From NCBI RefSeq assembly GCF_000004195.4, contig NC_030678.2:130973104-131037103 (forward strand): 64,000 nucleotides of DNA. Reading direction: 5' to 3'. Of the stretch, positions 1 to 64,000 are shown one piece after another. Made by a program: the position numbers and the translations under genes. The DNA comes from Xenopus tropicalis. Its lineage: Eukaryota; Chordata; Amphibia; Anura; Pipidae. Each line of letters starts with the position of its first letter. Position 1 is the first letter of the stretch. Under the pieces are notes generated by a model, which was not told the DNA's origin, did not search any database, and worked only from the letters and a program-made list of their open reading frames with translations.

Positions 1-2580
1 AACAGTGACACTAGTCATTATTAAAAAACATCCTGGATTTGATTGGCTAAGGGTTACAACAAGAACACACACAGCATTAATTACTTATTAGCCCTTACCA
101 GAACATTCTGGTAGTTACATATCCAGTAAGTTGAATGAAAGCCAGTAATAGCTTCACAAAGCACTGCTTGGGTGCAGGTTAGAGAACATCAGGTTTAGCA
201 GGTAAAAAAAGGATACACAGGACTTCGCCACACATAAGGATTTATGTGTTTAATGTACTGGTTTCCCTAATGGGATCTCGGTCAGAAGATATCATCCCCA
301 GTTCCCCACACCAGTGTGTTTATAAAACAAAACATAATGGCAAACTTGAAACAATAAAGTAACCCCCCAACTGTGTCCCATAGAGCTAAAGTCATGCTAA
401 AAACATATCATAAGCATTACAGTGCCAAAATGCTGCAAGACCACAAATAATCCATAATGGGAGTCTTACAATGGGCCAGATTAAATTTAAAAAAAAACAC
501 GTCATTCAATTCCATATTGTACCACAAACTTAAGTGTTCTCATGACAAACCATAGAAAAAGTTTTATTCATCAAATTTAATCTGGTCCAAGATATTGTAT
601 GCATTCCCATTTGTACTACATTGGCTCTTATTGCCATATCTATTTACAAATAAAGGGTAAAATGTTTTGACCAAGCACAAGTCTTGTACTTGTTTTCCCC
701 TGTTTCTATAAACAGATTCGATTGCAGACACAACATAAAAAGAAAACCATGGCTAATTTGTTTAGAAGGAAACTAGTGGTTTCTAATCCTCCATTTATGT
801 CAAATATTTTGAGTTCAAGACATAATTATTGCACATTATACGAAATGTGTTGATAAAGGTGAGACATTTATAGTATTTAAGTTTTACATATGAACACAAG
901 TTTACAAAATCTGCTCTTGTTGCTGCTGAGAATCTTTATGTGCCAGAAAAGCTGTGAATTTTACAAATCATTAAAAAACTCATTTCAGATTTCCAAGACT
1001 GCACAAAGGCAACATATCCATGAAAATAAAATTATGCCTAGTGGGATAAAAAGTGCATTTATATATTGGCATTAAATATGCTATGTGTGATACTGGCTGT
1101 TTGCAAACAAATGAATATAATAGTTTTATATTTTAGTAAAGCATGCAATACAGCATAGCAATTTCTGTTTATTCTTTTTAGAAATTTTCTTACAAGCAGT
1201 CATTATATATTGTCTTCATTACCAAGTGAGGTTTAAGGCTATATTTGGAAATTTGATTTTTTATATTTTGTAGCCTCATAGTGGTGCTTACTAATGTGCC
1301 TAAAATAATTTGGTATTCTTTCAAATAAATGTGTGCATGTGTTAAGCCCTCACAATATCAAATATCTAGTTTATACGGTTGAATTTCTTTTCTGTATATG
1401 TACCCACCTCCTTTTCCACGTATGTATAACCCTTTCTGTAAAGGATTTCTTTATGATTTCTTCCTTCATGAACTATGTCAATACACTATTTGGATTGTGA
1501 ATATCTTTGTCATATCACCTCTTACTGTTTAATCTTCTAAGGGTTATGGCAGTGTTGACCTGCTGGTAAGCAGTGATAATCAAAATGCTGAGATTATCCA
1601 TGGTTTACTTCCCTTGGGAACCACCATAATTGGCCTATGTTTAATAATCAATTAAAATCATCCCCTAACACAAGAGCAAGCCAATGTTTTTTAGTATCTG
1701 AACATTTTTGTGATTTGATTAAGTCTACTGTGAGAATAGCAAGTCTACAAGTACAACGTCTTTTCCTCCTGCCATTTTTCCATGAGTGCTGCTACATTTG
1801 ATGCACTTCAGCCACCAGGTACAACTCTTAACAAAAGTGACTGCATCAGGACAAGAATCTAGGCAGGCATAATGAGATTTAAATAGTGACATGGCAAACA
1901 ATATTTTCAAACAAATTATGCATTAGAAAGTCCTATAAAATATCCAGCAACTTTGATTTTCTAAGATTTATTGTATAAGTAGAAGAAAGCAAGGGGGAGA
2001 GCATATGGTTTCCTCATTAGGCAAATCCTATTAGAAATATTAATAGACACATTTACAAATATTTTTCTTTTAAATTCCTATTATATCTTTCCCATTAAGA
2101 GGGAGTACAAACTCATGAAAAAACTTGAGGAATGTATGAAACTATCCAATTCTGTCAAAAAAATCTGTTTTAAAATGCAATCAATAATCAGAAAGGCAAC
2201 CTTTTACAGCCTTCCAGTGTGAGAATACTTCCTAAAGTACTGATTTATTTCATAATATGATAGCTTATTTCCACTTTTTCAGTCTGAAACATAATTTGGT
2301 ATGTTCTCATATATTTTTAACATCTGCATTTTTATCCCTGAAGAATAGCATTTCAACAAAATTTGAATGATTGTGTAAAGAGGTGAACAGAAGACCACTT
2401 TAAAGAGAGTTTGTGATTTAGAATTTCTCTGTCATGTATAACTCCCTCATTTTAAGATGACTGTAGGGTGAGAAATTATGTTAACTAATTCAAGAATGAA
2501 ACAAAGGAAATCTGTTACAATTTTTTGGTTCTATAATATATGGCCCATGCCTCACGGGTGGATTCTTGGCCTGAGAAGTC
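1..2580. other. Intron 3 of pcdh17 (distal part), no gene seen
   Basis: This is AT-rich non-coding sequence with only short random open frames. It lies 3' of exon 3 on the minus strand, so it is intron 3 unless the final exon is much nearer than I think. I found no stretch encoding the conserved protocadherin-17 tail that should follow exon 3, and an exon of that size would give a long open frame. The final exon should lie to the left of base 1. Confidence 0.6.
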
Positions 2581-2890
2581 AAGCTTCATCCTTAGGCCAA
2601 TGCCACATAGGCGGATTCTTGGGCAGCAGATAAACGTAGGGCAAGAATCTATTACACACTCAAAAAAGCTTTTGGTTGTGCCTGCACCCTGAGCTATTGA
2701 GTAGGCCTGGGTGCAGGCACACTCAGTGGTACTCAGTGGTAAATTCAGCTGTGCCTGCACACTGGCCGTCGCAACGGCTCTGGGTCCAAGCATAACCGAA
2801 AGCATTTTTGAGTGTGTAATAGATTCTTGCTCTACGTTTATCTGCTGCCCAAGAATCCACCTATGTGGCATTGGCCTAAGGATGAAGCTT
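2581..2890. mobile_element. Long inverted-repeat MITE
   Basis: Two arms of about 100 bp face each other. The left arm starts AAGCTTCATCCTTAGGCCAA at 2581 and the right arm ends with its complement at 2890. The arms match with few mismatches past the internal GATTCTTG and TATTACACACTC blocks, around a loop of about 110 bp. The open frames on both strands here are products of this palindrome and not genes. There is no transposase, so it is non-autonomous, and I cannot assign a superfamily. Confidence 0.75.
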
Positions 2891-5293
2891 GTGGATGTTC
2901 ATGGGTAGCTGAAATGCAGGGATCTGAAGGGTAGCAGGGCCAAAATGAATTAAAAAAGGTGTTTAATAGGTACAGATACCTGCATGTGGATTATATTTAG
3001 TCCCGTTGTTCATTTATGCAGAAGGACTATTTATGGAGAATGATAACAGAATCAGTAAATATATATCTATATTTGTCAGTCTCAACATCAGAGGCAGAAA
3101 AATATAATAATATAATATTACACTGTAAATATTAGACTATTTGGATCATCAATGGACAGAAGGGGAAAAGAGTAAATGATGAGAAAGCTATGAAAATAAG
3201 CATGGAAACTAGAATACTAGAAGAGAAAAGAATGAAAGAAAATATCAGAAGTAAAAGGACAGACATAACAGAGCAGGAGTAGTCACTGAAAAAGATGTTA
3301 ATTCAACTTGGGATCCCAAATGTGCCTACATACATTTTGTAGATGGATACTTATGACTGCAGTGAAATCTTTTTGATTTAAACCTATGTGCTGTTAAATA
3401 TAAATTACTGCTTTTAAAAAATATCCAACAAGAAACATGATAGTTACAAAAATGACATATTTTTTAAATATTAATAAATAAAAGTTACCTACCTTTATAG
3501 GGTAGAACTTTTGAAATATTTAAATGACATATGTTAAAAAAATGTATATTTAATTTATCAAAGCACTGTAAGCAAAATACTCTTCCCATTACTTTTCTTG
3601 GGAAACATTATGTATGTAAAGAAAACTAGTAAAAATAGAAAATTTTCAACATTTGTTTTCTTCTTTTGGGAGCACTTCTCTAACCAGAGATAAATTGTTT
3701 GAGCTGTCAAGTAAACAAAACCTTGTTTTGCACCTACAAGCAGGAAAACACTTGATTAGGCACTATTGATATTCTAAATTGACAACCCACTAGGTACTAT
3801 TAAAATAGAATATAATAAAATAGTTCCTGCTCAACCACCAAAAAATATGTGTGTGTACAACTTTTCATAAACAAGAGTGCCTTCCGAGACCATAGCAAAT
3901 ACAGAGCTGACTGCTACCTTTGTAATACAAAGTCCATGCATGGTGCCAAGGGAGGAGAATTTCCTTCCTTATATCAATTGATTGAACATTTTAACTGATT
4001 TTCTATCAAAATGCATAAAATAAATGCAAATAGAGACACAACTACATAGTGCTTTGTAAAAAAGTAATAATGACATGGCAAAAATTAAAAACAAATTGTA
4101 TAATATTGGTATTGGTAAGGTTATGCACTTATTTTAGACCAGCCATAGTTTAAATCTAATGCAATGTGTTATAGGTTTACTAGGAGTCTCATAATGGACA
4201 ACATACAAGTCAAACAATATAATCTTTTTCAAATGCCTTACCTGTGCACACAGTTTTGCATACTGACTTTGTATTACATCGATCAATTTTTTTACAGCAG
4301 GGATCTGAAAATGAAAATACATCTGTTTATTATAATGCTCTTGTCACTGTAGTAAAGATGCACTAAAGAAGCATGCAATTGTATCCTATTGGAGGTTTTA
4401 ACAATATACTGAATGTTAAAATATTGGTTTTCAGTTCCATGTGACAGATATTACAGAATTATTATGAATTATCTGGTTTTATCAGAAATGAAATTGATAT
4501 TTATTGCTACTGTTATTTCTGGTTTATGACACTGAATTCATAAATACCAGAAGAAATACTACCTGTCCCAACGCCATTATCTATGTCCCTTTCCTGCCTC
4601 TTAAACAGAAGTGGCAGCAACCCACCAATCCCCTTCACTGGTTGTTCATTATGTTATATCCCTAAGAATTTCACCCCCTCTTGCTCCCCAGACAGCTCCT
4701 CTGTTTCCTTCTCTTTGTTCAAGTCCTGCAAGAAAAAAACTGTATTCTAACCTGTAGGGGTAAAATTGTTGCATGCATGATTTTTGTTGTTGTTGTTGCA
4801 AATGAATTTTGTCTTAGCAAACATGTTTTTAATAACTACATTCTCTGATATCATTATATTAATAATTTATTTTACATTTTAAGAAATAATACAAACTATG
4901 AATTAGATATAAAAATATGAATCCATTTTAAAATAATGTATAATTTATTTATATGCATATTTTAGGGTTTCAAGTAAATGTAAAGAAATTCAAAGGACTA
5001 TTAATGAATATAGAAAACTGAATATAGAAAAAGTTGACAGTTCTAATATTTTATTAATAGAACTGCACTAGTCAACAATAACAATTCAAATTGAATAATT
5101 GAATAGATGAAGTTATCCAAACAAGAGATATTATTTTATGCAATGTGAAGATTTCATGCTAACAATACAAAAGAATTTCTTTTGAGAAATAAAATCAAAG
5201 AACCACCATATCTGGAAGATTTTATGTTTTTTGTGGCCTGCTAATTTATTATGCATAATGCATATGCTTAATTTTATATTATATATATACTCT
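2891..5293. other. Intron 3 sequence, nothing recognised
   Basis: AT-rich intronic DNA with A/T runs and no coding, RNA-gene or clear transposon signal that I could identify. Confidence 0.5.
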
Positions 5294-5315
5294 CACACAC
5301 ACACACACACACACA
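5294..5315. repeat. (CA)n microsatellite
   Basis: About eleven uninterrupted CA units, directly joined to the CAGGTAT end of the following MITE. Confidence 0.95.
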
Positions 5316-5853
5316 GGTATGGGAACTGTTATCTGGAATGCTTGGGACCAGGGGTTTTCCAGCCAAGGTAATTTGGATCTCCATACCTTAAGTCTACTAA
5401 AAAATTATTTAAACATTAAACCCAGTAGGATTGTTTTGCCAATAACGTTTAGCAGTTTTATTGGTTGGTCCATTTTAAAGTGCACATCTTGGAAACACTG
5501 CATACAGCAATAGAGCTGGGTGGCACATAAGTATCCCCTAGACCCTCTCTTGCACAGCATTTAGAATGTGCAACCCAGGAGCAGCAGTGGTAAGCAAAGT
5601 ACCAAGGTGCCTTGTACTTACCCCCTGCTTAAGGCAGATGTTAAGCACAGGCCTACCTTGTATATTGCACTGCCCTCTGTGCCTTATTCCAGATCAGGCA
5701 CAAGGGACAGAAAGATTAATTATATCTTAGTTAGAATCAATTTCAAGGTACTGTTTTATTTTTACACAGAAAAAGAAAATAATTTTTTGAATTTGATTAT
5801 AATGGAGTCTATAGGAGATGGCCTTCCCATAATTCAGAAGTTTCTCAATAATG
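5312..5853. mobile_element. CAGGTAT-type MITE, split by an insertion
   Basis: The left part (to about 5442) begins CAGGTATGGGAACTGTTATC and runs through the block around ATTTGGATCTCCATACCTTA. The right part (about 5716-5853) resumes with TTAATTATATCTTAGTT and ATGGAGTCTATAGGAGATGG. The same order occurs in the copies at 24984-25292 and 53101-53426. About 270 bp of unrelated sequence with a higher GC content interrupts it. The right terminal repeat is lost. Confidence 0.7.
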
Positions 5854-8800
5854 ACTGACATTCTGAAGCGCTTTACAGATTATACATTATTCTCATCAGT
5901 CCCTGCCCAGTAGGGCTTACAGTTTTTGGTCTTAATCACATTTACCCAGTATACAAAGTATAATCAATCTGGAGCCAGTTAACCTGCATTTATGTTTTTA
6001 TTGGAGGCTACACAAGCACAGGGAAAACATCTAAATTCCTTACAGTTCCCTGTCTAGAACTGAACTGAGAATCCCAGTGCAGCAAGCAAGTAGTGCTATA
6101 GTGCCACAGGACCATGTTCAAAAAAATTTATTCCAGTCTATATGGCAACAGAATAGAATAAAATGTATAAAATCAGTCAAGTGTTTATATTTTTAGCAGG
6201 GTTCTATTGCATTTTTAAACTTTCTAATGCCATTGTATGAACCCTACTTTTACATAGCATTACTCTATGACCATTCCTACGTGTTGCCTAATATTCTCGG
6301 AAAACAATTTCAAGGGATTTTGCAGTCAGATTTCACTCCTAATTAAGAATGTACTGAAAAACATATATTGGATATACAAAAGCCTACTTCCGCTGCACTT
6401 TATCTTCCCTTTAATTTATAACTTTCAAAGTCCTTGTCTTATTAGGCAAAGCTAAGAAAACAACATCACGATAAAAATAATTCAGAGCTATGAAAAATGT
6501 AGTAGTTTCAGTCAGTTGGAATGGCAGTATATTTAGCTAGACTTTGTTCTCTCCTTACATAAAAAGCATCCACATTATTAAGCCAATTTATCCTACAACA
6601 ATGCATCCAAATGACAGGTATATAGACAAAGTACTTTCACCATTCCCAAGGGCCTAATTCTTTCATGTACAGAACTTGAGATGATATTCTGCATCTTAAG
6701 AAAGAGTTCTTGCAGGGCCTTCGCTTTTATTTCAAATTTAAAATGGCATTAAAACACCAACTGTTAGCCTTGGATAATGATGCTGACACAAACATTGTTT
6801 GACTTACCAAGCACCATTCTTGCTCGCTTTTATTACAGAGTATAGGATCTATTTCTGTGCTTAACAACCACCTTTACAGCATTTTAAGGGAAAATATACA
6901 CAAATACTTTGTATGAGATAATGATTCATTGGTGCTGGGGAATATTATACAGTTGGACACACAGAACTACCGATAACTAAAACTTTAAGGGAGATTAATA
7001 ACACACTGGTTCATAGTACTTTCAAATGATAAATCAAATTACAAACAAAGCAACATAAGCTGGGTGTATTGTTGTTTCAAGTGTAAGAGGTGCTCTTCCT
7101 GTTACCCTCCTGTTACCCCCAGCGCTGCTGCACAACATTTGGAGGGCTGTAAGGATGATTGGCACCTGCATGTCCCTTTTTACACCAGTAGCATCCCTTT
7201 TTTTGCATTATTTACATTCCTTTCTAGTGTTGTACTGCAGGAGCAAAGAGTTTGTGATGCCCATGAGGGGAAGAATGCTGGGACTGTTGGCACGCATGCA
7301 GTAAGAAAAAAGTGTGGCTGGGTGCACAGATCAGAAGTTCCAAGCTACAGCTATTTTCTCAACAGTTTTACACTACACATGATGGGAAGGCTCATGCACT
7401 TCTGTAATATGAATGTGTATTAGAATTATTGTGGTGGTTCTTTATGGAGTTGTTTGTTTTAATAAATGTTGTGCCAATTTCCTAACACAGTGCTACACAG
7501 ATCATGAGCTGTGAAATCCTGTATTTTCCCAGAATGCAGAGGGCCTGCATTTTATATGAATATTTTGGGGAAAGTGAGAACTCAGCCTAAAGGCCTGTTA
7601 GAGTGATAATTTATGAGAATGAGCATTTGCTCTGCTAAATACACATAAATCCCCAACAAAGCAACAGTAAACGTGAGATTTGGGGTAAATATGTATCTGG
7701 GGTCCTAGATATTCTTGGACCAATGACTGATACAGATATGTTGATCTATATTCATTTTATAAGCTAAATAATGGGGTACTAAACAAAGACTGGTCTCTCA
7801 AGGAGGACCTTGTCCAAAAGTTGTACCTTAAAGTTCAGGTTTGAACTAAACCAGTTTGTGACAACCACTGTGATAAGATATAGGTATGAGCATGCTATCT
7901 ATTATAGCAAGAGATGTTTTGACTGTGTGCACTGGCCATTATTTGGACAATTTTGCAATATATGGGGGGTTGGTTTCTGAATAAAAAATATTTTGTCATT
8001 CTTACAAAAAATGGCCAACAGTCCTTGAAATCGGTTTCACTTTTCCTCCACAGATCTCACTAGCAAAAACTGTTTGAAGGCCCCAGTAAAGCAGACTGTG
8101 GGCTGCGGTTTTTTGCTGGGCAGGATGGACCAAGAGCTAAACCTATTTGCTCATTGGTCAGGCACAAGAGCTTTGTTAGAGTTGCACAGTTTGAATGATC
8201 TAGCAGATATGTGTAAAGAGGCTCTCTCACTAAGCACATGTGTGTGACGATACATGACTGCCTGCACCTGGAGGCTCCAGTACCATTTTTTGCAAAGTAG
8301 TTAAAATGTATGCATAATAGAATTAGTCAGGACTTGGTAGTAGGGTTGCTTCTCCCAAAGAAGTACAAAATAGTTACATGGCTGCTAGGATGCTAATGCA
8401 ACTATGTAATTCAAGAAAGTGTAAATTTCTGTATTTACAATTATTATTAAGGAGAAGACGAGCTAGATGAAACTTTATTTATATGGCATTAGAATGTTCT
8501 GCAGCACGTCTTTTTATGAAAATGACACTTTTACCACATTTTTGCAGGAATTCTTTGTTTGGCCTTCTGTGAAAATGTAAGTTTTATTCTTCCTGAACAG
8601 GAAGCTGATGTCCCTTTGCAGAGATAAATAAGTGTTGTTGATATAAAAGCAAAAGATGGGACAGGAATTTAAACTAAGGGGGCATTTAAATGTACTCTGA
8701 AGTGGTCAATTGCACTAAAATCAACCCAGCAGTCCCACTAATGATGCTATCACGATGCTTTTAAGATGTTTATTTCTCACTGAGTGGCACTAGACATGAT

Positions 8801-9354
8801 TATGGTTAAAAAGCTCTTTTTGTAACATGCAATCGGAAAGCCATAATCATAGAGTTTATTTATTTTCTGTGGCTTTGTAAATGTTCTGCAGACTATTGCA
8901 AGGGGGAGAGGGTTACAAAAACAACAAGGTTGATATGGGACTGGATAGAAAGAATAGTCTGCTGCTTAAATTAAAAAGGTACCACCAGTGTGAAATGTCT
9001 TCTTTAAAGGGCACAACATATTTATACAGATCAATGTCCAATTATAAACATAGAGCCAGTATGGTAAAAGGTCACAAAATAATAATCTTTCTGGCATTTA
9101 TTACTTGGAAAACAAGGTCTTGTAAAGGGCCAGTGCTTCACATATAATATAAATTACATTGCAGAACTTTTAAGGTTTTGTATTATTAAAACAAAATGTA
9201 CCACATATAGACAAAAATATATTTCATTACATTGTATTTTAAAACAGGTAAACATGAACTAATGTTCATATGTGTATATGCATATAAAAGTAGGATTATC
9301 TTGCAGTATGTATAATATTGTAATATTTTGTAGTAAGGTTTGTAATTTACAAAT
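5854..9354. other. Intron 3 sequence with repeat fragments
   Basis: No gene was seen. At about 5865-6120 there is a decayed repeat resembling the 3' region of L2-type elements (GCGCTTTACA, then CCCTGCCCAGTAGGGCTTAC on the plus strand). The remainder is AT-rich with only short frames, including one of 119 codons at 7064-7423 that has no recognisable domain and is probably chance. Confidence 0.4.
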
Positions 9355-9732
9355 AGTGTTGAGCAAATCTTTCCCGTTTTACTTCGCCCAAATTTTTTTT
9401 GTAAAACTGCAAAAAGTTTAAATGCAGCTTCTACACAACTTTTTTTTACCTGACTTTGACTTTTTTTATATGCCCATGACATTTGGCCATCTCCCATAGA
9501 CTCCAATATAGGCAATTAATTTTAACTTAAAATCATTACCTTTTTTTCTGTAATAAACAGTGCCTTGCACAAAATCCCAACCAAGACATAAAAAACCTTT
9601 ATTGGAGTCAAAACAGTTTATTTAATGTTGAAATGATTTTGTAGTGGACTTAAAGTATGGAGATCCATATTATGTAAAGACCCCTTATCTGGATAATCCC
9701 AGGTCCAATGCATTTTGGATAACAGGTACCAC
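9355..9732. mobile_element. Two abutting MITE fragments
   Basis: From 9355 the sequence reads AGTGTTGAGCAAATCTTTCC, a diverged end of the GTGATGAGC-type MITE also found at 28761, 51741 and 53637. From about 9480 it changes to the internal and right part of the CAGGTAT-type MITE (CCATAGACTCCA, then TATGGAGATCC, then GGATAACAGGTACC). The second appears to have inserted into or truncated the first. Confidence 0.6.
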
Positions 9733-9793
9733 TGTCCCACTGTCCCTCTGATAAACTGATGACAAGATCTTAAAAAAAAAAATAATAAAAAAA

Positions 9794-9798
<5 letters not shown>

Positions 9799-9843
<45 letters not shown>
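9799..9843. repeat. (TA)n microsatellite
   Basis: Pure TA dinucleotide tract following an A-rich run. A partner tract lies on the other side of the hammerhead-bearing segment. Confidence 0.95.
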
Positions 9844-9845
<2 letters not shown>

Positions 9846-10131
9846 CAATGTAAATGTGTGTACTGTATGGAATTTTATATGAATTTTTATATGAAATTAT
9901 GCATACCTGTAATTTTTGGACTAACAGTCTTCACTAAGTCACTTTATTATGTTAATGCTGCTTAACACTTTATTAGGCTGATGTTGCCTAGCACTGAACA
10001 CTTTACAGCACTTTTCAGCACTTTCACTTGCTTTATGGCTTCAGCCACTTTATGGCAGTACACTGTGATGTCACTTCCTATTGATTTACTGGTTTTTGGT
10101 GATTTAAATATGTGTGTTACAAGGCATGGAT

Positions 10132-10174
10132 GCCCTGAGAAAGGTCCCGATGGGGACCGAAACGTTACGTCGGC
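10132..10174 (+). ncRNA. Hammerhead-ribozyme-like fold (degenerate, type I layout)
   Basis: The sequence can be read as stem I GCC (10132-10134) with GGC (10172-10174), a core CTGAGAA (10135-10141), stem II GGTCCC/GGGACC with a GATG loop (10143-10158), GAA (10159-10161), and stem III ACG-TTA-CGT (10162-10170), followed by the expected cleavage base C10171. This matches the hammerhead order CUGANGA, stem II, GAAA, stem III, UH. The G at core position 8 is A here, which should abolish or strongly reduce self-cleavage. I call it a decayed ribozyme, not an active one. Confidence 0.5.
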
Positions 10175-10299
10175 TGTTTATGCTACTTTGAATATATGTT
10201 TTGATTTTTCACAAGAAATCCCAGATTTGCTGGTCTTTTTTATACTATATAGATCTTAAAAAAAAATAATATATATATATATAGCAATGTAAATATGTG

Positions 10300-10302
<3 letters not shown>

Positions 10303-10369
<67 letters not shown>
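10303..10369. repeat. (TA)n microsatellite
   Basis: A long pure TA/AT tract just after the second copy of the flanking direct repeat. The 86-codon minus-strand frame across it encodes a Tyr-Ile run and is an artefact. Confidence 0.95.
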
Positions 10370-10370
<1 letters not shown>

Positions 10371-10824
10371 CAATATGTGAAGATACTTTTTCAAAATACT
10401 ATCAAATTTACTAAATATATTAAATCTAAAGTGCAAATACTTTTTGGATTCCTGACAGGCATCACCATTCATTACCAGTAGCAAACCAGGACCAGTGCAC
10501 AACAAGATGGCTATTTAGGGTGATTAACTGATTTATCCTGCTTAATTTATTTTCCTTTCCAAGATATGACACCCTTAATCCAACTGACAGTCCTATATCC
10601 CCCTTAATGAAGGCTATAGAAATATGGCTGTAAGTCAATTTAATCAAAACTAGACATCTAGCTCTTTAAAGCAGATATGAACATGCTGCATAACTGACAC
10701 TTGGAGGTTCTGTAACTATTTTCAAAAGCTATATAAACAGTTATGACTCCAAATTCTATATACAGAAGCGAATATCACCTTGCTTTCCATCATTCATTTA
10801 AATCTCTTATTTCATGCTCTAGAC

Positions 10825-11652
10825 CAGTGCTGTCCAACTTCTGCGGTGCCGAGTGCCGGAATTTCTCTCGCATACATGGTGGAGGGCCGCTAATGTAAGC
10901 CAGTGTTGGCCACTCCCCCATTTTAAACCACACCTATTTTATCAAAATGGTCGCTGCAGGGATATCAACCATCATTCATATGTTAAAGAATTATATTAAG
11001 ACACACCCTTAAATCCATATGCCTCCTCCTCCCCTATGGATGGCACAGCAACCCCCAGCATATAATTACACACCTTAGGGACCATTTAATGGCTATTTCC
11101 AACAGCTAACAAACTCCCAGAACAAACCCCTGCCAGGTTCACCTCCCACAGGCAGCATAGGGTAGGGAGAGTATGGCATACACAAGCAGCACTCTGCCTG
11201 TCCTATGCTGCCTGTGGGTGCCATACCCTCCCTGCCCTATGCTGCCAGTGTGTGCCATACTCTGCCTGATCTACACGTGTGTTTCATGCATACAATGTCT
11301 GAGGTGTGAACAGGGGAACAATGTGGGTGATTACAGCCTGAGCCTGAGGTGTGAACAGGGGAACAATATGGGTGATTACAGCCTGAGCCTGAGGTGTGAA
11401 CTCTGCAGGGGGTGAACAATGCAGAGATTAAAAGGTGTGAACAACACAGGGGATTACATTTTTAAACAATACAGAGGGTTTAGAGCCTGAATCTGAGGTG
11501 TTAACCATGCAGGGGGCCAGTTAATCTCAGTACTGATACCATTTAAATCTTACACAAAGTTAAGCCATCAAAGCAGCCAGACAGGTGGGGGGCCACACAG
11601 AGGGGGGTCGAGGGCCGCATGTGGCCCGCGGGCCGCCAGTTGGACAGCACTG
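10825..11652 (+). mobile_element. hAT-type MITE, copy 1
   Basis: The termini are CAGTGCTGTCCAACT at the left and AGTTGGACAGCACTG at the right. They are flanked by an 8-bp target duplication, CTCTAGAC (10817-10824) and CTCTAGAT (11653-11660), with one mismatch. A short terminal repeat plus an 8-bp duplication is the hAT signature. The interior contains minisatellite-like repeats of GTGTGAACAGGGG and of GGCATACAC/CTGCC blocks. There is no transposase. Copy 2 at 13260-14151 has the opposite internal order. Confidence 0.85.
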
Positions 11653-11660
11653 CTCTAGAT

Positions 11661-13259
11661 CTTACAATATATGGTCAAACCCAGGTAACACCTCATTAGG
11701 GATCCAATTAACCAAATGAAATTATTCTGAACAATTAGCAAGACAGTCAAAATATTTGCAGTCATATATTATTTCCTATTTATAGAGTATAAACTGAACA
11801 AACACAAGCAGTGGCTACTTGGAACAAAAGCAATCAATAGATTGCAACATACTCCTGATAACTTTTTCAGACTTACCTGGTATTAACTTATGCTTATATG
11901 CAAACAATAAGGCATTTAATCCTTTATATAACCTATTATCTAGTATTAACAAGGGAACTGGAAAGTTAGAAATGTTAATACAAGAGAAACTATAAACCTA
12001 CTTACTCCATTCATTTCAAAGATCAGGCACAGAAAAGTCCCCCTTATCTCACATACAAAAAACAATCCATGAAATGTTTTTAACATACATTAGCTAAGTA
12101 GAAATTGAATGTTATTTCAATTATATTTTATAATTTATATGTGTATACTTCTTATGGGTATAAAACATACCTTCTCTGTATATTTATACACAAGTGGAAT
12201 CAGGCATATTGATTGCCTTGGCTGTAATATTTTAGCAAAAATATAAAGTGCTTACTGACTTGCAGTGCTGAGGTGCTGCAGCTTTTGTAGTTTATAAAGA
12301 ATGAGTCAGGAGAGGAAAGCAACATTACATATCCCGCTCATATGCATTAATGCAAACAGCAGAGACATTTAAATTATACAACTAATGTAAGGCGAAATAA
12401 CTCTTTATTTTGCCTTTATGAATCATTGTGTTGATGTGGTACTATATTGTGGAATATATAAATATTTTGTGTAAAGCCAGGGAGATCATAGTAGAGAAAT
12501 TAGACTAAACATAGTACCCTATAGTAATCTATAGCAAAAATCCTATGACAAGAGAAAGAAAAAAAGGCAGTGGAGAATGAGCCCCTCAGGTCAGACAGTC
12601 CCCACTATAAGTGGAGAAAACCAGTAGGCAACTTCAAACACTCCTAGGCATTATGATATGATTAGATTAAAGTCAAGATGTTATCTAGCATCTGATGTGT
12701 CTGAAAATTTAAGGAAAGCCTGATATTTCAATTAACTATTTATAAATGAAACTTAGAATATAATAATAAACCAAGGTAACCATGACAAAATAGGACATTT
12801 CAAGATTGAAATTGTACATATTATGAATGAGCAAACTGCATTTTAGCCATTGAGAGGCACCTGATACCAACCATCATACAAGATTCCTGCAGAAAAGGCT
12901 TAAAAAAATCAATGTTTACTTACATAAGAAATACAAATTAATCTCAGTACAAATTCAGGTTAAACCATTTAATACTGCACTGAATCAAGTATATTTTCCA
13001 ACTGCAGATGCTGAACAAGACAAGTTTTATGAAGACCACACACCTTCTGAACATAGTACCAATAAAAGATGTCATGTTCATCATAGAATAATCCTTAAAT
13101 TGGTAGTCAAAAAATAATTGGAACAACCAGCAAAGTGTCATTCTAAGAAACAACTCTGAATATAGATTTCCTCTGATGGCAATTAAAGAAATCAGGTTCA
13201 CTACATACTTTCAAAAAATCAAAGATGGCAGTGCAGTAAGTAAAAACAATAGTCTAAAC
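11661..13259. other. Intron 3 sequence between hAT-type copies
   Basis: AT-rich DNA with no recognised gene or element. The 85-codon minus-strand frame at 12944-13201 has no recognisable motif and looks accidental. Confidence 0.5.
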
Positions 13260-14151
13260 CAGTGCTGTCCAACTGGCGGCCCGCGACCCCCTCTGTGTGG
13301 CCCCACACCTGTCTGGCTGCTTTGATGGCTTACCTTTGAGTAAGCATTAAATGGTATCAGTACTGCGATTAACTGGCCCCCTGCATGGTTCTCACCTCAG
13401 ATTCAGGCTGTAATCCCTCTGTATTGTTTAAAGATGTAATCCCCTGTGTTTTTCACACCTTTTAATACCTGCATTGTTCACCCCCTGCAGTGTTCACGCC
13501 TCAGGCTCAGACTGTAATCACTCCCATTGTTCACTTATTCACACCTCAGACATAGGTACTGTAGGCAGAGTATGGCACATACAGCCAGCATAGGGCAGGT
13601 AGAGTATGGCACACACAGGCAGCATAGGTCAGGGAGGGTATGGCACACACAGGAAGGGTAGGGCAGGCAGAGTATGGCACACACAGTCAGGGTAGGGCAG
13701 GCAGAGTATGGCACACAGAGGCAGTGTAGGAAAGGCAGAGTATGGCACACACAGACAGCATAGGACAGGCAGAGTGCTGCCTGTGTGTGCCATACTCTGC
13801 TTGCCCTATGCTGCTTGTGAGAGGTGAACCTGGCAGGGGTTTGTTGTGGGAATTTGTTAGCAGTTGGAAATAGCCATTAAATGGTCCTAAAGGTGTGTAA
13901 TTATGTACTGGGGGTTGCTCTGCTATCCACAGGGGAGGAGGAGGCATATGGAATTTAAGGGTATATTTTAATATGACATAATTCTTTCACATATGAATGA
14001 TGGTTAATATCCCCACAGTATTTGGGATTTTGCTGTGCTACCACCATTGTGATAAAATAGGTGTGGTCAAAACTGGCTTCCATTAGCAGCCCTCCACCAT
14101 GTATGCTAGAGAAATTCCGGCCCTCGGCACCATAGAAGTTGGACAGCACTG
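13260..14151 (-). mobile_element. hAT-type MITE, copy 2
   Basis: It has the same CAGTGCTGTCCAACT and AGTTGGACAGCACTG termini as copy 1, flanked by a perfect 8-bp duplication GTCTAAAC (13252-13259 and 14152-14159). The internal order is reversed relative to copy 1, with the CGGCCCGCG end at the left. An internal tandem array (about 13555-13800) repeats a unit of roughly 30-35 bp containing GAGTATGGCACACACAGGCA. The frames translating as repeated Cys-His-Thr-Leu motifs come from this array. Confidence 0.88.
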
Positions 14152-14657
14152 GTCTAAACCAACTGTAATTTAGACTTGGTTCTTCTTATTAAAAGTTTCA
14201 AAATCAAATTGAAAAAAAAATGTAGAAAATGATCATTCTCATGTATTCTAACTTGATACAATAACAGAACTGAAAAAACTAGATTGCAGGAAGTTATAAA
14301 ATGACAGCTGATTGTTCAAAGTATTGCAAGATGATTCTTTTAAATGTGGTTTGTAATATGTCAATAAAATTGAGCAAAAAACAGTGGCCATTGGATTGGT
14401 AACATTCATTCTATTACATTACATTACATTACATTAACATTTATTTATAAAGCGCCAACATATTCCGCAGCGCTGTACAATAAGTGGGTTACATACATTG
14501 GACATACAGAGTAACATATAAAGCAATCAATAACCGATACAAGAGGGGAAGAGGGCCCTGCCCAAAAGAGCTTACAATTTACAAGGAGAAAGGGTTGAGA
14601 CACAAGGTGTGGGAATGGGCATGACCAGAGTTGTGAGAGGTGTGGCACAGGGTGTTG

Positions 14658-16217
14658 CTAAACTAGATTAGGGTAAGCTTCTCTGAATAAATGTGTTTTT
14701 AGAGATCGATTGAAGGCAGAGAGATTGGGAGAAAGTCTGACAGTTTGTGGGAGCGAATTCCAGAGAAGGAGGGCAGCCCTTGCAAAGTCTTGAATGCGAG
14801 CGTGTGAGGAGGGAATGAGAGAGGAGTTGAGGAGCAAGTCAGTAGAGGAGCGTAACAAGCGGGTTGGATGGTACCTAGAGATGAGTTCAGAGATGTAGGG
14901 TGGGGCAGAGTTATGGACTGCTTTAAATGTGAGGGTCATTAGTTTGAATTTTATCCTGGATGGTAGGGGAAGCCAGTGCAGAGATTGGCAAAGTGGCATG
15001 GCAGAGGAGGAGCGGTTGGAGAGGTGTATGAGCCTGGCAGCAGTATTCATTATGGACTGGAGAGGGGACAGTCTTTGGAGGGGAAGGCCAATTAATAGGG
15101 AGTTACAGTAGTCCAGGCGAGATATTATAAGAGAGTGAATAAGAATTTTGGCAGCATCTTGGGTGATAAATGATTGGATTTTGGAGATATTTCTTAGGTG
15201 AAAGTGACATGATTTGATAAGTGATTGGATATGAGGAGTGAAGGACAGGGCAGAATCAAGGATAACCCCAAGGCACCGGGCCTGGGAAGATGGGGTGATG
15301 GTAGAATTGTTAACCGTTATAGATACCTCGGGAACAATGTGGGCGTTGGATGGGGGAAAGAGAACCAGTTCAGTTTTAGAGAGGTTTAATTTAAGGTAAC
15401 GTTGGGACATCCAAGTGGAGATAGCAGACAGGCAGGAAGAGACGCGAGTTAGAAGCTCTGGGTTGAGATCAGGAGAGGAAAGATAGATCTGAGTATCGTC
15501 AGCATAGAGGTGGTACTGAAAGCCAAAAGAATTGATTAGTTTGCCAAGTGAGGAGGTATAGAGAGAAAATAGTAAGGGGCCCAGGACAGAGCCTTGGGGA
15601 ACCCCGACAGAAAGAGGCAAGGGAGAAGATGATTCACTATTGTAAGAGACACTGAAGGATCGATCTGAGAGATAAGATGAAAACCAGGATAAGGCAGTGT
15701 CACAAAGGCCAAGAGAGCGGAGAGTCTGGAGGAGAAGAGGGTGATCCACAGTGTCAAAAGCAGCAGAGAGATCGAGAAGTATTAGTAGCGAGTAGTGTTT
15801 TTTGACTTTAGCCGAAAGGAGGTAATTTGTTAGTCGGGTTAGAGCACTTTCGGTGGAGTGTTGTTGTCTAAAACCAGATTGTAGGGGATCCAGGAGGTTA
15901 TTGTCAGAGAGGAATAGCGTCAGTAGGTTGTATACTAGGCGCTCAAGCAGTTTGGAGATGAATGGGAGCAGAGAGATAGGTCGGAGGTTAGTAGGATTGG
16001 AGGGATCAAGGGAGGGTTTTTTCAGAATAGGGGATACAATTCCATGTTTCAGTTGGGAGGGAAAGATTCCAGTAGAGAGCGAGAGATTGAATAGATGAGT
16101 TAAGGATTTGATAAGACAGGGGTTGGCTTTGCGTAGAAGTTTGGTAGGAATGGGATCAAGCGGGCAGGTAGTAAGGTGGGAGGAAGACAGCAGTTTTGAG
16201 ACTTCCTCTTCAGTCAC
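14658..16217 (-). pseudogene. L2 reverse transcriptase frame (519 codons)
   Basis: The frame begins inside the ORF2 polyprotein at TEEEVSKLL and runs to its natural C-terminus. Reverse transcriptase landmarks in order are [12 protein letters not shown] (fingers/palm region A), [13 protein letters not shown] (region B) and [11 protein letters not shown] (the YADD catalytic pair). The thumb and C-terminal region has [13 protein letters not shown], and LLLWNSLPQ lies near the end. No stop interrupts it. It is out of frame with the endonuclease part upstream, so the polyprotein is broken and I list it as a pseudogene. Relatedness to L2 rather than CR1 rests on the 3' tail and this C-terminal sequence. 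Confidence 0.88.
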
Positions 16218-17167
16218 TGGGGAGAAGGAGCCAAGAAGAGACTGGGTAGCATGTAGGGAGGGAGGGGAAGGGTATGGGGATTTAGTTGTGCAATGTCACT
16301 TCGGATGGTGTCAATTTTATTTTTAAAGTGCTCAGCAATAGCTTGAGCAGTGACTGAAGCACACGGAGGGGGCGGAGGAGGGGACAGCAGAGAGTTAAAG
16401 GTAGAGAAGAGTTGTGCAGGTTTTTTAGAGAGGGAGTTAATAAGTGCAGTGAAGTAGGTTTGTTTAGCTTGGCAGAGGATGGTGTTGTAGGAGAGCAGAG
16501 CAGATTTGTAGCTGCAGAAATCTGAGTCTGACCTTGATTTGCGCCAGCGGCGCTCAAGTGTACGTGACTGTTTTTGGAGGGATTTGGTATGAGCAGTGTG
16601 CCAGGGTTGGAGTGGTTTGGGCCTCATGCGTTTAGTCTTGACAGGAGCAAGCTCATTAAGGGCAGTGACGAGTGTGCTGTAGTAGACAGAGGTAGCCTGA
16701 TTAGGACAAGAGACAGTTAGGATGTTAGAATGAAGAGATTCAAAGGAAGAAGAAAGGTGTGAAGTGTTCAGGGATTGCAGGTCTCGGTATGTGTATGTTT
16801 GGGGGACAGCAGAGGGTGTAGAGGGAGTTAGCGAGAGTTGAAATGTGAGCAGAGTGTGATCAGAGAGGGGGAAAGGGGAGTTAGTGATGTTGGAGGTAGA
16901 ACAACATTTTGTAAATATAAGATCCAGGGAGTTTCCATTAGAGTGAGTGGGGGAGTCAGAACACAGAGATAGTGCAAGGAGTTTAGAGGTAGCAGGGGCA
17001 TTAGGATTGTTAACAGGTATGTTAAAGTCACCTAGTACAATGGATGGGGAGTCAGAGGAAAGGAAGTAAGGAAGCCAGGCAGAAAAGTTGTCAAAGAATT
17101 GTGAGGTCGGTCTATATTCTATAAATTCTATATTAAAATGGACCAGTAAAAAAGAGACAGGTTTCAC
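16214..17167 (-). pseudogene. L2 endonuclease (C-terminal half) and linker
   Basis: The frame contains the late motifs of an apurinic-type endonuclease: GDFN in VLGDFNIP and SDH in PLSDHTLL, which carry catalytic Asp and His residues in the family. A basic linker with Trp-Arg-rich sequence follows, leading toward the reverse transcriptase. The N-terminal motifs are absent because the element is 5'-truncated. The frame ends at a TGA just where the reverse transcriptase frame takes over. The expected linker sequence ([10 protein letters not shown] then SPVTEEE) is readable in the other frame, so a single small indel lies near 16255-16275, in a G/A-rich run. Confidence 0.82.
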
Positions 17168-17200
17168 ATGAGACAGGGAAACAAGATTATATTACCAATA

Positions 17201-18426
17201 TTGACTGGGTAATGTCAACTAGATCTCTTCAAATACATTGGGGCAAAGTGGGGGCAGGGAGATATTCTATCTTGTTTGGGTCAACAAACTCTACAGATGG
17301 TGATGGCAGCCATAAATTAAAAGGAGGATTCTTCATTAAAGGAAAGCTGTGGCACATTTGGAGAATATATTAAAAAGAAAAAAATATTGCATTGTCAACA
17401 GTTTATATAGTCAGAGCAAGAGTTTTCTAAGAAAAGATGACAGTGAGAGTTGAATCAGAAAGGCTGAACACAAAAAAAGACAAATTTGATTTCAAAAAGA
17501 ATGAAAGCAAGCTCTAATTTATATTGTAAATACCATAAGGTGTGCATATTGTAATCATTGTAAAGAGGGCAATGCTTTTGTAATTTTTTTTTCCTCTAGT
17601 ATTCTTGAAATGCACATTCTACAAATTAATGTTATATATTGTATATAAAATATTCTATCCAAACAAGTACATCCATCATTTTACTAACTAACTAACAAGA
17701 ACTTAAATTATGAAGAGTCAGCAGAGGTCTAAAATGCATTTGTACATAGTACTGTATATATTGCCTTTGCAGCATGCTTAAAAGCAATTGCTGCCAAACA
17801 ATACAATAAGAAAGTGTTCTAAAGAAACATTACAGAGAGTATCCTTGTAGGCAAATCTACTATGGTCTTATTAATATCTAAAAGCAGGTCTGGGGATACA
17901 AAATACACTAGTGACATAGCCATGCCCAAATGTTTTCTCACATGTATTAATTTGTTTCATTTCAAAGGTTTCTTCTCATTTGCCTTGTCTACCTCTAGGG
18001 AAGTTTCATTTGATGTTTATGCTGAAATGTATTGAATACTCTATGCAGGTAGCCAGGTTAAGCATGTTTCCTTTATAAAATTGTATTAGTGAACTGCTGA
18101 ACCAATACATGAAATCATATCAAAGTGAGGTTAATTAAACCTATTCTATACAGGAATAGCTGGGTTTATAACAAAAGCAGCATTTGTTTACCGGCACTTA
18201 ACTGCTGAGATCAGTTATTTGCGGTTCATATTAGGGATGTATCGATCCCTCCAGCTGCTGATAGATATGAAACTGCTAGCCATTGGTTACACAGTTAATT
18301 TGGGTTGAAAAAAGATAATAGTCCATGAAATTCAACCCTTCCAAATGACCCCCAGTGCACAAATGTACATATTCAGACTTTTGGGGATACTAACATACAG
18401 TATATAAACACATATACAGGTATATA
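17201..18426. other. Intron 3 sequence, nothing recognised
   Basis: AT-rich with scattered short repeats and no coding or RNA signal that I can support. Confidence 0.5.
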
Positions 18427-18659
18427 TATATATTAGACTGACTGTACCTGTAGGACTACTGTAGCCTAGGCTATCATGCTTGTCAAAAACTCCCTTTCTT
18501 TATTCTTAAAGAAATTTACAGAATCTGCCATCATAACATCTCCTGGGAGGGTATTCCATAGTCTCACTTCCTTCCCCATGAAAAAACAGTTTTGCCCATT
18601 CAAGTAGAACGTTTGAGCAACCTCAGGTTCCTGTAATTTATCATATAATATAGGTATCA
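18427..18659 (-). mobile_element. CR1-like LINE 3' fragment next to the exon 3 donor
   Basis: On the minus strand the fragment encodes the C-terminal end of a LINE polymerase: GKEVRLWNTLPGDVMMADSV, then a Lys-rich end. The same RLWN-LP--V-MADSVN pattern occurs in the LINE at 55951-56070. The recognisable sequence begins at about 18659, only some five bases past the GT of the exon 3 donor (18663-18664). The insertion therefore replaced almost all of the normal start of intron 3. Confidence 0.75.
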
Positions 18660-18664
18660 CTCAC

Positions 18665-18837
18665 CTTGATCCAATGGTTGGCATTTTGCTGTAGTCGTTT
18701 TCATTTTAAGTGCTTCTCTAACAGACATGTCACAGCAGGATCCTTTATTAGTGTCCTGATCACTGTCAGCTTGATCACTATCCCCATGACCACTGTCTCG
18801 AAGGCTTGCCCTTTCTGGGTCTTTAAAAGTTGAGCTA
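18665..18837 (-). CDS. pcdh17: pcdh17 exon 3 (shared cytoplasmic exon)
   Basis: This is a 173-bp internal exon of protocadherin-17. The acceptor is a long T-run then TTAG (AG at 18838-18839) and the donor is AAG|GTGAGT (GT at 18663-18664). With the AG left from exon 2 it opens with Ser and reads SSSTFKDPERASLRDSGHGD, then an acidic Ser-Asp-Gln stretch, GSCCDMSVREALKMK and QPLDQ, and leaves one base (phase 1) for the next exon. The sequence is nearly identical to my recollection of the mammalian PCDH17 cytoplasmic tail, which settles the gene identity. The tail is cytosolic. Both ectodomain exons, 1A and 1B, would share it. The final exon lies outside the window. Confidence 0.95.
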
Positions 18838-18949
18838 CTAATATATTACAAAAAAAAAAGAGAGAAAAACAATCAAGTACAACATAAAACATTTTCTATA
18901 TATAGGAACACAAATGATAATGTATAGAACATTATTTTAAAAGGCTTAC
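18838..18949 (-). other. pcdh17 intron 2 (112 bp)
   Basis: A very short intron with donor AAAG|GTAAG and acceptor ATTAG, carrying a run of ten T's before the acceptor. The phase is 2 (codon AG|T, Ser). Confidence 0.92.
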
Positions 18950-19008
18950 CTTTGAACAAACTGCTGTCTGCTGCCCATGTAATTGGGCTCTGTGGGGAAA
19001 TTGTCTGT
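18950..19008 (-). CDS. pcdh17: pcdh17 exon 2 (59-bp shared exon)
   Basis: The acceptor is a strong T-rich tract ending ATTCACAG (AG at 19009-19010) and the donor is AAAG|GTAAG (GT at 18948-18949). It encodes TDNFPTEPNYMGSRQQFVQ plus two bases of the next codon. This matches the short segment that follows MSIIQ in protocadherin-17. It enters in phase 0, which fits the ends of both exon 1A and exon 1B. The exon is too short to stand out as an open frame and was found by reading for the conserved continuation of the cytoplasmic domain. Confidence 0.95.
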
Positions 19009-20101
19009 CTGTGAATGAAAAAGAAAAAATGATAATGTATAGCTGTTCACTGTACTAATATCCTACTGAGTAGCAACATCTCCTGGTGTATAAATGATTA
19101 ATAATCCAGATATTCACTTCATCATCAAATTTGTGCATTTTAATTAAATTGAAAAATTCTAGAATATAATCATGCCCTCGGGACTATTAAATGAATCTAG
19201 TGCACAAATTACCTGTTAAACAAATATTAAGCCTCAACCCAGTATTAGAATTGAAGAAGGCATTGTTTATGTTTTTTCATTAGTTCGTTATGGTGATTGA
19301 ATGTTTGCAGGAACAGAAAAAATTACCTGATGGCTGGGTATTACAGAGATGACTTAATATTGTTCATTTTTATTAATATGAGAAAATATTTAACTAAAAA
19401 TCTGGCATAGAAACCTTGGGGGAAGGGAAACAGGAAGCAAAACGCATTAACATTCAGCAATTCAAGTGACATGCATTTTTTATGAAGCAAACACCAATAC
19501 TGCACATATGGATAATTCCATTTTCATAATTAGATTTCTTCCATATTAATAGTTGTTGCTATGTAAAATCACTGTATGCAAACAATGATATTAATGACTG
19601 GAGTCACCAAGTGCAAGAGGAGGAAAAGCCATTTAATACAGCTTAAGCATTTTCAGCTCTCTGCGTGTGAAAAAGTCTTTTGTTTACTGCAATCAAAATC
19701 CCAGGGACCATTGCCAAATTTATCCAGAATCCCTTTGAGTGAAGCATAGATATTTTAGAGATATGGTGGAAATTAATACTGGGGAAAGGAAAGAGCAAGA
19801 TTATAAAGAACACAGCTTGTGTTCCATACATGCCTGTAGTCCTTGAAGATGAAATAATGACAAAGCCTCAACTGTTTGAGCATCATTTTGTACCACTCCA
19901 TCATGAAGTCTCAGCAACTCTCTTAAAACACTTAAGCTCCACTGAGAGAACACTTAATTAATGATGCAGAAAGCCTAAGGCAATGTTTAATCTTCCATAG
20001 CAAGTGTTTACACAAATGCTTAATCTTTAAAATCATGGTTTTCTCTATAAGATAAATTTTAATTAATCCTACCTTTGTTTGTACTTTAATAGGATTCGAA
20101 A

Positions 20102-20161
20102 TTATATATATATATATAGATATATAGATAGATAGATAGATAGATAGATTGATAGATAGAT
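20102..20161. repeat. (TA)n then (GATA)n microsatellite
   Basis: A TA tract passes into about ten GATA units with one substitution. Confidence 0.95.
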
Positions 20162-20497
20162 ATTATAAGAATGAGACTCAACTCAAAACAAGTTTACTCA
20201 AATTCAAATAGATAACTTCCTTTCAAAGTCATTATATGCATTATGGTTCCAGTTACATTTTATTCTACAATTAAAAAATATCTATGATGTTAACTGAAAC
20301 AAAGAGTATCACATAATAACATCAGCCTCTCAGCCTCTATGTATATATATATATAAATTTGATTTGGCTTTGAGCATTAAAAAGTACTTTATTATCATAC
20401 AATTTAAAAGGGTTTTAAAATGTTATCTTAAACAAGGCTTATATTATCTGATGAATTTTATCCAGCCCATTTAGTAAAAGCAACTAGATTTGGCCAT

Positions 20498-20521
20498 AGA
20501 TAGATAGATAGATAGATAGAT
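20498..20521. repeat. (GATA)n microsatellite
   Basis: About six GATA units. Confidence 0.95.
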
Positions 20522-23500
20522 ATACCAGAGCTGATACAAAACACAAAAAATACATTGTAATTACAACTATTTTTCAGCTGGGTACACTTGGGTAGTGTAA
20601 TGGCTAAATGGTCAAAAATTTTCCTACACAAAGTGGCCCAAACTGGACAAAAATGTCTAGACCTGGCCTTTATTGCTGTTATAATTACAAGATCATGAGA
20701 TTTAGTGATTTGCTGCATTCTGTTGAATACTGAATACATGTTCTAAGAAATAATTGTCTGCAAAAAACATAAGACCAGTTTTGCCCCAGCTTGGTTCAAT
20801 TTAATTAAATGAAATTTGATGTTTTTATGATCCAGATTTAAATACAGCTTTCTCCAAAAGCCCTGTGAGAATAAGTGAAGGACAGTAACAAGTTAATACA
20901 ATAGAATGATTAGCATTCTTTCAACAAATATTACTAATTTAACTAAACTACAATAAAACCCTTGTTTGTTTGTTAGAAGCAGTGGATTCAGAAACGCCTT
21001 AAAAAAATAGGAGAATAGTTTTATTTTATGCTCAGAAGTATCTTGTACTCTGGATGTGAGCATCCTAAACCTAACTATAATACATAACACTGTATAAAAA
21101 ATTATAGGTAGATGTAGGAGGTCAATAGGTGACATTTAAAGTAATATGGAAAGATTGGCAAAACTATTGATTAACAGGATGTATAACTTTTATTTGGTTG
21201 TTTAACTATGTATGCAAACAGATTAACTATTTTATATGTTACAGAAATAGGACACAATATTTATTTACTATTTAAGTTATTCTTTTATTCACCTGTAGGA
21301 AAAGTTAATAACATACTGTAGTAATTCATTATATGATGTTTACCTTTATGTTAGAATAAGACTCTTTATTTTGTGTGTAATTGAAACCTATTTCATTGTT
21401 GTGATATTTGATTAGGCAAAACTTTATTAAAAAATGGAATTTAAGTGCTTTATAGTTCTGTATCTATTGGGATGAACACTGAAATGCATTACATTATGCT
21501 TGTTTTGGCAAGTCAGTTCTAATGTGCTTTTCAATTTCCCTCAGCAGTTCTTCTGAGTATCAATATGCAAAGAGAATAATGAAACTAAATAAGCACAAGA
21601 GCACAAAACATTGCTTTTATGTGTGTATAAGTCAGATTTATGGGTCGTAACCATAAATATTTATAAGAGCCTCTGATTGTTGTGCCCCATAACTGTAAAT
21701 GCAGCAAGGACATATTTTTTCTAATTTTTAAAATATGGGATGGGTTAAAGTAAATACAGCCACATGACACACACACTATTTGCCAAATGGCCTCAAGATA
21801 AGCAAACAAAGTAAAAAGCAAAAAGTCCAACATTTATCATACTCAGAGGCTCAGAGGTCTTCCACTTAAATTCTCCCTTTACACATTCATACACAAATAA
21901 TCTATCCCACATTTTGGGTGACTGAATAAAAGAAAGAGAAAAAATGCCACAGCAGAATGGATACTATAAAGCAAAGTGCTAAACTTTACTAAGCAAACAC
22001 ATAGGCTAAAAAGGCTTAGTCCAGGATAAAGATTGTAGTTCTTTTTCAAAAATTTTGCATTTGTCTAATGCTAAAATGCATAATTAATTTCCAAAGACTA
22101 ATTATTTTCCATTTGTGGAAACCTAGTCTCTAAGAAAGAGTTACTGTATTTAGTTTTAGCCTGTCCAAAGCTGTTTAGCTATAACATGGTTTACCACCTC
22201 TTTAAGCCTACCTATTGTGTTATAATGCTAGATATGTGTATGGCCAGCAAAAGCCACAGTTTCAGACTGGTATGGATGCATCTCCCTTTCTGTCAAAGAG
22301 GTCTCACATTTGTTAAGAGTTGCCATAAACCCATACCAAAAGAGGGACTCTCGGGTAATTAGCTCAAATCAGCAGGAAACTCTTAAGGTATAGAGGTTCT
22401 CTATTCATATATCTACTATGTGCTTGTTTGAATTTTCTGTTGTGGGCATTTCTATTACACCTGCTGGGAGACAGAGGCCCCAAAGAAACACTATTTTAAG
22501 ATAACACAAGAACAAAACATTGTGGAAAATAACCAATTTTTACCGAATTTACTGGAAAATTGACAATGATCATGATGCAATAACCCTAGGCCACTAGAAG
22601 TTAAAGGAGCTGCTATCCTATCTGTCTCATCTGCTCTTGGAAGCAATATACCTAGCTATAATCATTCCCTCTTTATATTAAACAAGGAGATGCATGGCTT
22701 AAACTTACATTATTACAGATGTTTATTTTGTAGGTCTTGAGTAACTTATTCTTCCATGCATAACCAATTAATACAATATCTGCTACTACCAAGAGAAGTA
22801 AGAAGGATACTATTATGGGCATTTGTTGCACTTGATTACAAGATTAGTACTTATGGTAGACTATCTTAGTATCTGTGCAGCCATAATGCATACATCTACA
22901 TTTATTGGTTATTATCCAAGCTAGGGGTTAAAAAGATTTATTTAAATCAAATAAACAATTCCAAAACCAGATTAAAAAGCAATGACTCAATAAACAGTGG
23001 GGGCTAGAGTAGGTTGCTTAAATGCTGCAGTTCTCCCTACAGTGATTACAAATGCTAGTTTGCCATGGGCCTTAATAAAATGGAAAAATCATAAACAGTG
23101 ATATATCATTAATTAAAGAGAAAATCTTTTTTTATTGATTATGTGTTATTCTAAGAAAGAGTAGTAGGGTCAGACATATTTATAATATGTTTCATTTTCC
23201 TCTTTAGCAAAACAGTAATGTCTGCTATCATTGTTCTAAAATCAATCCTCTTTGCAAATATTGCCAAAATCTTGCTTTAAAAGCCTGTCCATAAAACCAC
23301 CTTGTTCCCTTTTTCTTGTCAGTTTAATACATTGGCATTTGTTAACTGCTATTTCTTGTCAATAAGGTGCATCCAAATCCTGTTAATGGGGAAGCATTGC
23401 TGATACATTATTTTTTAATGACTGAACAACTTCAAAGAGAAGGTAAAAAAAAAATGTGCTCTGATTCCCAGAATTTCAATATTATGTCTTAAATAACACA

Positions 23501-24983
23501 TTTTTAAGCTTCCATATTTTTCACTATGAGAATTTTACACAACAAGGCAGCATAACCACAGTTAGATAGTATTAACTCACACCCACTTATCACAACACGT
23601 TTCTCATTTGCTCTAAGAGGAACTGTAATTTAAGATGTCAGTTCACCTGTGTATTATATATTTGCCAAATACTAAGGGATTTGCATGACGTGTTCCACCT
23701 GTGATAGAGAGCATCTGTGCCATGCAAATAGTAGGTAATGAGAAGAGACATTATTAAATGCAAAGCAGAAAAAAATAAATGTTTCACTATTGATGAAATA
23801 CAGCTTCAAACACTCTTCACTATTTATTCTAACAGGTGTTAATATATTTATGAGTGATGGGTTGAGCATTTTGCCTAGCACACAAAAGTATTTTACCAAA
23901 TATATACTTTAAGTAATAACGATGGTGTTCACTTATAATGTACAAATGATTTTATAAATAAACCATTTAATATTATGAGGAAAAAAATCATTAAAAAAAG
24001 ACAAGAATGATACCTAAAGGTCAATGAATTAAAGCTCCAGTTTTTCTTTCTCTGAGCAGATGGGTGCAGTGAAACCTAATGATTGAATTTGAAACGCTTT
24101 AATGCACCTTTTATCAGCATCACCCACGCTGTTGGCATTCCTTAACACTACTAACAAAGATCATGTTTACAAGAATTAGCCAGCTGAAATGATATGTAAT
24201 ATGCTATTACACGTGGCTTATTAATACATAGACAGGAAAATAGGAAACATTTCTGGTAGGACTCAGTGAAGAATTAGAGAAAAGTAGTTTTACAGAGGAG
24301 ATGTATCAAATATTATCCTTATTATCCATTGGTATTCAGTGTTTTTGTTACTCTTTGAATATACACAAATCTTTTTTTAACAATGCACTGCTTTTTAACT
24401 ATATCAAACACAGTAAAATATAAGAAAAGTCAGAAAATCTTTCTAGTAAGTGTTTTCCTATTGCTTATTCCTGAAATACAAAAAGAAACAAGCATTAACT
24501 ACATTAATGCTTCTATGATTTAAAATCATACCTAGAAATATTTGACTATATCAGAAATAGCTGTAAAAATGGGGAAAACTTACTAAACAAAATTATTAAA
24601 AAAGAAAGATATGAGGTTTTGTACTACTAAGGGCAACACAAAAGGTGGCCTTATATCATGGCTGCAATAGAAACATAGTGCCAGCCTGAGTGTAGTCTTG
24701 TCAAGTTCTCTTTTATATTTAATTGTTTCCTACACATTGGTTGACTATATGTAAATAAATATTCAAACAACATATCCATAGTGGGTATAAGTAAACCAAA
24801 CTCAATAATCTTTTTCATGAAACTCGATGATCTTTTACTCATAAAACAGTAGTCTTTGCATTTTTCTAAGGGTTTCTAAGGGACTATTTTGCAACCATCA
24901 GCCCTGAATCAGTTGCTGAATCTCTCCCCGAAACAATCAACTCATAGAAAGCTACAGTAAAGCTCTACATTACAAACAAAGTA

Positions 24984-25292
24984 CAGGTATAGGACATGTT
25001 ATCCAGAATGCAAGGGACCTGGGGTTTTCAGGATAAGGGATCTTTCCATAATCTGGATCTCCATATTACTAAAAAAAATTATTTAAACATTAAATATACC
25101 CAGCAAGATTGTTTTGCCTCCAATAAGGATTAATTTAATCTTATTGATCTTAGTTTGGACCAAGTGCAAGGTAGTGTGTTATTATTACAGAGAAAAAGTA
25201 ATTCAAAAAAAAAAAAAAGGGGGGGGGTCTATTGGAGATGTTATTCTAAGCTTTCTGTATAATGTGTTTCTGGATAATGGTTCCTATACCTG
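24984..25292. mobile_element. CAGGTAT-type MITE, complete, TA-flanked
   Basis: It begins CAGGTATAGGACATGTTATC and ends GGTTCCTATACCTG, so the ends are inverted repeats, with TA on each side (24982-24983 and 25293-25294). A TA duplication suggests the Tc1/mariner superfamily, but I cannot confirm it. An A-run plus G-run lies inside at about 25206-25228. Confidence 0.8.
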
Positions 25293-27497
25293 TACATAAC
25301 TTCCAAACATCTGCACATGATTCAGACACACACACACAACATGTTCTGTCTTCATCTTCTGGTCCTTCTTCTTAATCTTTTCCCAACTCAGGCAAGAATT
25401 CTGAAGCTGGTTCCCAGCTTTGGGAACACATTTGGTTTGCATGTAAACCTGGTCAAACAAAACATGTTTTCTTTGAACCACATCACTTTTTATCATTTGC
25501 TGTCTTAGTATCTAATGTAAAGTGGCACTATACCTTTTGGTTATCGGAGCATATAGTCTAATGTAAACATATCCAATTGTTTACTGATAATAGACTAGAC
25601 CAATCCATAGAATACTACTATGTTAACATTCATTAATATTCATTAATACCATTACCCTTTTTACAGGCTTCCCAAAGTCTCCCATTTTTGCTCTTAGGTT
25701 ACAGCCACTACAATAGTATATTACATTATAAAAGTGACAAGTTGAAAACATTTTGTGGGAAGAAACTTTAGAGGATATCTATCTGTATCTGATATTGACC
25801 ACCTTACAGAAGTATAATATTGCATATATAATAATTTTTTTAAATGCTAAAAGGTCTGTTTCTTTATTTAAAAAAATACAGTAAAATGCAAGAATGCCAG
25901 TCGTCATTTTAATAACAATTTTACACTGTTATTTGGATGTTTTCTGTGAACATTTTTGCTGTACTCATATTGTCATTTTCTCCACTGTAATGACTAAGAG
26001 CTCAGGAGAGAACAAGAGAACACACAAGGTACTTTACAGCTTTAGCGATTTAATCTTGTTCATGATCATCAAAGCAGAACAGCCTTTATGATCTTCAAAT
26101 CTGCATATCAAATTACAGAAGATTTATGCAAAACTGTGAAAATGGTATCAAGTTTTTAGACATAAGGATTACTAAAATAGACTTCATATTTGATATCCAT
26201 TTTCAATACACCCTATTAAAATATTATTCACACAAGTAATTCTCTAGCACCAAAGATATTGGGTTAATATAGGGTGCTAGCATAGTTATTTATGTAAAAG
26301 CAATAATAAGTAAACAATGTGCTTACAAATTGTATAAAAAAAGTCCATTACCATACATTATAAAAAAAACAACATATTTACTAGTCTTCTCAAAGAAAAA
26401 TCCTATGTAACACAAATCTGTATAACTGAATTCAATGTTATTGAATAGTTCTTACGGTGATTCTATTCATAAGTGGTTGCTAAGCAATCAGTAATAATCT
26501 TGGTGGAAATATTGCATGTATAGACACTGATCGAATGCTCTGGTAAATAACAATGTTTACTTACAAGAAGAGATAACAGAAAAAAAACTAAGAAATCCAT
26601 TCAAAATGCAAGCTCTGTTTTAGCCAAGTATTGCAGCTCAACCTGCTAAGCAGTAATGATAGATTCAACTTAATAAAAATGTTATGTGAGTATAGTAAAA
26701 AAGTTAAAGATTGAATATGAAAAAAATTGTGATTTTTATATATTTTTTTTTAAATGCACCAAACTTTCCAGTCCCTTTAGAGGCTGATTATACACACACT
26801 TAAGATATTTTACCCATACAAAGACTACCAAGTCACTCCTAAAGGTATTAAGGGACCCTGTCATTATAATGCCACCTGGTAGAGTATTCCACAGCCTCAG
26901 TGATCTCACAGTAAACTAAAACTCTGGTCTTCATGTATAAAGGGAAAGCTTCTTGTTATTTGTTTTTTTTTCTGTGTCCCCCCCTGCTGTTCCTCTATAA
27001 TGCCTTTTAATGTAGTTGAATCAAATTCTCTCACTAGAGCCAATCCTCCAAAGAACATAAACAAAATGTTGATAGTCTTTTTTCTTGCTCCATTGCTTTT
27101 ACCAGTATAGCTGCATAGCTTTATATTTTTTCCAACTCATTAATATCCATCCTGTGATCTGGCCCACAAATTGCTCTGTATACTCAGGGTGGGTTAAATG
27201 ACACAACTACAAAAATGTTTTCCTAAACTATGTGTCATTTGTAGGCAGTAAGCTGTAAGATATTGTTATTACATCTTGTTTCTGTGGCATCTTTTTTTTA
27301 TACTACAATCCAATCCATTTATAGAACTCCACCTGTGAACCCCCTATTTTAGAAACCTATATTTTAAGTGTTTGCCTGCATTTTGGAACAAAAGAAATGT
27401 ATAGAAAGAAATTCAGAAAAATATGAGTCTTGATCAGTTACTACCCGTATTAACCAAAAACTACATTTTTGGAGGTTGTATTGTCTCTTAGGAATAT
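25293..27497. other. Intron sequence with one probable LINE tail
   Basis: Mostly AT-rich DNA with no gene. At about 26760-27130 a block with CCACCTGGTAGAGTATTCCA and CAGCCTCAGTGATCTCACAG resembles the 3' part of the CR1-like elements seen at 18427-18659. I regard it as a decayed LINE fragment. Confidence 0.45.
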
Positions 27498-27855
27498 GGG
27501 GCTGATTTACTAATCCACAAATCCGAATCCCGAATGGGAAAAAAATCGGATTGGAAACCAACATTTTGCGATTTTTTCGTATTTTTTGCGATTTTTTTCA
27601 TCACCGTTGCGACTTTTTCGTGAATTGTCACGACTTTTTCGTAGCCGTTGCAACTTGCACGAATTGTCGCGACTTTTTCATAGCCATTACGACTTTCGTG
27701 AATTGTCGCAAGTTTTTCATAGCCATTACAACTTTCGGAATTGTCGCAACTTTTTCGTATTGAGCGCTCAAAAAATTTGCCACAAAATACCGATCATTAC
27801 GAAAAAAACGCATTTGGATGCTTTTCGGACGTTCGTGGATTAGTAAATGTGCCCC
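27498..27855. mobile_element. GGGGCACATTTACTAA-type MITE with 3-bp duplication
   Basis: The left end is GGGGCTGATTTACTAATCCA and the right end is TTAGTAAATGTGCCCC. TAT stands on each side (27495-27497 and 27856-27858). The interior is a tandem of GCGACTTTTTCGTAGCCATT-like motifs. The sister copy at 60658-61226 has the same termini and a TGT duplication. The proteins rich in Phe, Arg and His predicted here are translations of this tandem repeat. Confidence 0.8.
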
Positions 27856-28369
27856 TATGTGTTATATACAGGGGTTCAGATTTGTTCAAAAGTTTCTTAT
27901 AGTAATTTAACAAAGTTTATTGCACACTTTACACTGAATGAATAACTTAAGAATATTTTTTAGATAAAATGTCACCTTATTTCAAAGTAATAAAACAGCT
28001 AAGAGATTCATTTTATGGATATGCATAAAGTATTTGGTAGTTGTTTGTGGTGGTTTATGTTGGGAATGTAAATTGCATAAATAGAGTTAAAGAAAAAAAA
28101 TATCATCACTAGATGATTGAATGAAAGTGTTCCACTTTAAATTGTTACTCTTTCTCCATACAAAGATACCATACCAATTTCATAGAAATCATGCATGGTA
28201 CATTTTTTAGAGACTGTACTAAACGTAATTAGGTTTATATAAAAACACTTAAAAACCCATTTTACAATAGTCAGGCAAATCAGGCAAGAAAAATCTAACA
28301 TGAAAAGAACATTGCTGTAAAGAATAAAACTTAATAAGGAGGTTTTTAGGCCTTTGATATTAGAGACAG

Positions 28370-28580
28370 GTAGTGATAAGCGAATCTGTCCCGTTTCGCT
28401 TCACTGGAAAATTTGCGAATCTTTGAAAAGATTTGCAAATTGGCAAAAATGGCGCGCGGCAAATTTTTCTGTGGCGAATTTTGGCATCCCTTATGTGAAA
28501 TAAAATCCGCCAACGCGGAAATTTGTGCCACAAATCCATGCATGGGGAATAATTTCGCTCAGAACTGAAGACAGGCACAT
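28370..28580. mobile_element. GTGATGAGC-type MITE copy (partial)
   Basis: It begins GTGATAAGCGAATCTGTCCC and continues with GTTTCGCTTCACTGGAAAAT, matching the terminal block of the copies at 28761, 51741 and 53637. The right terminus is diverged, with ATCCATGCATGGGG near its end. Confidence 0.65.
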
Positions 28581-28760
28581 TGGTTGATTGGTTGATGGAA
28601 GTAAGGAGAAGGCAGAGGCTTAAAGCTAATTCTCATTTTCAGATTAAACTGTTGAGTACCATTTTCAGGAAAGGTTCCTCTTTAGCATACTCGTTTTAAG
28701 AAACTTAGAAATGAGCACCTGGCTAAGTAGAAATTTTGAAAAAGACTAGAACATGTGAAT

Positions 28761-29300
28761 AGTGATGAGCAAATCTGTCCCGCTTAGCCATAAAATTGTC
28801 GAAACGACAATAAAATTCGTGAAACGCATTTATCGCACAAATTTTTTTTTGTCACCCGTGTCTTTTTTGTCGCTCGCGTCTTTTTTTGGTCACCCGCGTC
28901 TTTTTTTGACACGACCGCACAAATTATTTCATTACTGAACATATCTATTTCTCTTATATGAAGTGCACTGAACACCTTACAGCAGCTTGATTAATAAGGT
29001 TGCCAACTGTCCAGTAATACCATTCATTTATGAAGTGCAAAGCTGTTGATTGTCCTGTGAAAAAGGTATAGGTAACAGCTACTGCATCCATTTTTAATTA
29101 AAAAATGCATTAGTCATATATATGGCTGACTTTTTTGTCGGCCACGGGGTTTTTTTAGTTACATGCGCCTTTTTTTACGCAACTGCAATTTTTTTGCCGC
29201 AGTGAATTTTAGCAGAAGTTTCACAAAACAATTCACCAATGGTGAAATGCAGAAATTTGCTGCAAATCCATGCCTGCCGATAAAATTCGCTCATCCCTAG
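28761..29300. mobile_element. GTGATGAGC-type MITE, interrupted
   Basis: It starts AGTGATGAGCAAATCTGTCC (28761) and ends CCATGCCTGCCGATAAAATT then CGCTCATCCCT (29298). The middle has repeats of TTTTTTTGTCGCTCGCGTC type. About 180 bp of unrelated AT-rich sequence (around 28925-29125) splits it. Confidence 0.65.
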
Positions 29301-30172
29301 TTCATACCTGTCTGTATACAATGAATCAAGAGTTTATTAAACTTCAAGCAATATGCATTTATACAGTTTACTGTAGCTGCCATAATAATCATTTAAGCAA
29401 AGTGGTGTTTTAGCAGGTAATGTTTTGTGAACAAAAAAGCTTTTTGGCTAGCTAAGTGCAAAAGTTAGACGGTTATTTGTTAAGCTACAGTAAATGCTGA
29501 TCATGCCACTGCTAAAAGGAAACTCTCACCGACATTGATCAGCACTAGCAAAAGCTTAATGAATATTGTCTGCTTTGTATACATACTGTATATCTTAAAG
29601 TTACACCAATTGGCATGCTAAGAAGGAAATAAAAGTCAGCTTTCTTAATTTGATTTCAATATGCAGTGTTTACCTATTTCTATAACAAACAATTTTTATA
29701 ATTTTTAAATGTATAAGGAACAAATTTAAAGAAATTAATTATTAAAACGTTTGTTTAAAAATCACATATTCACTGCAGTTGTTTAAATATCTTCATCAGT
29801 ACATCTGTAGAATTATGTATTTTAAAGGACATGTAAAACCCCCACACAAAAATATAATCAGTGAACAACATCTCTGAAATCTTTAAATACCTGCCACTCT
29901 GGTTGTTCAAAGGTTAATAGTAAGGCTGTAGCATCCTCCTAATCACTTGGAATTCCTTTGTCTCCTACAACCCACTGTGCTTCCTCCCTCAGGATTTTAC
30001 TTTGGCTGTTGGCTACTGAGCATGTTCATTTCTTCTCAGATTACTACATGACATCCAGTGTAGCAGCCAATGAACAGATGGCATTGCTGCTTCCCATAGA
30101 AACTCTGATATAGCTGTCTGTTTTTATTTTTTTTTTCCTAACCTCCTGTCCTGAGCTGAGCTTAACCATTGC

Positions 30173-30623
30173 TTAAAGGAAAAGTAACACTAAAAATTTT
30201 TAACTTAAAAATCTATTCTACCCTCCCCCAATAATTGCCCTATCCTGAAAACCATTTGTTATGTTGAATGCTTTAGTAGAAAATACCTGTAAAATACTTG
30301 GCTTCCAGTCATTTGAACAAAGGTGATACGGCAATGCTGGGGAAGGTATCAGGAGATGCATCAACTATGCGGCGATCGATTGATCGAGCCTAGCCTGACT
30401 TCAGTATAGGAAGGAGTCAGGCTAGGCTCGATCAATCGATCGCTGCATAGTTGACGAATCTCCTGATACTTTCCCCGGCATCGCCGTATCGCCTTTGTTC
30501 AAATGACAGGAAGCCGAGTTTAACAGGTATTTTCTTCTAAAGCATTCAAAATAACAAAGGATATTGGGGGAGGGTAGAATAGATTTTTTAGTTAAAAAGG
30601 TTTTAGTGTTACTTTTCCTTTAA
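30173..30623. mobile_element. T2-type palindromic MITE
   Basis: The whole element is one large hairpin. It begins TTAAAGGAAAAGTAACACTA and ends with the complement, GTGTTACTTTTCCTTTAA, with TTAA at each outer edge. The arms of about 220 bp pair almost throughout and meet at GCCTGACTTCAG and GAAGGAGTCAGGC near 30398. TTAAAGG termini and a TTAA target are the description of the Xenopus T2 MITE family as I remember it. A further TTTAAAGGACATGTAAAACC end at 29822 suggests a truncated relative just upstream. Confidence 0.82.
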
Positions 30624-33489
30624 TCCAGGACTACTGACAACAGTAAAATCCCCCCACTATTCATTCCTATAGGATTTTATAGAAGCATTTATCAATGGGT
30701 GAAACTCCACCATTTCATAAACATGCCTCTAAAAATCTCACAGGAATGAATAGAATGCGGGAGGATTTTACCATGGGGAGCTCTAATTTAACATCTTGAC
30801 AAATCTGCCCCTTTATCTACTATTAAGAAAAGAAACGAGTCTTTAGATATTACAGAACCTAAATAACATTGGGAGTTTGGTACTGCTACATCTGTAGTGC
30901 TAAAGAAGTGCTGTCAATCCCTGACATTTTCTTTATGATTTAAAGGAAATCCAAACTGTGGCTGAATCTTATTTTAACTCCATATGCTAGCCGAAATTCC
31001 TTATAAAACTGTATTCTCACCTGAGCTTCACTTCCCCTTATTCTCAAACTCTTCATTTTAACACATTTCTCAGTGGCCCTGATGTTATGAATTGCATTGT
31101 ATTCCAGTCTAAAAACTCTTCTCTGCCCTTTCTACTTTCAGTCTCTGAAAACCACTACTTCTACTAAATGTTCCCATGTTAAAAAGAAAAAAAAAATACA
31201 ACTTAAAAAAAAAAAACTAATGTCAAAACAAAAAGGAATCAACATCTTTTGGCAAATATCTTCACCCAGCGTAGTTTACAAGATACACATTTTTGCTGAT
31301 GGAAGAAATAAAAAAGGCATGAAAGACAGCCAATCCATATACAAAATAAAGGTTTTAAAATTCTTAGGCAGTGTGATCCTAGCAGGGACAGCTGACGGCT
31401 GAACATTTACAACAAGAGCAAAAGCAATTTCAGATGCTACCTCAGTCTGTCTAGTCCTCTGCAAAAAAAAGTTGCAAAACTAGCTAAAATAACCACTGCC
31501 ATAAGCCCATTACTTGCTAACACATATTTTATATCATATATGGTAAATGTTAACAGTTGTGCTCAGATATTGTTAGAAAACACAAAAATATTTAGGTGAA
31601 AATACTATGCTGAAAAAAACACCAATTATTCTGGCAAAAGAACATATAAGAACACCAAAACTTCTACTTTTTCGAATTGTCGCACAAAAAAACAGTGCCA
31701 AAAATCCAAAAACCTCTAGAGTTTTGAACCAAAGAAAGATCCTTTAGGGAAGGGAAGGGACATCTGCCATTGCCTTCTACATGATCTTGACAGGTTTTAG
31801 CTGGTGAATTGTTGAATTCGCGTTTTTAGTCATTTTGAAGTATAGTAAATCTCAAAGAAAGTTGTAACCTTTTTTGTTTCCAGTCGTAAAAAAACATCTG
31901 AACGTTAGAAAATGCCCTCCCAAGTTTTTTTTTATTTCTACAGCTACTAGAACCATCACACTGGATTTTCATTTTCATCCAATACAAATGGCAGCTAAAA
32001 AACTTATATTAAAAAAAACTTTTTTTCTAAGTGAATGTGGTTATGGGTAATTTACCAAACTAACATTATTATCAATTTGACAAACACTGATTATCCTTAT
32101 CTGAAATGGTACAAAAACTGCATACAAAGCAATAAACATTGATTTTGTGTCCCAATGACAGCTCACCTTAAACTAATTTCGAAATCCAAAATATAAATGA
32201 AATAAACATGACGGACTAGCAATATAAATGAGCACTACAGTTTTTATCCAGGAAAACTGGCCAACCTTACTGGGTAAACTCTGTCAACAATGTTCATGGG
32301 CAAGAACTTTGGCTAAAATCTTCTGGTGTGGCTGCATTATTTGTTTAACTTTCAATAATGAAAATGTGAATTACCCATTTGCTGAAATAATTTGCAGATA
32401 ATGTAGCCTCAAACGCAGGTGGAAGTTTAGTGTTGAGGTAATAAAGATAACAATTTCATCAACACTGCAAACATTTAAAATTCAATATTACATGCTCTAT
32501 ATCAGCACTGCTCTGGGAACAACATTTTCTTCAAATGTAAATGAAACACAATGTACTGATAGAATTTAAAATACTGGCATTACATTCACTGATTTTAGCA
32601 GCAGGAGAGATGAAAGCTTTCTTGCAATCCATCCAGTACCTTCTAATCCACACCTAATCAGGAAATGCTACAGAAGAAAGTTACAAGTGGCAAAGAAAAT
32701 TGCTTCCAAGTGGCACTAAAAACAGCACATGCAATTTCAGGCTTAGCCTCACTACAGTATACTGTTTGAAAATACTTTTCTACAGTATAGAATCCATTCA
32801 TATTTAATAGTGTCCCTTCAGTATGCAACTATGCATGTATATTACATTTTAAAGGAATATTGTCATACAGTTTATATGCATTATTGTTCACTTCATCTGT
32901 GTAGTTTTGACAGGCTGCAACACCTGGAACCTGCCATCTTCTATTTTTCTTTAAGAAAAGCCAGTAAGTCTGGGTTGTTTTGCTTCACTATTTATGAAGG
33001 AACACACAATCCAGTAGATATCAAAGAAAAGACACAGATAAAAAATGGAGCACTATGTTGCGGAGGGAAACTACTCTAGCTATTAAAAAAAGGTTGTGTA
33101 CCACAATGAACTAAACAAACCATGAATGCCTGTTCTGCTATGATCTGTGTTAAACATTATAGCAGCTAAATACTGGGGGCCCAGTTATTATGACTTAATG
33201 ACTTAATGACTATAGTTATGAATTAAGGGGAGTCAGAAATGTTTTAATAAGCCTTTTCAGAATTCAACTAACTTTGATATTTTAGACATATGAAAGTGAT
33301 ACATTAAAATATAAGAGCGTATAATGGTCCTGAGCCCAAATACAGGACAGGAACTCACCAATGTACATAAAAAATTTCAGTGGTTTTAAAGTATGTATGT
33401 TTTCCTCTAGGAATCAGTTGTCTTCTGCTACATTATTTTCGGTAGCCAGGGAAAAGAATAACTTGTCACTGATACCAATAGCAAATAAC
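30624..33489. other. Intron between exon 1B and exon 2, middle part
   Basis: No gene recognised. AT-rich DNA with poly-A and poly-T runs. The frames at 31097-31402 and 32810-33079 have no recognisable motif and no splice context. Confidence 0.5.
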
Positions 33490-33807
33490 TAGTGATGGCG
33501 GAAAAAATCATCAGGCATGGATTTGCGGTGAATTTCCATGTCGTCATTGGTGGATTATTTTGCGAAACAGGCGAAAAAATTCACGTGTCCAAAAATTTTT
33601 TGTCTGCGTCAAAAGAATTGTGCATCAAAAATAATTGTCTCACTGGTCAAAAGAATTATCGTGCATCAAAAAGAATTGTCTCTCTCATCAAAAGAATTGT
33701 CTCTCACGCCAAACGATTTGTCGAAAGAAAAATTTCCGCCATTTTGCGAATCTGTTGAAAGATTTTCAAATTTTTTGGGCAAAATGGGACAGATTCAGTC
33801 ATCACTA
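33490..33807. mobile_element. GTGATGAGC-type MITE, inverted
   Basis: The left end is TAGTGATGGCGGAAAAAATC followed by AGGCATGGATTTGCGG. The right end is ATGGGACAGATTCAGTCATC then ACTA. This is the reverse orientation of the copy at 28761. The interior is a tandem of AAAAGAATTGTCTCTC-like units, which explains two overlapping frames of 88 and 129 codons here. Confidence 0.7.
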
Positions 33808-34708
33808 CAAATAACTTTAAAACCATTGAAAAAAATTAATGTACTAATAAGTATATGTAATAGAAAAAAAATGTTGGAGGACACTCTTAACTATATAAGG
33901 ACAACTACTGCAAGCATTCTAACATAGATATAAAGAAAAACTATACCATATGCACACAGTATTTATGGGTTATTGTTTTAGTTATGGGCCCACAAGAATA
34001 TACAGGGCCAGAACTATAGGTAGGCAGAAGAGGCATCTGCTCAGGCCACAACTGTAGTGGCTAGTCACAGATGTCTTCTACCTCTAGTCCGGGCTCTCGT
34101 CCCCCCCACTGCAGGTCATCACAGTGCACCCGCCCATGCAGCATTACTGTGAGAGGAAGGGGGGGGGGGTGAAGTGGCTTAGGGGACCGGGCCAACTCGG
34201 TAAAGCTCTAGTAATCAAAATGGTTTCAACCATTGACCAAACAATTGCCAACCAAGGCCAAAGAGACATGAAAGTACTGCAACAAAATGCAGAAATCAAC
34301 ATGTATGGTGTATCATTACCATTAAAGGAAGATTTATCACAAATCACGGTAAAACATAACCACAACTGACTTGGACTTCCACAAAACTGAGAAAAGAAAC
34401 AGTTGGTAACTTTTTTCCCTCCACAATTTAAAAAAAAAATAAAAAAATTAATAATGAACGTGATGTCACCTAAAACCTATTGATAAGCCATAGAAGTTAA
34501 TAGGAAGTGTAGTAAAAACGTCTTTTTTTGTTATTTTTTTTTTATGTTAGTCATTCATTATGTTTACAGATATGTACCAGGTGGCAATCATCAAATGCAA
34601 TTTTTTTATGCACAAACATGATTTTTACTATGATTTTGATAAATGTGCCCTATGATTTATTTTTGTCTTATATTTGCTAGTCTTAAAAAAACATAAAAAC
34701 CCACCTAC
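33808..34708. other. Start of the intron after exon 1B
   Basis: This begins (on the minus strand) with the exon 1B donor GTAGGT at 34708. At about 34000-34200 it contains a moderately GC-rich repeat (GGCCAGAACTATAGGTAGGC, then a G-run at 34161-34171) of unknown class. There is no other gene. Confidence 0.5.
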
Positions 34709-37180
34709 CTGAGATACTGGTGTCCAAGAGGAATTATTCTCAGTTGTGTTTCTAACTGGTTCTGAAAGACTGTGACATCCTATATTTGCTTGTGAAGAAG
34801 TCATAAGGTTGGATGTAGGCTTCAGGTACAGCACTTCTGAGTGGGAAGAGCTCAGAGGCAAACTGCTTTGATAATCAAAATACATTGGAGATGTAGCAAG
34901 GGATGGACTACTCACAACATTCATGGCATTTCGCTCTTCCACTTCACTCTGTACCAACATAATGTCATTCTTGTTTATTTTTTTCTTTTTTGTTTTCATT
35001 AATCGAGGTTGAATAGAATCTGCTATTCTGCCTTTGTAGGGCCTTACATCTTTATTTTCCTTCTTGCACTTTATAACTATGGTCACCATGGCAGCAAACA
35101 ATATTACAGAAATAGCACTTAATGTTACAATAACAGGTAGATATATATCCCAGTCCCTCTGCTCTTCAGTAATTTGTGTTTCTCCTTCAGGGAAAGAAAC
35201 CGTGTTTGTTTTAAGAATGATTTTTGCTACAGTTGAAAGTGATGGCTTACCATTATCTGTCACTCTGACTATTAGCTCTACTACTGGTGCAACTTCCTCC
35301 CAGTAAGGATGGAGAAGCTTAATATCTCCTGTTACTGAATCAATTTCAAAGAGATGCTCTTCATTCCCATGTATAATTTCATAAGTCAGTCGACCACTCT
35401 CTCCAAAATCAATATCCATTGCTCTAACTGTGCTTACAATATATCCCATGCCTATATTCCTGGGTACAAAAATCTCAGCCGTATCATTCTGTAAGTTAGG
35501 TAAAATAATGACGGGAGCATTATTATTGACATCCAGTATTGACACTCTTACTGTAGCATTGCTTTCTAAAACCGGAGAGCCTAAGTCTTGAGCAAGCACT
35601 GTAAATTCAAAATATTTTGTCAGTTCATAGTAATAAGTCCTCAGAGCATAGATTGCACCATTGATTGGATTGACAGATACATAAGTGTAGATTGAAACAC
35701 CATCAATATAGGATGGCAAGATTGAGTAAGAAACAGTGCCATTTTGCCCTAAATCTGGATCTTGTGCTAAGACAGAACCAAGATATTCTCCTGGGATGTT
35801 ATTTGCAGATACCTGCAGCACATACAAGAGTTTAGAGAAATGTGGGGGATTGTCATTAGCATCTAAGATCTTGACAACAAAAGATTTTGTAGAGTTTAAT
35901 GGTGGATTGCCATGATCCCTTGCAATTATAGTTACATTATACTCATCCTGCATTTCCCGATCAAGGGGTCTGTCTGTTAAAACAGTGTAGAAATTGTCAT
36001 AATTCTCTTCTAGCTTGAAAGGGACATTACCCTGAACCCAACAATGCAGTTGACCATTTTTTCCAGAATCCTTATCAGTAACTCGAACCAGTGCAATAAC
36101 TGTATCAGGAGGTGAAGCCTCACTAATTTCTCCCTGGCGGACTGATACAAAGTTTATTGATGGAACATTATCATTTATATCAGTAATTTTAACAGTCACT
36201 TTGCAGTGCACTGGTATAGAGTTGGGTCCTTGATCCTGGGCCTGAACATCAATCTCAATTATCCTGGTTTCTTCATAATCTAAATTACTCTTCACTTGTA
36301 TTAATCCAGTTTTTGCATCAATTGAAAACAGTTCCCAGACCCGGTCAGATGCATAGCCACTAAATGAATACAAAATATCTCCATTAGAGCCTTCGTCTAA
36401 ATCTGTAGCGTTCAGATCGATTACAACAGTGCCCAGTGGAGAATTTTCAGGGATTTCAACAGTGTAAGATTTAGCTTCAAAAACTGGGCTATTGTCATTG
36501 GAATCAATAACTTTAACATTTATTTGCAGAGTGGCTGACCTTGGAGGTTTACCTCCATCCAGGGCAGCAAGGATTAGTTTGTGGTGAGATTGTTCCTCTC
36601 TGTCTAATGATTTCTGGATAACTAGCTCAGGTATTTTTGTGCCATCACCTCGGGATTTTATATCCAAAGAAAACAAGTCAGTATCAGCTCGCTTCATGAC
36701 ATATGTCTGCAAACTGTTTTCTCCTAAATCTGGATCCTGTGCTGTTGAGAGAGGAAATCTAGTTCCAGGAGATGCATTTTCTGAAATCTCGAGATCAATT
36801 TGTTCAGTGGAAAAATAGGGTGAGTTATCATTTATGTCCATGATCTCCACTTTAATCATGCATATTTCTTTATCATTAACAAAAACTTCTAGGGACAGCA
36901 AGCACTTTGTATTTTTCCAGCAAAGGGTCTCCCGGTCAATACGCTGTTTGGTGTACAATAGCCCACTATTCTGGTCAACATCAATTAAGCTAGGAGCAGA
37001 ATTTTCCAACACCCTAAAATTGTTTTTTTCACCCATTCTTGGCAACTCAAGTTCTGCATCTATATTTATATTACCAATTAAGATCCTTGCCCCACTCTCT
37101 TCTAAAATAGAATAGTTTAACATTTTCAATGCTTGCCCAAAACCCCCAAGGGAGAAGAATATACACATAAGAAGGTACAT
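34709..37180 (-). CDS. pcdh17: pcdh17 alternative ectodomain exon (1B)
   Basis: This single 824-codon exon encodes a second protocadherin-17 ectodomain. The start is ATG at 37180, matching the MYL start of exon 1A; the open frame extends 12 codons upstream only to a TTG. Layout: signal peptide 1-18; six cadherin repeats with linker motifs DINDNSPYF (115), DSNDNSPVF (226), DINDNVPSI (334), DANDNPPHF (440) and the altered DVNNNAPVI (550); membrane segment about 681-704; then cytoplasmic KKKKINKNDIMLVQSEVEER. It aligns to exon 1A without gaps to residue 754, with about 76% identity over residues 1-700. It ends PVSQ with donor CAG|GTAGGT (GT at 34708-34707), phase 0, so it can join exon 2. Homophilic adhesion is known for the family; a distinct specificity is inference. 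A separate gene with its own tail is possible but no such exons were seen. Confidence 0.9.
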
Positions 37181-40100
37181 CCCAGAGAATGGATATATAC
37201 TTTGCTCCCTCACCAAAAGGTTGTAGTTTTATTAAAGATGAAAAAGAAGAGAATGCAGCAGGCAAAGACAGAAAGGTAGATATGACAATGGTGTGGGATA
37301 GACTTCAGTTTCTGAAGATATCATGTTTTCCTTTTTTCTTATTGTTTAAACAGATGATAATTATCTTCTTCGAAAATCAGACAGACTGCAGTCAGCATTT
37401 TCAATTCAGAGACAGTTTGTAAACAGTGGGAAATTTAGGTCCATCAACAACATAAGTAATACAGGAGGGTGGGAGAGACTGTTGGCTGTGTCCATAATTT
37501 AACTGAGAAAAAAAGAGCTTTTTTAACACATCCAGAGGAAGTAACAAGTTATGCTCTTTGAAAATAGTGCCTGCATTTACAAATCTAATGTAGATTGCTT
37601 GCCAGCTGTCTTCCCCAAAAACTGTCAATTTTATTTTGCTTCACATTATCTCTATTTACAAGCAGAAATTCATGAATATTAAATAATGCAGGGATTTGCA
37701 GAGTCTGGAAAAAATCCAAAAAGCAAGGAACCATCAAAGTTTATCATCAGTTGAAAAGTATTACAATCACAGCTTGGATTCAGTCATTTCACACATAGGC
37801 TTTTTTTCTGCAAGGGCAGTTGCCACATCAGCTTACAACTAACAATTGTATTCAGTTAAATTCCAGTTTTCTTTCTGGGACAAATCAACAGGCATGGCTC
37901 GATGCACAGATTATGGAGGGGGGGGGGCATTAATACTGGCGAGGAGAGAACAGTTGCTGCTTTCTTTGCTCCATTTTGTTAAATGATCCTCTTTTGTTTA
38001 TGCCAAACATAGCCTTCTTATCATTTCCTCTCTACGTTCTTCAGCCGACAATTGATTAAAAGAAAGACTGGAAGCAAGCACACCATATAAGCTCTGGAAA
38101 ATCCAAATATTAAACGGTTTGTCTGATTTAAGACTAGTTGTTTTTGTACAATGTCTACATGAGGTCAATTCCTACAAAGTCTTAAGCAGTGCACATTTTA
38201 AGAAGTGACTACATAACTTTGAAGATCCAAATGACAAGCACATGTTAAATTATAAAAATCACTGGATACTATATTCTGGTTTCCTTGAACATCACTTAAT
38301 AACAGCGTTTTCAAACAAAGCCAGCATCCACAAAGTTCATATACAGAAGGAAAACGCGCTTCACTTACTAAACATCTCCCACGTCTGGCTTTCCAGGCAA
38401 TTAGTATTATGCATGCTACATCTGGATTTCAGAGCCCCGCTATTCTGCTGAATGAGACATAAAATAGGTATTTGCTTCGGTTTTGAAGATGAAAAAGGCA
38501 GAATCAGTCTTACTTACTCTGGCGTTCTTGCAACAGAGATGCAGAGAAATTACAAAACAGAGCTATCCAGACAGTCCTAGGTGTTAATTACTGCTCTTCA
38601 GCTGTTACGCATGTAAATGCCAGTGATCTCGCATATAAATAATACATCAAAATCTCAGTAAGAAAAACAGGAGAATATTTCCAAATCAATGGGTGTGTTG
38701 ATTTCTCCCATCTGTTATATTTTTAAAGTCCTAGACAACGTAGTTGATTCTGCAATCTGCTGATGCCTTTGTATTTGCCTCTGCTGGTACTTCAGTGGTT
38801 CATTCACAGCGTTCAGCAGCATTTGCACGATAAATTAGGTTTGTTTAAAGGGATTTCACCAAAAGCTTAGCAACGTTTTGTCAGCTGCTAAAAATTCTAT
38901 AGTTTTGTGGTATCTTAAATCCTCTGATCCTCCATTTGCCATACGCCAACCTTCACTCTCAGTTCTTCTCTTTGACTGACTTAATTTCTGCTCTTTCCTT
39001 GTTTCTTTCTTTCTTTTTTTTTTCCACTTCTTTTAAGAAACTCAGCTTTAAGTCCAGCGTATTACTGCCACCTACTGGCATTTCCCTACTAATGCAGAGC
39101 TTTCATATTCCAAACCATATTGTACATCCTGTGTTTACTAAAATGCACCAAGCTTAATTTGGTCATAAATATATATAAACTATTGGTTATCGATGGTTCA
39201 TTAATGTCCTAATTACACTCTACAAGCTAATTATACTGGCTGTAAGGCTTAATTCATTCATTATCTTAATTAATGCAAACTATTCTTTTGTGCAACAAGG
39301 CCCAGTTAATTGCATTTACAATCCGATAACAATATGAGATATTTTTAGCTTTTATGCCATTCGTTATTTGAGCACTAAACAGTACAAGCTGGATCTATGG
39401 ACTGACTTCTATAAAAACACCCAAAAAGTCCCCTTGGAAAAAAATCAAGTTGCTAACAACATACATCACAGTTTAGTTATGTGTATGTATGTATTCATTT
39501 TAATACAATACAATGAAGAATACAAAAACAACAATATATGTTACAGTATGTAGGTTTTTTGTTTATGTATTGAGCACCTAAATTGATATTTTTATTGTGA
39601 CAATATATTATGTATTGTAAGACAATTTTCTCCTATGACAAAAATATTTATTTTCAAACAAAATATTTTAGCTTGCACGGTGTACATTTTCCAGCTAAAG
39701 CTCAGTTTAGATCAGGTAGAGCCAACCCTCAGCCTGCCAGCTGTTTAAGAGCTACAGTTTCAAGCAGACACCTTAGACACACAAAGCATTTTGATCTCAG
39801 CTACTGTGTTTTTATGCATTTTAAGGCAACACTTGTTACTTGTCATTGTAATTAACTATTTCTAGTGAGCGCTTTAACCACCGATACCAGGTAAAGGCAA
39901 TCAAATTGTCAAGTGTACAGTAACCCTTTTGAGATGGGTTGCTGGGAACTGTAGTTCAGAAGCTGCTGAAGGTCACAGATTGCAGAAACCTGTTTAATTT
40001 GACTTTTATCAAATAAAACTGCACTTTTGCCCAGAGCATGGGATTAGATCAATTCCAATTCCTAAGAGTAGTAACTGTTTAACCTCTGTAAATATAGAAG

Positions 40101-43100
40101 AAAATGTATTGTAAAGCCTGATAGATAACCTGCAGGCCTCTACAATAGAGAAATACCTGTATGTATATTATTGTATACACGCCTTGCTTCATGTTCTGTG
40201 TTTTAAGATGGTGGGTAAATAGTTAAAAAACATATAATTTCCATTTAAAGTTTAATGTACCATAACAAAATCTTACTGTCTTTGTAACCATACCATTTGG
40301 TATAATAATCAATGTAACCTGCAGATAAACCATATGTATCTTTCTAGTTATTGAAGTTAATCAACAGCTAGAAAGCAACTGGTCAGCTACCCTTGCATTA
40401 AAATATCATAACATTTTAAAGCCTGTTTTTTTTTTTTTAAATATTGTTGGAAAGGATTGTGCCTTACTGAATTAAGTTAAATATTATTTATGCAAATGTT
40501 CTGTTTTCTGCAGTGGGTATAAACAGCTTTCACTGACATGGTGAAAATAATGTCCACCAGTTACAGAGCTTTAGCATGTAGTGCTAGCATTTTGCTATGT
40601 AACAAACTAGATTTTCAGCTCAGAGGTTAAACTGGAACATGGAACACTGAGCATTACCTTACCAACTTCCACACATGACAGCCTTAAAATCTATGATTGC
40701 ATGCATAAGACAAAAAGAGATAGTAATGTCATCTATTTTACACTGAGCTGTTATTAAGTGCTAAAAAGGTTCTTAACCATTTCTGCTAGACAATTAAATG
40801 ACAAATGATAATGTCATTGTTGTGCCCTGGAAGCTTTTGTAGCAAGGCTCTCTCTGTTTCAGTTAACAGGAATACATGTTGACTGCAGGAAAGCAATTTC
40901 CAGCATATCGGTGCAATTCATAGAATCAAAATGGTTTATGGTGCTTGAAAAATGGCTGTGTTGCGTAACCTCCACCCCAAGAAAAAAATCCAGTTATGGA
41001 CTCAGTACACAAGCACCAACAGCAAAACATAAAAGAAATGCAGATTTTATTTATTTTATCTAAATCTGGTAACTTGTCTAAAAAAAAAGTACAACTACAG
41101 GGGTATAATTATTCTAGTATAGATAAGTATTACTTTCCTAAATTGTCTCTGTATAGACCAAATGTAATGTATTTGGCAGAAAAAAGCTGTAAAAAATAAG
41201 CAAGGAATTCCGAAAAATATTACAAAAAATATTACATATGTCATAATCATATGTTAGGAGTTAAAGCTCTGAATAAATAATAATCATGACTTTTCTAAGT
41301 AGTGATGAGCAGCTGAATGCAATTTAATTGGCAACACCATTTATGAAGCATCAAGGCAGAAACTTGTTATTACTGGTATATTTAACTTTTTAAGTATTAT
41401 TTCTGCCAGATAATTTAGATAAAGTGATCTAAACGGAATCTGTTGCCTTACATCTTAACTGGTGCAACCTTTAACATTATTTAAGCCTTTTGGCTGTCTG
41501 ATTTTACAGTCCTACACTTGGAACCAAACTGGTTAGAATAAAATTCAAGAAATATACAAATAAGCTAACAATATAAAAGTTAACACTGTAAGATACATAT
41601 AAACTATGCTTAAGTATTTAACATAAGGAATAAGGTTATTATCACAAGAGAATAACTGGTCCCCTGTATATATATATTTACTGTAATACTATATGTACTA
41701 GTGTTTTATTGATGAGGCAAAGAGAATATGTTAAAAGTAAACTATTCATGCTCAACATATAATTGCCATTATATAGTGCAGTGGCAGCTCCCACAAGTAA
41801 CAAACTAGACTTATGAAAAGATTTACTGTATATAAGTTGAGCCTTATGTGTTTTAAAACTATATGTTATTATCCATGTTATTATCCAAACTCTTCCACAC
41901 ATGTGTTTCCAAGCTTGGAAAACCTACATTTTAAAGGCTTACCTAGGCAATAATGTAACACCATGCCTTTAAGACCATACAGCCCCTTCCAAGTCTCCTT
42001 TCTAAACATATTTAGCAATAACATACAAAGCTGTCTCCACTTCTAATAAAAGGAAATTGGGTAAGAAGGCAAATATTATGTTATAGGTTTGGTGATCAAG
42101 TTGCATTGACTATATGTACAGGACCAGCTACAGGGAAATGACAATTATTAATTGACCTTAGTTGTTATATGTACATGTAAAAATATTTCCACTTAATAAC
42201 AAGGTCCTAGATTTTATTGCAGCTCTACTGCATTCAATCGTGTTTTGCCTGTTGTCTAAACACCCCATCCAGGTTACTGTGTTAATGGAACCTAAAATAA
42301 TGCATATTTATTATGTGTCCCTAAAAATCCCAAGAAAATTGTATTTAAATCTTTTTACAAAACATTAGTATTACAAACTGCCAGTTAAATATTAAAATAA
42401 ATAAATATGCACAGTAGCAATATTGAAATGTTATATCTAGCAATGAGTAAACTGATAGTTTATTGGTTTATTGTAAAAAAAAAAAAAGAAAACTATATAT
42501 ATATATATATATATATAGAAACACATACAAAAATAAACAAAAATACTGGCATTACAGCCATTTAGGACACATTACAATAATATTACTACCAAACTGGTCA
42601 ATAAAAATATTTTATAGTCGTATATACATATATGGGTCTGTGGGTAGGACATTCCTAGCATATGGTATGTATTTGGAATGTTTGGAGATTCAGTTTTACT
42701 GCACTGTATTGGAGACCAAAATCTAAAATTCCACAAACCAAAAAAAAGGCTAATTATTTTTAATATTACTTATCATGTGCATGCACACCTACTGATGAGC
42801 TTTATACAATTAAAATGACAAAATATATCAAACTACAAGTGAAGCACAGCCATTCAAAATAGCTGGCATGTAAGGACTGTAAAGAATGGGTTGCCCCAGA
42901 ATTTACATGCTGCTCTAATGCATGAGTAAGAGTAATGACGCCCTGGTTGATAATCAAGGAGCATGTATATTGACACCAATCGCTGACCTGTTAACTGTCC
43001 ATTACATTCAAATCTGAGGTGTTTGCAAAACAGGCATAGCACACACAGTACTAGATTAATACACTGAGTTATAATGTTTACACATACAGGGAAGTACATC

Positions 43101-44685
43101 ATGAAGGTAATGCATCACCATCAGTCCAGCCATAACTCTCAGCATAAGGATCAATAACACCAATAAGTCACAAATCCCATATCTTGGATTAAATTAATAA
43201 GTGAGCAGAAAGTCAATGAATATGCACAGTCTTTGATGTAAAAAACGTGATTTGTGTTTGCACTGAAATCTATACTGGGTGCTTACATCTCTGACTTCTG
43301 CAGTCTAAGTAGCATAGCATAGATCTTTAACACACTTCTGCACTAATGAAGTGCAGTCTACATACATAGAATTTTGCTCTGACAGTTCAGAGGGGAGATA
43401 CATAACATCCATCTATGGCTAAATTTGATTTGCCTTCATTTTTGTACAACAGAGTAAGTGGATAATAAATAATTTTAACTATCTACAGTATGTGGAATAA
43501 AAGAGATATGCATAGCATAGCTATTCTCCTCCTTGATACTTATATCATAAAGCCCCACAAGACATTTGAAAAGGAAAGAAAAGTATTATAAATTATTAAT
43601 AGAGACTTATGTAAATAACAGTACACTTGAGATTCTGCTGCAGAGCTAGAAACATGGCATTTTGCATGTAACATAAGGGAACTGGATGTCCTAAAAGCCT
43701 GTAAATGTTAAAATCAATAGATTTGGGGAGGGGGTGGATGGACCTTGGCAAGAGACTGTGATAATGTGATTGACTCCAACATGTAAAAATGTCTCTGAAT
43801 GCTTGAGAGCCATGTTCTAGCAGACATATGTAACCTGAAACCAGACAAATTACAAATGTCTTGACTGCATATCCACCCATATCCACCACGTAATGGCTCA
43901 GTAATTAAAATAATTGTACTGAATCAAGACTAGCACCAAAAATGTTAAATGCCTATGACAGCTAGAATAAACAGGACTGTCAGTTATCAGCCAATCACTA
44001 TTGCCAGCCAGACTCAGACAGGGTTTTTGTTAGTACAATATGGAATTACATTCAAATAAGCATACAATATCTAACCTTAGTCAAATGATTGTTATTTTTG
44101 TCTGTGCAGTAGGAAATTAAATACAAGGGAACTGGCATTGGACACAGCTGCAGGAATAAAAAAAAAACCCTATCCAGTAAGCTTAAAAATACCATAGCTT
44201 TTCACAACACATGCCTCTAAATGCTTAGACTTTCACCTTCAAAAAATGAAATGTCATGGTCTCTGTGGTTTACAAAGTAATATGTTGTTTACTTGTAGCA
44301 GGCATCAGTAATGAGAACTTGAAAATCAATGACCAACACAACATTAATAACCCTTCCATAACCTACTAATTAATGAACATACTTTTAAAATGAATCATTA
44401 AGGTACATTTCACCATGCTCAGTCAACTATAGATTTGGTTTTCCAAATAAGAAAGTAAAACCTGTATTATATGTAAATATAGGTTAAAAAAAATGGCTCA
44501 AACTACCAACCCCCAATTAAATAAAAAAAAAAATTAAAGTCTTAGTTAAAAATGTGATACTTGAATTTTCATTTTATAAATATTGTGTTCATCTAAAAAG
44601 GTTTCCCTTAGAAGTGATCTGGATGACATAACAATAATTAAAAGAGCAGTTTACTATTTATAAAAGCATTTGAAAGATGTCATAC
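37181..44685. other. Interval between exons 1A and 1B; 5' region of 1B
   Basis: No other exon was found. Just upstream of the 1B ATG, the minus strand reads GGGAGCAAAG, then TCTCTGGG before ATG. Exon 1A has GGGAAGCAAA and TATCTGGGG at similar places, so the duplication seems to include a little of the 5' leader. I cannot identify a promoter for 1B. The region to about 39000 is less repeat-rich than the surroundings. It contains a G-run (37917-37927), a poly-T tract (39001-39025), a TGGGAACTGTAGTTC motif (39949-39963), an A-run plus (AT)n at 42476-42518, and the A-run at 44522. Confidence 0.5.
42493..42518. repeat. (AT)n microsatellite
   Basis: A short TA tract after an A-run. Confidence 0.9.
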
Positions 44686-47163
44686 CTGAATTATAGACAT
44701 CCGATTTGCCTCAGTAGAATTGTTCACTGGACCAGTAAAACTGTTTTGGCATCCAACATGGCCTTGAGGAACAGTCAGATTATTTGATGTAGGCTTCAGG
44801 TACATCACTTCTGAACGTGGAGAACTAAGAGGCAACCTGGTTTGGTAATCAAAATACATTGGTGATGTTGCAAGTGATGGACTGCTTACAACATTCATGA
44901 CATTCATGGCATTTCTCTCCTCCACTTCACTTTGCACAAGCATAATGTCATTCTTGTTAATTTTTTTCTTCTTACTTTTTCCTAATTGAGGGTGGCTGTA
45001 CTCTGCAATTCTGCAGTTATAAGTTCTGATTTCCTTGTTTTCTCTCTTACACTTGACAACGATTGTGATCATTGCAGCCAGAAGAATGATTGAGATTGTG
45101 CTCAGTGTAACTATAAGGGGCAAAGACATATCCCACTGGTTCTGTTTTCCATTTACTCTAGGCTCACCTTCAGGTAGAGACCCAGTGTAAGATTTTATGA
45201 TGAGCTTGGCCACAGCTGAAAGTGATGGTTTACCATTATCAGTCACTTTGATCACAAGCTCTACTACTGGAGAAACTTCATCCCAATATGGAGTAAGTGT
45301 TTTGATCTCTCCTGTCACTGAATCTATTTCAAAGAGGTGATCTTCATTGCCATAAACAATTTCATATGTCAGTCTTCCACTTTCTCCAAAGTCATTGTCC
45401 ATTGCTCTGACTGTGGTGATAAGATACCCCACACCAACATTTCTAGGTACATGGATTTCTGCTGTATCATTTTGTAAAGTGGGCAAACAAATTACTGGTG
45501 CATTGTCATTAACATCCAGTACACTGACCCTCACAGTAGCATTACTTTCTAAATGAGGGGATCCTGAATCTTTTGCAAGGACTTTAAATTCAAAATATTT
45601 TGTTTGCTCATAATTGAAGGATCGAAGAGCGTAGATTGCACCATTAGTAGGATTGACAGAGACAAAAGTGTAAATTGACACATCGCCAACATGGGATGGC
45701 AATATTGAGTAAGACACAGTACCATTATGTCCCAAGTCTGGATCTTGTGCCAGGACAGAGCCCAAGTATTCCCCTGGAATGTTATTTTCGGATACTTGCA
45801 ATACATACATAGCTTTGGTGAAGTGGGGAGGGTTATCATTTTCATCTAAAATTTTAACGGAAAAAGATTTTGTGGAGTTCAATGGTGGACTGCCATTATC
45901 CCTGGCGATTATAGTTACATTATATTCATCCTGTATTTCACGATCAAGAGGTCTGTCTGTTACAACTGTATATAAATTATCATAATTTTCTTCTAGTTTG
46001 AAAGGCACATTACCAAGAACCCGGCATATTAACTGTCCATTTTTACCTGAATCCTTGTCAGTGACCCGGACTAAGGCAATAACTGTGCCAGGGGGTGCAG
46101 CTTCGCTAATTGCTCCCTGGCGTACTGATACAAAACTAATAGATGGAGCATTATCATTCTTGTCAATTACTTTAACAGTAACTTTGCAGTGTTTAGGGAT
46201 AGGATTTGGGCCTTGATCACGTGCTTGTACATCAATTTCAATCAGTCCATTTTCCTCATAGTCTAAATTGCCTTTAACTTGAATTATGCCTGTTTTGGAG
46301 TCAATTGAGAAAAGCTCCCGTATTCTGTCAGGGGCATAGCCACTAAAGGAATACACCACCTCCCCATTAGAACCTTCATCTGCATCGGTGGCATTTAGAT
46401 CAATCACAATTCTACCTAACGGTGAGTTTTCTGGTATTTCCACCATATAAGAAAGTGCCTCAAAAACAGGGCTATTGTCATTGGAATCAATTACTTTGAC
46501 ATTTATTTGAATGGTGGCTGATCTGGGAGGATCACCTCCATCCAATGCTGTCAAAATGAGTTTATGATGGCTTTGTTCTTCTCTATCCAGTTCTTTTTGA
46601 ATGACTAACTCAGGAAACTTAGTTCCATCACCTCTGGATTTCACATCTAGGGAAAACAAACCAAAATCATCACGTGTTATCACATAGGTTTTTAGGCCAT
46701 TTTCACCAGCATCAGGATCATGGGCACTGGTAAGTGGAAATCTTGTTCCAGGAGATGCATTTTCTGAAATATCTATGTCGATTTGCTCAGATGGGAAGTT
46801 GGGGGAATTATCATTGATGTCCAGAATATCGACTTTGATCATACATATTTCCTTATCATTAGCAAATACCTCCAAGGAAAGTTGACATTTTGGACTTCTC
46901 CGGCAAAGGGATTCACGGTCAATCCGTTGTTTAGTGTACAAAACCCCACTATCCTGATCCACATCCAGTAAGTGTGGTGCAGAATTTTCCAGAACTCTGA
47001 AGTTCGATTTTCTTCCCCTCTCTGGAATTCCAAGCTTTGCATCTTTGCTTATATTGCCTATGAGAGTTCCAGCTCCCACCTCATCTGGCACAGAATAATT
47101 TAAGTTTTTTAAAGTCAGGGCGGGTGCCCATAAAAATAACAGCAACAAGATAGAAAGGTACAT
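44686..47163 (-). CDS. pcdh17: pcdh17 principal ectodomain exon (1A)
   Basis: This 826-codon exon encodes the protocadherin-17 ectodomain, membrane segment and first cytoplasmic block. It opens MYLSILLLLFLWAPALTLKN, close to my recollection of mammalian PCDH17. Layout: signal peptide 1-17; six cadherin repeats with linkers DINDNSPNF (115), DSNDNSPVF (226), DKNDNAPSI (334), DENDNPPHF (440) and DVNDNAPVI (550); RGD at 177-179; membrane segment about 681-704; cytoplasmic KKKKINKNDIMLVQSEVEER (731-750) and ending RMSIIQ. The donor is CAG|GTATGA (GT at 44685-44684), phase 0, joining TDNFP in exon 2. Family members are homophilic adhesion proteins of neurons and embryonic tissue acting at cell contacts. 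Retention of the intron would add one Val before a stop. The ATG at 47163 is followed at once by a hydrophobic leader. Confidence 0.97.
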
Positions 47164-49540
47164 CCCCAGATACGATGGTAAAGGTTTGCCTTCTGTTTGC
47201 TTCCCTTCTTTTCCAGTTCAGTTCAGTGAACCTGTTGATTCAAAGACACCTGCAGTTAGACAGGCAGCAAATGGACCATAGTAAGACAAGGCTGGCAGGG
47301 TTAAATCAGAGATTCTTTCTGCTACAAATACAATTCTTAACAGCCTTGCTAAGTCACTGATGCCTTTTAAAATATTAAAGGCCATTTTCATAAAAATAAA
47401 CCTTACATGAAGGGAATGCTGCATAAACTGCATCAACATGTTCCTTTGCTTTCTTGACTTGCAATGAACATCCGTTCAGAATCCAATCACAATTTCACAC
47501 AGAACTAATCTTTAAAATAAAAAAAAAAGGCTTCTTGAACTGCACGGACATTTCATTCTGAATATTTCTCATCCTATTTATCAAAACATGTGGCACCATA
47601 ATGGGAATTTGTATTTGCACCCTTGATATAAACTATTACAGTGCCCAGTTTATTGCCATTAGCAATTTCGATAAAATACATTATCAGTAACATTTGTCTG
47701 CTAGTGAATGCTGGGAGTTGTATTCTAACAGTAGCTAGGACATCTTCATGCATGAAGATCAAATCAACAGGCAGAGCATGGCTGAAGGTAGAAGTGGTAA
47801 AGCAGGACTGCATAGAAGAGGAGCAAGCTGCCGGATTTACAAAAATGCTTGCCATTTAATTGAAACATAACACAGTTGGATGAAAAAACCTATATGCTTC
47901 AAGCATTGCAGCTAGATGTACTGCTAACTGCCCTAGCAGATAAATAGGGGGGGAGGAATGCAGATAGAGCAAAAGGTATGGCAAATTATGTCACGTTGTA
48001 AGTGGCTATTAACACTATGTGATATCACAGCGCATTACATTACCTTCGTTGTGGTCAGAGACTGGTTGGTATGAATAAAAGCAGGATTGTTGTGCTATAC
48101 TTGGATTGCAATACCTCTTTCTCTATCTTAAATACATTTTATTAGGTGGATTGGATTATTATTATCACTAATGGGAGTTGTTGTTTCTTTAATAAAAGTA
48201 ATTACTAAGCAAATAGCATAAAACTGTATCTGTCCGCGGTTGGCCCTTAATATCTCAGAATGACACATGCAGAATGCAGATGCTTTAATAGCTGCATGAG
48301 TCACATTCAGAAATAGAGGAAAAAATACACATTCACAATTATCAAAGGAAAACTTAACATGCATTTCTGCCGAAGATGGGCATCCTTCTACAGGTTGTTA
48401 GACTACAACTCCACCATGTTACTGACAGAGCCAATGCTGGGAATTGTAGTTCAAAAACCGTAGAATAGCTGCAGGTTATTTCTGCCCATCACAGATTACC
48501 AGGATTAAGTGCAATAGTGAATGTGCAGTGAAATCCCACTAGCTGATATTCAGCAACCATTTCCACCCTGTTTGGTTTATGTGAGGATGCTGGGAGTTGT
48601 AGTTGAATCGCAACTCAAGGGTTGTGGGTAGGGGCTCCCATCAGGGCCAGAGTTAAAGAAGAGAGGGGACATGCTGGAAGGCTGCAAACAGGGTGTCCCT
48701 GATATATGTACAGACAATATACAACATCTATAGTTATACAATATAATATGGGGAGGCCCCCAAGGGGCAGTGGTGAGTGTGCAGAATAATTCAACCTACA
48801 GTTTTCCAGCTGATATTAACTATGACTCCCAGCACCTTTGGTTTGTCCATAAGGATACTAGCAGAGAGAAGAAGCTAAGCTGGAGGGCCGTGGGTAGTCT
48901 CTCCCTGTAAGGATAAGGCTGCAGATTCCCCCTTACCTTCACAGAGCAGCAGAGGAGCTGGAGCGCCGGGCTACAGACATGAACTGTATGATCCCTGCCT
49001 GTTCCCCAGAGCCAGTGCAAGAAGGCGCACTCTGTGTGCAAGCAGGGAAGGAAAAAAAGCAGTGTGCCCACATCCACAGCACCACGGACAGCTCCTAATC
49101 AGTCCCCTTGCGGTCCCTTCATGGCTCTTCACACTGTGGAAGGCAGCACAGATAATTGGAGACTTGCTGACAGCCTTTGCCTTTTCCTCGGCTGGATCAT
49201 TGCAGCTGTCAGAACAGATTCAAGCCCAGCGTCTTTTGGTAAGGGAAAAAGAGACACAAAGAATCCAGCAGCAGAACATCCATTCGCAATAAAGTAGCAC
49301 TTTCTGTAATTCAACAGTTGAGCATTGGCTTTAATCCCTTGGAATCCTGCAGAGTTCTCTCCCTCTCCCAGCCCACAGCTCGAATGCTGCCTCTTTACAG
49401 ACTGACTCTATTCACCTCACGCTGCTGCTTAAACATTGACACTGTTCAGCAGCCAACCAATCAGGGCTCGCCTAGCAAACCCGCCTCTGTTGGAGCCTCT
49501 CCAATAATACAGTAAGTTTGGGCATTAGAGGCGGGAGTAA
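47164..49540 (-). promoter_or_regulatory. Probable 5' leader and promoter of pcdh17
   Basis: The only region near exon 1A with raised GC content is about 48880-49540. On the minus strand it has two GC boxes (complement of CCGCCTC at 49481-49487, and around GAGGCGGGA at 49528-49536) and an inverted CCAAT box (CCAATCAG on the plus strand at 49457-49464). These fit a TATA-less promoter reading toward exon 1A, with transcription starting below about 49450. That gives a leader of up to about 2.3 kb, or a shorter one if it is spliced. The start site itself cannot be placed from sequence. Confidence 0.4.
47709..48834. promoter_or_regulatory. Cluster of ACTACAANTCCCA-type motifs
   Basis: Matches to the vertebrate ZNF143/THAP11 (SBS) motif lie at 47709-47724 (minus, one mismatch), 48396-48410 (plus, partial), 48434-48450 (minus, full ACTACAATTCCCAGCAT), 48586-48603 (minus, full ACTACAACTCCCAGCATC) and 48820-48834 (plus, partial). 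In frogs such motifs are also carried by dispersed repeats, so they may be repeat-derived. Whether any is bound is unknown. Confidence 0.45.
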
Positions 49541-50069
49541 GATGCAGAGGCTTTGTGTCATTGATTAGATCAGTTAGGGCTGAGACAGTAACAATCTGAC
49601 AGTGGAAGTGCCGTGCTTCATGTGCTCTGTCTTCTATAGCGCAGTGACACTGCCAGTCTCCCTTCCATGTCTGGGTGTTAGTCTGGAGCCTTGTGCCAAA
49701 GTCACGTTCTTATTAGAGGGCTCACTTATGAGCACAAGTGCAATTGCGGTGCTGCTGAGAGGGGCGCAGCGTTTGCACACACCAGCACTATACCTCGAAA
49801 TAGCACTTTGCGTCTGGCAGCCTGCAGGTTGCACCAAATGACAACACAAATGGTTTTCATGTAGCAAAGTTGCTGCTTTTAGTGTTTACCATGAAGTGGT
49901 AAATATCCCCAGCTTCTGCAATACGCCGTGCAAATACCATCCATCAATGCATTGTCCACATTTGTGTCCAGCGGTGCACTTTACTTGTCTTTTCAAATGC
50001 ACATTTCTGCGCAGTGTAATAGCAGCCCTGCATTTAGCATCTTGAACTTACCCCCCTTTTCTCTTCATT

Positions 50070-50850
50070 AAACCTCTCATTATCCTCTGTTATCTTACAT
50101 CCTATTCTGCTCTATTAACTCCAAAAATGACTACATTTCCCATCATACTCTTATTTTACATCCTATTATGCCCTATTAACTCCAAATTGACTACATTTAC
50201 CATTATCCTCTATTATCTTACATTCTTTTCTGGCCTATGAAAGAAAAGATGACTGCATTTCCCATCATCCTCTGTTCACATACATCCTATTCTGCCCCAT
50301 TAACTACAAAATGAATACATTTCCCATCATCCTTTGTTATCTTATATCTTATCTCGACCTTTGAAAGGAAAGGTGACTGCATTTCCCATAATCCTCTTTC
50401 TCATATATCCTATTCTATCTTATTAACTACAAATTTTAAATCATCCTCCATTCTCTTACATCCTATTCTGTCCTATTAGCTACAAATTGACTACATCTCC
50501 CATCATTCTCTGTTTTCTTACATCCTTTTCTGGCCTATGAAGGATGACTACATTTCCAATCATTCTTTATTCTCTCACATCATATTCTGTTCTGTTAACT
50601 ACTAATTGACTACATCTCCCATCATTCTCTGTTCTCTTACATCCTCTTCTGGCCTAGGAAAGTAAAGATGACTACATTTCCAATCATTCTATATTTTCTC
50701 ACATTCTTTTCTTTTCTATTAACTACAAATTGACTACATCTCCCATCATTCTCAGTTCTATTACCCATTATCCCCTGTTATCTTGCATCCAATTCTGCCC
50801 TATTAACCATAAAATGACTACATTTCCCATCATCCTCTGTTCTCTTACAT
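50070..50850. repeat. Minisatellite with alternating units of about 61 bp
   Basis: Some twelve tandem units alternate between type A (TCCTATTCTGCCCTATTAAC, then CTACATTTCCCATCATCCTC) and type B (TTTTCTGGCCTATGAAAG, then GACTGCATTTCCCATCATCC). This gives a higher-order period near 123 bp. The shared core ACTACATTTCCCATCAT recurs in every unit. There is no coding potential. Confidence 0.85.
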
Positions 50851-51241
50851 CAAAATATGGTTTAGTGCAAAACATTAAGAGAAAAAATACACACACAACA
50901 TTGTTTATTTTTTTTTATTTATTTTATTGCCCCTTTTATTAGTAATTCAAGTTAAGGCATGTTTTAAAGACGTTCAACTTGAAAACCTCTCATGCAGCCT
51001 TGCCATAGTGGCCTGCATGTGTTGGATTTCAGGGGAAGGAGAAGGGGACAGAGAAAGGAAAATGGGAGACCAGGCTCGGTTTATGCCATGGCTGGCTGTG
51101 CTGGCAGAGGTGGGTGACCTGGCAGAAGCAGGTGGACTGCTTGGAATGGGTAGGATGCCAGAGGCAGGCAAGCTGGTAGAGGCAGCTGGGCTTGGTGTAG
51201 CTAACTGCTGACATGTAATGCTTTGTCACTAGTGATGAGTA

Positions 51242-51739
51242 GAGATGTAGTGAACTGTTCGCCGGCGAACAAATTCGCGCGAACATCGGGTGTTCGCGAA
51301 CGCGTATGTTCGCGAACTTTCAGCGTATGTTCGCAGTTTGGGTTCGCGCGGCATTTTCCGCAGTTTTTTTATCGACGCAAAAAATATCGCACAAATCACA
51401 CATGGCGTTTTTCCGCAAATCCCGTTTTCATGGTGTTTAGCACGAAAGAAAAAAAGCTGCGTATTTTCGCTAGAATATCTTGCGCAACGCTGTGCCAACA
51501 AAGTATTTTTTAGAGAAGTTTTTGCCCTTGATCCCCCTCCTGCATACCCCTGTCCAGGTCGTGGCACCCTTTAAACAAATTTAAAATCAGTTTTCTGGCC
51601 AGAAATGGCTTTTCTAGTTTTTAAAGTTCGCCTTCCCATTGAAGTCTATGGGGTTCGCAAAGTCCGTGAATATTCGCGAGTTTTGGCGTAAGTTCGCGAA
51701 CCGGTCCGCAAATTTTTTTTTTCAGGTTCGCTACATCCC
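51242..51739. mobile_element. GGGATGTAGCGAAC-type MITE, TA-flanked, nested
   Basis: The left end is GAGATGTAGTGAACTGTTCG and the right end is GGTTCGCTACATCCC, with TA at 51240-51241 and 51740-51741. The interior repeats TTCGCGAAC motifs. It sits at the edge of a GTGATGAG-type MITE, and CTAGTGATGAGTA stands on both sides (51229-51241 and 51739-51751). Tc1/mariner affinity is suggested by the TA, not proven. Confidence 0.75.
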
Positions 51740-51740
51740 T

Positions 51741-52170
51741 AGTGATGAGTAGTGAATCTGTCCCGTTTCAATTCACTGAAAAATTTGGGAAACTTCTGAA
51801 AAAAAGCAAAAAATTCACAAAGTACAATTTTTTTTATGCAACCGTGGCATTTTTGATGAGATCACAACCTTTTTTGACGTGACCGCAAATTTTCTGTGGT
51901 ATCATTTTGCAGCCGCTTCGCAAAAACTCAAATCGAAACGCGAATCCATGCCTGGCAAAACTTTTTTCTCATCACTAGTGATGAATGAATATGTCCTGTT
52001 TCACTTTGAGAATTCATTGAGAATGCACTGACGTCAACGATAATTTTTCTTAGCATTTTTTTCATTCAAAATGCATTGAGGTCAATGAGCATGCTTTTTT
52101 GTGCAGCATTTTTCTCATAACAAAATTTTGCAGTTAGTCCATGCCTGCCCAAAATGTTACTCATCGCTGT
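51741..52170. mobile_element. Two consecutive GTGATGAG-type MITE copies
   Basis: Copy one runs from AGTGATGAGTAGTGAATCTG (51741) to TTTTTTCTCATCACTA (51979). Copy two starts at AGTGATGAATGAATATGTCC and ends near CCATGCCTGCCCAAAATGTT (52160). They share CATCACTAGTGATGA at the junction, as expected for insertion of one at the end of the other. Confidence 0.7.
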
Positions 52171-52194
52171 AGCAGCTTAATAGGTTGCACATTT

Positions 52195-52445
52195 GCCTTA
52201 AGGCCATGGCAAATGGGGAGATTTGTTGCCTGGAACAAATCTTCTAAAAAAGGCCTTTTCTTTACTTACAGTATATGATTGGCTTGATCGCTGGAAAATA
52301 CAAAAGAAGGCCCTTTTCTACGATTAATCCAGATTCAGCGAGTAATGTTCTTTCTTAGTAGCGACCCAAAGGTAAGCGAAGGGGAAAGCTTTTTCAGGAG
52401 ATTTGTCACCCACTGTAGTGGAAATTTACCATGGGCAGCAAATCT
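52195..52445. mobile_element. Probable MITE, GGGGAGATTTGTTGCC type
   Basis: AAATGGGGAGATTTGTTGCC at the left and GGCAGCAAATCTTCCTGTG at the right form imperfect inverted ends around a low-complexity middle. There is no coding sequence. Confidence 0.45.
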
Positions 52446-52465
52446 TCCTGTGTTCCATCTGCTTT

Positions 52466-52673
52466 AGGGCTTGAACTGATGAGTGTTTCTTCCTGCGCTT
52501 CCCTGCAGTGGTGTTCTCCTGCATTCCATTTCTGTATGGGACTGTACTCAGTGCAAGTGCTAAATGCAGGTTCAAGTACAGCCCTATACAGATGAATGGA
52601 ATGTGTTTTTATCTATGCTCCATGTAGTGGAACGCAGGAGAGTGCAGGTAAAATGCTTGTCAGTACGAGCCCT
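52466..52673. mobile_element. MITE with AGGGCTTGAACTGATGAG ends
   Basis: The left end AGGGCTTGAACTGATGAG pairs with the right end CTTGTCAGTACGAGCCCT. The interior is also partly palindromic (TGCATTCCATTTCTGTATGG against CTATACAGATGAATGGAATG). This is a small non-autonomous element. Confidence 0.65.
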
Positions 52674-53100
52674 TACAGAGCAAGGATTCTGAGTTCAATT
52701 CTAGCCCTGTGAATGTACCAAAGTTTGAAGGTTGTGTAGTCCTTCCCTGAACTTCAGTGCTTCTCCCTGCTTGTGCTTCTGAGATGCCTCTTGGCTTAGT
52801 GATTGCATCACCTACTGTCTGCTTGCCCTGCTACCCATTTCACATTGCCTGCCCTGCCTGCATCCATCCTTGCTGTCCCTCTCGCGCTCCCTGACTACCA
52901 ATGTTGTAATGAGATCACTGTGTTAAATAAAAGTAAACAAAAGCATGTAAAAAAAAAAGGGACTTGTTTAATATTAAAATGTAAGGCAGTAATTCTTTTA
53001 TGGGGTAATTTTACTAGCAGCTTGTGGCAAGTAAAGACAATAAATTTGCTGTTCTATAAAGTATAAATCTTCCTTGTCTGCATAATGTTATTAGGTATTA

Positions 53101-53426
53101 CAGGTATCGGACCCCTTATCCGGAAACCCGTTATCCAGAAAGCTCCAAATTACGGAAAGCCTGTCTCCCATAGACTCCATTTTAATAAAATAATTCAGAA
53201 TTTTAAAACTGATTCCTTTTTACTCTGTAATAATAAAACAGTACCTTGTAATTGATCCCAACTAAGATATAATTAATTCTTATTGGATGCAAAACAATCC
53301 TATTGGGTTTAATTAATGTTTTATTGATTTTTTTAGCAGACTTAAGGTATGGAGATCCAAAAGGAAAGACCCCTTATCCGGAATACCCTTGGTCCCGAGC
53401 ATTCTGGATAACGGGTCCTATACCTG
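53101..53426. mobile_element. CAGGTAT-type MITE, best-preserved copy
   Basis: The ends are CAGGTATCGGACCCCTTATC and GGATAACGGGTCCTATACCTG, flanked by TA. Inside lie ATTACGGAAAGCCTGTCTCC and TAAGGTATGGAGATCC, which fix the order of parts for the broken copies at 5312-5853 and 9480-9732. Confidence 0.85.
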
Positions 53427-53636
53427 TATTTAAATAGATGAATGTGTTTTTGGAGGTTTATATAATTCCATACAATTATTAATAAGAGACATAGGCAGAA
53501 TGGTGGGAGGGGTTTTCACTGCTATTGCAGAGTTCAGCTGTCCGTCAGTATTGTGACCACTTCCTGTGAGACACTGCCACTTTTCATTTCACCTGGAATC
53601 TGAAAAAGGTTCCCTCTGCAACTCCGACATTATGAC

Positions 53637-53850
53637 TAGTGATGAGCAAAATTTTTGCCAGACATGGATTTGCAGCAATTTGGCGCCCGACAATAAAGTT
53701 GCATGTGTAAAAAAAATTGTAGCACGTTATTTTTTGATGCATGCAACTATTTTTAGACACGTGCAACGTCATTTTCCACATTTCCGAAATGCAAATCCTT
53801 TCTGAGTTCCACAAATAGATAAATGGGATAGATTCACTAATTATGACACT
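53637..53850. mobile_element. GTGATGAG-type MITE copy
   Basis: It begins TAGTGATGAGCAAAATTTTT and GCCAGACATGGATTTGCAGC and ends ATGGGATAGATTCACTAATT. The orientation is that of the copy at 33490. Confidence 0.65.
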
Positions 53851-54837
53851 TTTAGGAGGTAAAATTCTCTCAAATTTTTTTTTTCAGCATCATTACATAT
53901 TTTGAGGAAGGTTTAATATTACTGAAGATGAGCATATTATGTGCCTTACACGCAGAATGTGTACAGGGTTCTGACCTCTTTAGGTCACTCTAGTGGCGCT
54001 GCAGCTCCCTAAAGGATCGCCTGAGCTGGATTGTCTGCTGTGCTAGATGCATAATTTCCAGCCTGACAAAAATGTAATTTATGATGTGTGCTGGAACACG
54101 ATCATATCTTTAAATAAGGATTAAAAAATACATAATGAGAAAGACAATGTATAAAAAAAAATATTTTCTTAAGAAATGTCCTTTTTTTTACAGATAACCT
54201 TTTTTATGTAAATTAAAAATGGTTACAAAAAACTCTTGGACAAAATAACTTGGATTAGTAATGAATTACGTGCACCCATCAAAGACAGCTAACTAGGGAG
54301 GGGTGGACAATAGTGGACAGATGAACTCCTAACCAGTGGTAAAGGAGAACTCCATTGATCAGTCCTGCCAGGGATTAGACATTTTACTTGCTTCCCATTT
54401 TTCCTCCAGGCTTAACCAGCTATGTCGGGTAATGCCACACTGGAGAAAGCTGGCTGTCCTATCAGGAGGCAGCGACTGCCTACAGTGTATGCTGGAGGCA
54501 CAGAATGGGCGAGCCGATTATGACTCACCAAGACCTGCACAGGGTGGCAGGAGAAGTAGGAGAGCATGCCCACCTGAGTGCTTCAATTCAAGCCCTGCAG
54601 GGGCCACCAAGAAGGAACAAAGAAATACCCATCAAAGAAGAGGAGGCAGCCCCAGCCCTGGTCCAGTGCACCGGCAAGTGATGAGACTGAGCAGGATGCC
54701 CTAATCTCAGTACCGAGGAATGTTGTGGACAGGCTTTAACCTCAGTTAACACAGTGTCACCATATGGTTCCAGGGCATCTGTTTTACCCAGATGTCTAGT
54801 GGGACATTGTCCAGTAACATTGGTGCTGATTGCCAAT

Positions 54838-54995
54838 AGTGATAAGCAAATTTTTTCGTCAGGCTTGGATTCGCAGCAAATTTCCGCTTTTTGCCATTGG
54901 CGAATTGCTTTGTAAAACAGAGGAAAAATTAATTGCCCGTCCAAAAAAGTCATAGTTGCATCAAACTGGGCTGACAAAAAAAAAAAGTTGTGCAA
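54838..54995. mobile_element. GTGATGAG-type MITE, truncated by a LINE
   Basis: It begins TAGTGATAAGCAAATTTTTT and CGTCAGGCTTGGATTCGCAG, then stops where the following CR1-like LINE starts. Confidence 0.6.
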
Positions 54996-55506
54996 CAAGT
55001 AATAAAGGATAGGGTACTTGAATACATTGCTGTTCACAATATTATAAGTTTGTGCCAGCATGGTTTTATGAGTAACAGATCTTGCCAGACTAATTTAGTC
55101 ACCTTTTATGAGGAGGTGAGCAGGAACCTCGATGCTGGAATGGCAGTTGATGTCATCTACTTGGACTTTGCTAAAGCGTTTGATACAGTACCTCACAGAA
55201 GGTTAATGATCAAATTGAGGAATATTGGCCTAGAACATAATATTTGTAATTGGATGGAGAACTGGCTGAAGGATAGATTACAAAGAGTGGTGGTAGTAAA
55301 TGGAATATTTCTAATTGAACCAGCGTTGTTAGCGGAGTACCGCAGTGGTCAGTCCTTGGTCCTTGGCTTTTTAACTTGTTTATTAATGACTTGAAGGTGG
55401 GCATAGATGTTTCTGTTTTTGCTGATTGTTTTTCCCATAAAAACAATCAACATACCAGAGGCCACCCCTTTAGATTAGAGGAATGGAGCTTCCATTTGAA
55501 GCAGCG

Positions 55507-55944
55507 TGTAAGGATACTTACCGTGTTCGTCGCACAGTCCGCCATCCGCACGGGATCCAACGCTCAGTGCGTGTCGCGACTGGAATATCGCGTCGAATTG
55601 TGCACACTCCTGCACTTGCGTCTTGATGCATGGCGACTATTCGCACACACAGCGACTATTCTTACCCACGCTTAGCATGCATTTGGATGCACGGCGACTA
55701 TACACGGCGTACGTTTAGATGCACGGCGTGTGCTTTGTGTCCGTCTTGACGCTCGCCCTGGGCTATTTAAGGCTGGCTATAATGCCTATCAGTGCTTGGT
55801 TATCTCGGTCTCCTTTTAAGAAACCTAGCCTGTTCTTGTGTTTGAATCCCTCCAGTCTTGACCTTTGCTCTGAGCTTAGGGCTGTGTGGGGCACTTGTGG
55901 GTCTCTCTGTCAACATACTTGATCCCTTCCTGGTAAGCCTGACA
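55507..55944. mobile_element. Solo LTR (438 bp) inside the LINE
   Basis: The unit starts TGTAAGGATACTTACC and ends GGTAAGCCTGACA, so it has the TG...CA ends of an LTR. It is flanked by an exact 5-bp duplication CAGCG (55502-55506 and 55945-55949), and it interrupts the LINE frame between LKQR and the RLWNALP block. CTATTTAAGGCTGGCTATAA (from 55763) could serve as its TATA region. It is more GC-rich than its surroundings. No internal retroviral or Ty3/gypsy sequence remains, as expected after recombination between two LTRs. Confidence 0.85.
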
Positions 55945-56083
55945 CAGCGTAGGTGCTTTTTTACGGTAAGATTGTGGAATGCCCTTCCTAGTAATGTTGT
56001 AATGGCAGATTCTGTTAATGCCTTTATGAGGGGCCTGGCTGAGTTCTATTGTGATAATAATATCTACAGTTAGTATTAATGTT

Positions 56084-56087
<4 letters not shown>

Positions 56088-56121
<34 letters not shown>
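56088..56121. repeat. (TA)n microsatellite
   Basis: A pure TA tract within the LINE 3' untranslated region. Confidence 0.95.
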
Positions 56122-56124
<3 letters not shown>

Positions 56125-56225
56125 TAAGTATGTGTTGGTATAGATTGGTAAGTATAGGTTGTGTGTGCTGTGTTTACTTGAAGAGTTGAACTTGATGGAC
56201 TCTACCCTATGTAACTATGTAATTA

Positions 56226-58797
56226 CAAAATAATCCCTCAAAATATAAAATGAAACCTAATCATGTCAAGGAAATTAAAGTAACCAGCACAAAAAATTAC
56301 TTATTATGCCTAGTGCCCTCTTTCTGTGCCATCACACACTGCACAATTTATGTGCAAATACAGGTTACAGCCACATTACCAACCGATGTTATTTCCAACT
56401 GCATTGTCAGATCAGTTTCCATTCAGTACTAAAATTCTATATATCCTATATATAGTGCAGTAGCCATTACTAATTATGCATATGTGTATATACAAAATTG
56501 GCCTCTCTTTATATCTCTTGGTAAAGTCACTCTGTAGCTCTCTAAAGCACATTAAAGATTATCAATAACACAATAGCAATTACTAGCTGGAGTTCAAGGA
56601 CCAGTGGTGAGTTATAACTATCCTAAATCATTAATAGGGAATAGTCAAGATTGATTTTTGAAAAATGTTTTATGCTAAAACAACTTCTTTGCCAAATACA
56701 AGACATTAAACAATTAATTGTAATTAATTAATTTTGTAATGGTTTTATAATATTATAAGCTTATGCTTATCAGCTCAGGTACCTTTCCAGCACCTTGGTA
56801 CTTGATTTTCAGGTGACACAACTCTAGAAAACCAGGATAGAAGAGGGATGTCCATGAGACATAAACCCTCTTCTGTACACTCCCAACAACACCAAATGGG
56901 AGAACACAGATTTGGATGAAAGGAGACGTAGAAGGAACATAAATGAGAGGAAATAGGCCTACAGATAAAGACTGTCCAGGAGAGAGGGTTGCTGCAGCTT
57001 TTTTTCCCAACTTACAAAAATATGGACAAGACATATTTGACTGGTTACTAATGGGCTACAAAGCAGAAGGAACTTTGCATCATGTCAAGTTTTTTGTCAC
57101 TCATTTGATTATCCAACCAGCAATCAAGGTGACCTGGATAACCAAAACACCTTTAAAATTCATCATTTAATAGATGTAAAATGTACCAGGGCACTATCTA
57201 CAAAAAGTTTATATCTTCACCTCATGTTCCCTCAAGGTACTCTGATTCTCTCACATGCCTGTGTGTGTGTTAATGTGAATCAAACCTTAGATTGTAAGCT
57301 CCAGTGAAACAGTGATTGATGTGAATCAAGAACAATCATGGTGAAGTTCTGAGCAAACATATTTACATGATGTATGAGGGATTTTTCTAGGGTGAAAGAA
57401 ATGAATGGTCTTCATGCTGCAAAGTTTAAAGGCTTCTCCTTCCTTCCTCTGGTAATGTCTCTTTTCACTACTCATAGCTGACAGTAGCTTGCCACTTCTA
57501 ACTTTATACTTCACAGGCTGATACTATGACCTATCTGCTCTTTATCATTTGCCATCATACCTCTCCAACTGTTCTTTCAACAAAAACCTTTCTCCCAGCT
57601 GCTTCTCTCTTCACAACACAACTTTGTTCCTTTATTCTACCATTCTTTTTTAGATCTCTATAAAGCAATGTCTCCTGCTGGCTGTGTCCCTCATGTATGC
57701 TCTTCCATTTCTACAAGGCTTCTGTAGTGCTTCTCTCCTTTGTTAGCCGATACGTAATAATTAACTTTTAATAATGGTTTAGACCAAGGATCTCAACACC
57801 CCAGCCCTCCAGCTGTTGCTAAACTACAGCACTCAGCATACCCCCCAGCTGTCTCTGGGATGTTGGGAGCTGCATTTAAATCATCATGTTAGCCACATTG
57901 CACATCCCATCTGAGAGACTTAGTGCTTATGGAGTATTGGATATCGTCATGGAATGTTGACTATATTAGAGCTGCAACTTAACAACAGTTGGACATTCCT
58001 GGTGCATGCATTGGTATTCTAAAGAATTTTATTAGTATGGTTATCATCTAGATGGTATCTTATTTCCCTGGCTGGTAATTTTTTTGCGTGTCAGTGTTAT
58101 TAACAGGAAATAAAGGTAACAGAGATAAAGCTTCAAAGGAATGAAAGGTAAGGGGAGCCATTTGATCAATGCACTGGAATGAACACAGCTTAGATAGTCA
58201 AATACCAATTCCTCCCCCTTGTCTGTTGTCTGGTCTGGGGGTATGGATGAACTAAATGGGCTGTGGGGGCAACTGTGTCAGTGGGGATGATCCATGTTGT
58301 GGAAATGCCTAGAAACAAAAAGCCTCTAGAAATAAAAATGTTGTGCACAGCAAGTAGTCTGTTGCATACTGAATGACCATTGCACATGGCACATGATATT
58401 GGTGCAGGAGTGGCTTAGATTATTAGAATATTAATGCAGCTCTTTGTGATACATGCATTTGGGAGGTGTGCAAGGTGAGATCTTGATGTAGAGCACAATG
58501 TAGAGATACGGTGCAGATGTAGAAGCAGAGATTAAGCAAGATAATGCCCTCTAGCATATTTAAAAATGTACCATGACAAATCCCCCCCACCCATTATAGC
58601 CCCACAAATGTCTCACATTCTAGATTTATGCTTAATCATACATACAGTATTTTTTATTGACAATTGTTATTGCTTCCCCCTTAAAACCTTGTCCAAAACA
58701 TAAAAAGAAGGCACACATAAGATTACTGTAATTACATTAGGTAAAAAAATAAAGAGAAACAAATCCTGACACATTTTTTGCCTACACAGGGCTATTA
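56226..58797. other. Upstream flank, nothing coding
   Basis: AT-rich DNA. At about 57783-57995 is a repeat block with CCAGCTGTTGCTAAACTACA and, later, ACAGTTGGACATTCCTGGTG, the kind of inverted frog repeat that carries degenerate ACTACAA-CTCCCA motifs. No gene was recognised. Confidence 0.5.
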
Positions 58798-59039
58798 CAT
58801 ATACAGTTGAGCTCCAAACATCTCCGGACACGACATGCTGCTAAAACCAGGTCTTTATTGTTCCATCTAAAAACTAGACGCCTGACATGTTTCGTGCGCA
58901 AACGCACTTACTCATATGCCTATGAGTAAGTGCGTTTGCGCACGAAACATGTCAGGCGTCTAGTTTTTAGATGGAACAATAAAGACCTGGTTTTAGCAGC
59001 ATGTCGTGTCCGGAGATGTTTGGAGCTCAACTGTATATG
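58798..59039. mobile_element. 242-bp near-perfect palindrome, probable Penelope-like inverted termini
   Basis: The left arm (58798-58916) and right arm (58921-59039) are 119 bp each and match without a mismatch by my reading, around the 4-bp spacer TGCC. The right arm, read on the plus strand, holds ATGAGTAA, stem GTGCG-TTTG-CGCAC, then GAAACATGTC. This resembles a hammerhead core with a loop-less stem III. It also holds AATAAA at 58978-58983. Inverted terminal copies with hammerhead-like motifs are known in Penelope-like elements, so that origin is inferred. Confidence 0.65.
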
Positions 59040-60657
59040 ATATAACTTCTCCCTTCAGCTACGGGTTCGGGGCCCTGAGCACCCGGACCAACTGTGGACT
59101 CTGGTGAGCTTTTTCTGATTCTGCATTAATTACAAATTTCCATTGGGGCCCCCTAGAGTTTTTTCACAACTGCGCTAGGTCTGGGGTGTTCACACCCAGA
59201 CCTTTATATTTATTTGGTACGGGTTTTGATTTGTTTGGGGCTTCAATTTGTCATTCGTTTACATTTACTTTGTTATAAATACTATTTAGAGTAGAGGCTT
59301 TATTATTTGTTTTCTTATTAAGTAGCTGAACTTAATCTCTACACAGGGCTATTACTCAGATTTGAATTAATGAGTAAATGCTCTTCAAAGGCTAGAAAAC
59401 GCTTACCGTTTTTAATGAAAAGGACTAAAGTAGACCACCCTTTCACTTGACCTCTACAGCTGGAATGTTACAACTTGTTCAGGCCTCCCATATTATTATT
59501 TTATTTTATGTTGACACTTTAGCCCTAGGCCTGTTTGGCATCTCTGGCCTATATGGTGAATAAAGGTTCTCAGAATTTACCCTTTTCCCGAGAGATACTC
59601 AGCTATCTTTATCAAATACACTTGTTACATCTCTGCATTCAATCTGATTCCTATCTTATCTACATCACATTTTAGATTTTACATGTATTAGTCAGCACCA
59701 TAAGAAATGGTTACCGTGTTTCATAATAGAACTTATTCTACAACAGCAGCAACTATTACATCTGCTAATAGTACTACTGCATTTAAAATAAAATTATATA
59801 ATGATATAATTTGAAAATCGTTGCAAAAACTTGGTGGTGTTATCTCACTATGTTTTTTTAAATAGAAATATGTAAATATTGGCAGATTCTTATACAAGAC
59901 TTACATGGTATCCCACTGATCTTGACAGATATCTATATCATATCTGTTGGTTCGGAAAGCAGGCAAGTTAAAAAAAATGAATCTGCCAATGTACCATGTC
60001 ACCCAGTGCATGTTATATTGGCAGATGAGGAACTGAAGGGAATTTACTTCCTGCTGTTATTTTTGTTCATGCTCTTTGAAGAATTAATGGAAGCAACATA
60101 AAGGCAGCCATACTGTCTGTGACCTCACATACACTCTCCATTCCTTCTACTGTATTTGTAGGCTGAGTATACATTTTTGAGAATACCCTTTATAACTGTT
60201 TGCTGAACATGCTAAATATGTATTTTTTATTATATATACTGTACAAGATCCCTTGCAATATAAGTTCTTATATGTTGTAAATTTAACCCTGACTTCTTTT
60301 TCTCTCAAGCTGGAAATTATCTAGCAACATGTATTTTCTTCAGAAATAGACAAAACCCAGAAATATAAAATCGATTGATCAACTTTAGTTCCTGAAGGGC
60401 TTTAATTAATAACTGAAAATTATGTATTTTTTTTTTAAACTGACACATATCACCACAGGAGGTTCAACAAACTGTAGGTAGCCTTAGTGACACCTCAGGC
60501 AAGTCAGTTTGATCTCTTCAATATACAGATAAGCAAATAATGTTTGCTGGTTAATGTTGGAGAAAATTCTTAAATGATCCATATCATCCATTTGGAATTC
60601 ATGTTCTTTGGGAAGTTTGGGTATATTTTTAATTTATAATAAACATTATCACACTGT
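59040..60657. other. Upstream flank, possible element remainder
   Basis: The first 250 bp after the palindrome (GGGTTCGGGGCCCTGAGCAC, GGGGCCCCCTAGAG, GGGTGTTCACACCCAGACC) are GC-richer than the neighbourhood and may be part of the same inserted element. The rest is AT-rich with no gene. Confidence 0.4.
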
Positions 60658-61226
60658 GGGGCACATTTACTTACTCACGAACGGGCCGATTGCATCCTAT
60701 TGCGTTTTTTTCGTAATGATCGGTATTTGGCGATTTTTTTGGAAAATTGTCGCGACTTTTTCATTGCCATTCCGAATGTTGCGCAAAATTTGGCGATTTT
60801 TTCGTAGTGTTACTACTTGCGCGAAAAGTCGCGACTTTTTCGTAGCCTTTGCGCCGAGTATGAAAGATTTGGATTCATTCAAGCTTCAGTATGGTGACTT
60901 TTCTTGGGCCAGGTTGGAGCTGCAGGGTGCCATTGAGTCCTATGGGAGGTTTCCAAAATCATGCTAAGTCTGAAAGTTTCGCCCGCCGCTTACAAGCGAT
61001 CAATACGAAAAAGTCACGACAAGATACGAGTGCATCGTAATGGCTACGAAAAACTCGCGTTTTTTTGCGCAAATCGTATTGGTAACGAAAAGGTCGCGAC
61101 AATTTCCTAAAAGTCGTAAAGGCGCAGAAAAAAATCGCAAAAATACGAAAAAGTCGCAAAATGTTCGTTTTCCAATCGGAATTTTTCCAATTCGGATTCG
61201 GATTCGTGGGTTAGTAAATGTGCCCC
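60658..61226. mobile_element. GGGGCACATTTACTAA-type MITE, second copy
   Basis: The ends are GGGGCACATTTACTTACTCA and GGTTAGTAAATGTGCCCC, with TGT on each side (60655-60657 and 61227-61229). The two halves are inverted relative to each other: GCGACTTTTTCGTAGCC in the left half and GGCTACGAAAAACTCGCG in the right. About 120 bp of unique-looking sequence lies in the centre. Confidence 0.8.
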
Positions 61227-62768
61227 TGTGTATTGTTTTGTCCAATGGCGTTTGCACTCAACTGTCTACTATGGACAGAACTATAAGCGACATCATACTG
61301 AATACTTGTAATCTGTTTATTTGGATATTTACTCTTTGATCCAGTCCACTGCTTTATATTCTTGTAAAAGCTTTTTTTGGGTTAGCCATTCCCAGTTACA
61401 TGGTTAATGGTTAAAGAGCTGGGTCATTAGCTTTTTGTTTGCTTGTTTTGTTTTTAGTCATCCGTAAAATGATGTTTCTTTAAAGAAATATGTTATCTTT
61501 ATGATAACTGCCTTCCAGACTGTATATCGCCACAAGTTAATTATGTATACTATTTTCTTACGCAAAAACATTGGATTTACCAACCTTGACCATGCAATGC
61601 TTGAATAAATGAATATAATTTGAATTAAAATTTATAGGGAAGCAAATCAGATACTTTACATTTTCTTTTCGTGACAAACGTGCAAAGGTTCCGACATATG
61701 AAACAAAATGAATGAAAGGGGATTTTTTGCTTTAATGAGGGAAGGCAAGGAGAACTGCATTATGTACTGTGGAAATGAGGAACTAGATACTACTTTGCAT
61801 CCTAATATAATAAAGACCTGTTGAAAAAATAATTCCCTGGAAGCTGTTCATCAGCAAGGCGGAAGATTAAAATGAGGAGATTTCACCTTCACCATTGTAA
61901 TCAAGTTAGAGGGCTGTGCCACATTTGTCTTTAATGAAAAAGAGAGAGGGCTGAGTTGAGGTTAAACGTTTAGAAGGCTGTTTGATGGGTAATCTTACAA
62001 CTTTTTAACACTATTTGCAGTTGTTGAAAGGGATGATAGAAATATCAGTGATTTTTTTCTAGTTTAAGCAAATTCTTGTCTTGATAATGAGCATCATGGC
62101 TGATGGTGTACTGATTGGTACATTGGTAGTAAAGAGATTTCTGTATATAATAGTGTAGAACATGTCAGTGTTTTAAACTGTAATGAAGTGGGTGTTTTTT
62201 TAAAATTTTATTGTTTTATGATTGTGGTTTATTTGTGCAATTGCATCTTTAAAAGGAAGAGGAGAACAGAAGGCGGTAGCCGCTAAGGACCGATCACATA
62301 ATCTCAAATGTGTAGGGAGCAACCAAACAATTTTACCCGCAGCACTTTGGTGCATTGGGCAATACAACCAGGGCTTATAGTGAATGCAAATGATATTTCA
62401 TACGCAATGTAACACATCAACAGCTTGATACATGTATGTTGGGGAAAAGGCTATTTGCCTGATATGCCATTTTAATAGCCATACTTTAATAGAATTTTTT
62501 ATGAATACATTTTACAGTGAGTTTTTATAACCTGTACTATGGGCACACACCATTTGTTCTTGTGCCTCAGAAGGGTTGAGCTCCCTGATACCTTTATGTG
62601 ATGCACAACTGCCAAGATTCTGATAGATAAGAAATCCAATTTTTTTTTTACAATACTGAGCATCAGAGTTTACAGATGCATTTACTTATGGCAGGCCTTA
62701 CGCAGGCAGATTTACGAAACTAGTACTGTAGTTCAATCTTAGTAGGACACATTTTTGCTGAATCTTAT
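61227..62768. other. Upstream flank, nothing recognised
   Basis: AT-rich DNA with no coding or RNA-gene signal. Confidence 0.5.
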
Positions 62769-62953
62769 GGGTATATTTATCATTCTGTGTAAAAAGTGGA
62801 GAAAAACATTAACAGTGATGTTGCTCATAGCAGCCAATCAGATGCTTTGGTTTGAGTTTATAACTGTTGAAATCTAATTGCTTATTGGTTGCCCTGGACA
62901 ACTTTATCAGTAATGTTTACTTAATTTTTTACACAGCATAATAAATATACACC
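62769..62953. mobile_element. Small MITE with GGTGTATATTTAT ends
   Basis: GGGTATATTTATCATTCTGT at the left pairs with ACACAGCATAATAAATATAC then ACC at the right, giving inverted ends of about 28 bp. The interior has GCTCATAGCAGCCAATCAGA, also partly palindromic with TTGCTTATTGGTTGCCCTGG. Confidence 0.65.
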
Positions 62954-64000
62954 TTAATGTGCTTTATTGGTTTGAGAAGTTAAACCTATTCATTTTAGAT
63001 GGAGTATTAGGGTTCAGCACAGCTCAGCAGTACCACTAAGCACCAACCCTCATCTGAATCCCTACAATGCAAAATGCATACAGGAAGACAGGATTCAGAC
63101 AATTATTTTTGGTACTGGAATGAATCATTTTAGCATGGAAAATAGATTATAAAAAGTAAAATCTCTAATGAGTAAGGCCTCACTGTAGAGTGGTCACTTT
63201 AATGCTCTTATGCACTTTAACTGTATCCAGTATTTTGTGAGTACCATGGGGGTCAAAATACCTGACAGGTTATTCATCCCCCTAAAAACATGGGTTTCTT
63301 AATGGCAGTTACTGATTTACTGTGTAGATTTACTGGGTATAAATGTACAGTTTCAGTATATTGGATGAGTACATTTAGTACACAGCTGAGCAATGAAGAG
63401 ATGGAGAAAGAGAGAAGAAGGTGTGTGTGCAGTGAGCATTTGTGAAAGATCTTTTGTGACAGCTTTGATTACCCAAAACATTAAATCAAATGAGCACTAA
63501 TTTACCACATCACCTAAAACATAATTCTGTATTGAAAATGCAAAAGGTATATTTCCACTTTGCATCCTTTGGGGTTTTATTTATTAATTTAGTTTTGATA
63601 GATAAATATAATCCATGAATATATAAATCAATTTCTCATTCCTTAACCTTCAGTAAATGAAAGAAATGTTTCTTTGGTACACTATCACTTTGAAGTAATG
63701 CCGGTGAATCCTTAAATAGTATCTGTAAGTATCCTGAAGGCATTTGGATGTTAAAATTCACTTGTACCTTCAATTTCAGACTTGAATGAGGGAACTTCCA
63801 TAATAAAGGCCAACAGGGATTTTGTACAGTTCTTGGGAAAAAAAAAAAGAAAAAAAAATCTTCACTCACAGCAAGTGTCTTCTTGAATGTCAATGGCACT
63901 CTGGGCATAGCCAAATTTGTGCATAAAGAAATTCCAGCACAGCTCAGTTTAGGAGCTTAGGCCTCTACAGAAGGGAAAATGAAAATTTAGGGTCTTATGT
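62954..64000. other. Upstream flank, nothing recognised
   Basis: AT-rich DNA, an A-run at about 63838-63858 and no gene. Confidence 0.5.

What the first reader, a model, noticed from the sequence alone, without database searches (positions are those of the whole stretch)
18665..47163. A miniature clustered-protocadherin locus: two pcdh17 ectodomain exons sharing one set of cytoplasmic exons
The sequence shows two complete giant exons (1A 44686-47163, 1B 34709-37180), each with signal peptide, six cadherin repeats, membrane segment and proximal cytoplasmic block. Both are on the minus strand, both end in a phase-0 donor, and both lie upstream of the single visible copy of exons 2 and 3. Established knowledge: alpha and gamma clustered protocadherins use exactly this variable-plus-constant layout, while delta protocadherins such as PCDH17 normally have one ectodomain exon. 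Inference: the frog makes two pcdh17 proteins with different adhesive ectodomains and the same intracellular tail, by promoter choice or alternative splicing. I do not know of a description of this.
Basis: partly seen in the sequence, partly recalled or inferred. Interest (0 to 1): 0.92.

Follow-up and report, generated by a model that had tools for sequence, protein, structure and literature searches.

The report
Frog pcdh17 with two ectodomain exons
Frogs carry a second, old copy of the giant exon that encodes the outside part of the nerve-cell adhesion protein protocadherin-17, placed so that either copy can join the same inner-tail exons, a layout known from the clustered protocadherins and not expected in this gene.

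Summary
The window (a Xenopus pcdh17 locus, minus strand) holds two intact ectodomain exons, 1A and 1B, upstream of one set of tail exons. 1A is the ordinary pcdh17 exon; 1B is 75% identical to it in protein. Public gene models of 12 named frog species have a 1B ectodomain; in 11 of the 12 one is joined to the exon-2 tail. In four species compared, 1A and 1B models agree at every aligned tail residue. A tree makes 1A and 1B sister frog clades, Ascaphus in both, one caecilian outside: one duplication on the frog stem. 1B has an open frame, a good donor and dN/dS about 0.08 against 1A. It evolves about four times faster than 1A, fastest in the membrane and proximal cytoplasmic part, with 1B-specific changes such as D>N in the calcium motif before EC6. 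No transcript could be examined: promoter choice versus splicing, and adhesive specificity, are inference. Nine literature searches listed no description. New variant of a known kind (variable/constant exon locus).

The parts
44686..47163 (-). Exon 1A: ordinary pcdh17 ectodomain exon (signal peptide, EC1-6, membrane segment, proximal cytoplasmic block), phase-0 donor CAG|GTATGA
34709..37180 (-). Exon 1B: tandem duplicate ectodomain exon, 619/822 aligned residues identical to 1A, phase-0 donor CAG|GTAGGT
18950..19008 (-). Exon 2 (59 nt), shared; starts TDNFPTEPNYMGS
18665..18837 (-). Exon 3, shared; tandem acceptor TAGTAG gives start 18837 or 18834 (SSST or SST)
4242..4304 (-). 63-nt cassette exon (DPCCKKIDRCNTKSVCKTVCT); present in 4 of 12 1B models and 6 of 6 frog 1A models checked
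39066..39078 (-). Lead only: sole exact match in the window to a recalled CTCF core consensus, 1.9 kb upstream of the 1B start codon, gene orientation

Best explanation
A two-member variable-first-exon locus in a delta-2 protocadherin. On the frog stem lineage the whole first exon of pcdh17 was duplicated in tandem into the space between exon 1 and exon 2. Because the copy kept its phase-0 donor and lay upstream of the only tail exons, it could be used as an alternative first exon. SHOWN: two intact exons, one set of tail exons, a single duplication inside the frog lineage in the tree, retention under purifying selection, gene models of 11 named species joining 1B to the exon-2 tail. INFERRED: transcripts start either upstream of 1A or between 1A and 1B (promoter choice), each exon 1 splicing to exon 2, so a cell shows PCDH17-A, PCDH17-B or both, with different recognition surfaces and membrane-proximal segments feeding the same distal cytoplasmic tail. 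The EC1-4 trans interface type is probably kept in both.
For: Layout and open frames. 12 of 13 database 1B models run into TDNF... (the exon-2 tail), 11 of 13 to the common C-terminus VRK; the one without a tail is Ascaphus P0002. Within-species 1A/1B tails identical at aligned residues: 324/324 X. laevis, 324/324 Pelobates fuscus, 304/304 Leptobrachium, 304/304 Aquarana (1 or 21 gap columns), against 293/324, 291/303 and 289/303 between species. Tree: 1B 13 rows 100/100, 1A 10 rows 100/97, together 100/98; holding 1A with the caecilian apart from 1B gives AU p 0.0105; with caecilian and four amniotes, p 0.0007. A-B dS 1.87, dN 0.15, ratio 0.08. The 1B donor ranks 8th of 3354 GT sites on that strand, 1A 37th. 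Five PCDH19 interface sites named in PMC5115871 are unchanged in window 1A and 1B; over 13 1B rows one site varies in one row, E>D. For promoter choice: no acceptor scoring 7 or more within 3.3 kb upstream of 1B.
Against: No RNA read or cDNA was available; the gene models are predictions whose transcript support I could not see. My acceptor score misses real acceptors (exon 3 ranks about 1120 of 3724, the cassette about 378), so a 5' noncoding exon spliced to 1A or 1B is not excluded. No CpG-rich stretch lies next to either exon. The proximal cytoplasmic part of 1B is 8.5 times as variable as that of 1A among five genera, which could mean partial loss of function there. Ascaphus and Pelodytes models stop at the exon-1 donor.
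Confidence: 0.8

Rival explanations
1. One shared promoter with a 5' noncoding exon; 1A and 1B are mutually exclusive internal exons chosen by splicing, as in Dscam-type loci.
For: Acceptor-like sites with score 7 or more lie upstream of 1A (two within 3.3 kb, four within 5.8 kb); 5' ends are unknown.
Against: No acceptor of that score within 3.3 kb upstream of 1B; slightly raised CpG at 38001-39000 and the only exact CTCF-core match at 39066 hint at a promoter of its own. Weak either way.
Confidence: 0.22
2. 1B is used mainly as a single-exon protein, read through its donor into the intron and ending in a short private tail, like the tail-less beta protocadherins (recalled); the joined models are annotation habit.
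For: Ascaphus models P0002 (1B) and P0011 (1A) and Pelodytes P0008 (1A) stop just past the exon-1 donor.
Against: The 1B donor scores well and 12 of 13 database 1B models join the tail in frame. Read-through tails in the window are unlike: 1A ends after one residue, 1B after 26.
Confidence: 0.07
3. 1B is a decaying duplicate (pseudogene) or an assembly artefact.
For: 1B evolves faster than 1A: 0.20-0.45 against 0.04-0.13 changes per site since the split.
Against: Open ectodomain in 13 rows of frogs reaching Ascaphus; dN/dS 0.08; codon position 3 differs 49% against 18% and 11% at positions 1 and 2.
Confidence: 0.01

Closest known systems
Clustered protocadherins alpha and gamma (X. tropicalis: 14 alpha, 46 gamma1, 36 gamma2; PMC4978886, passages seen)
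   Same: Each variable exon encodes EC1-6, membrane segment and short cytoplasmic part, and is spliced to shared constant exons; tandem
   Different: Here two variable exons, in pcdh17, a non-clustered delta-2 gene; no CGCT box near 200 bp upstream of either exon (some clustered ones lack it too); convergent layout, not shared descent of the layout
GCNT2 and UGT1 multiple-variable-first-exon loci (PMC1885805, passages seen)
   Same: Tandem first exons sharing constant exons; GCNT2 has two in frog and chicken, three in human, mouse and rat, one in zebrafish; each human/mouse/rat UGT1 and GCNT2 variable exon has its own promoter
   Different: Enzymes, not adhesion receptors; promoter of 1B not shown
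Ordinary PCDH17 and other delta protocadherins
   Same: 1A and the tail are ordinary pcdh17
   Different: Delta protocadherin isoforms are described as having identical extracellular domains and different cytoplasmic domains (PMC7339444, passage seen); here the extracellular domains differ and the distal tail is shared
Dscam exon arrays of insects and chelicerates (PMC1397879, PMC4835542, search listing only)
   Same: Duplicated exons give alternative recognition domains on one gene
   Different: Larger arrays, immunoglobulin superfamily, arthropods

Membership tests
PCDH17 (delta-2 protocadherin) | Ectodomain closer to PCDH17 than to other protocadherins | tested here: met
   1A and 1B best solved match is 6vft PCDH17, ahead of PCDH10, PCDH19 and clustered ones; among the 120 listed database rows most named ones are protocadherin-17, some bear the automatic UniProt name Protocadherin beta-1
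PCDH17 (delta-2 protocadherin) | Six cadherin repeats in one large exon, then small cytoplasmic exons | tested here: met
PCDH17 (delta-2 protocadherin) | CM1 and CM2 motifs in the cytoplasmic part | not tested
   Named in PMC7339444; their letters were not looked up
Clustered protocadherin (by descent) | Belongs to the alpha/beta/gamma clade | tested here: not met
   1B is sister to frog pcdh17 1A (100/98); clustered chains score below PCDH17, PCDH10 and PCDH19 EC1-4. No clustered row was in the tree
Clustered protocadherin (by layout) | Tandem variable exons, one strand, upstream of shared constant exons | tested here: met
Clustered protocadherin (by layout) | CSE with CGCT box about 200 bp upstream of the start codon (common, not universal) | tested here: not met
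   Nearest CGCT/AGCG 869 bp (1A) and 1127 bp (1B) upstream; position of the CSE, and clustered genes without it, from PMC4978886
Multiple-variable-first-exon locus | Each variable exon has its own promoter | not testable with these tools
   No 5' end data; weak hints only
Multiple-variable-first-exon locus | Each variable exon is joined to the same constant exons | tested here: met
   In gene models only: aligned tail residues identical in 4 of 4 species compared
Clustered protocadherin (by behaviour) | Random choice of isoform per cell | not testable with these tools
   No expression data

The most novel reading that the evidence does not exclude
Frogs independently began a protocadherin cluster inside a non-clustered gene: a two-letter PCDH17 recognition code, with own promoters (possibly CTCF-linked) and distinct homophilic specificities, kept since before living frogs diverged.
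Probability: 0.4. Interest if true: 0.78.

Novelty: new variant of a known kind. Interest (0 to 1): 0.66.

Why it matters
The variable-plus-constant layout that gives clustered protocadherins their diversity appears here at its smallest size in a gene whose relatives, as far as described, make one ectodomain. That gives a datable, testable case of how such loci begin, in a laboratory animal. It also warns that pcdh17 knockdown or knockout in Xenopus aimed at exon 1A would leave the 1B protein, and that probes to the tail would read both.

Tried and rejected
CpG-rich 51001-52000 as a promoter island of 1A: by eye the sequence looks like a dispersed repeat (GCGAAC-rich), so rejected. Homology of the flanks beyond the exons: nothing better than E 0.004 over 22 bases or fewer; the one strong alignment is 47112-44710 with 37129-34739, inside the exons, so the original borders of the duplication are lost. 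Retrocopy origin of 1B: rejected, since the likeness ends with the exon and the copy has a donor instead of fused exon 2. More ectodomain exons in the window: none found. Dating deeper than frogs: rejected under the model used, but the groups were named after seeing the tree, and the caecilian falls with amniotes, against the accepted species tree, so this node is noisy. Salamanders: no salamander row stood in the 120-row lists, so the duplication could be somewhat older than frogs. Discoglossus, Pelodytes, Rhinophrynus and Pelobates cultripes gave only 1A rows; the lists are clustered at 90%, cut at 120 rows and made from 8000 candidates, so this is no evidence of loss. A bacterial promoter scan says nothing about a vertebrate. 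Literature: nine searches; one search found no paper, one search was aimed at adhesion, searches listed mostly off-topic papers; only listings were seen, plus passages of five papers. The library lacks most subscription journals.
Full report
WHAT IS THERE. On the minus strand the window holds exon 1A (47163-44686) and, 7.5 kb downstream, exon 1B (37180-34709), then exon 2 (19008-18950), exon 3 (18837 or 18834 to 18665) and a 63-nt cassette exon (4304-4242); the last coding exon was not found in the window. Frames fit: both first exons end in phase 0, exon 2 is 59 nt, exon 3 173 or 170 nt, and the cassette keeps the phase. tblastn with two X. laevis pcdh17 models finds no further ectodomain exon and no second copy of any tail exon; all other hits have E of 5 or worse.

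IDENTITY. 1A and 1B both match PCDH17 best among solved structures (6vft), and the rows listed by the protein searches are mostly named protocadherin-17. 1A is 97-98% identical to X. laevis 1A models and lies just outside the X. laevis L and S pair (98/83), so the window is most likely from the X. tropicalis side of the genus (inference). 1B is 95% identical to X. laevis 'protocadherin-17 isoform X4' over its full length.

SHARED TAIL. Thirteen listed database entries are of the 1B type (P0001-P0007, P0012-P0016, P0022; all have DVNNN, and all but Ascaphus P0002 score higher with window 1B than 1A; P0002 is placed by the tree). They come from 12 named species: Xenopus laevis, Ascaphus truei, Pelobates fuscus, Leptobrachium leishanense, Pseudophryne corroboree, Spea bombifrons, Bombina bombina, Nanorana parkeri, Lithobates pipiens, Aquarana catesbeiana, Pyxicephalus adspersus, Rana temporaria. 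Twelve of 13 run into TDNF..., the exon-2 start, and 11 of 13 end in the common C-terminus. P0014 (Aquarana) has the cassette and another end; P0002 stops just past the donor. In the four species for which I compared a 1A with a 1B model, tails agree at every aligned residue (324/324, 324/324, 304/304, 304/304, with 1, 1, 21 and 21 gap columns, which fit the one-residue tandem acceptor and the 21-residue cassette); between species tails agree at 293/324, 291/303 and 289/303, and between the X. laevis S 1B and L 1A models at 299/317. These are gene predictions; whether reads support each junction could not be seen. Entries are representatives of 90% clusters. In Ascaphus the two exons are separate predicted proteins with consecutive tags, FKM82_009155 and FKM82_009156, as expected of neighbours.

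AGE. In a maximum-likelihood tree of 36 rows and 828 columns, 1B (13 rows) and frog 1A (10 rows) are each one clade and sisters (100/100, 100/97, together 100/98), with Ascaphus first to branch in each (the remaining 1B rows 100/99, the remaining 1A rows 92/89), and with one caecilian, four amniotes, coelacanth, lungfish and six ray-finned fishes outside. Holding 1A with the caecilian apart from 1B costs 28 log units (AU p 0.0105); with caecilian and amniotes, 25 (p 0.0007). So the duplication most likely happened on the frog stem, before the oldest living split (about 200 million years, recalled). The caecilian groups with amniotes, not frogs, so the exact node is noisy, and no salamander row was available.

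SELECTION. Between 1A and 1B in the window dS is 1.87 (near saturation), dN 0.15, ratio 0.08 (Nei-Gojobori, own script); codon positions 1, 2 and 3 differ by 18, 11 and 49%. Since the split 1B has accumulated 0.20 (Ascaphus) to 0.45 changes per site and 1A 0.04 to 0.13; in five genera with both the ratio is 3.5 to 4.7. Among the same five genera 1B is 1.3 to 2.6 times as variable as 1A in EC1-EC6, but 6, 18 and 8.5 times in the juxtamembrane, membrane and proximal cytoplasmic parts. So the recognition part of 1B is held more tightly than its membrane-proximal part.

WHAT DIFFERS. Window 1A/1B identity: EC1 72%, EC2 80, EC3 78, EC4 87, EC5 81, EC6 76, juxtamembrane 40, membrane 77, proximal cytoplasmic 67. 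Eighteen columns are fixed in the 10 1A rows, the same in at least 12 of 13 other vertebrates, and changed to one other residue in at least 12 of 13 1B rows; seven lie in EC5 (7 of 75 eligible against 11 of 435 elsewhere, Fisher p 0.009, chosen after seeing the table). One is D553N, turning the calcium motif before EC6 from DVNDN to DVNNN in 13 of 13 1B rows. The five PCDH19 interface sites whose mutations are discussed in PMC5115871 (passages seen), mapped by hand on the alignment, are the same in window 1A and 1B; over 13 1B rows one site has one E>D. PMC6326727 (passages seen) reports that Pcdh17 without EC1-4 does not mediate adhesion. Hence the EC1-4 handshake is probably kept by 1B; whether 1A and 1B recognise each other is open.

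HOW IT WORKS (INFERENCE). Each exon 1 splices to exon 2. The 1B donor scores well (8th of 3354 GT on that strand; 1A 37th; donors of exon 2, exon 3 and the cassette 10th, 3rd and 2nd, whose printed ranks count from 0). For the choice between them I favour separate promoters: no acceptor of score 7 within 3.3 kb upstream of 1B (two within that distance of 1A), slightly raised CpG at 38001-39000, and the sole exact CTCF-core match of the window at 39066-39078 (expected 0.02; 2 of 100 shuffles had one). These are hints: the acceptor score misses real exon 3, the CTCF consensus is recalled, and it was noticed while looking there.

COMPARED WITH THE KNOWN. The layout is that of alpha and gamma clustered protocadherins (PMC4978886, passages) and, in size, of GCNT2, which has two variable exons in frog (PMC1885805, passages). 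By descent it is pcdh17. A review states that delta protocadherin isoforms share extracellular domains and differ inside (PMC7339444, passage); this locus is the reverse. A term search of the X. tropicalis cluster paper found no mention of pcdh17. Nine literature searches listed nothing on a second pcdh17 ectodomain exon; the isoforms sit in public annotation as numbered predictions.

Noticed in passing
window 14658-17191 (-): Non-LTR retrotransposon in the intron between exon 3 and the cassette exon: reverse transcriptase ORF (Pfam RVT_1) and an upstream ORF with a weak endonuclease match below cut-off.
   Followed up: partly
window 18834-18837 (-): Tandem TAGTAG acceptor at exon 3; SSST stands in 10 of 12 1B and 4 of 6 frog 1A models checked, SST in the rest.
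   Followed up: partly
window 10815-14161: Large inverted repeat (arms of 102-270 nt, 88-90% complementary), with a 34-nt tandem array at 13521-13792; looks like a DNA transposon.
   Followed up: no
window 58793-59044: Near-perfect hairpin: 124-nt arms, 98% complementary, 4 nt apart.
   Followed up: no
window 50078-50764: Tandem array of a 62-nt unit, about 11 copies, 3 kb upstream of 1A.
   Followed up: no
window 39066-39078 (-): Only exact match in the window to a recalled CTCF core motif, 1.9 kb upstream of 1B, in gene orientation.
   Followed up: partly
window 34709-35070 (-), proximal cytoplasmic part of 1B: This part of 1B is far more variable among frogs than the same part of 1A (8.5 times over five genera), although it precedes a well-conserved shared tail; reason unknown.
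   Followed up: partly
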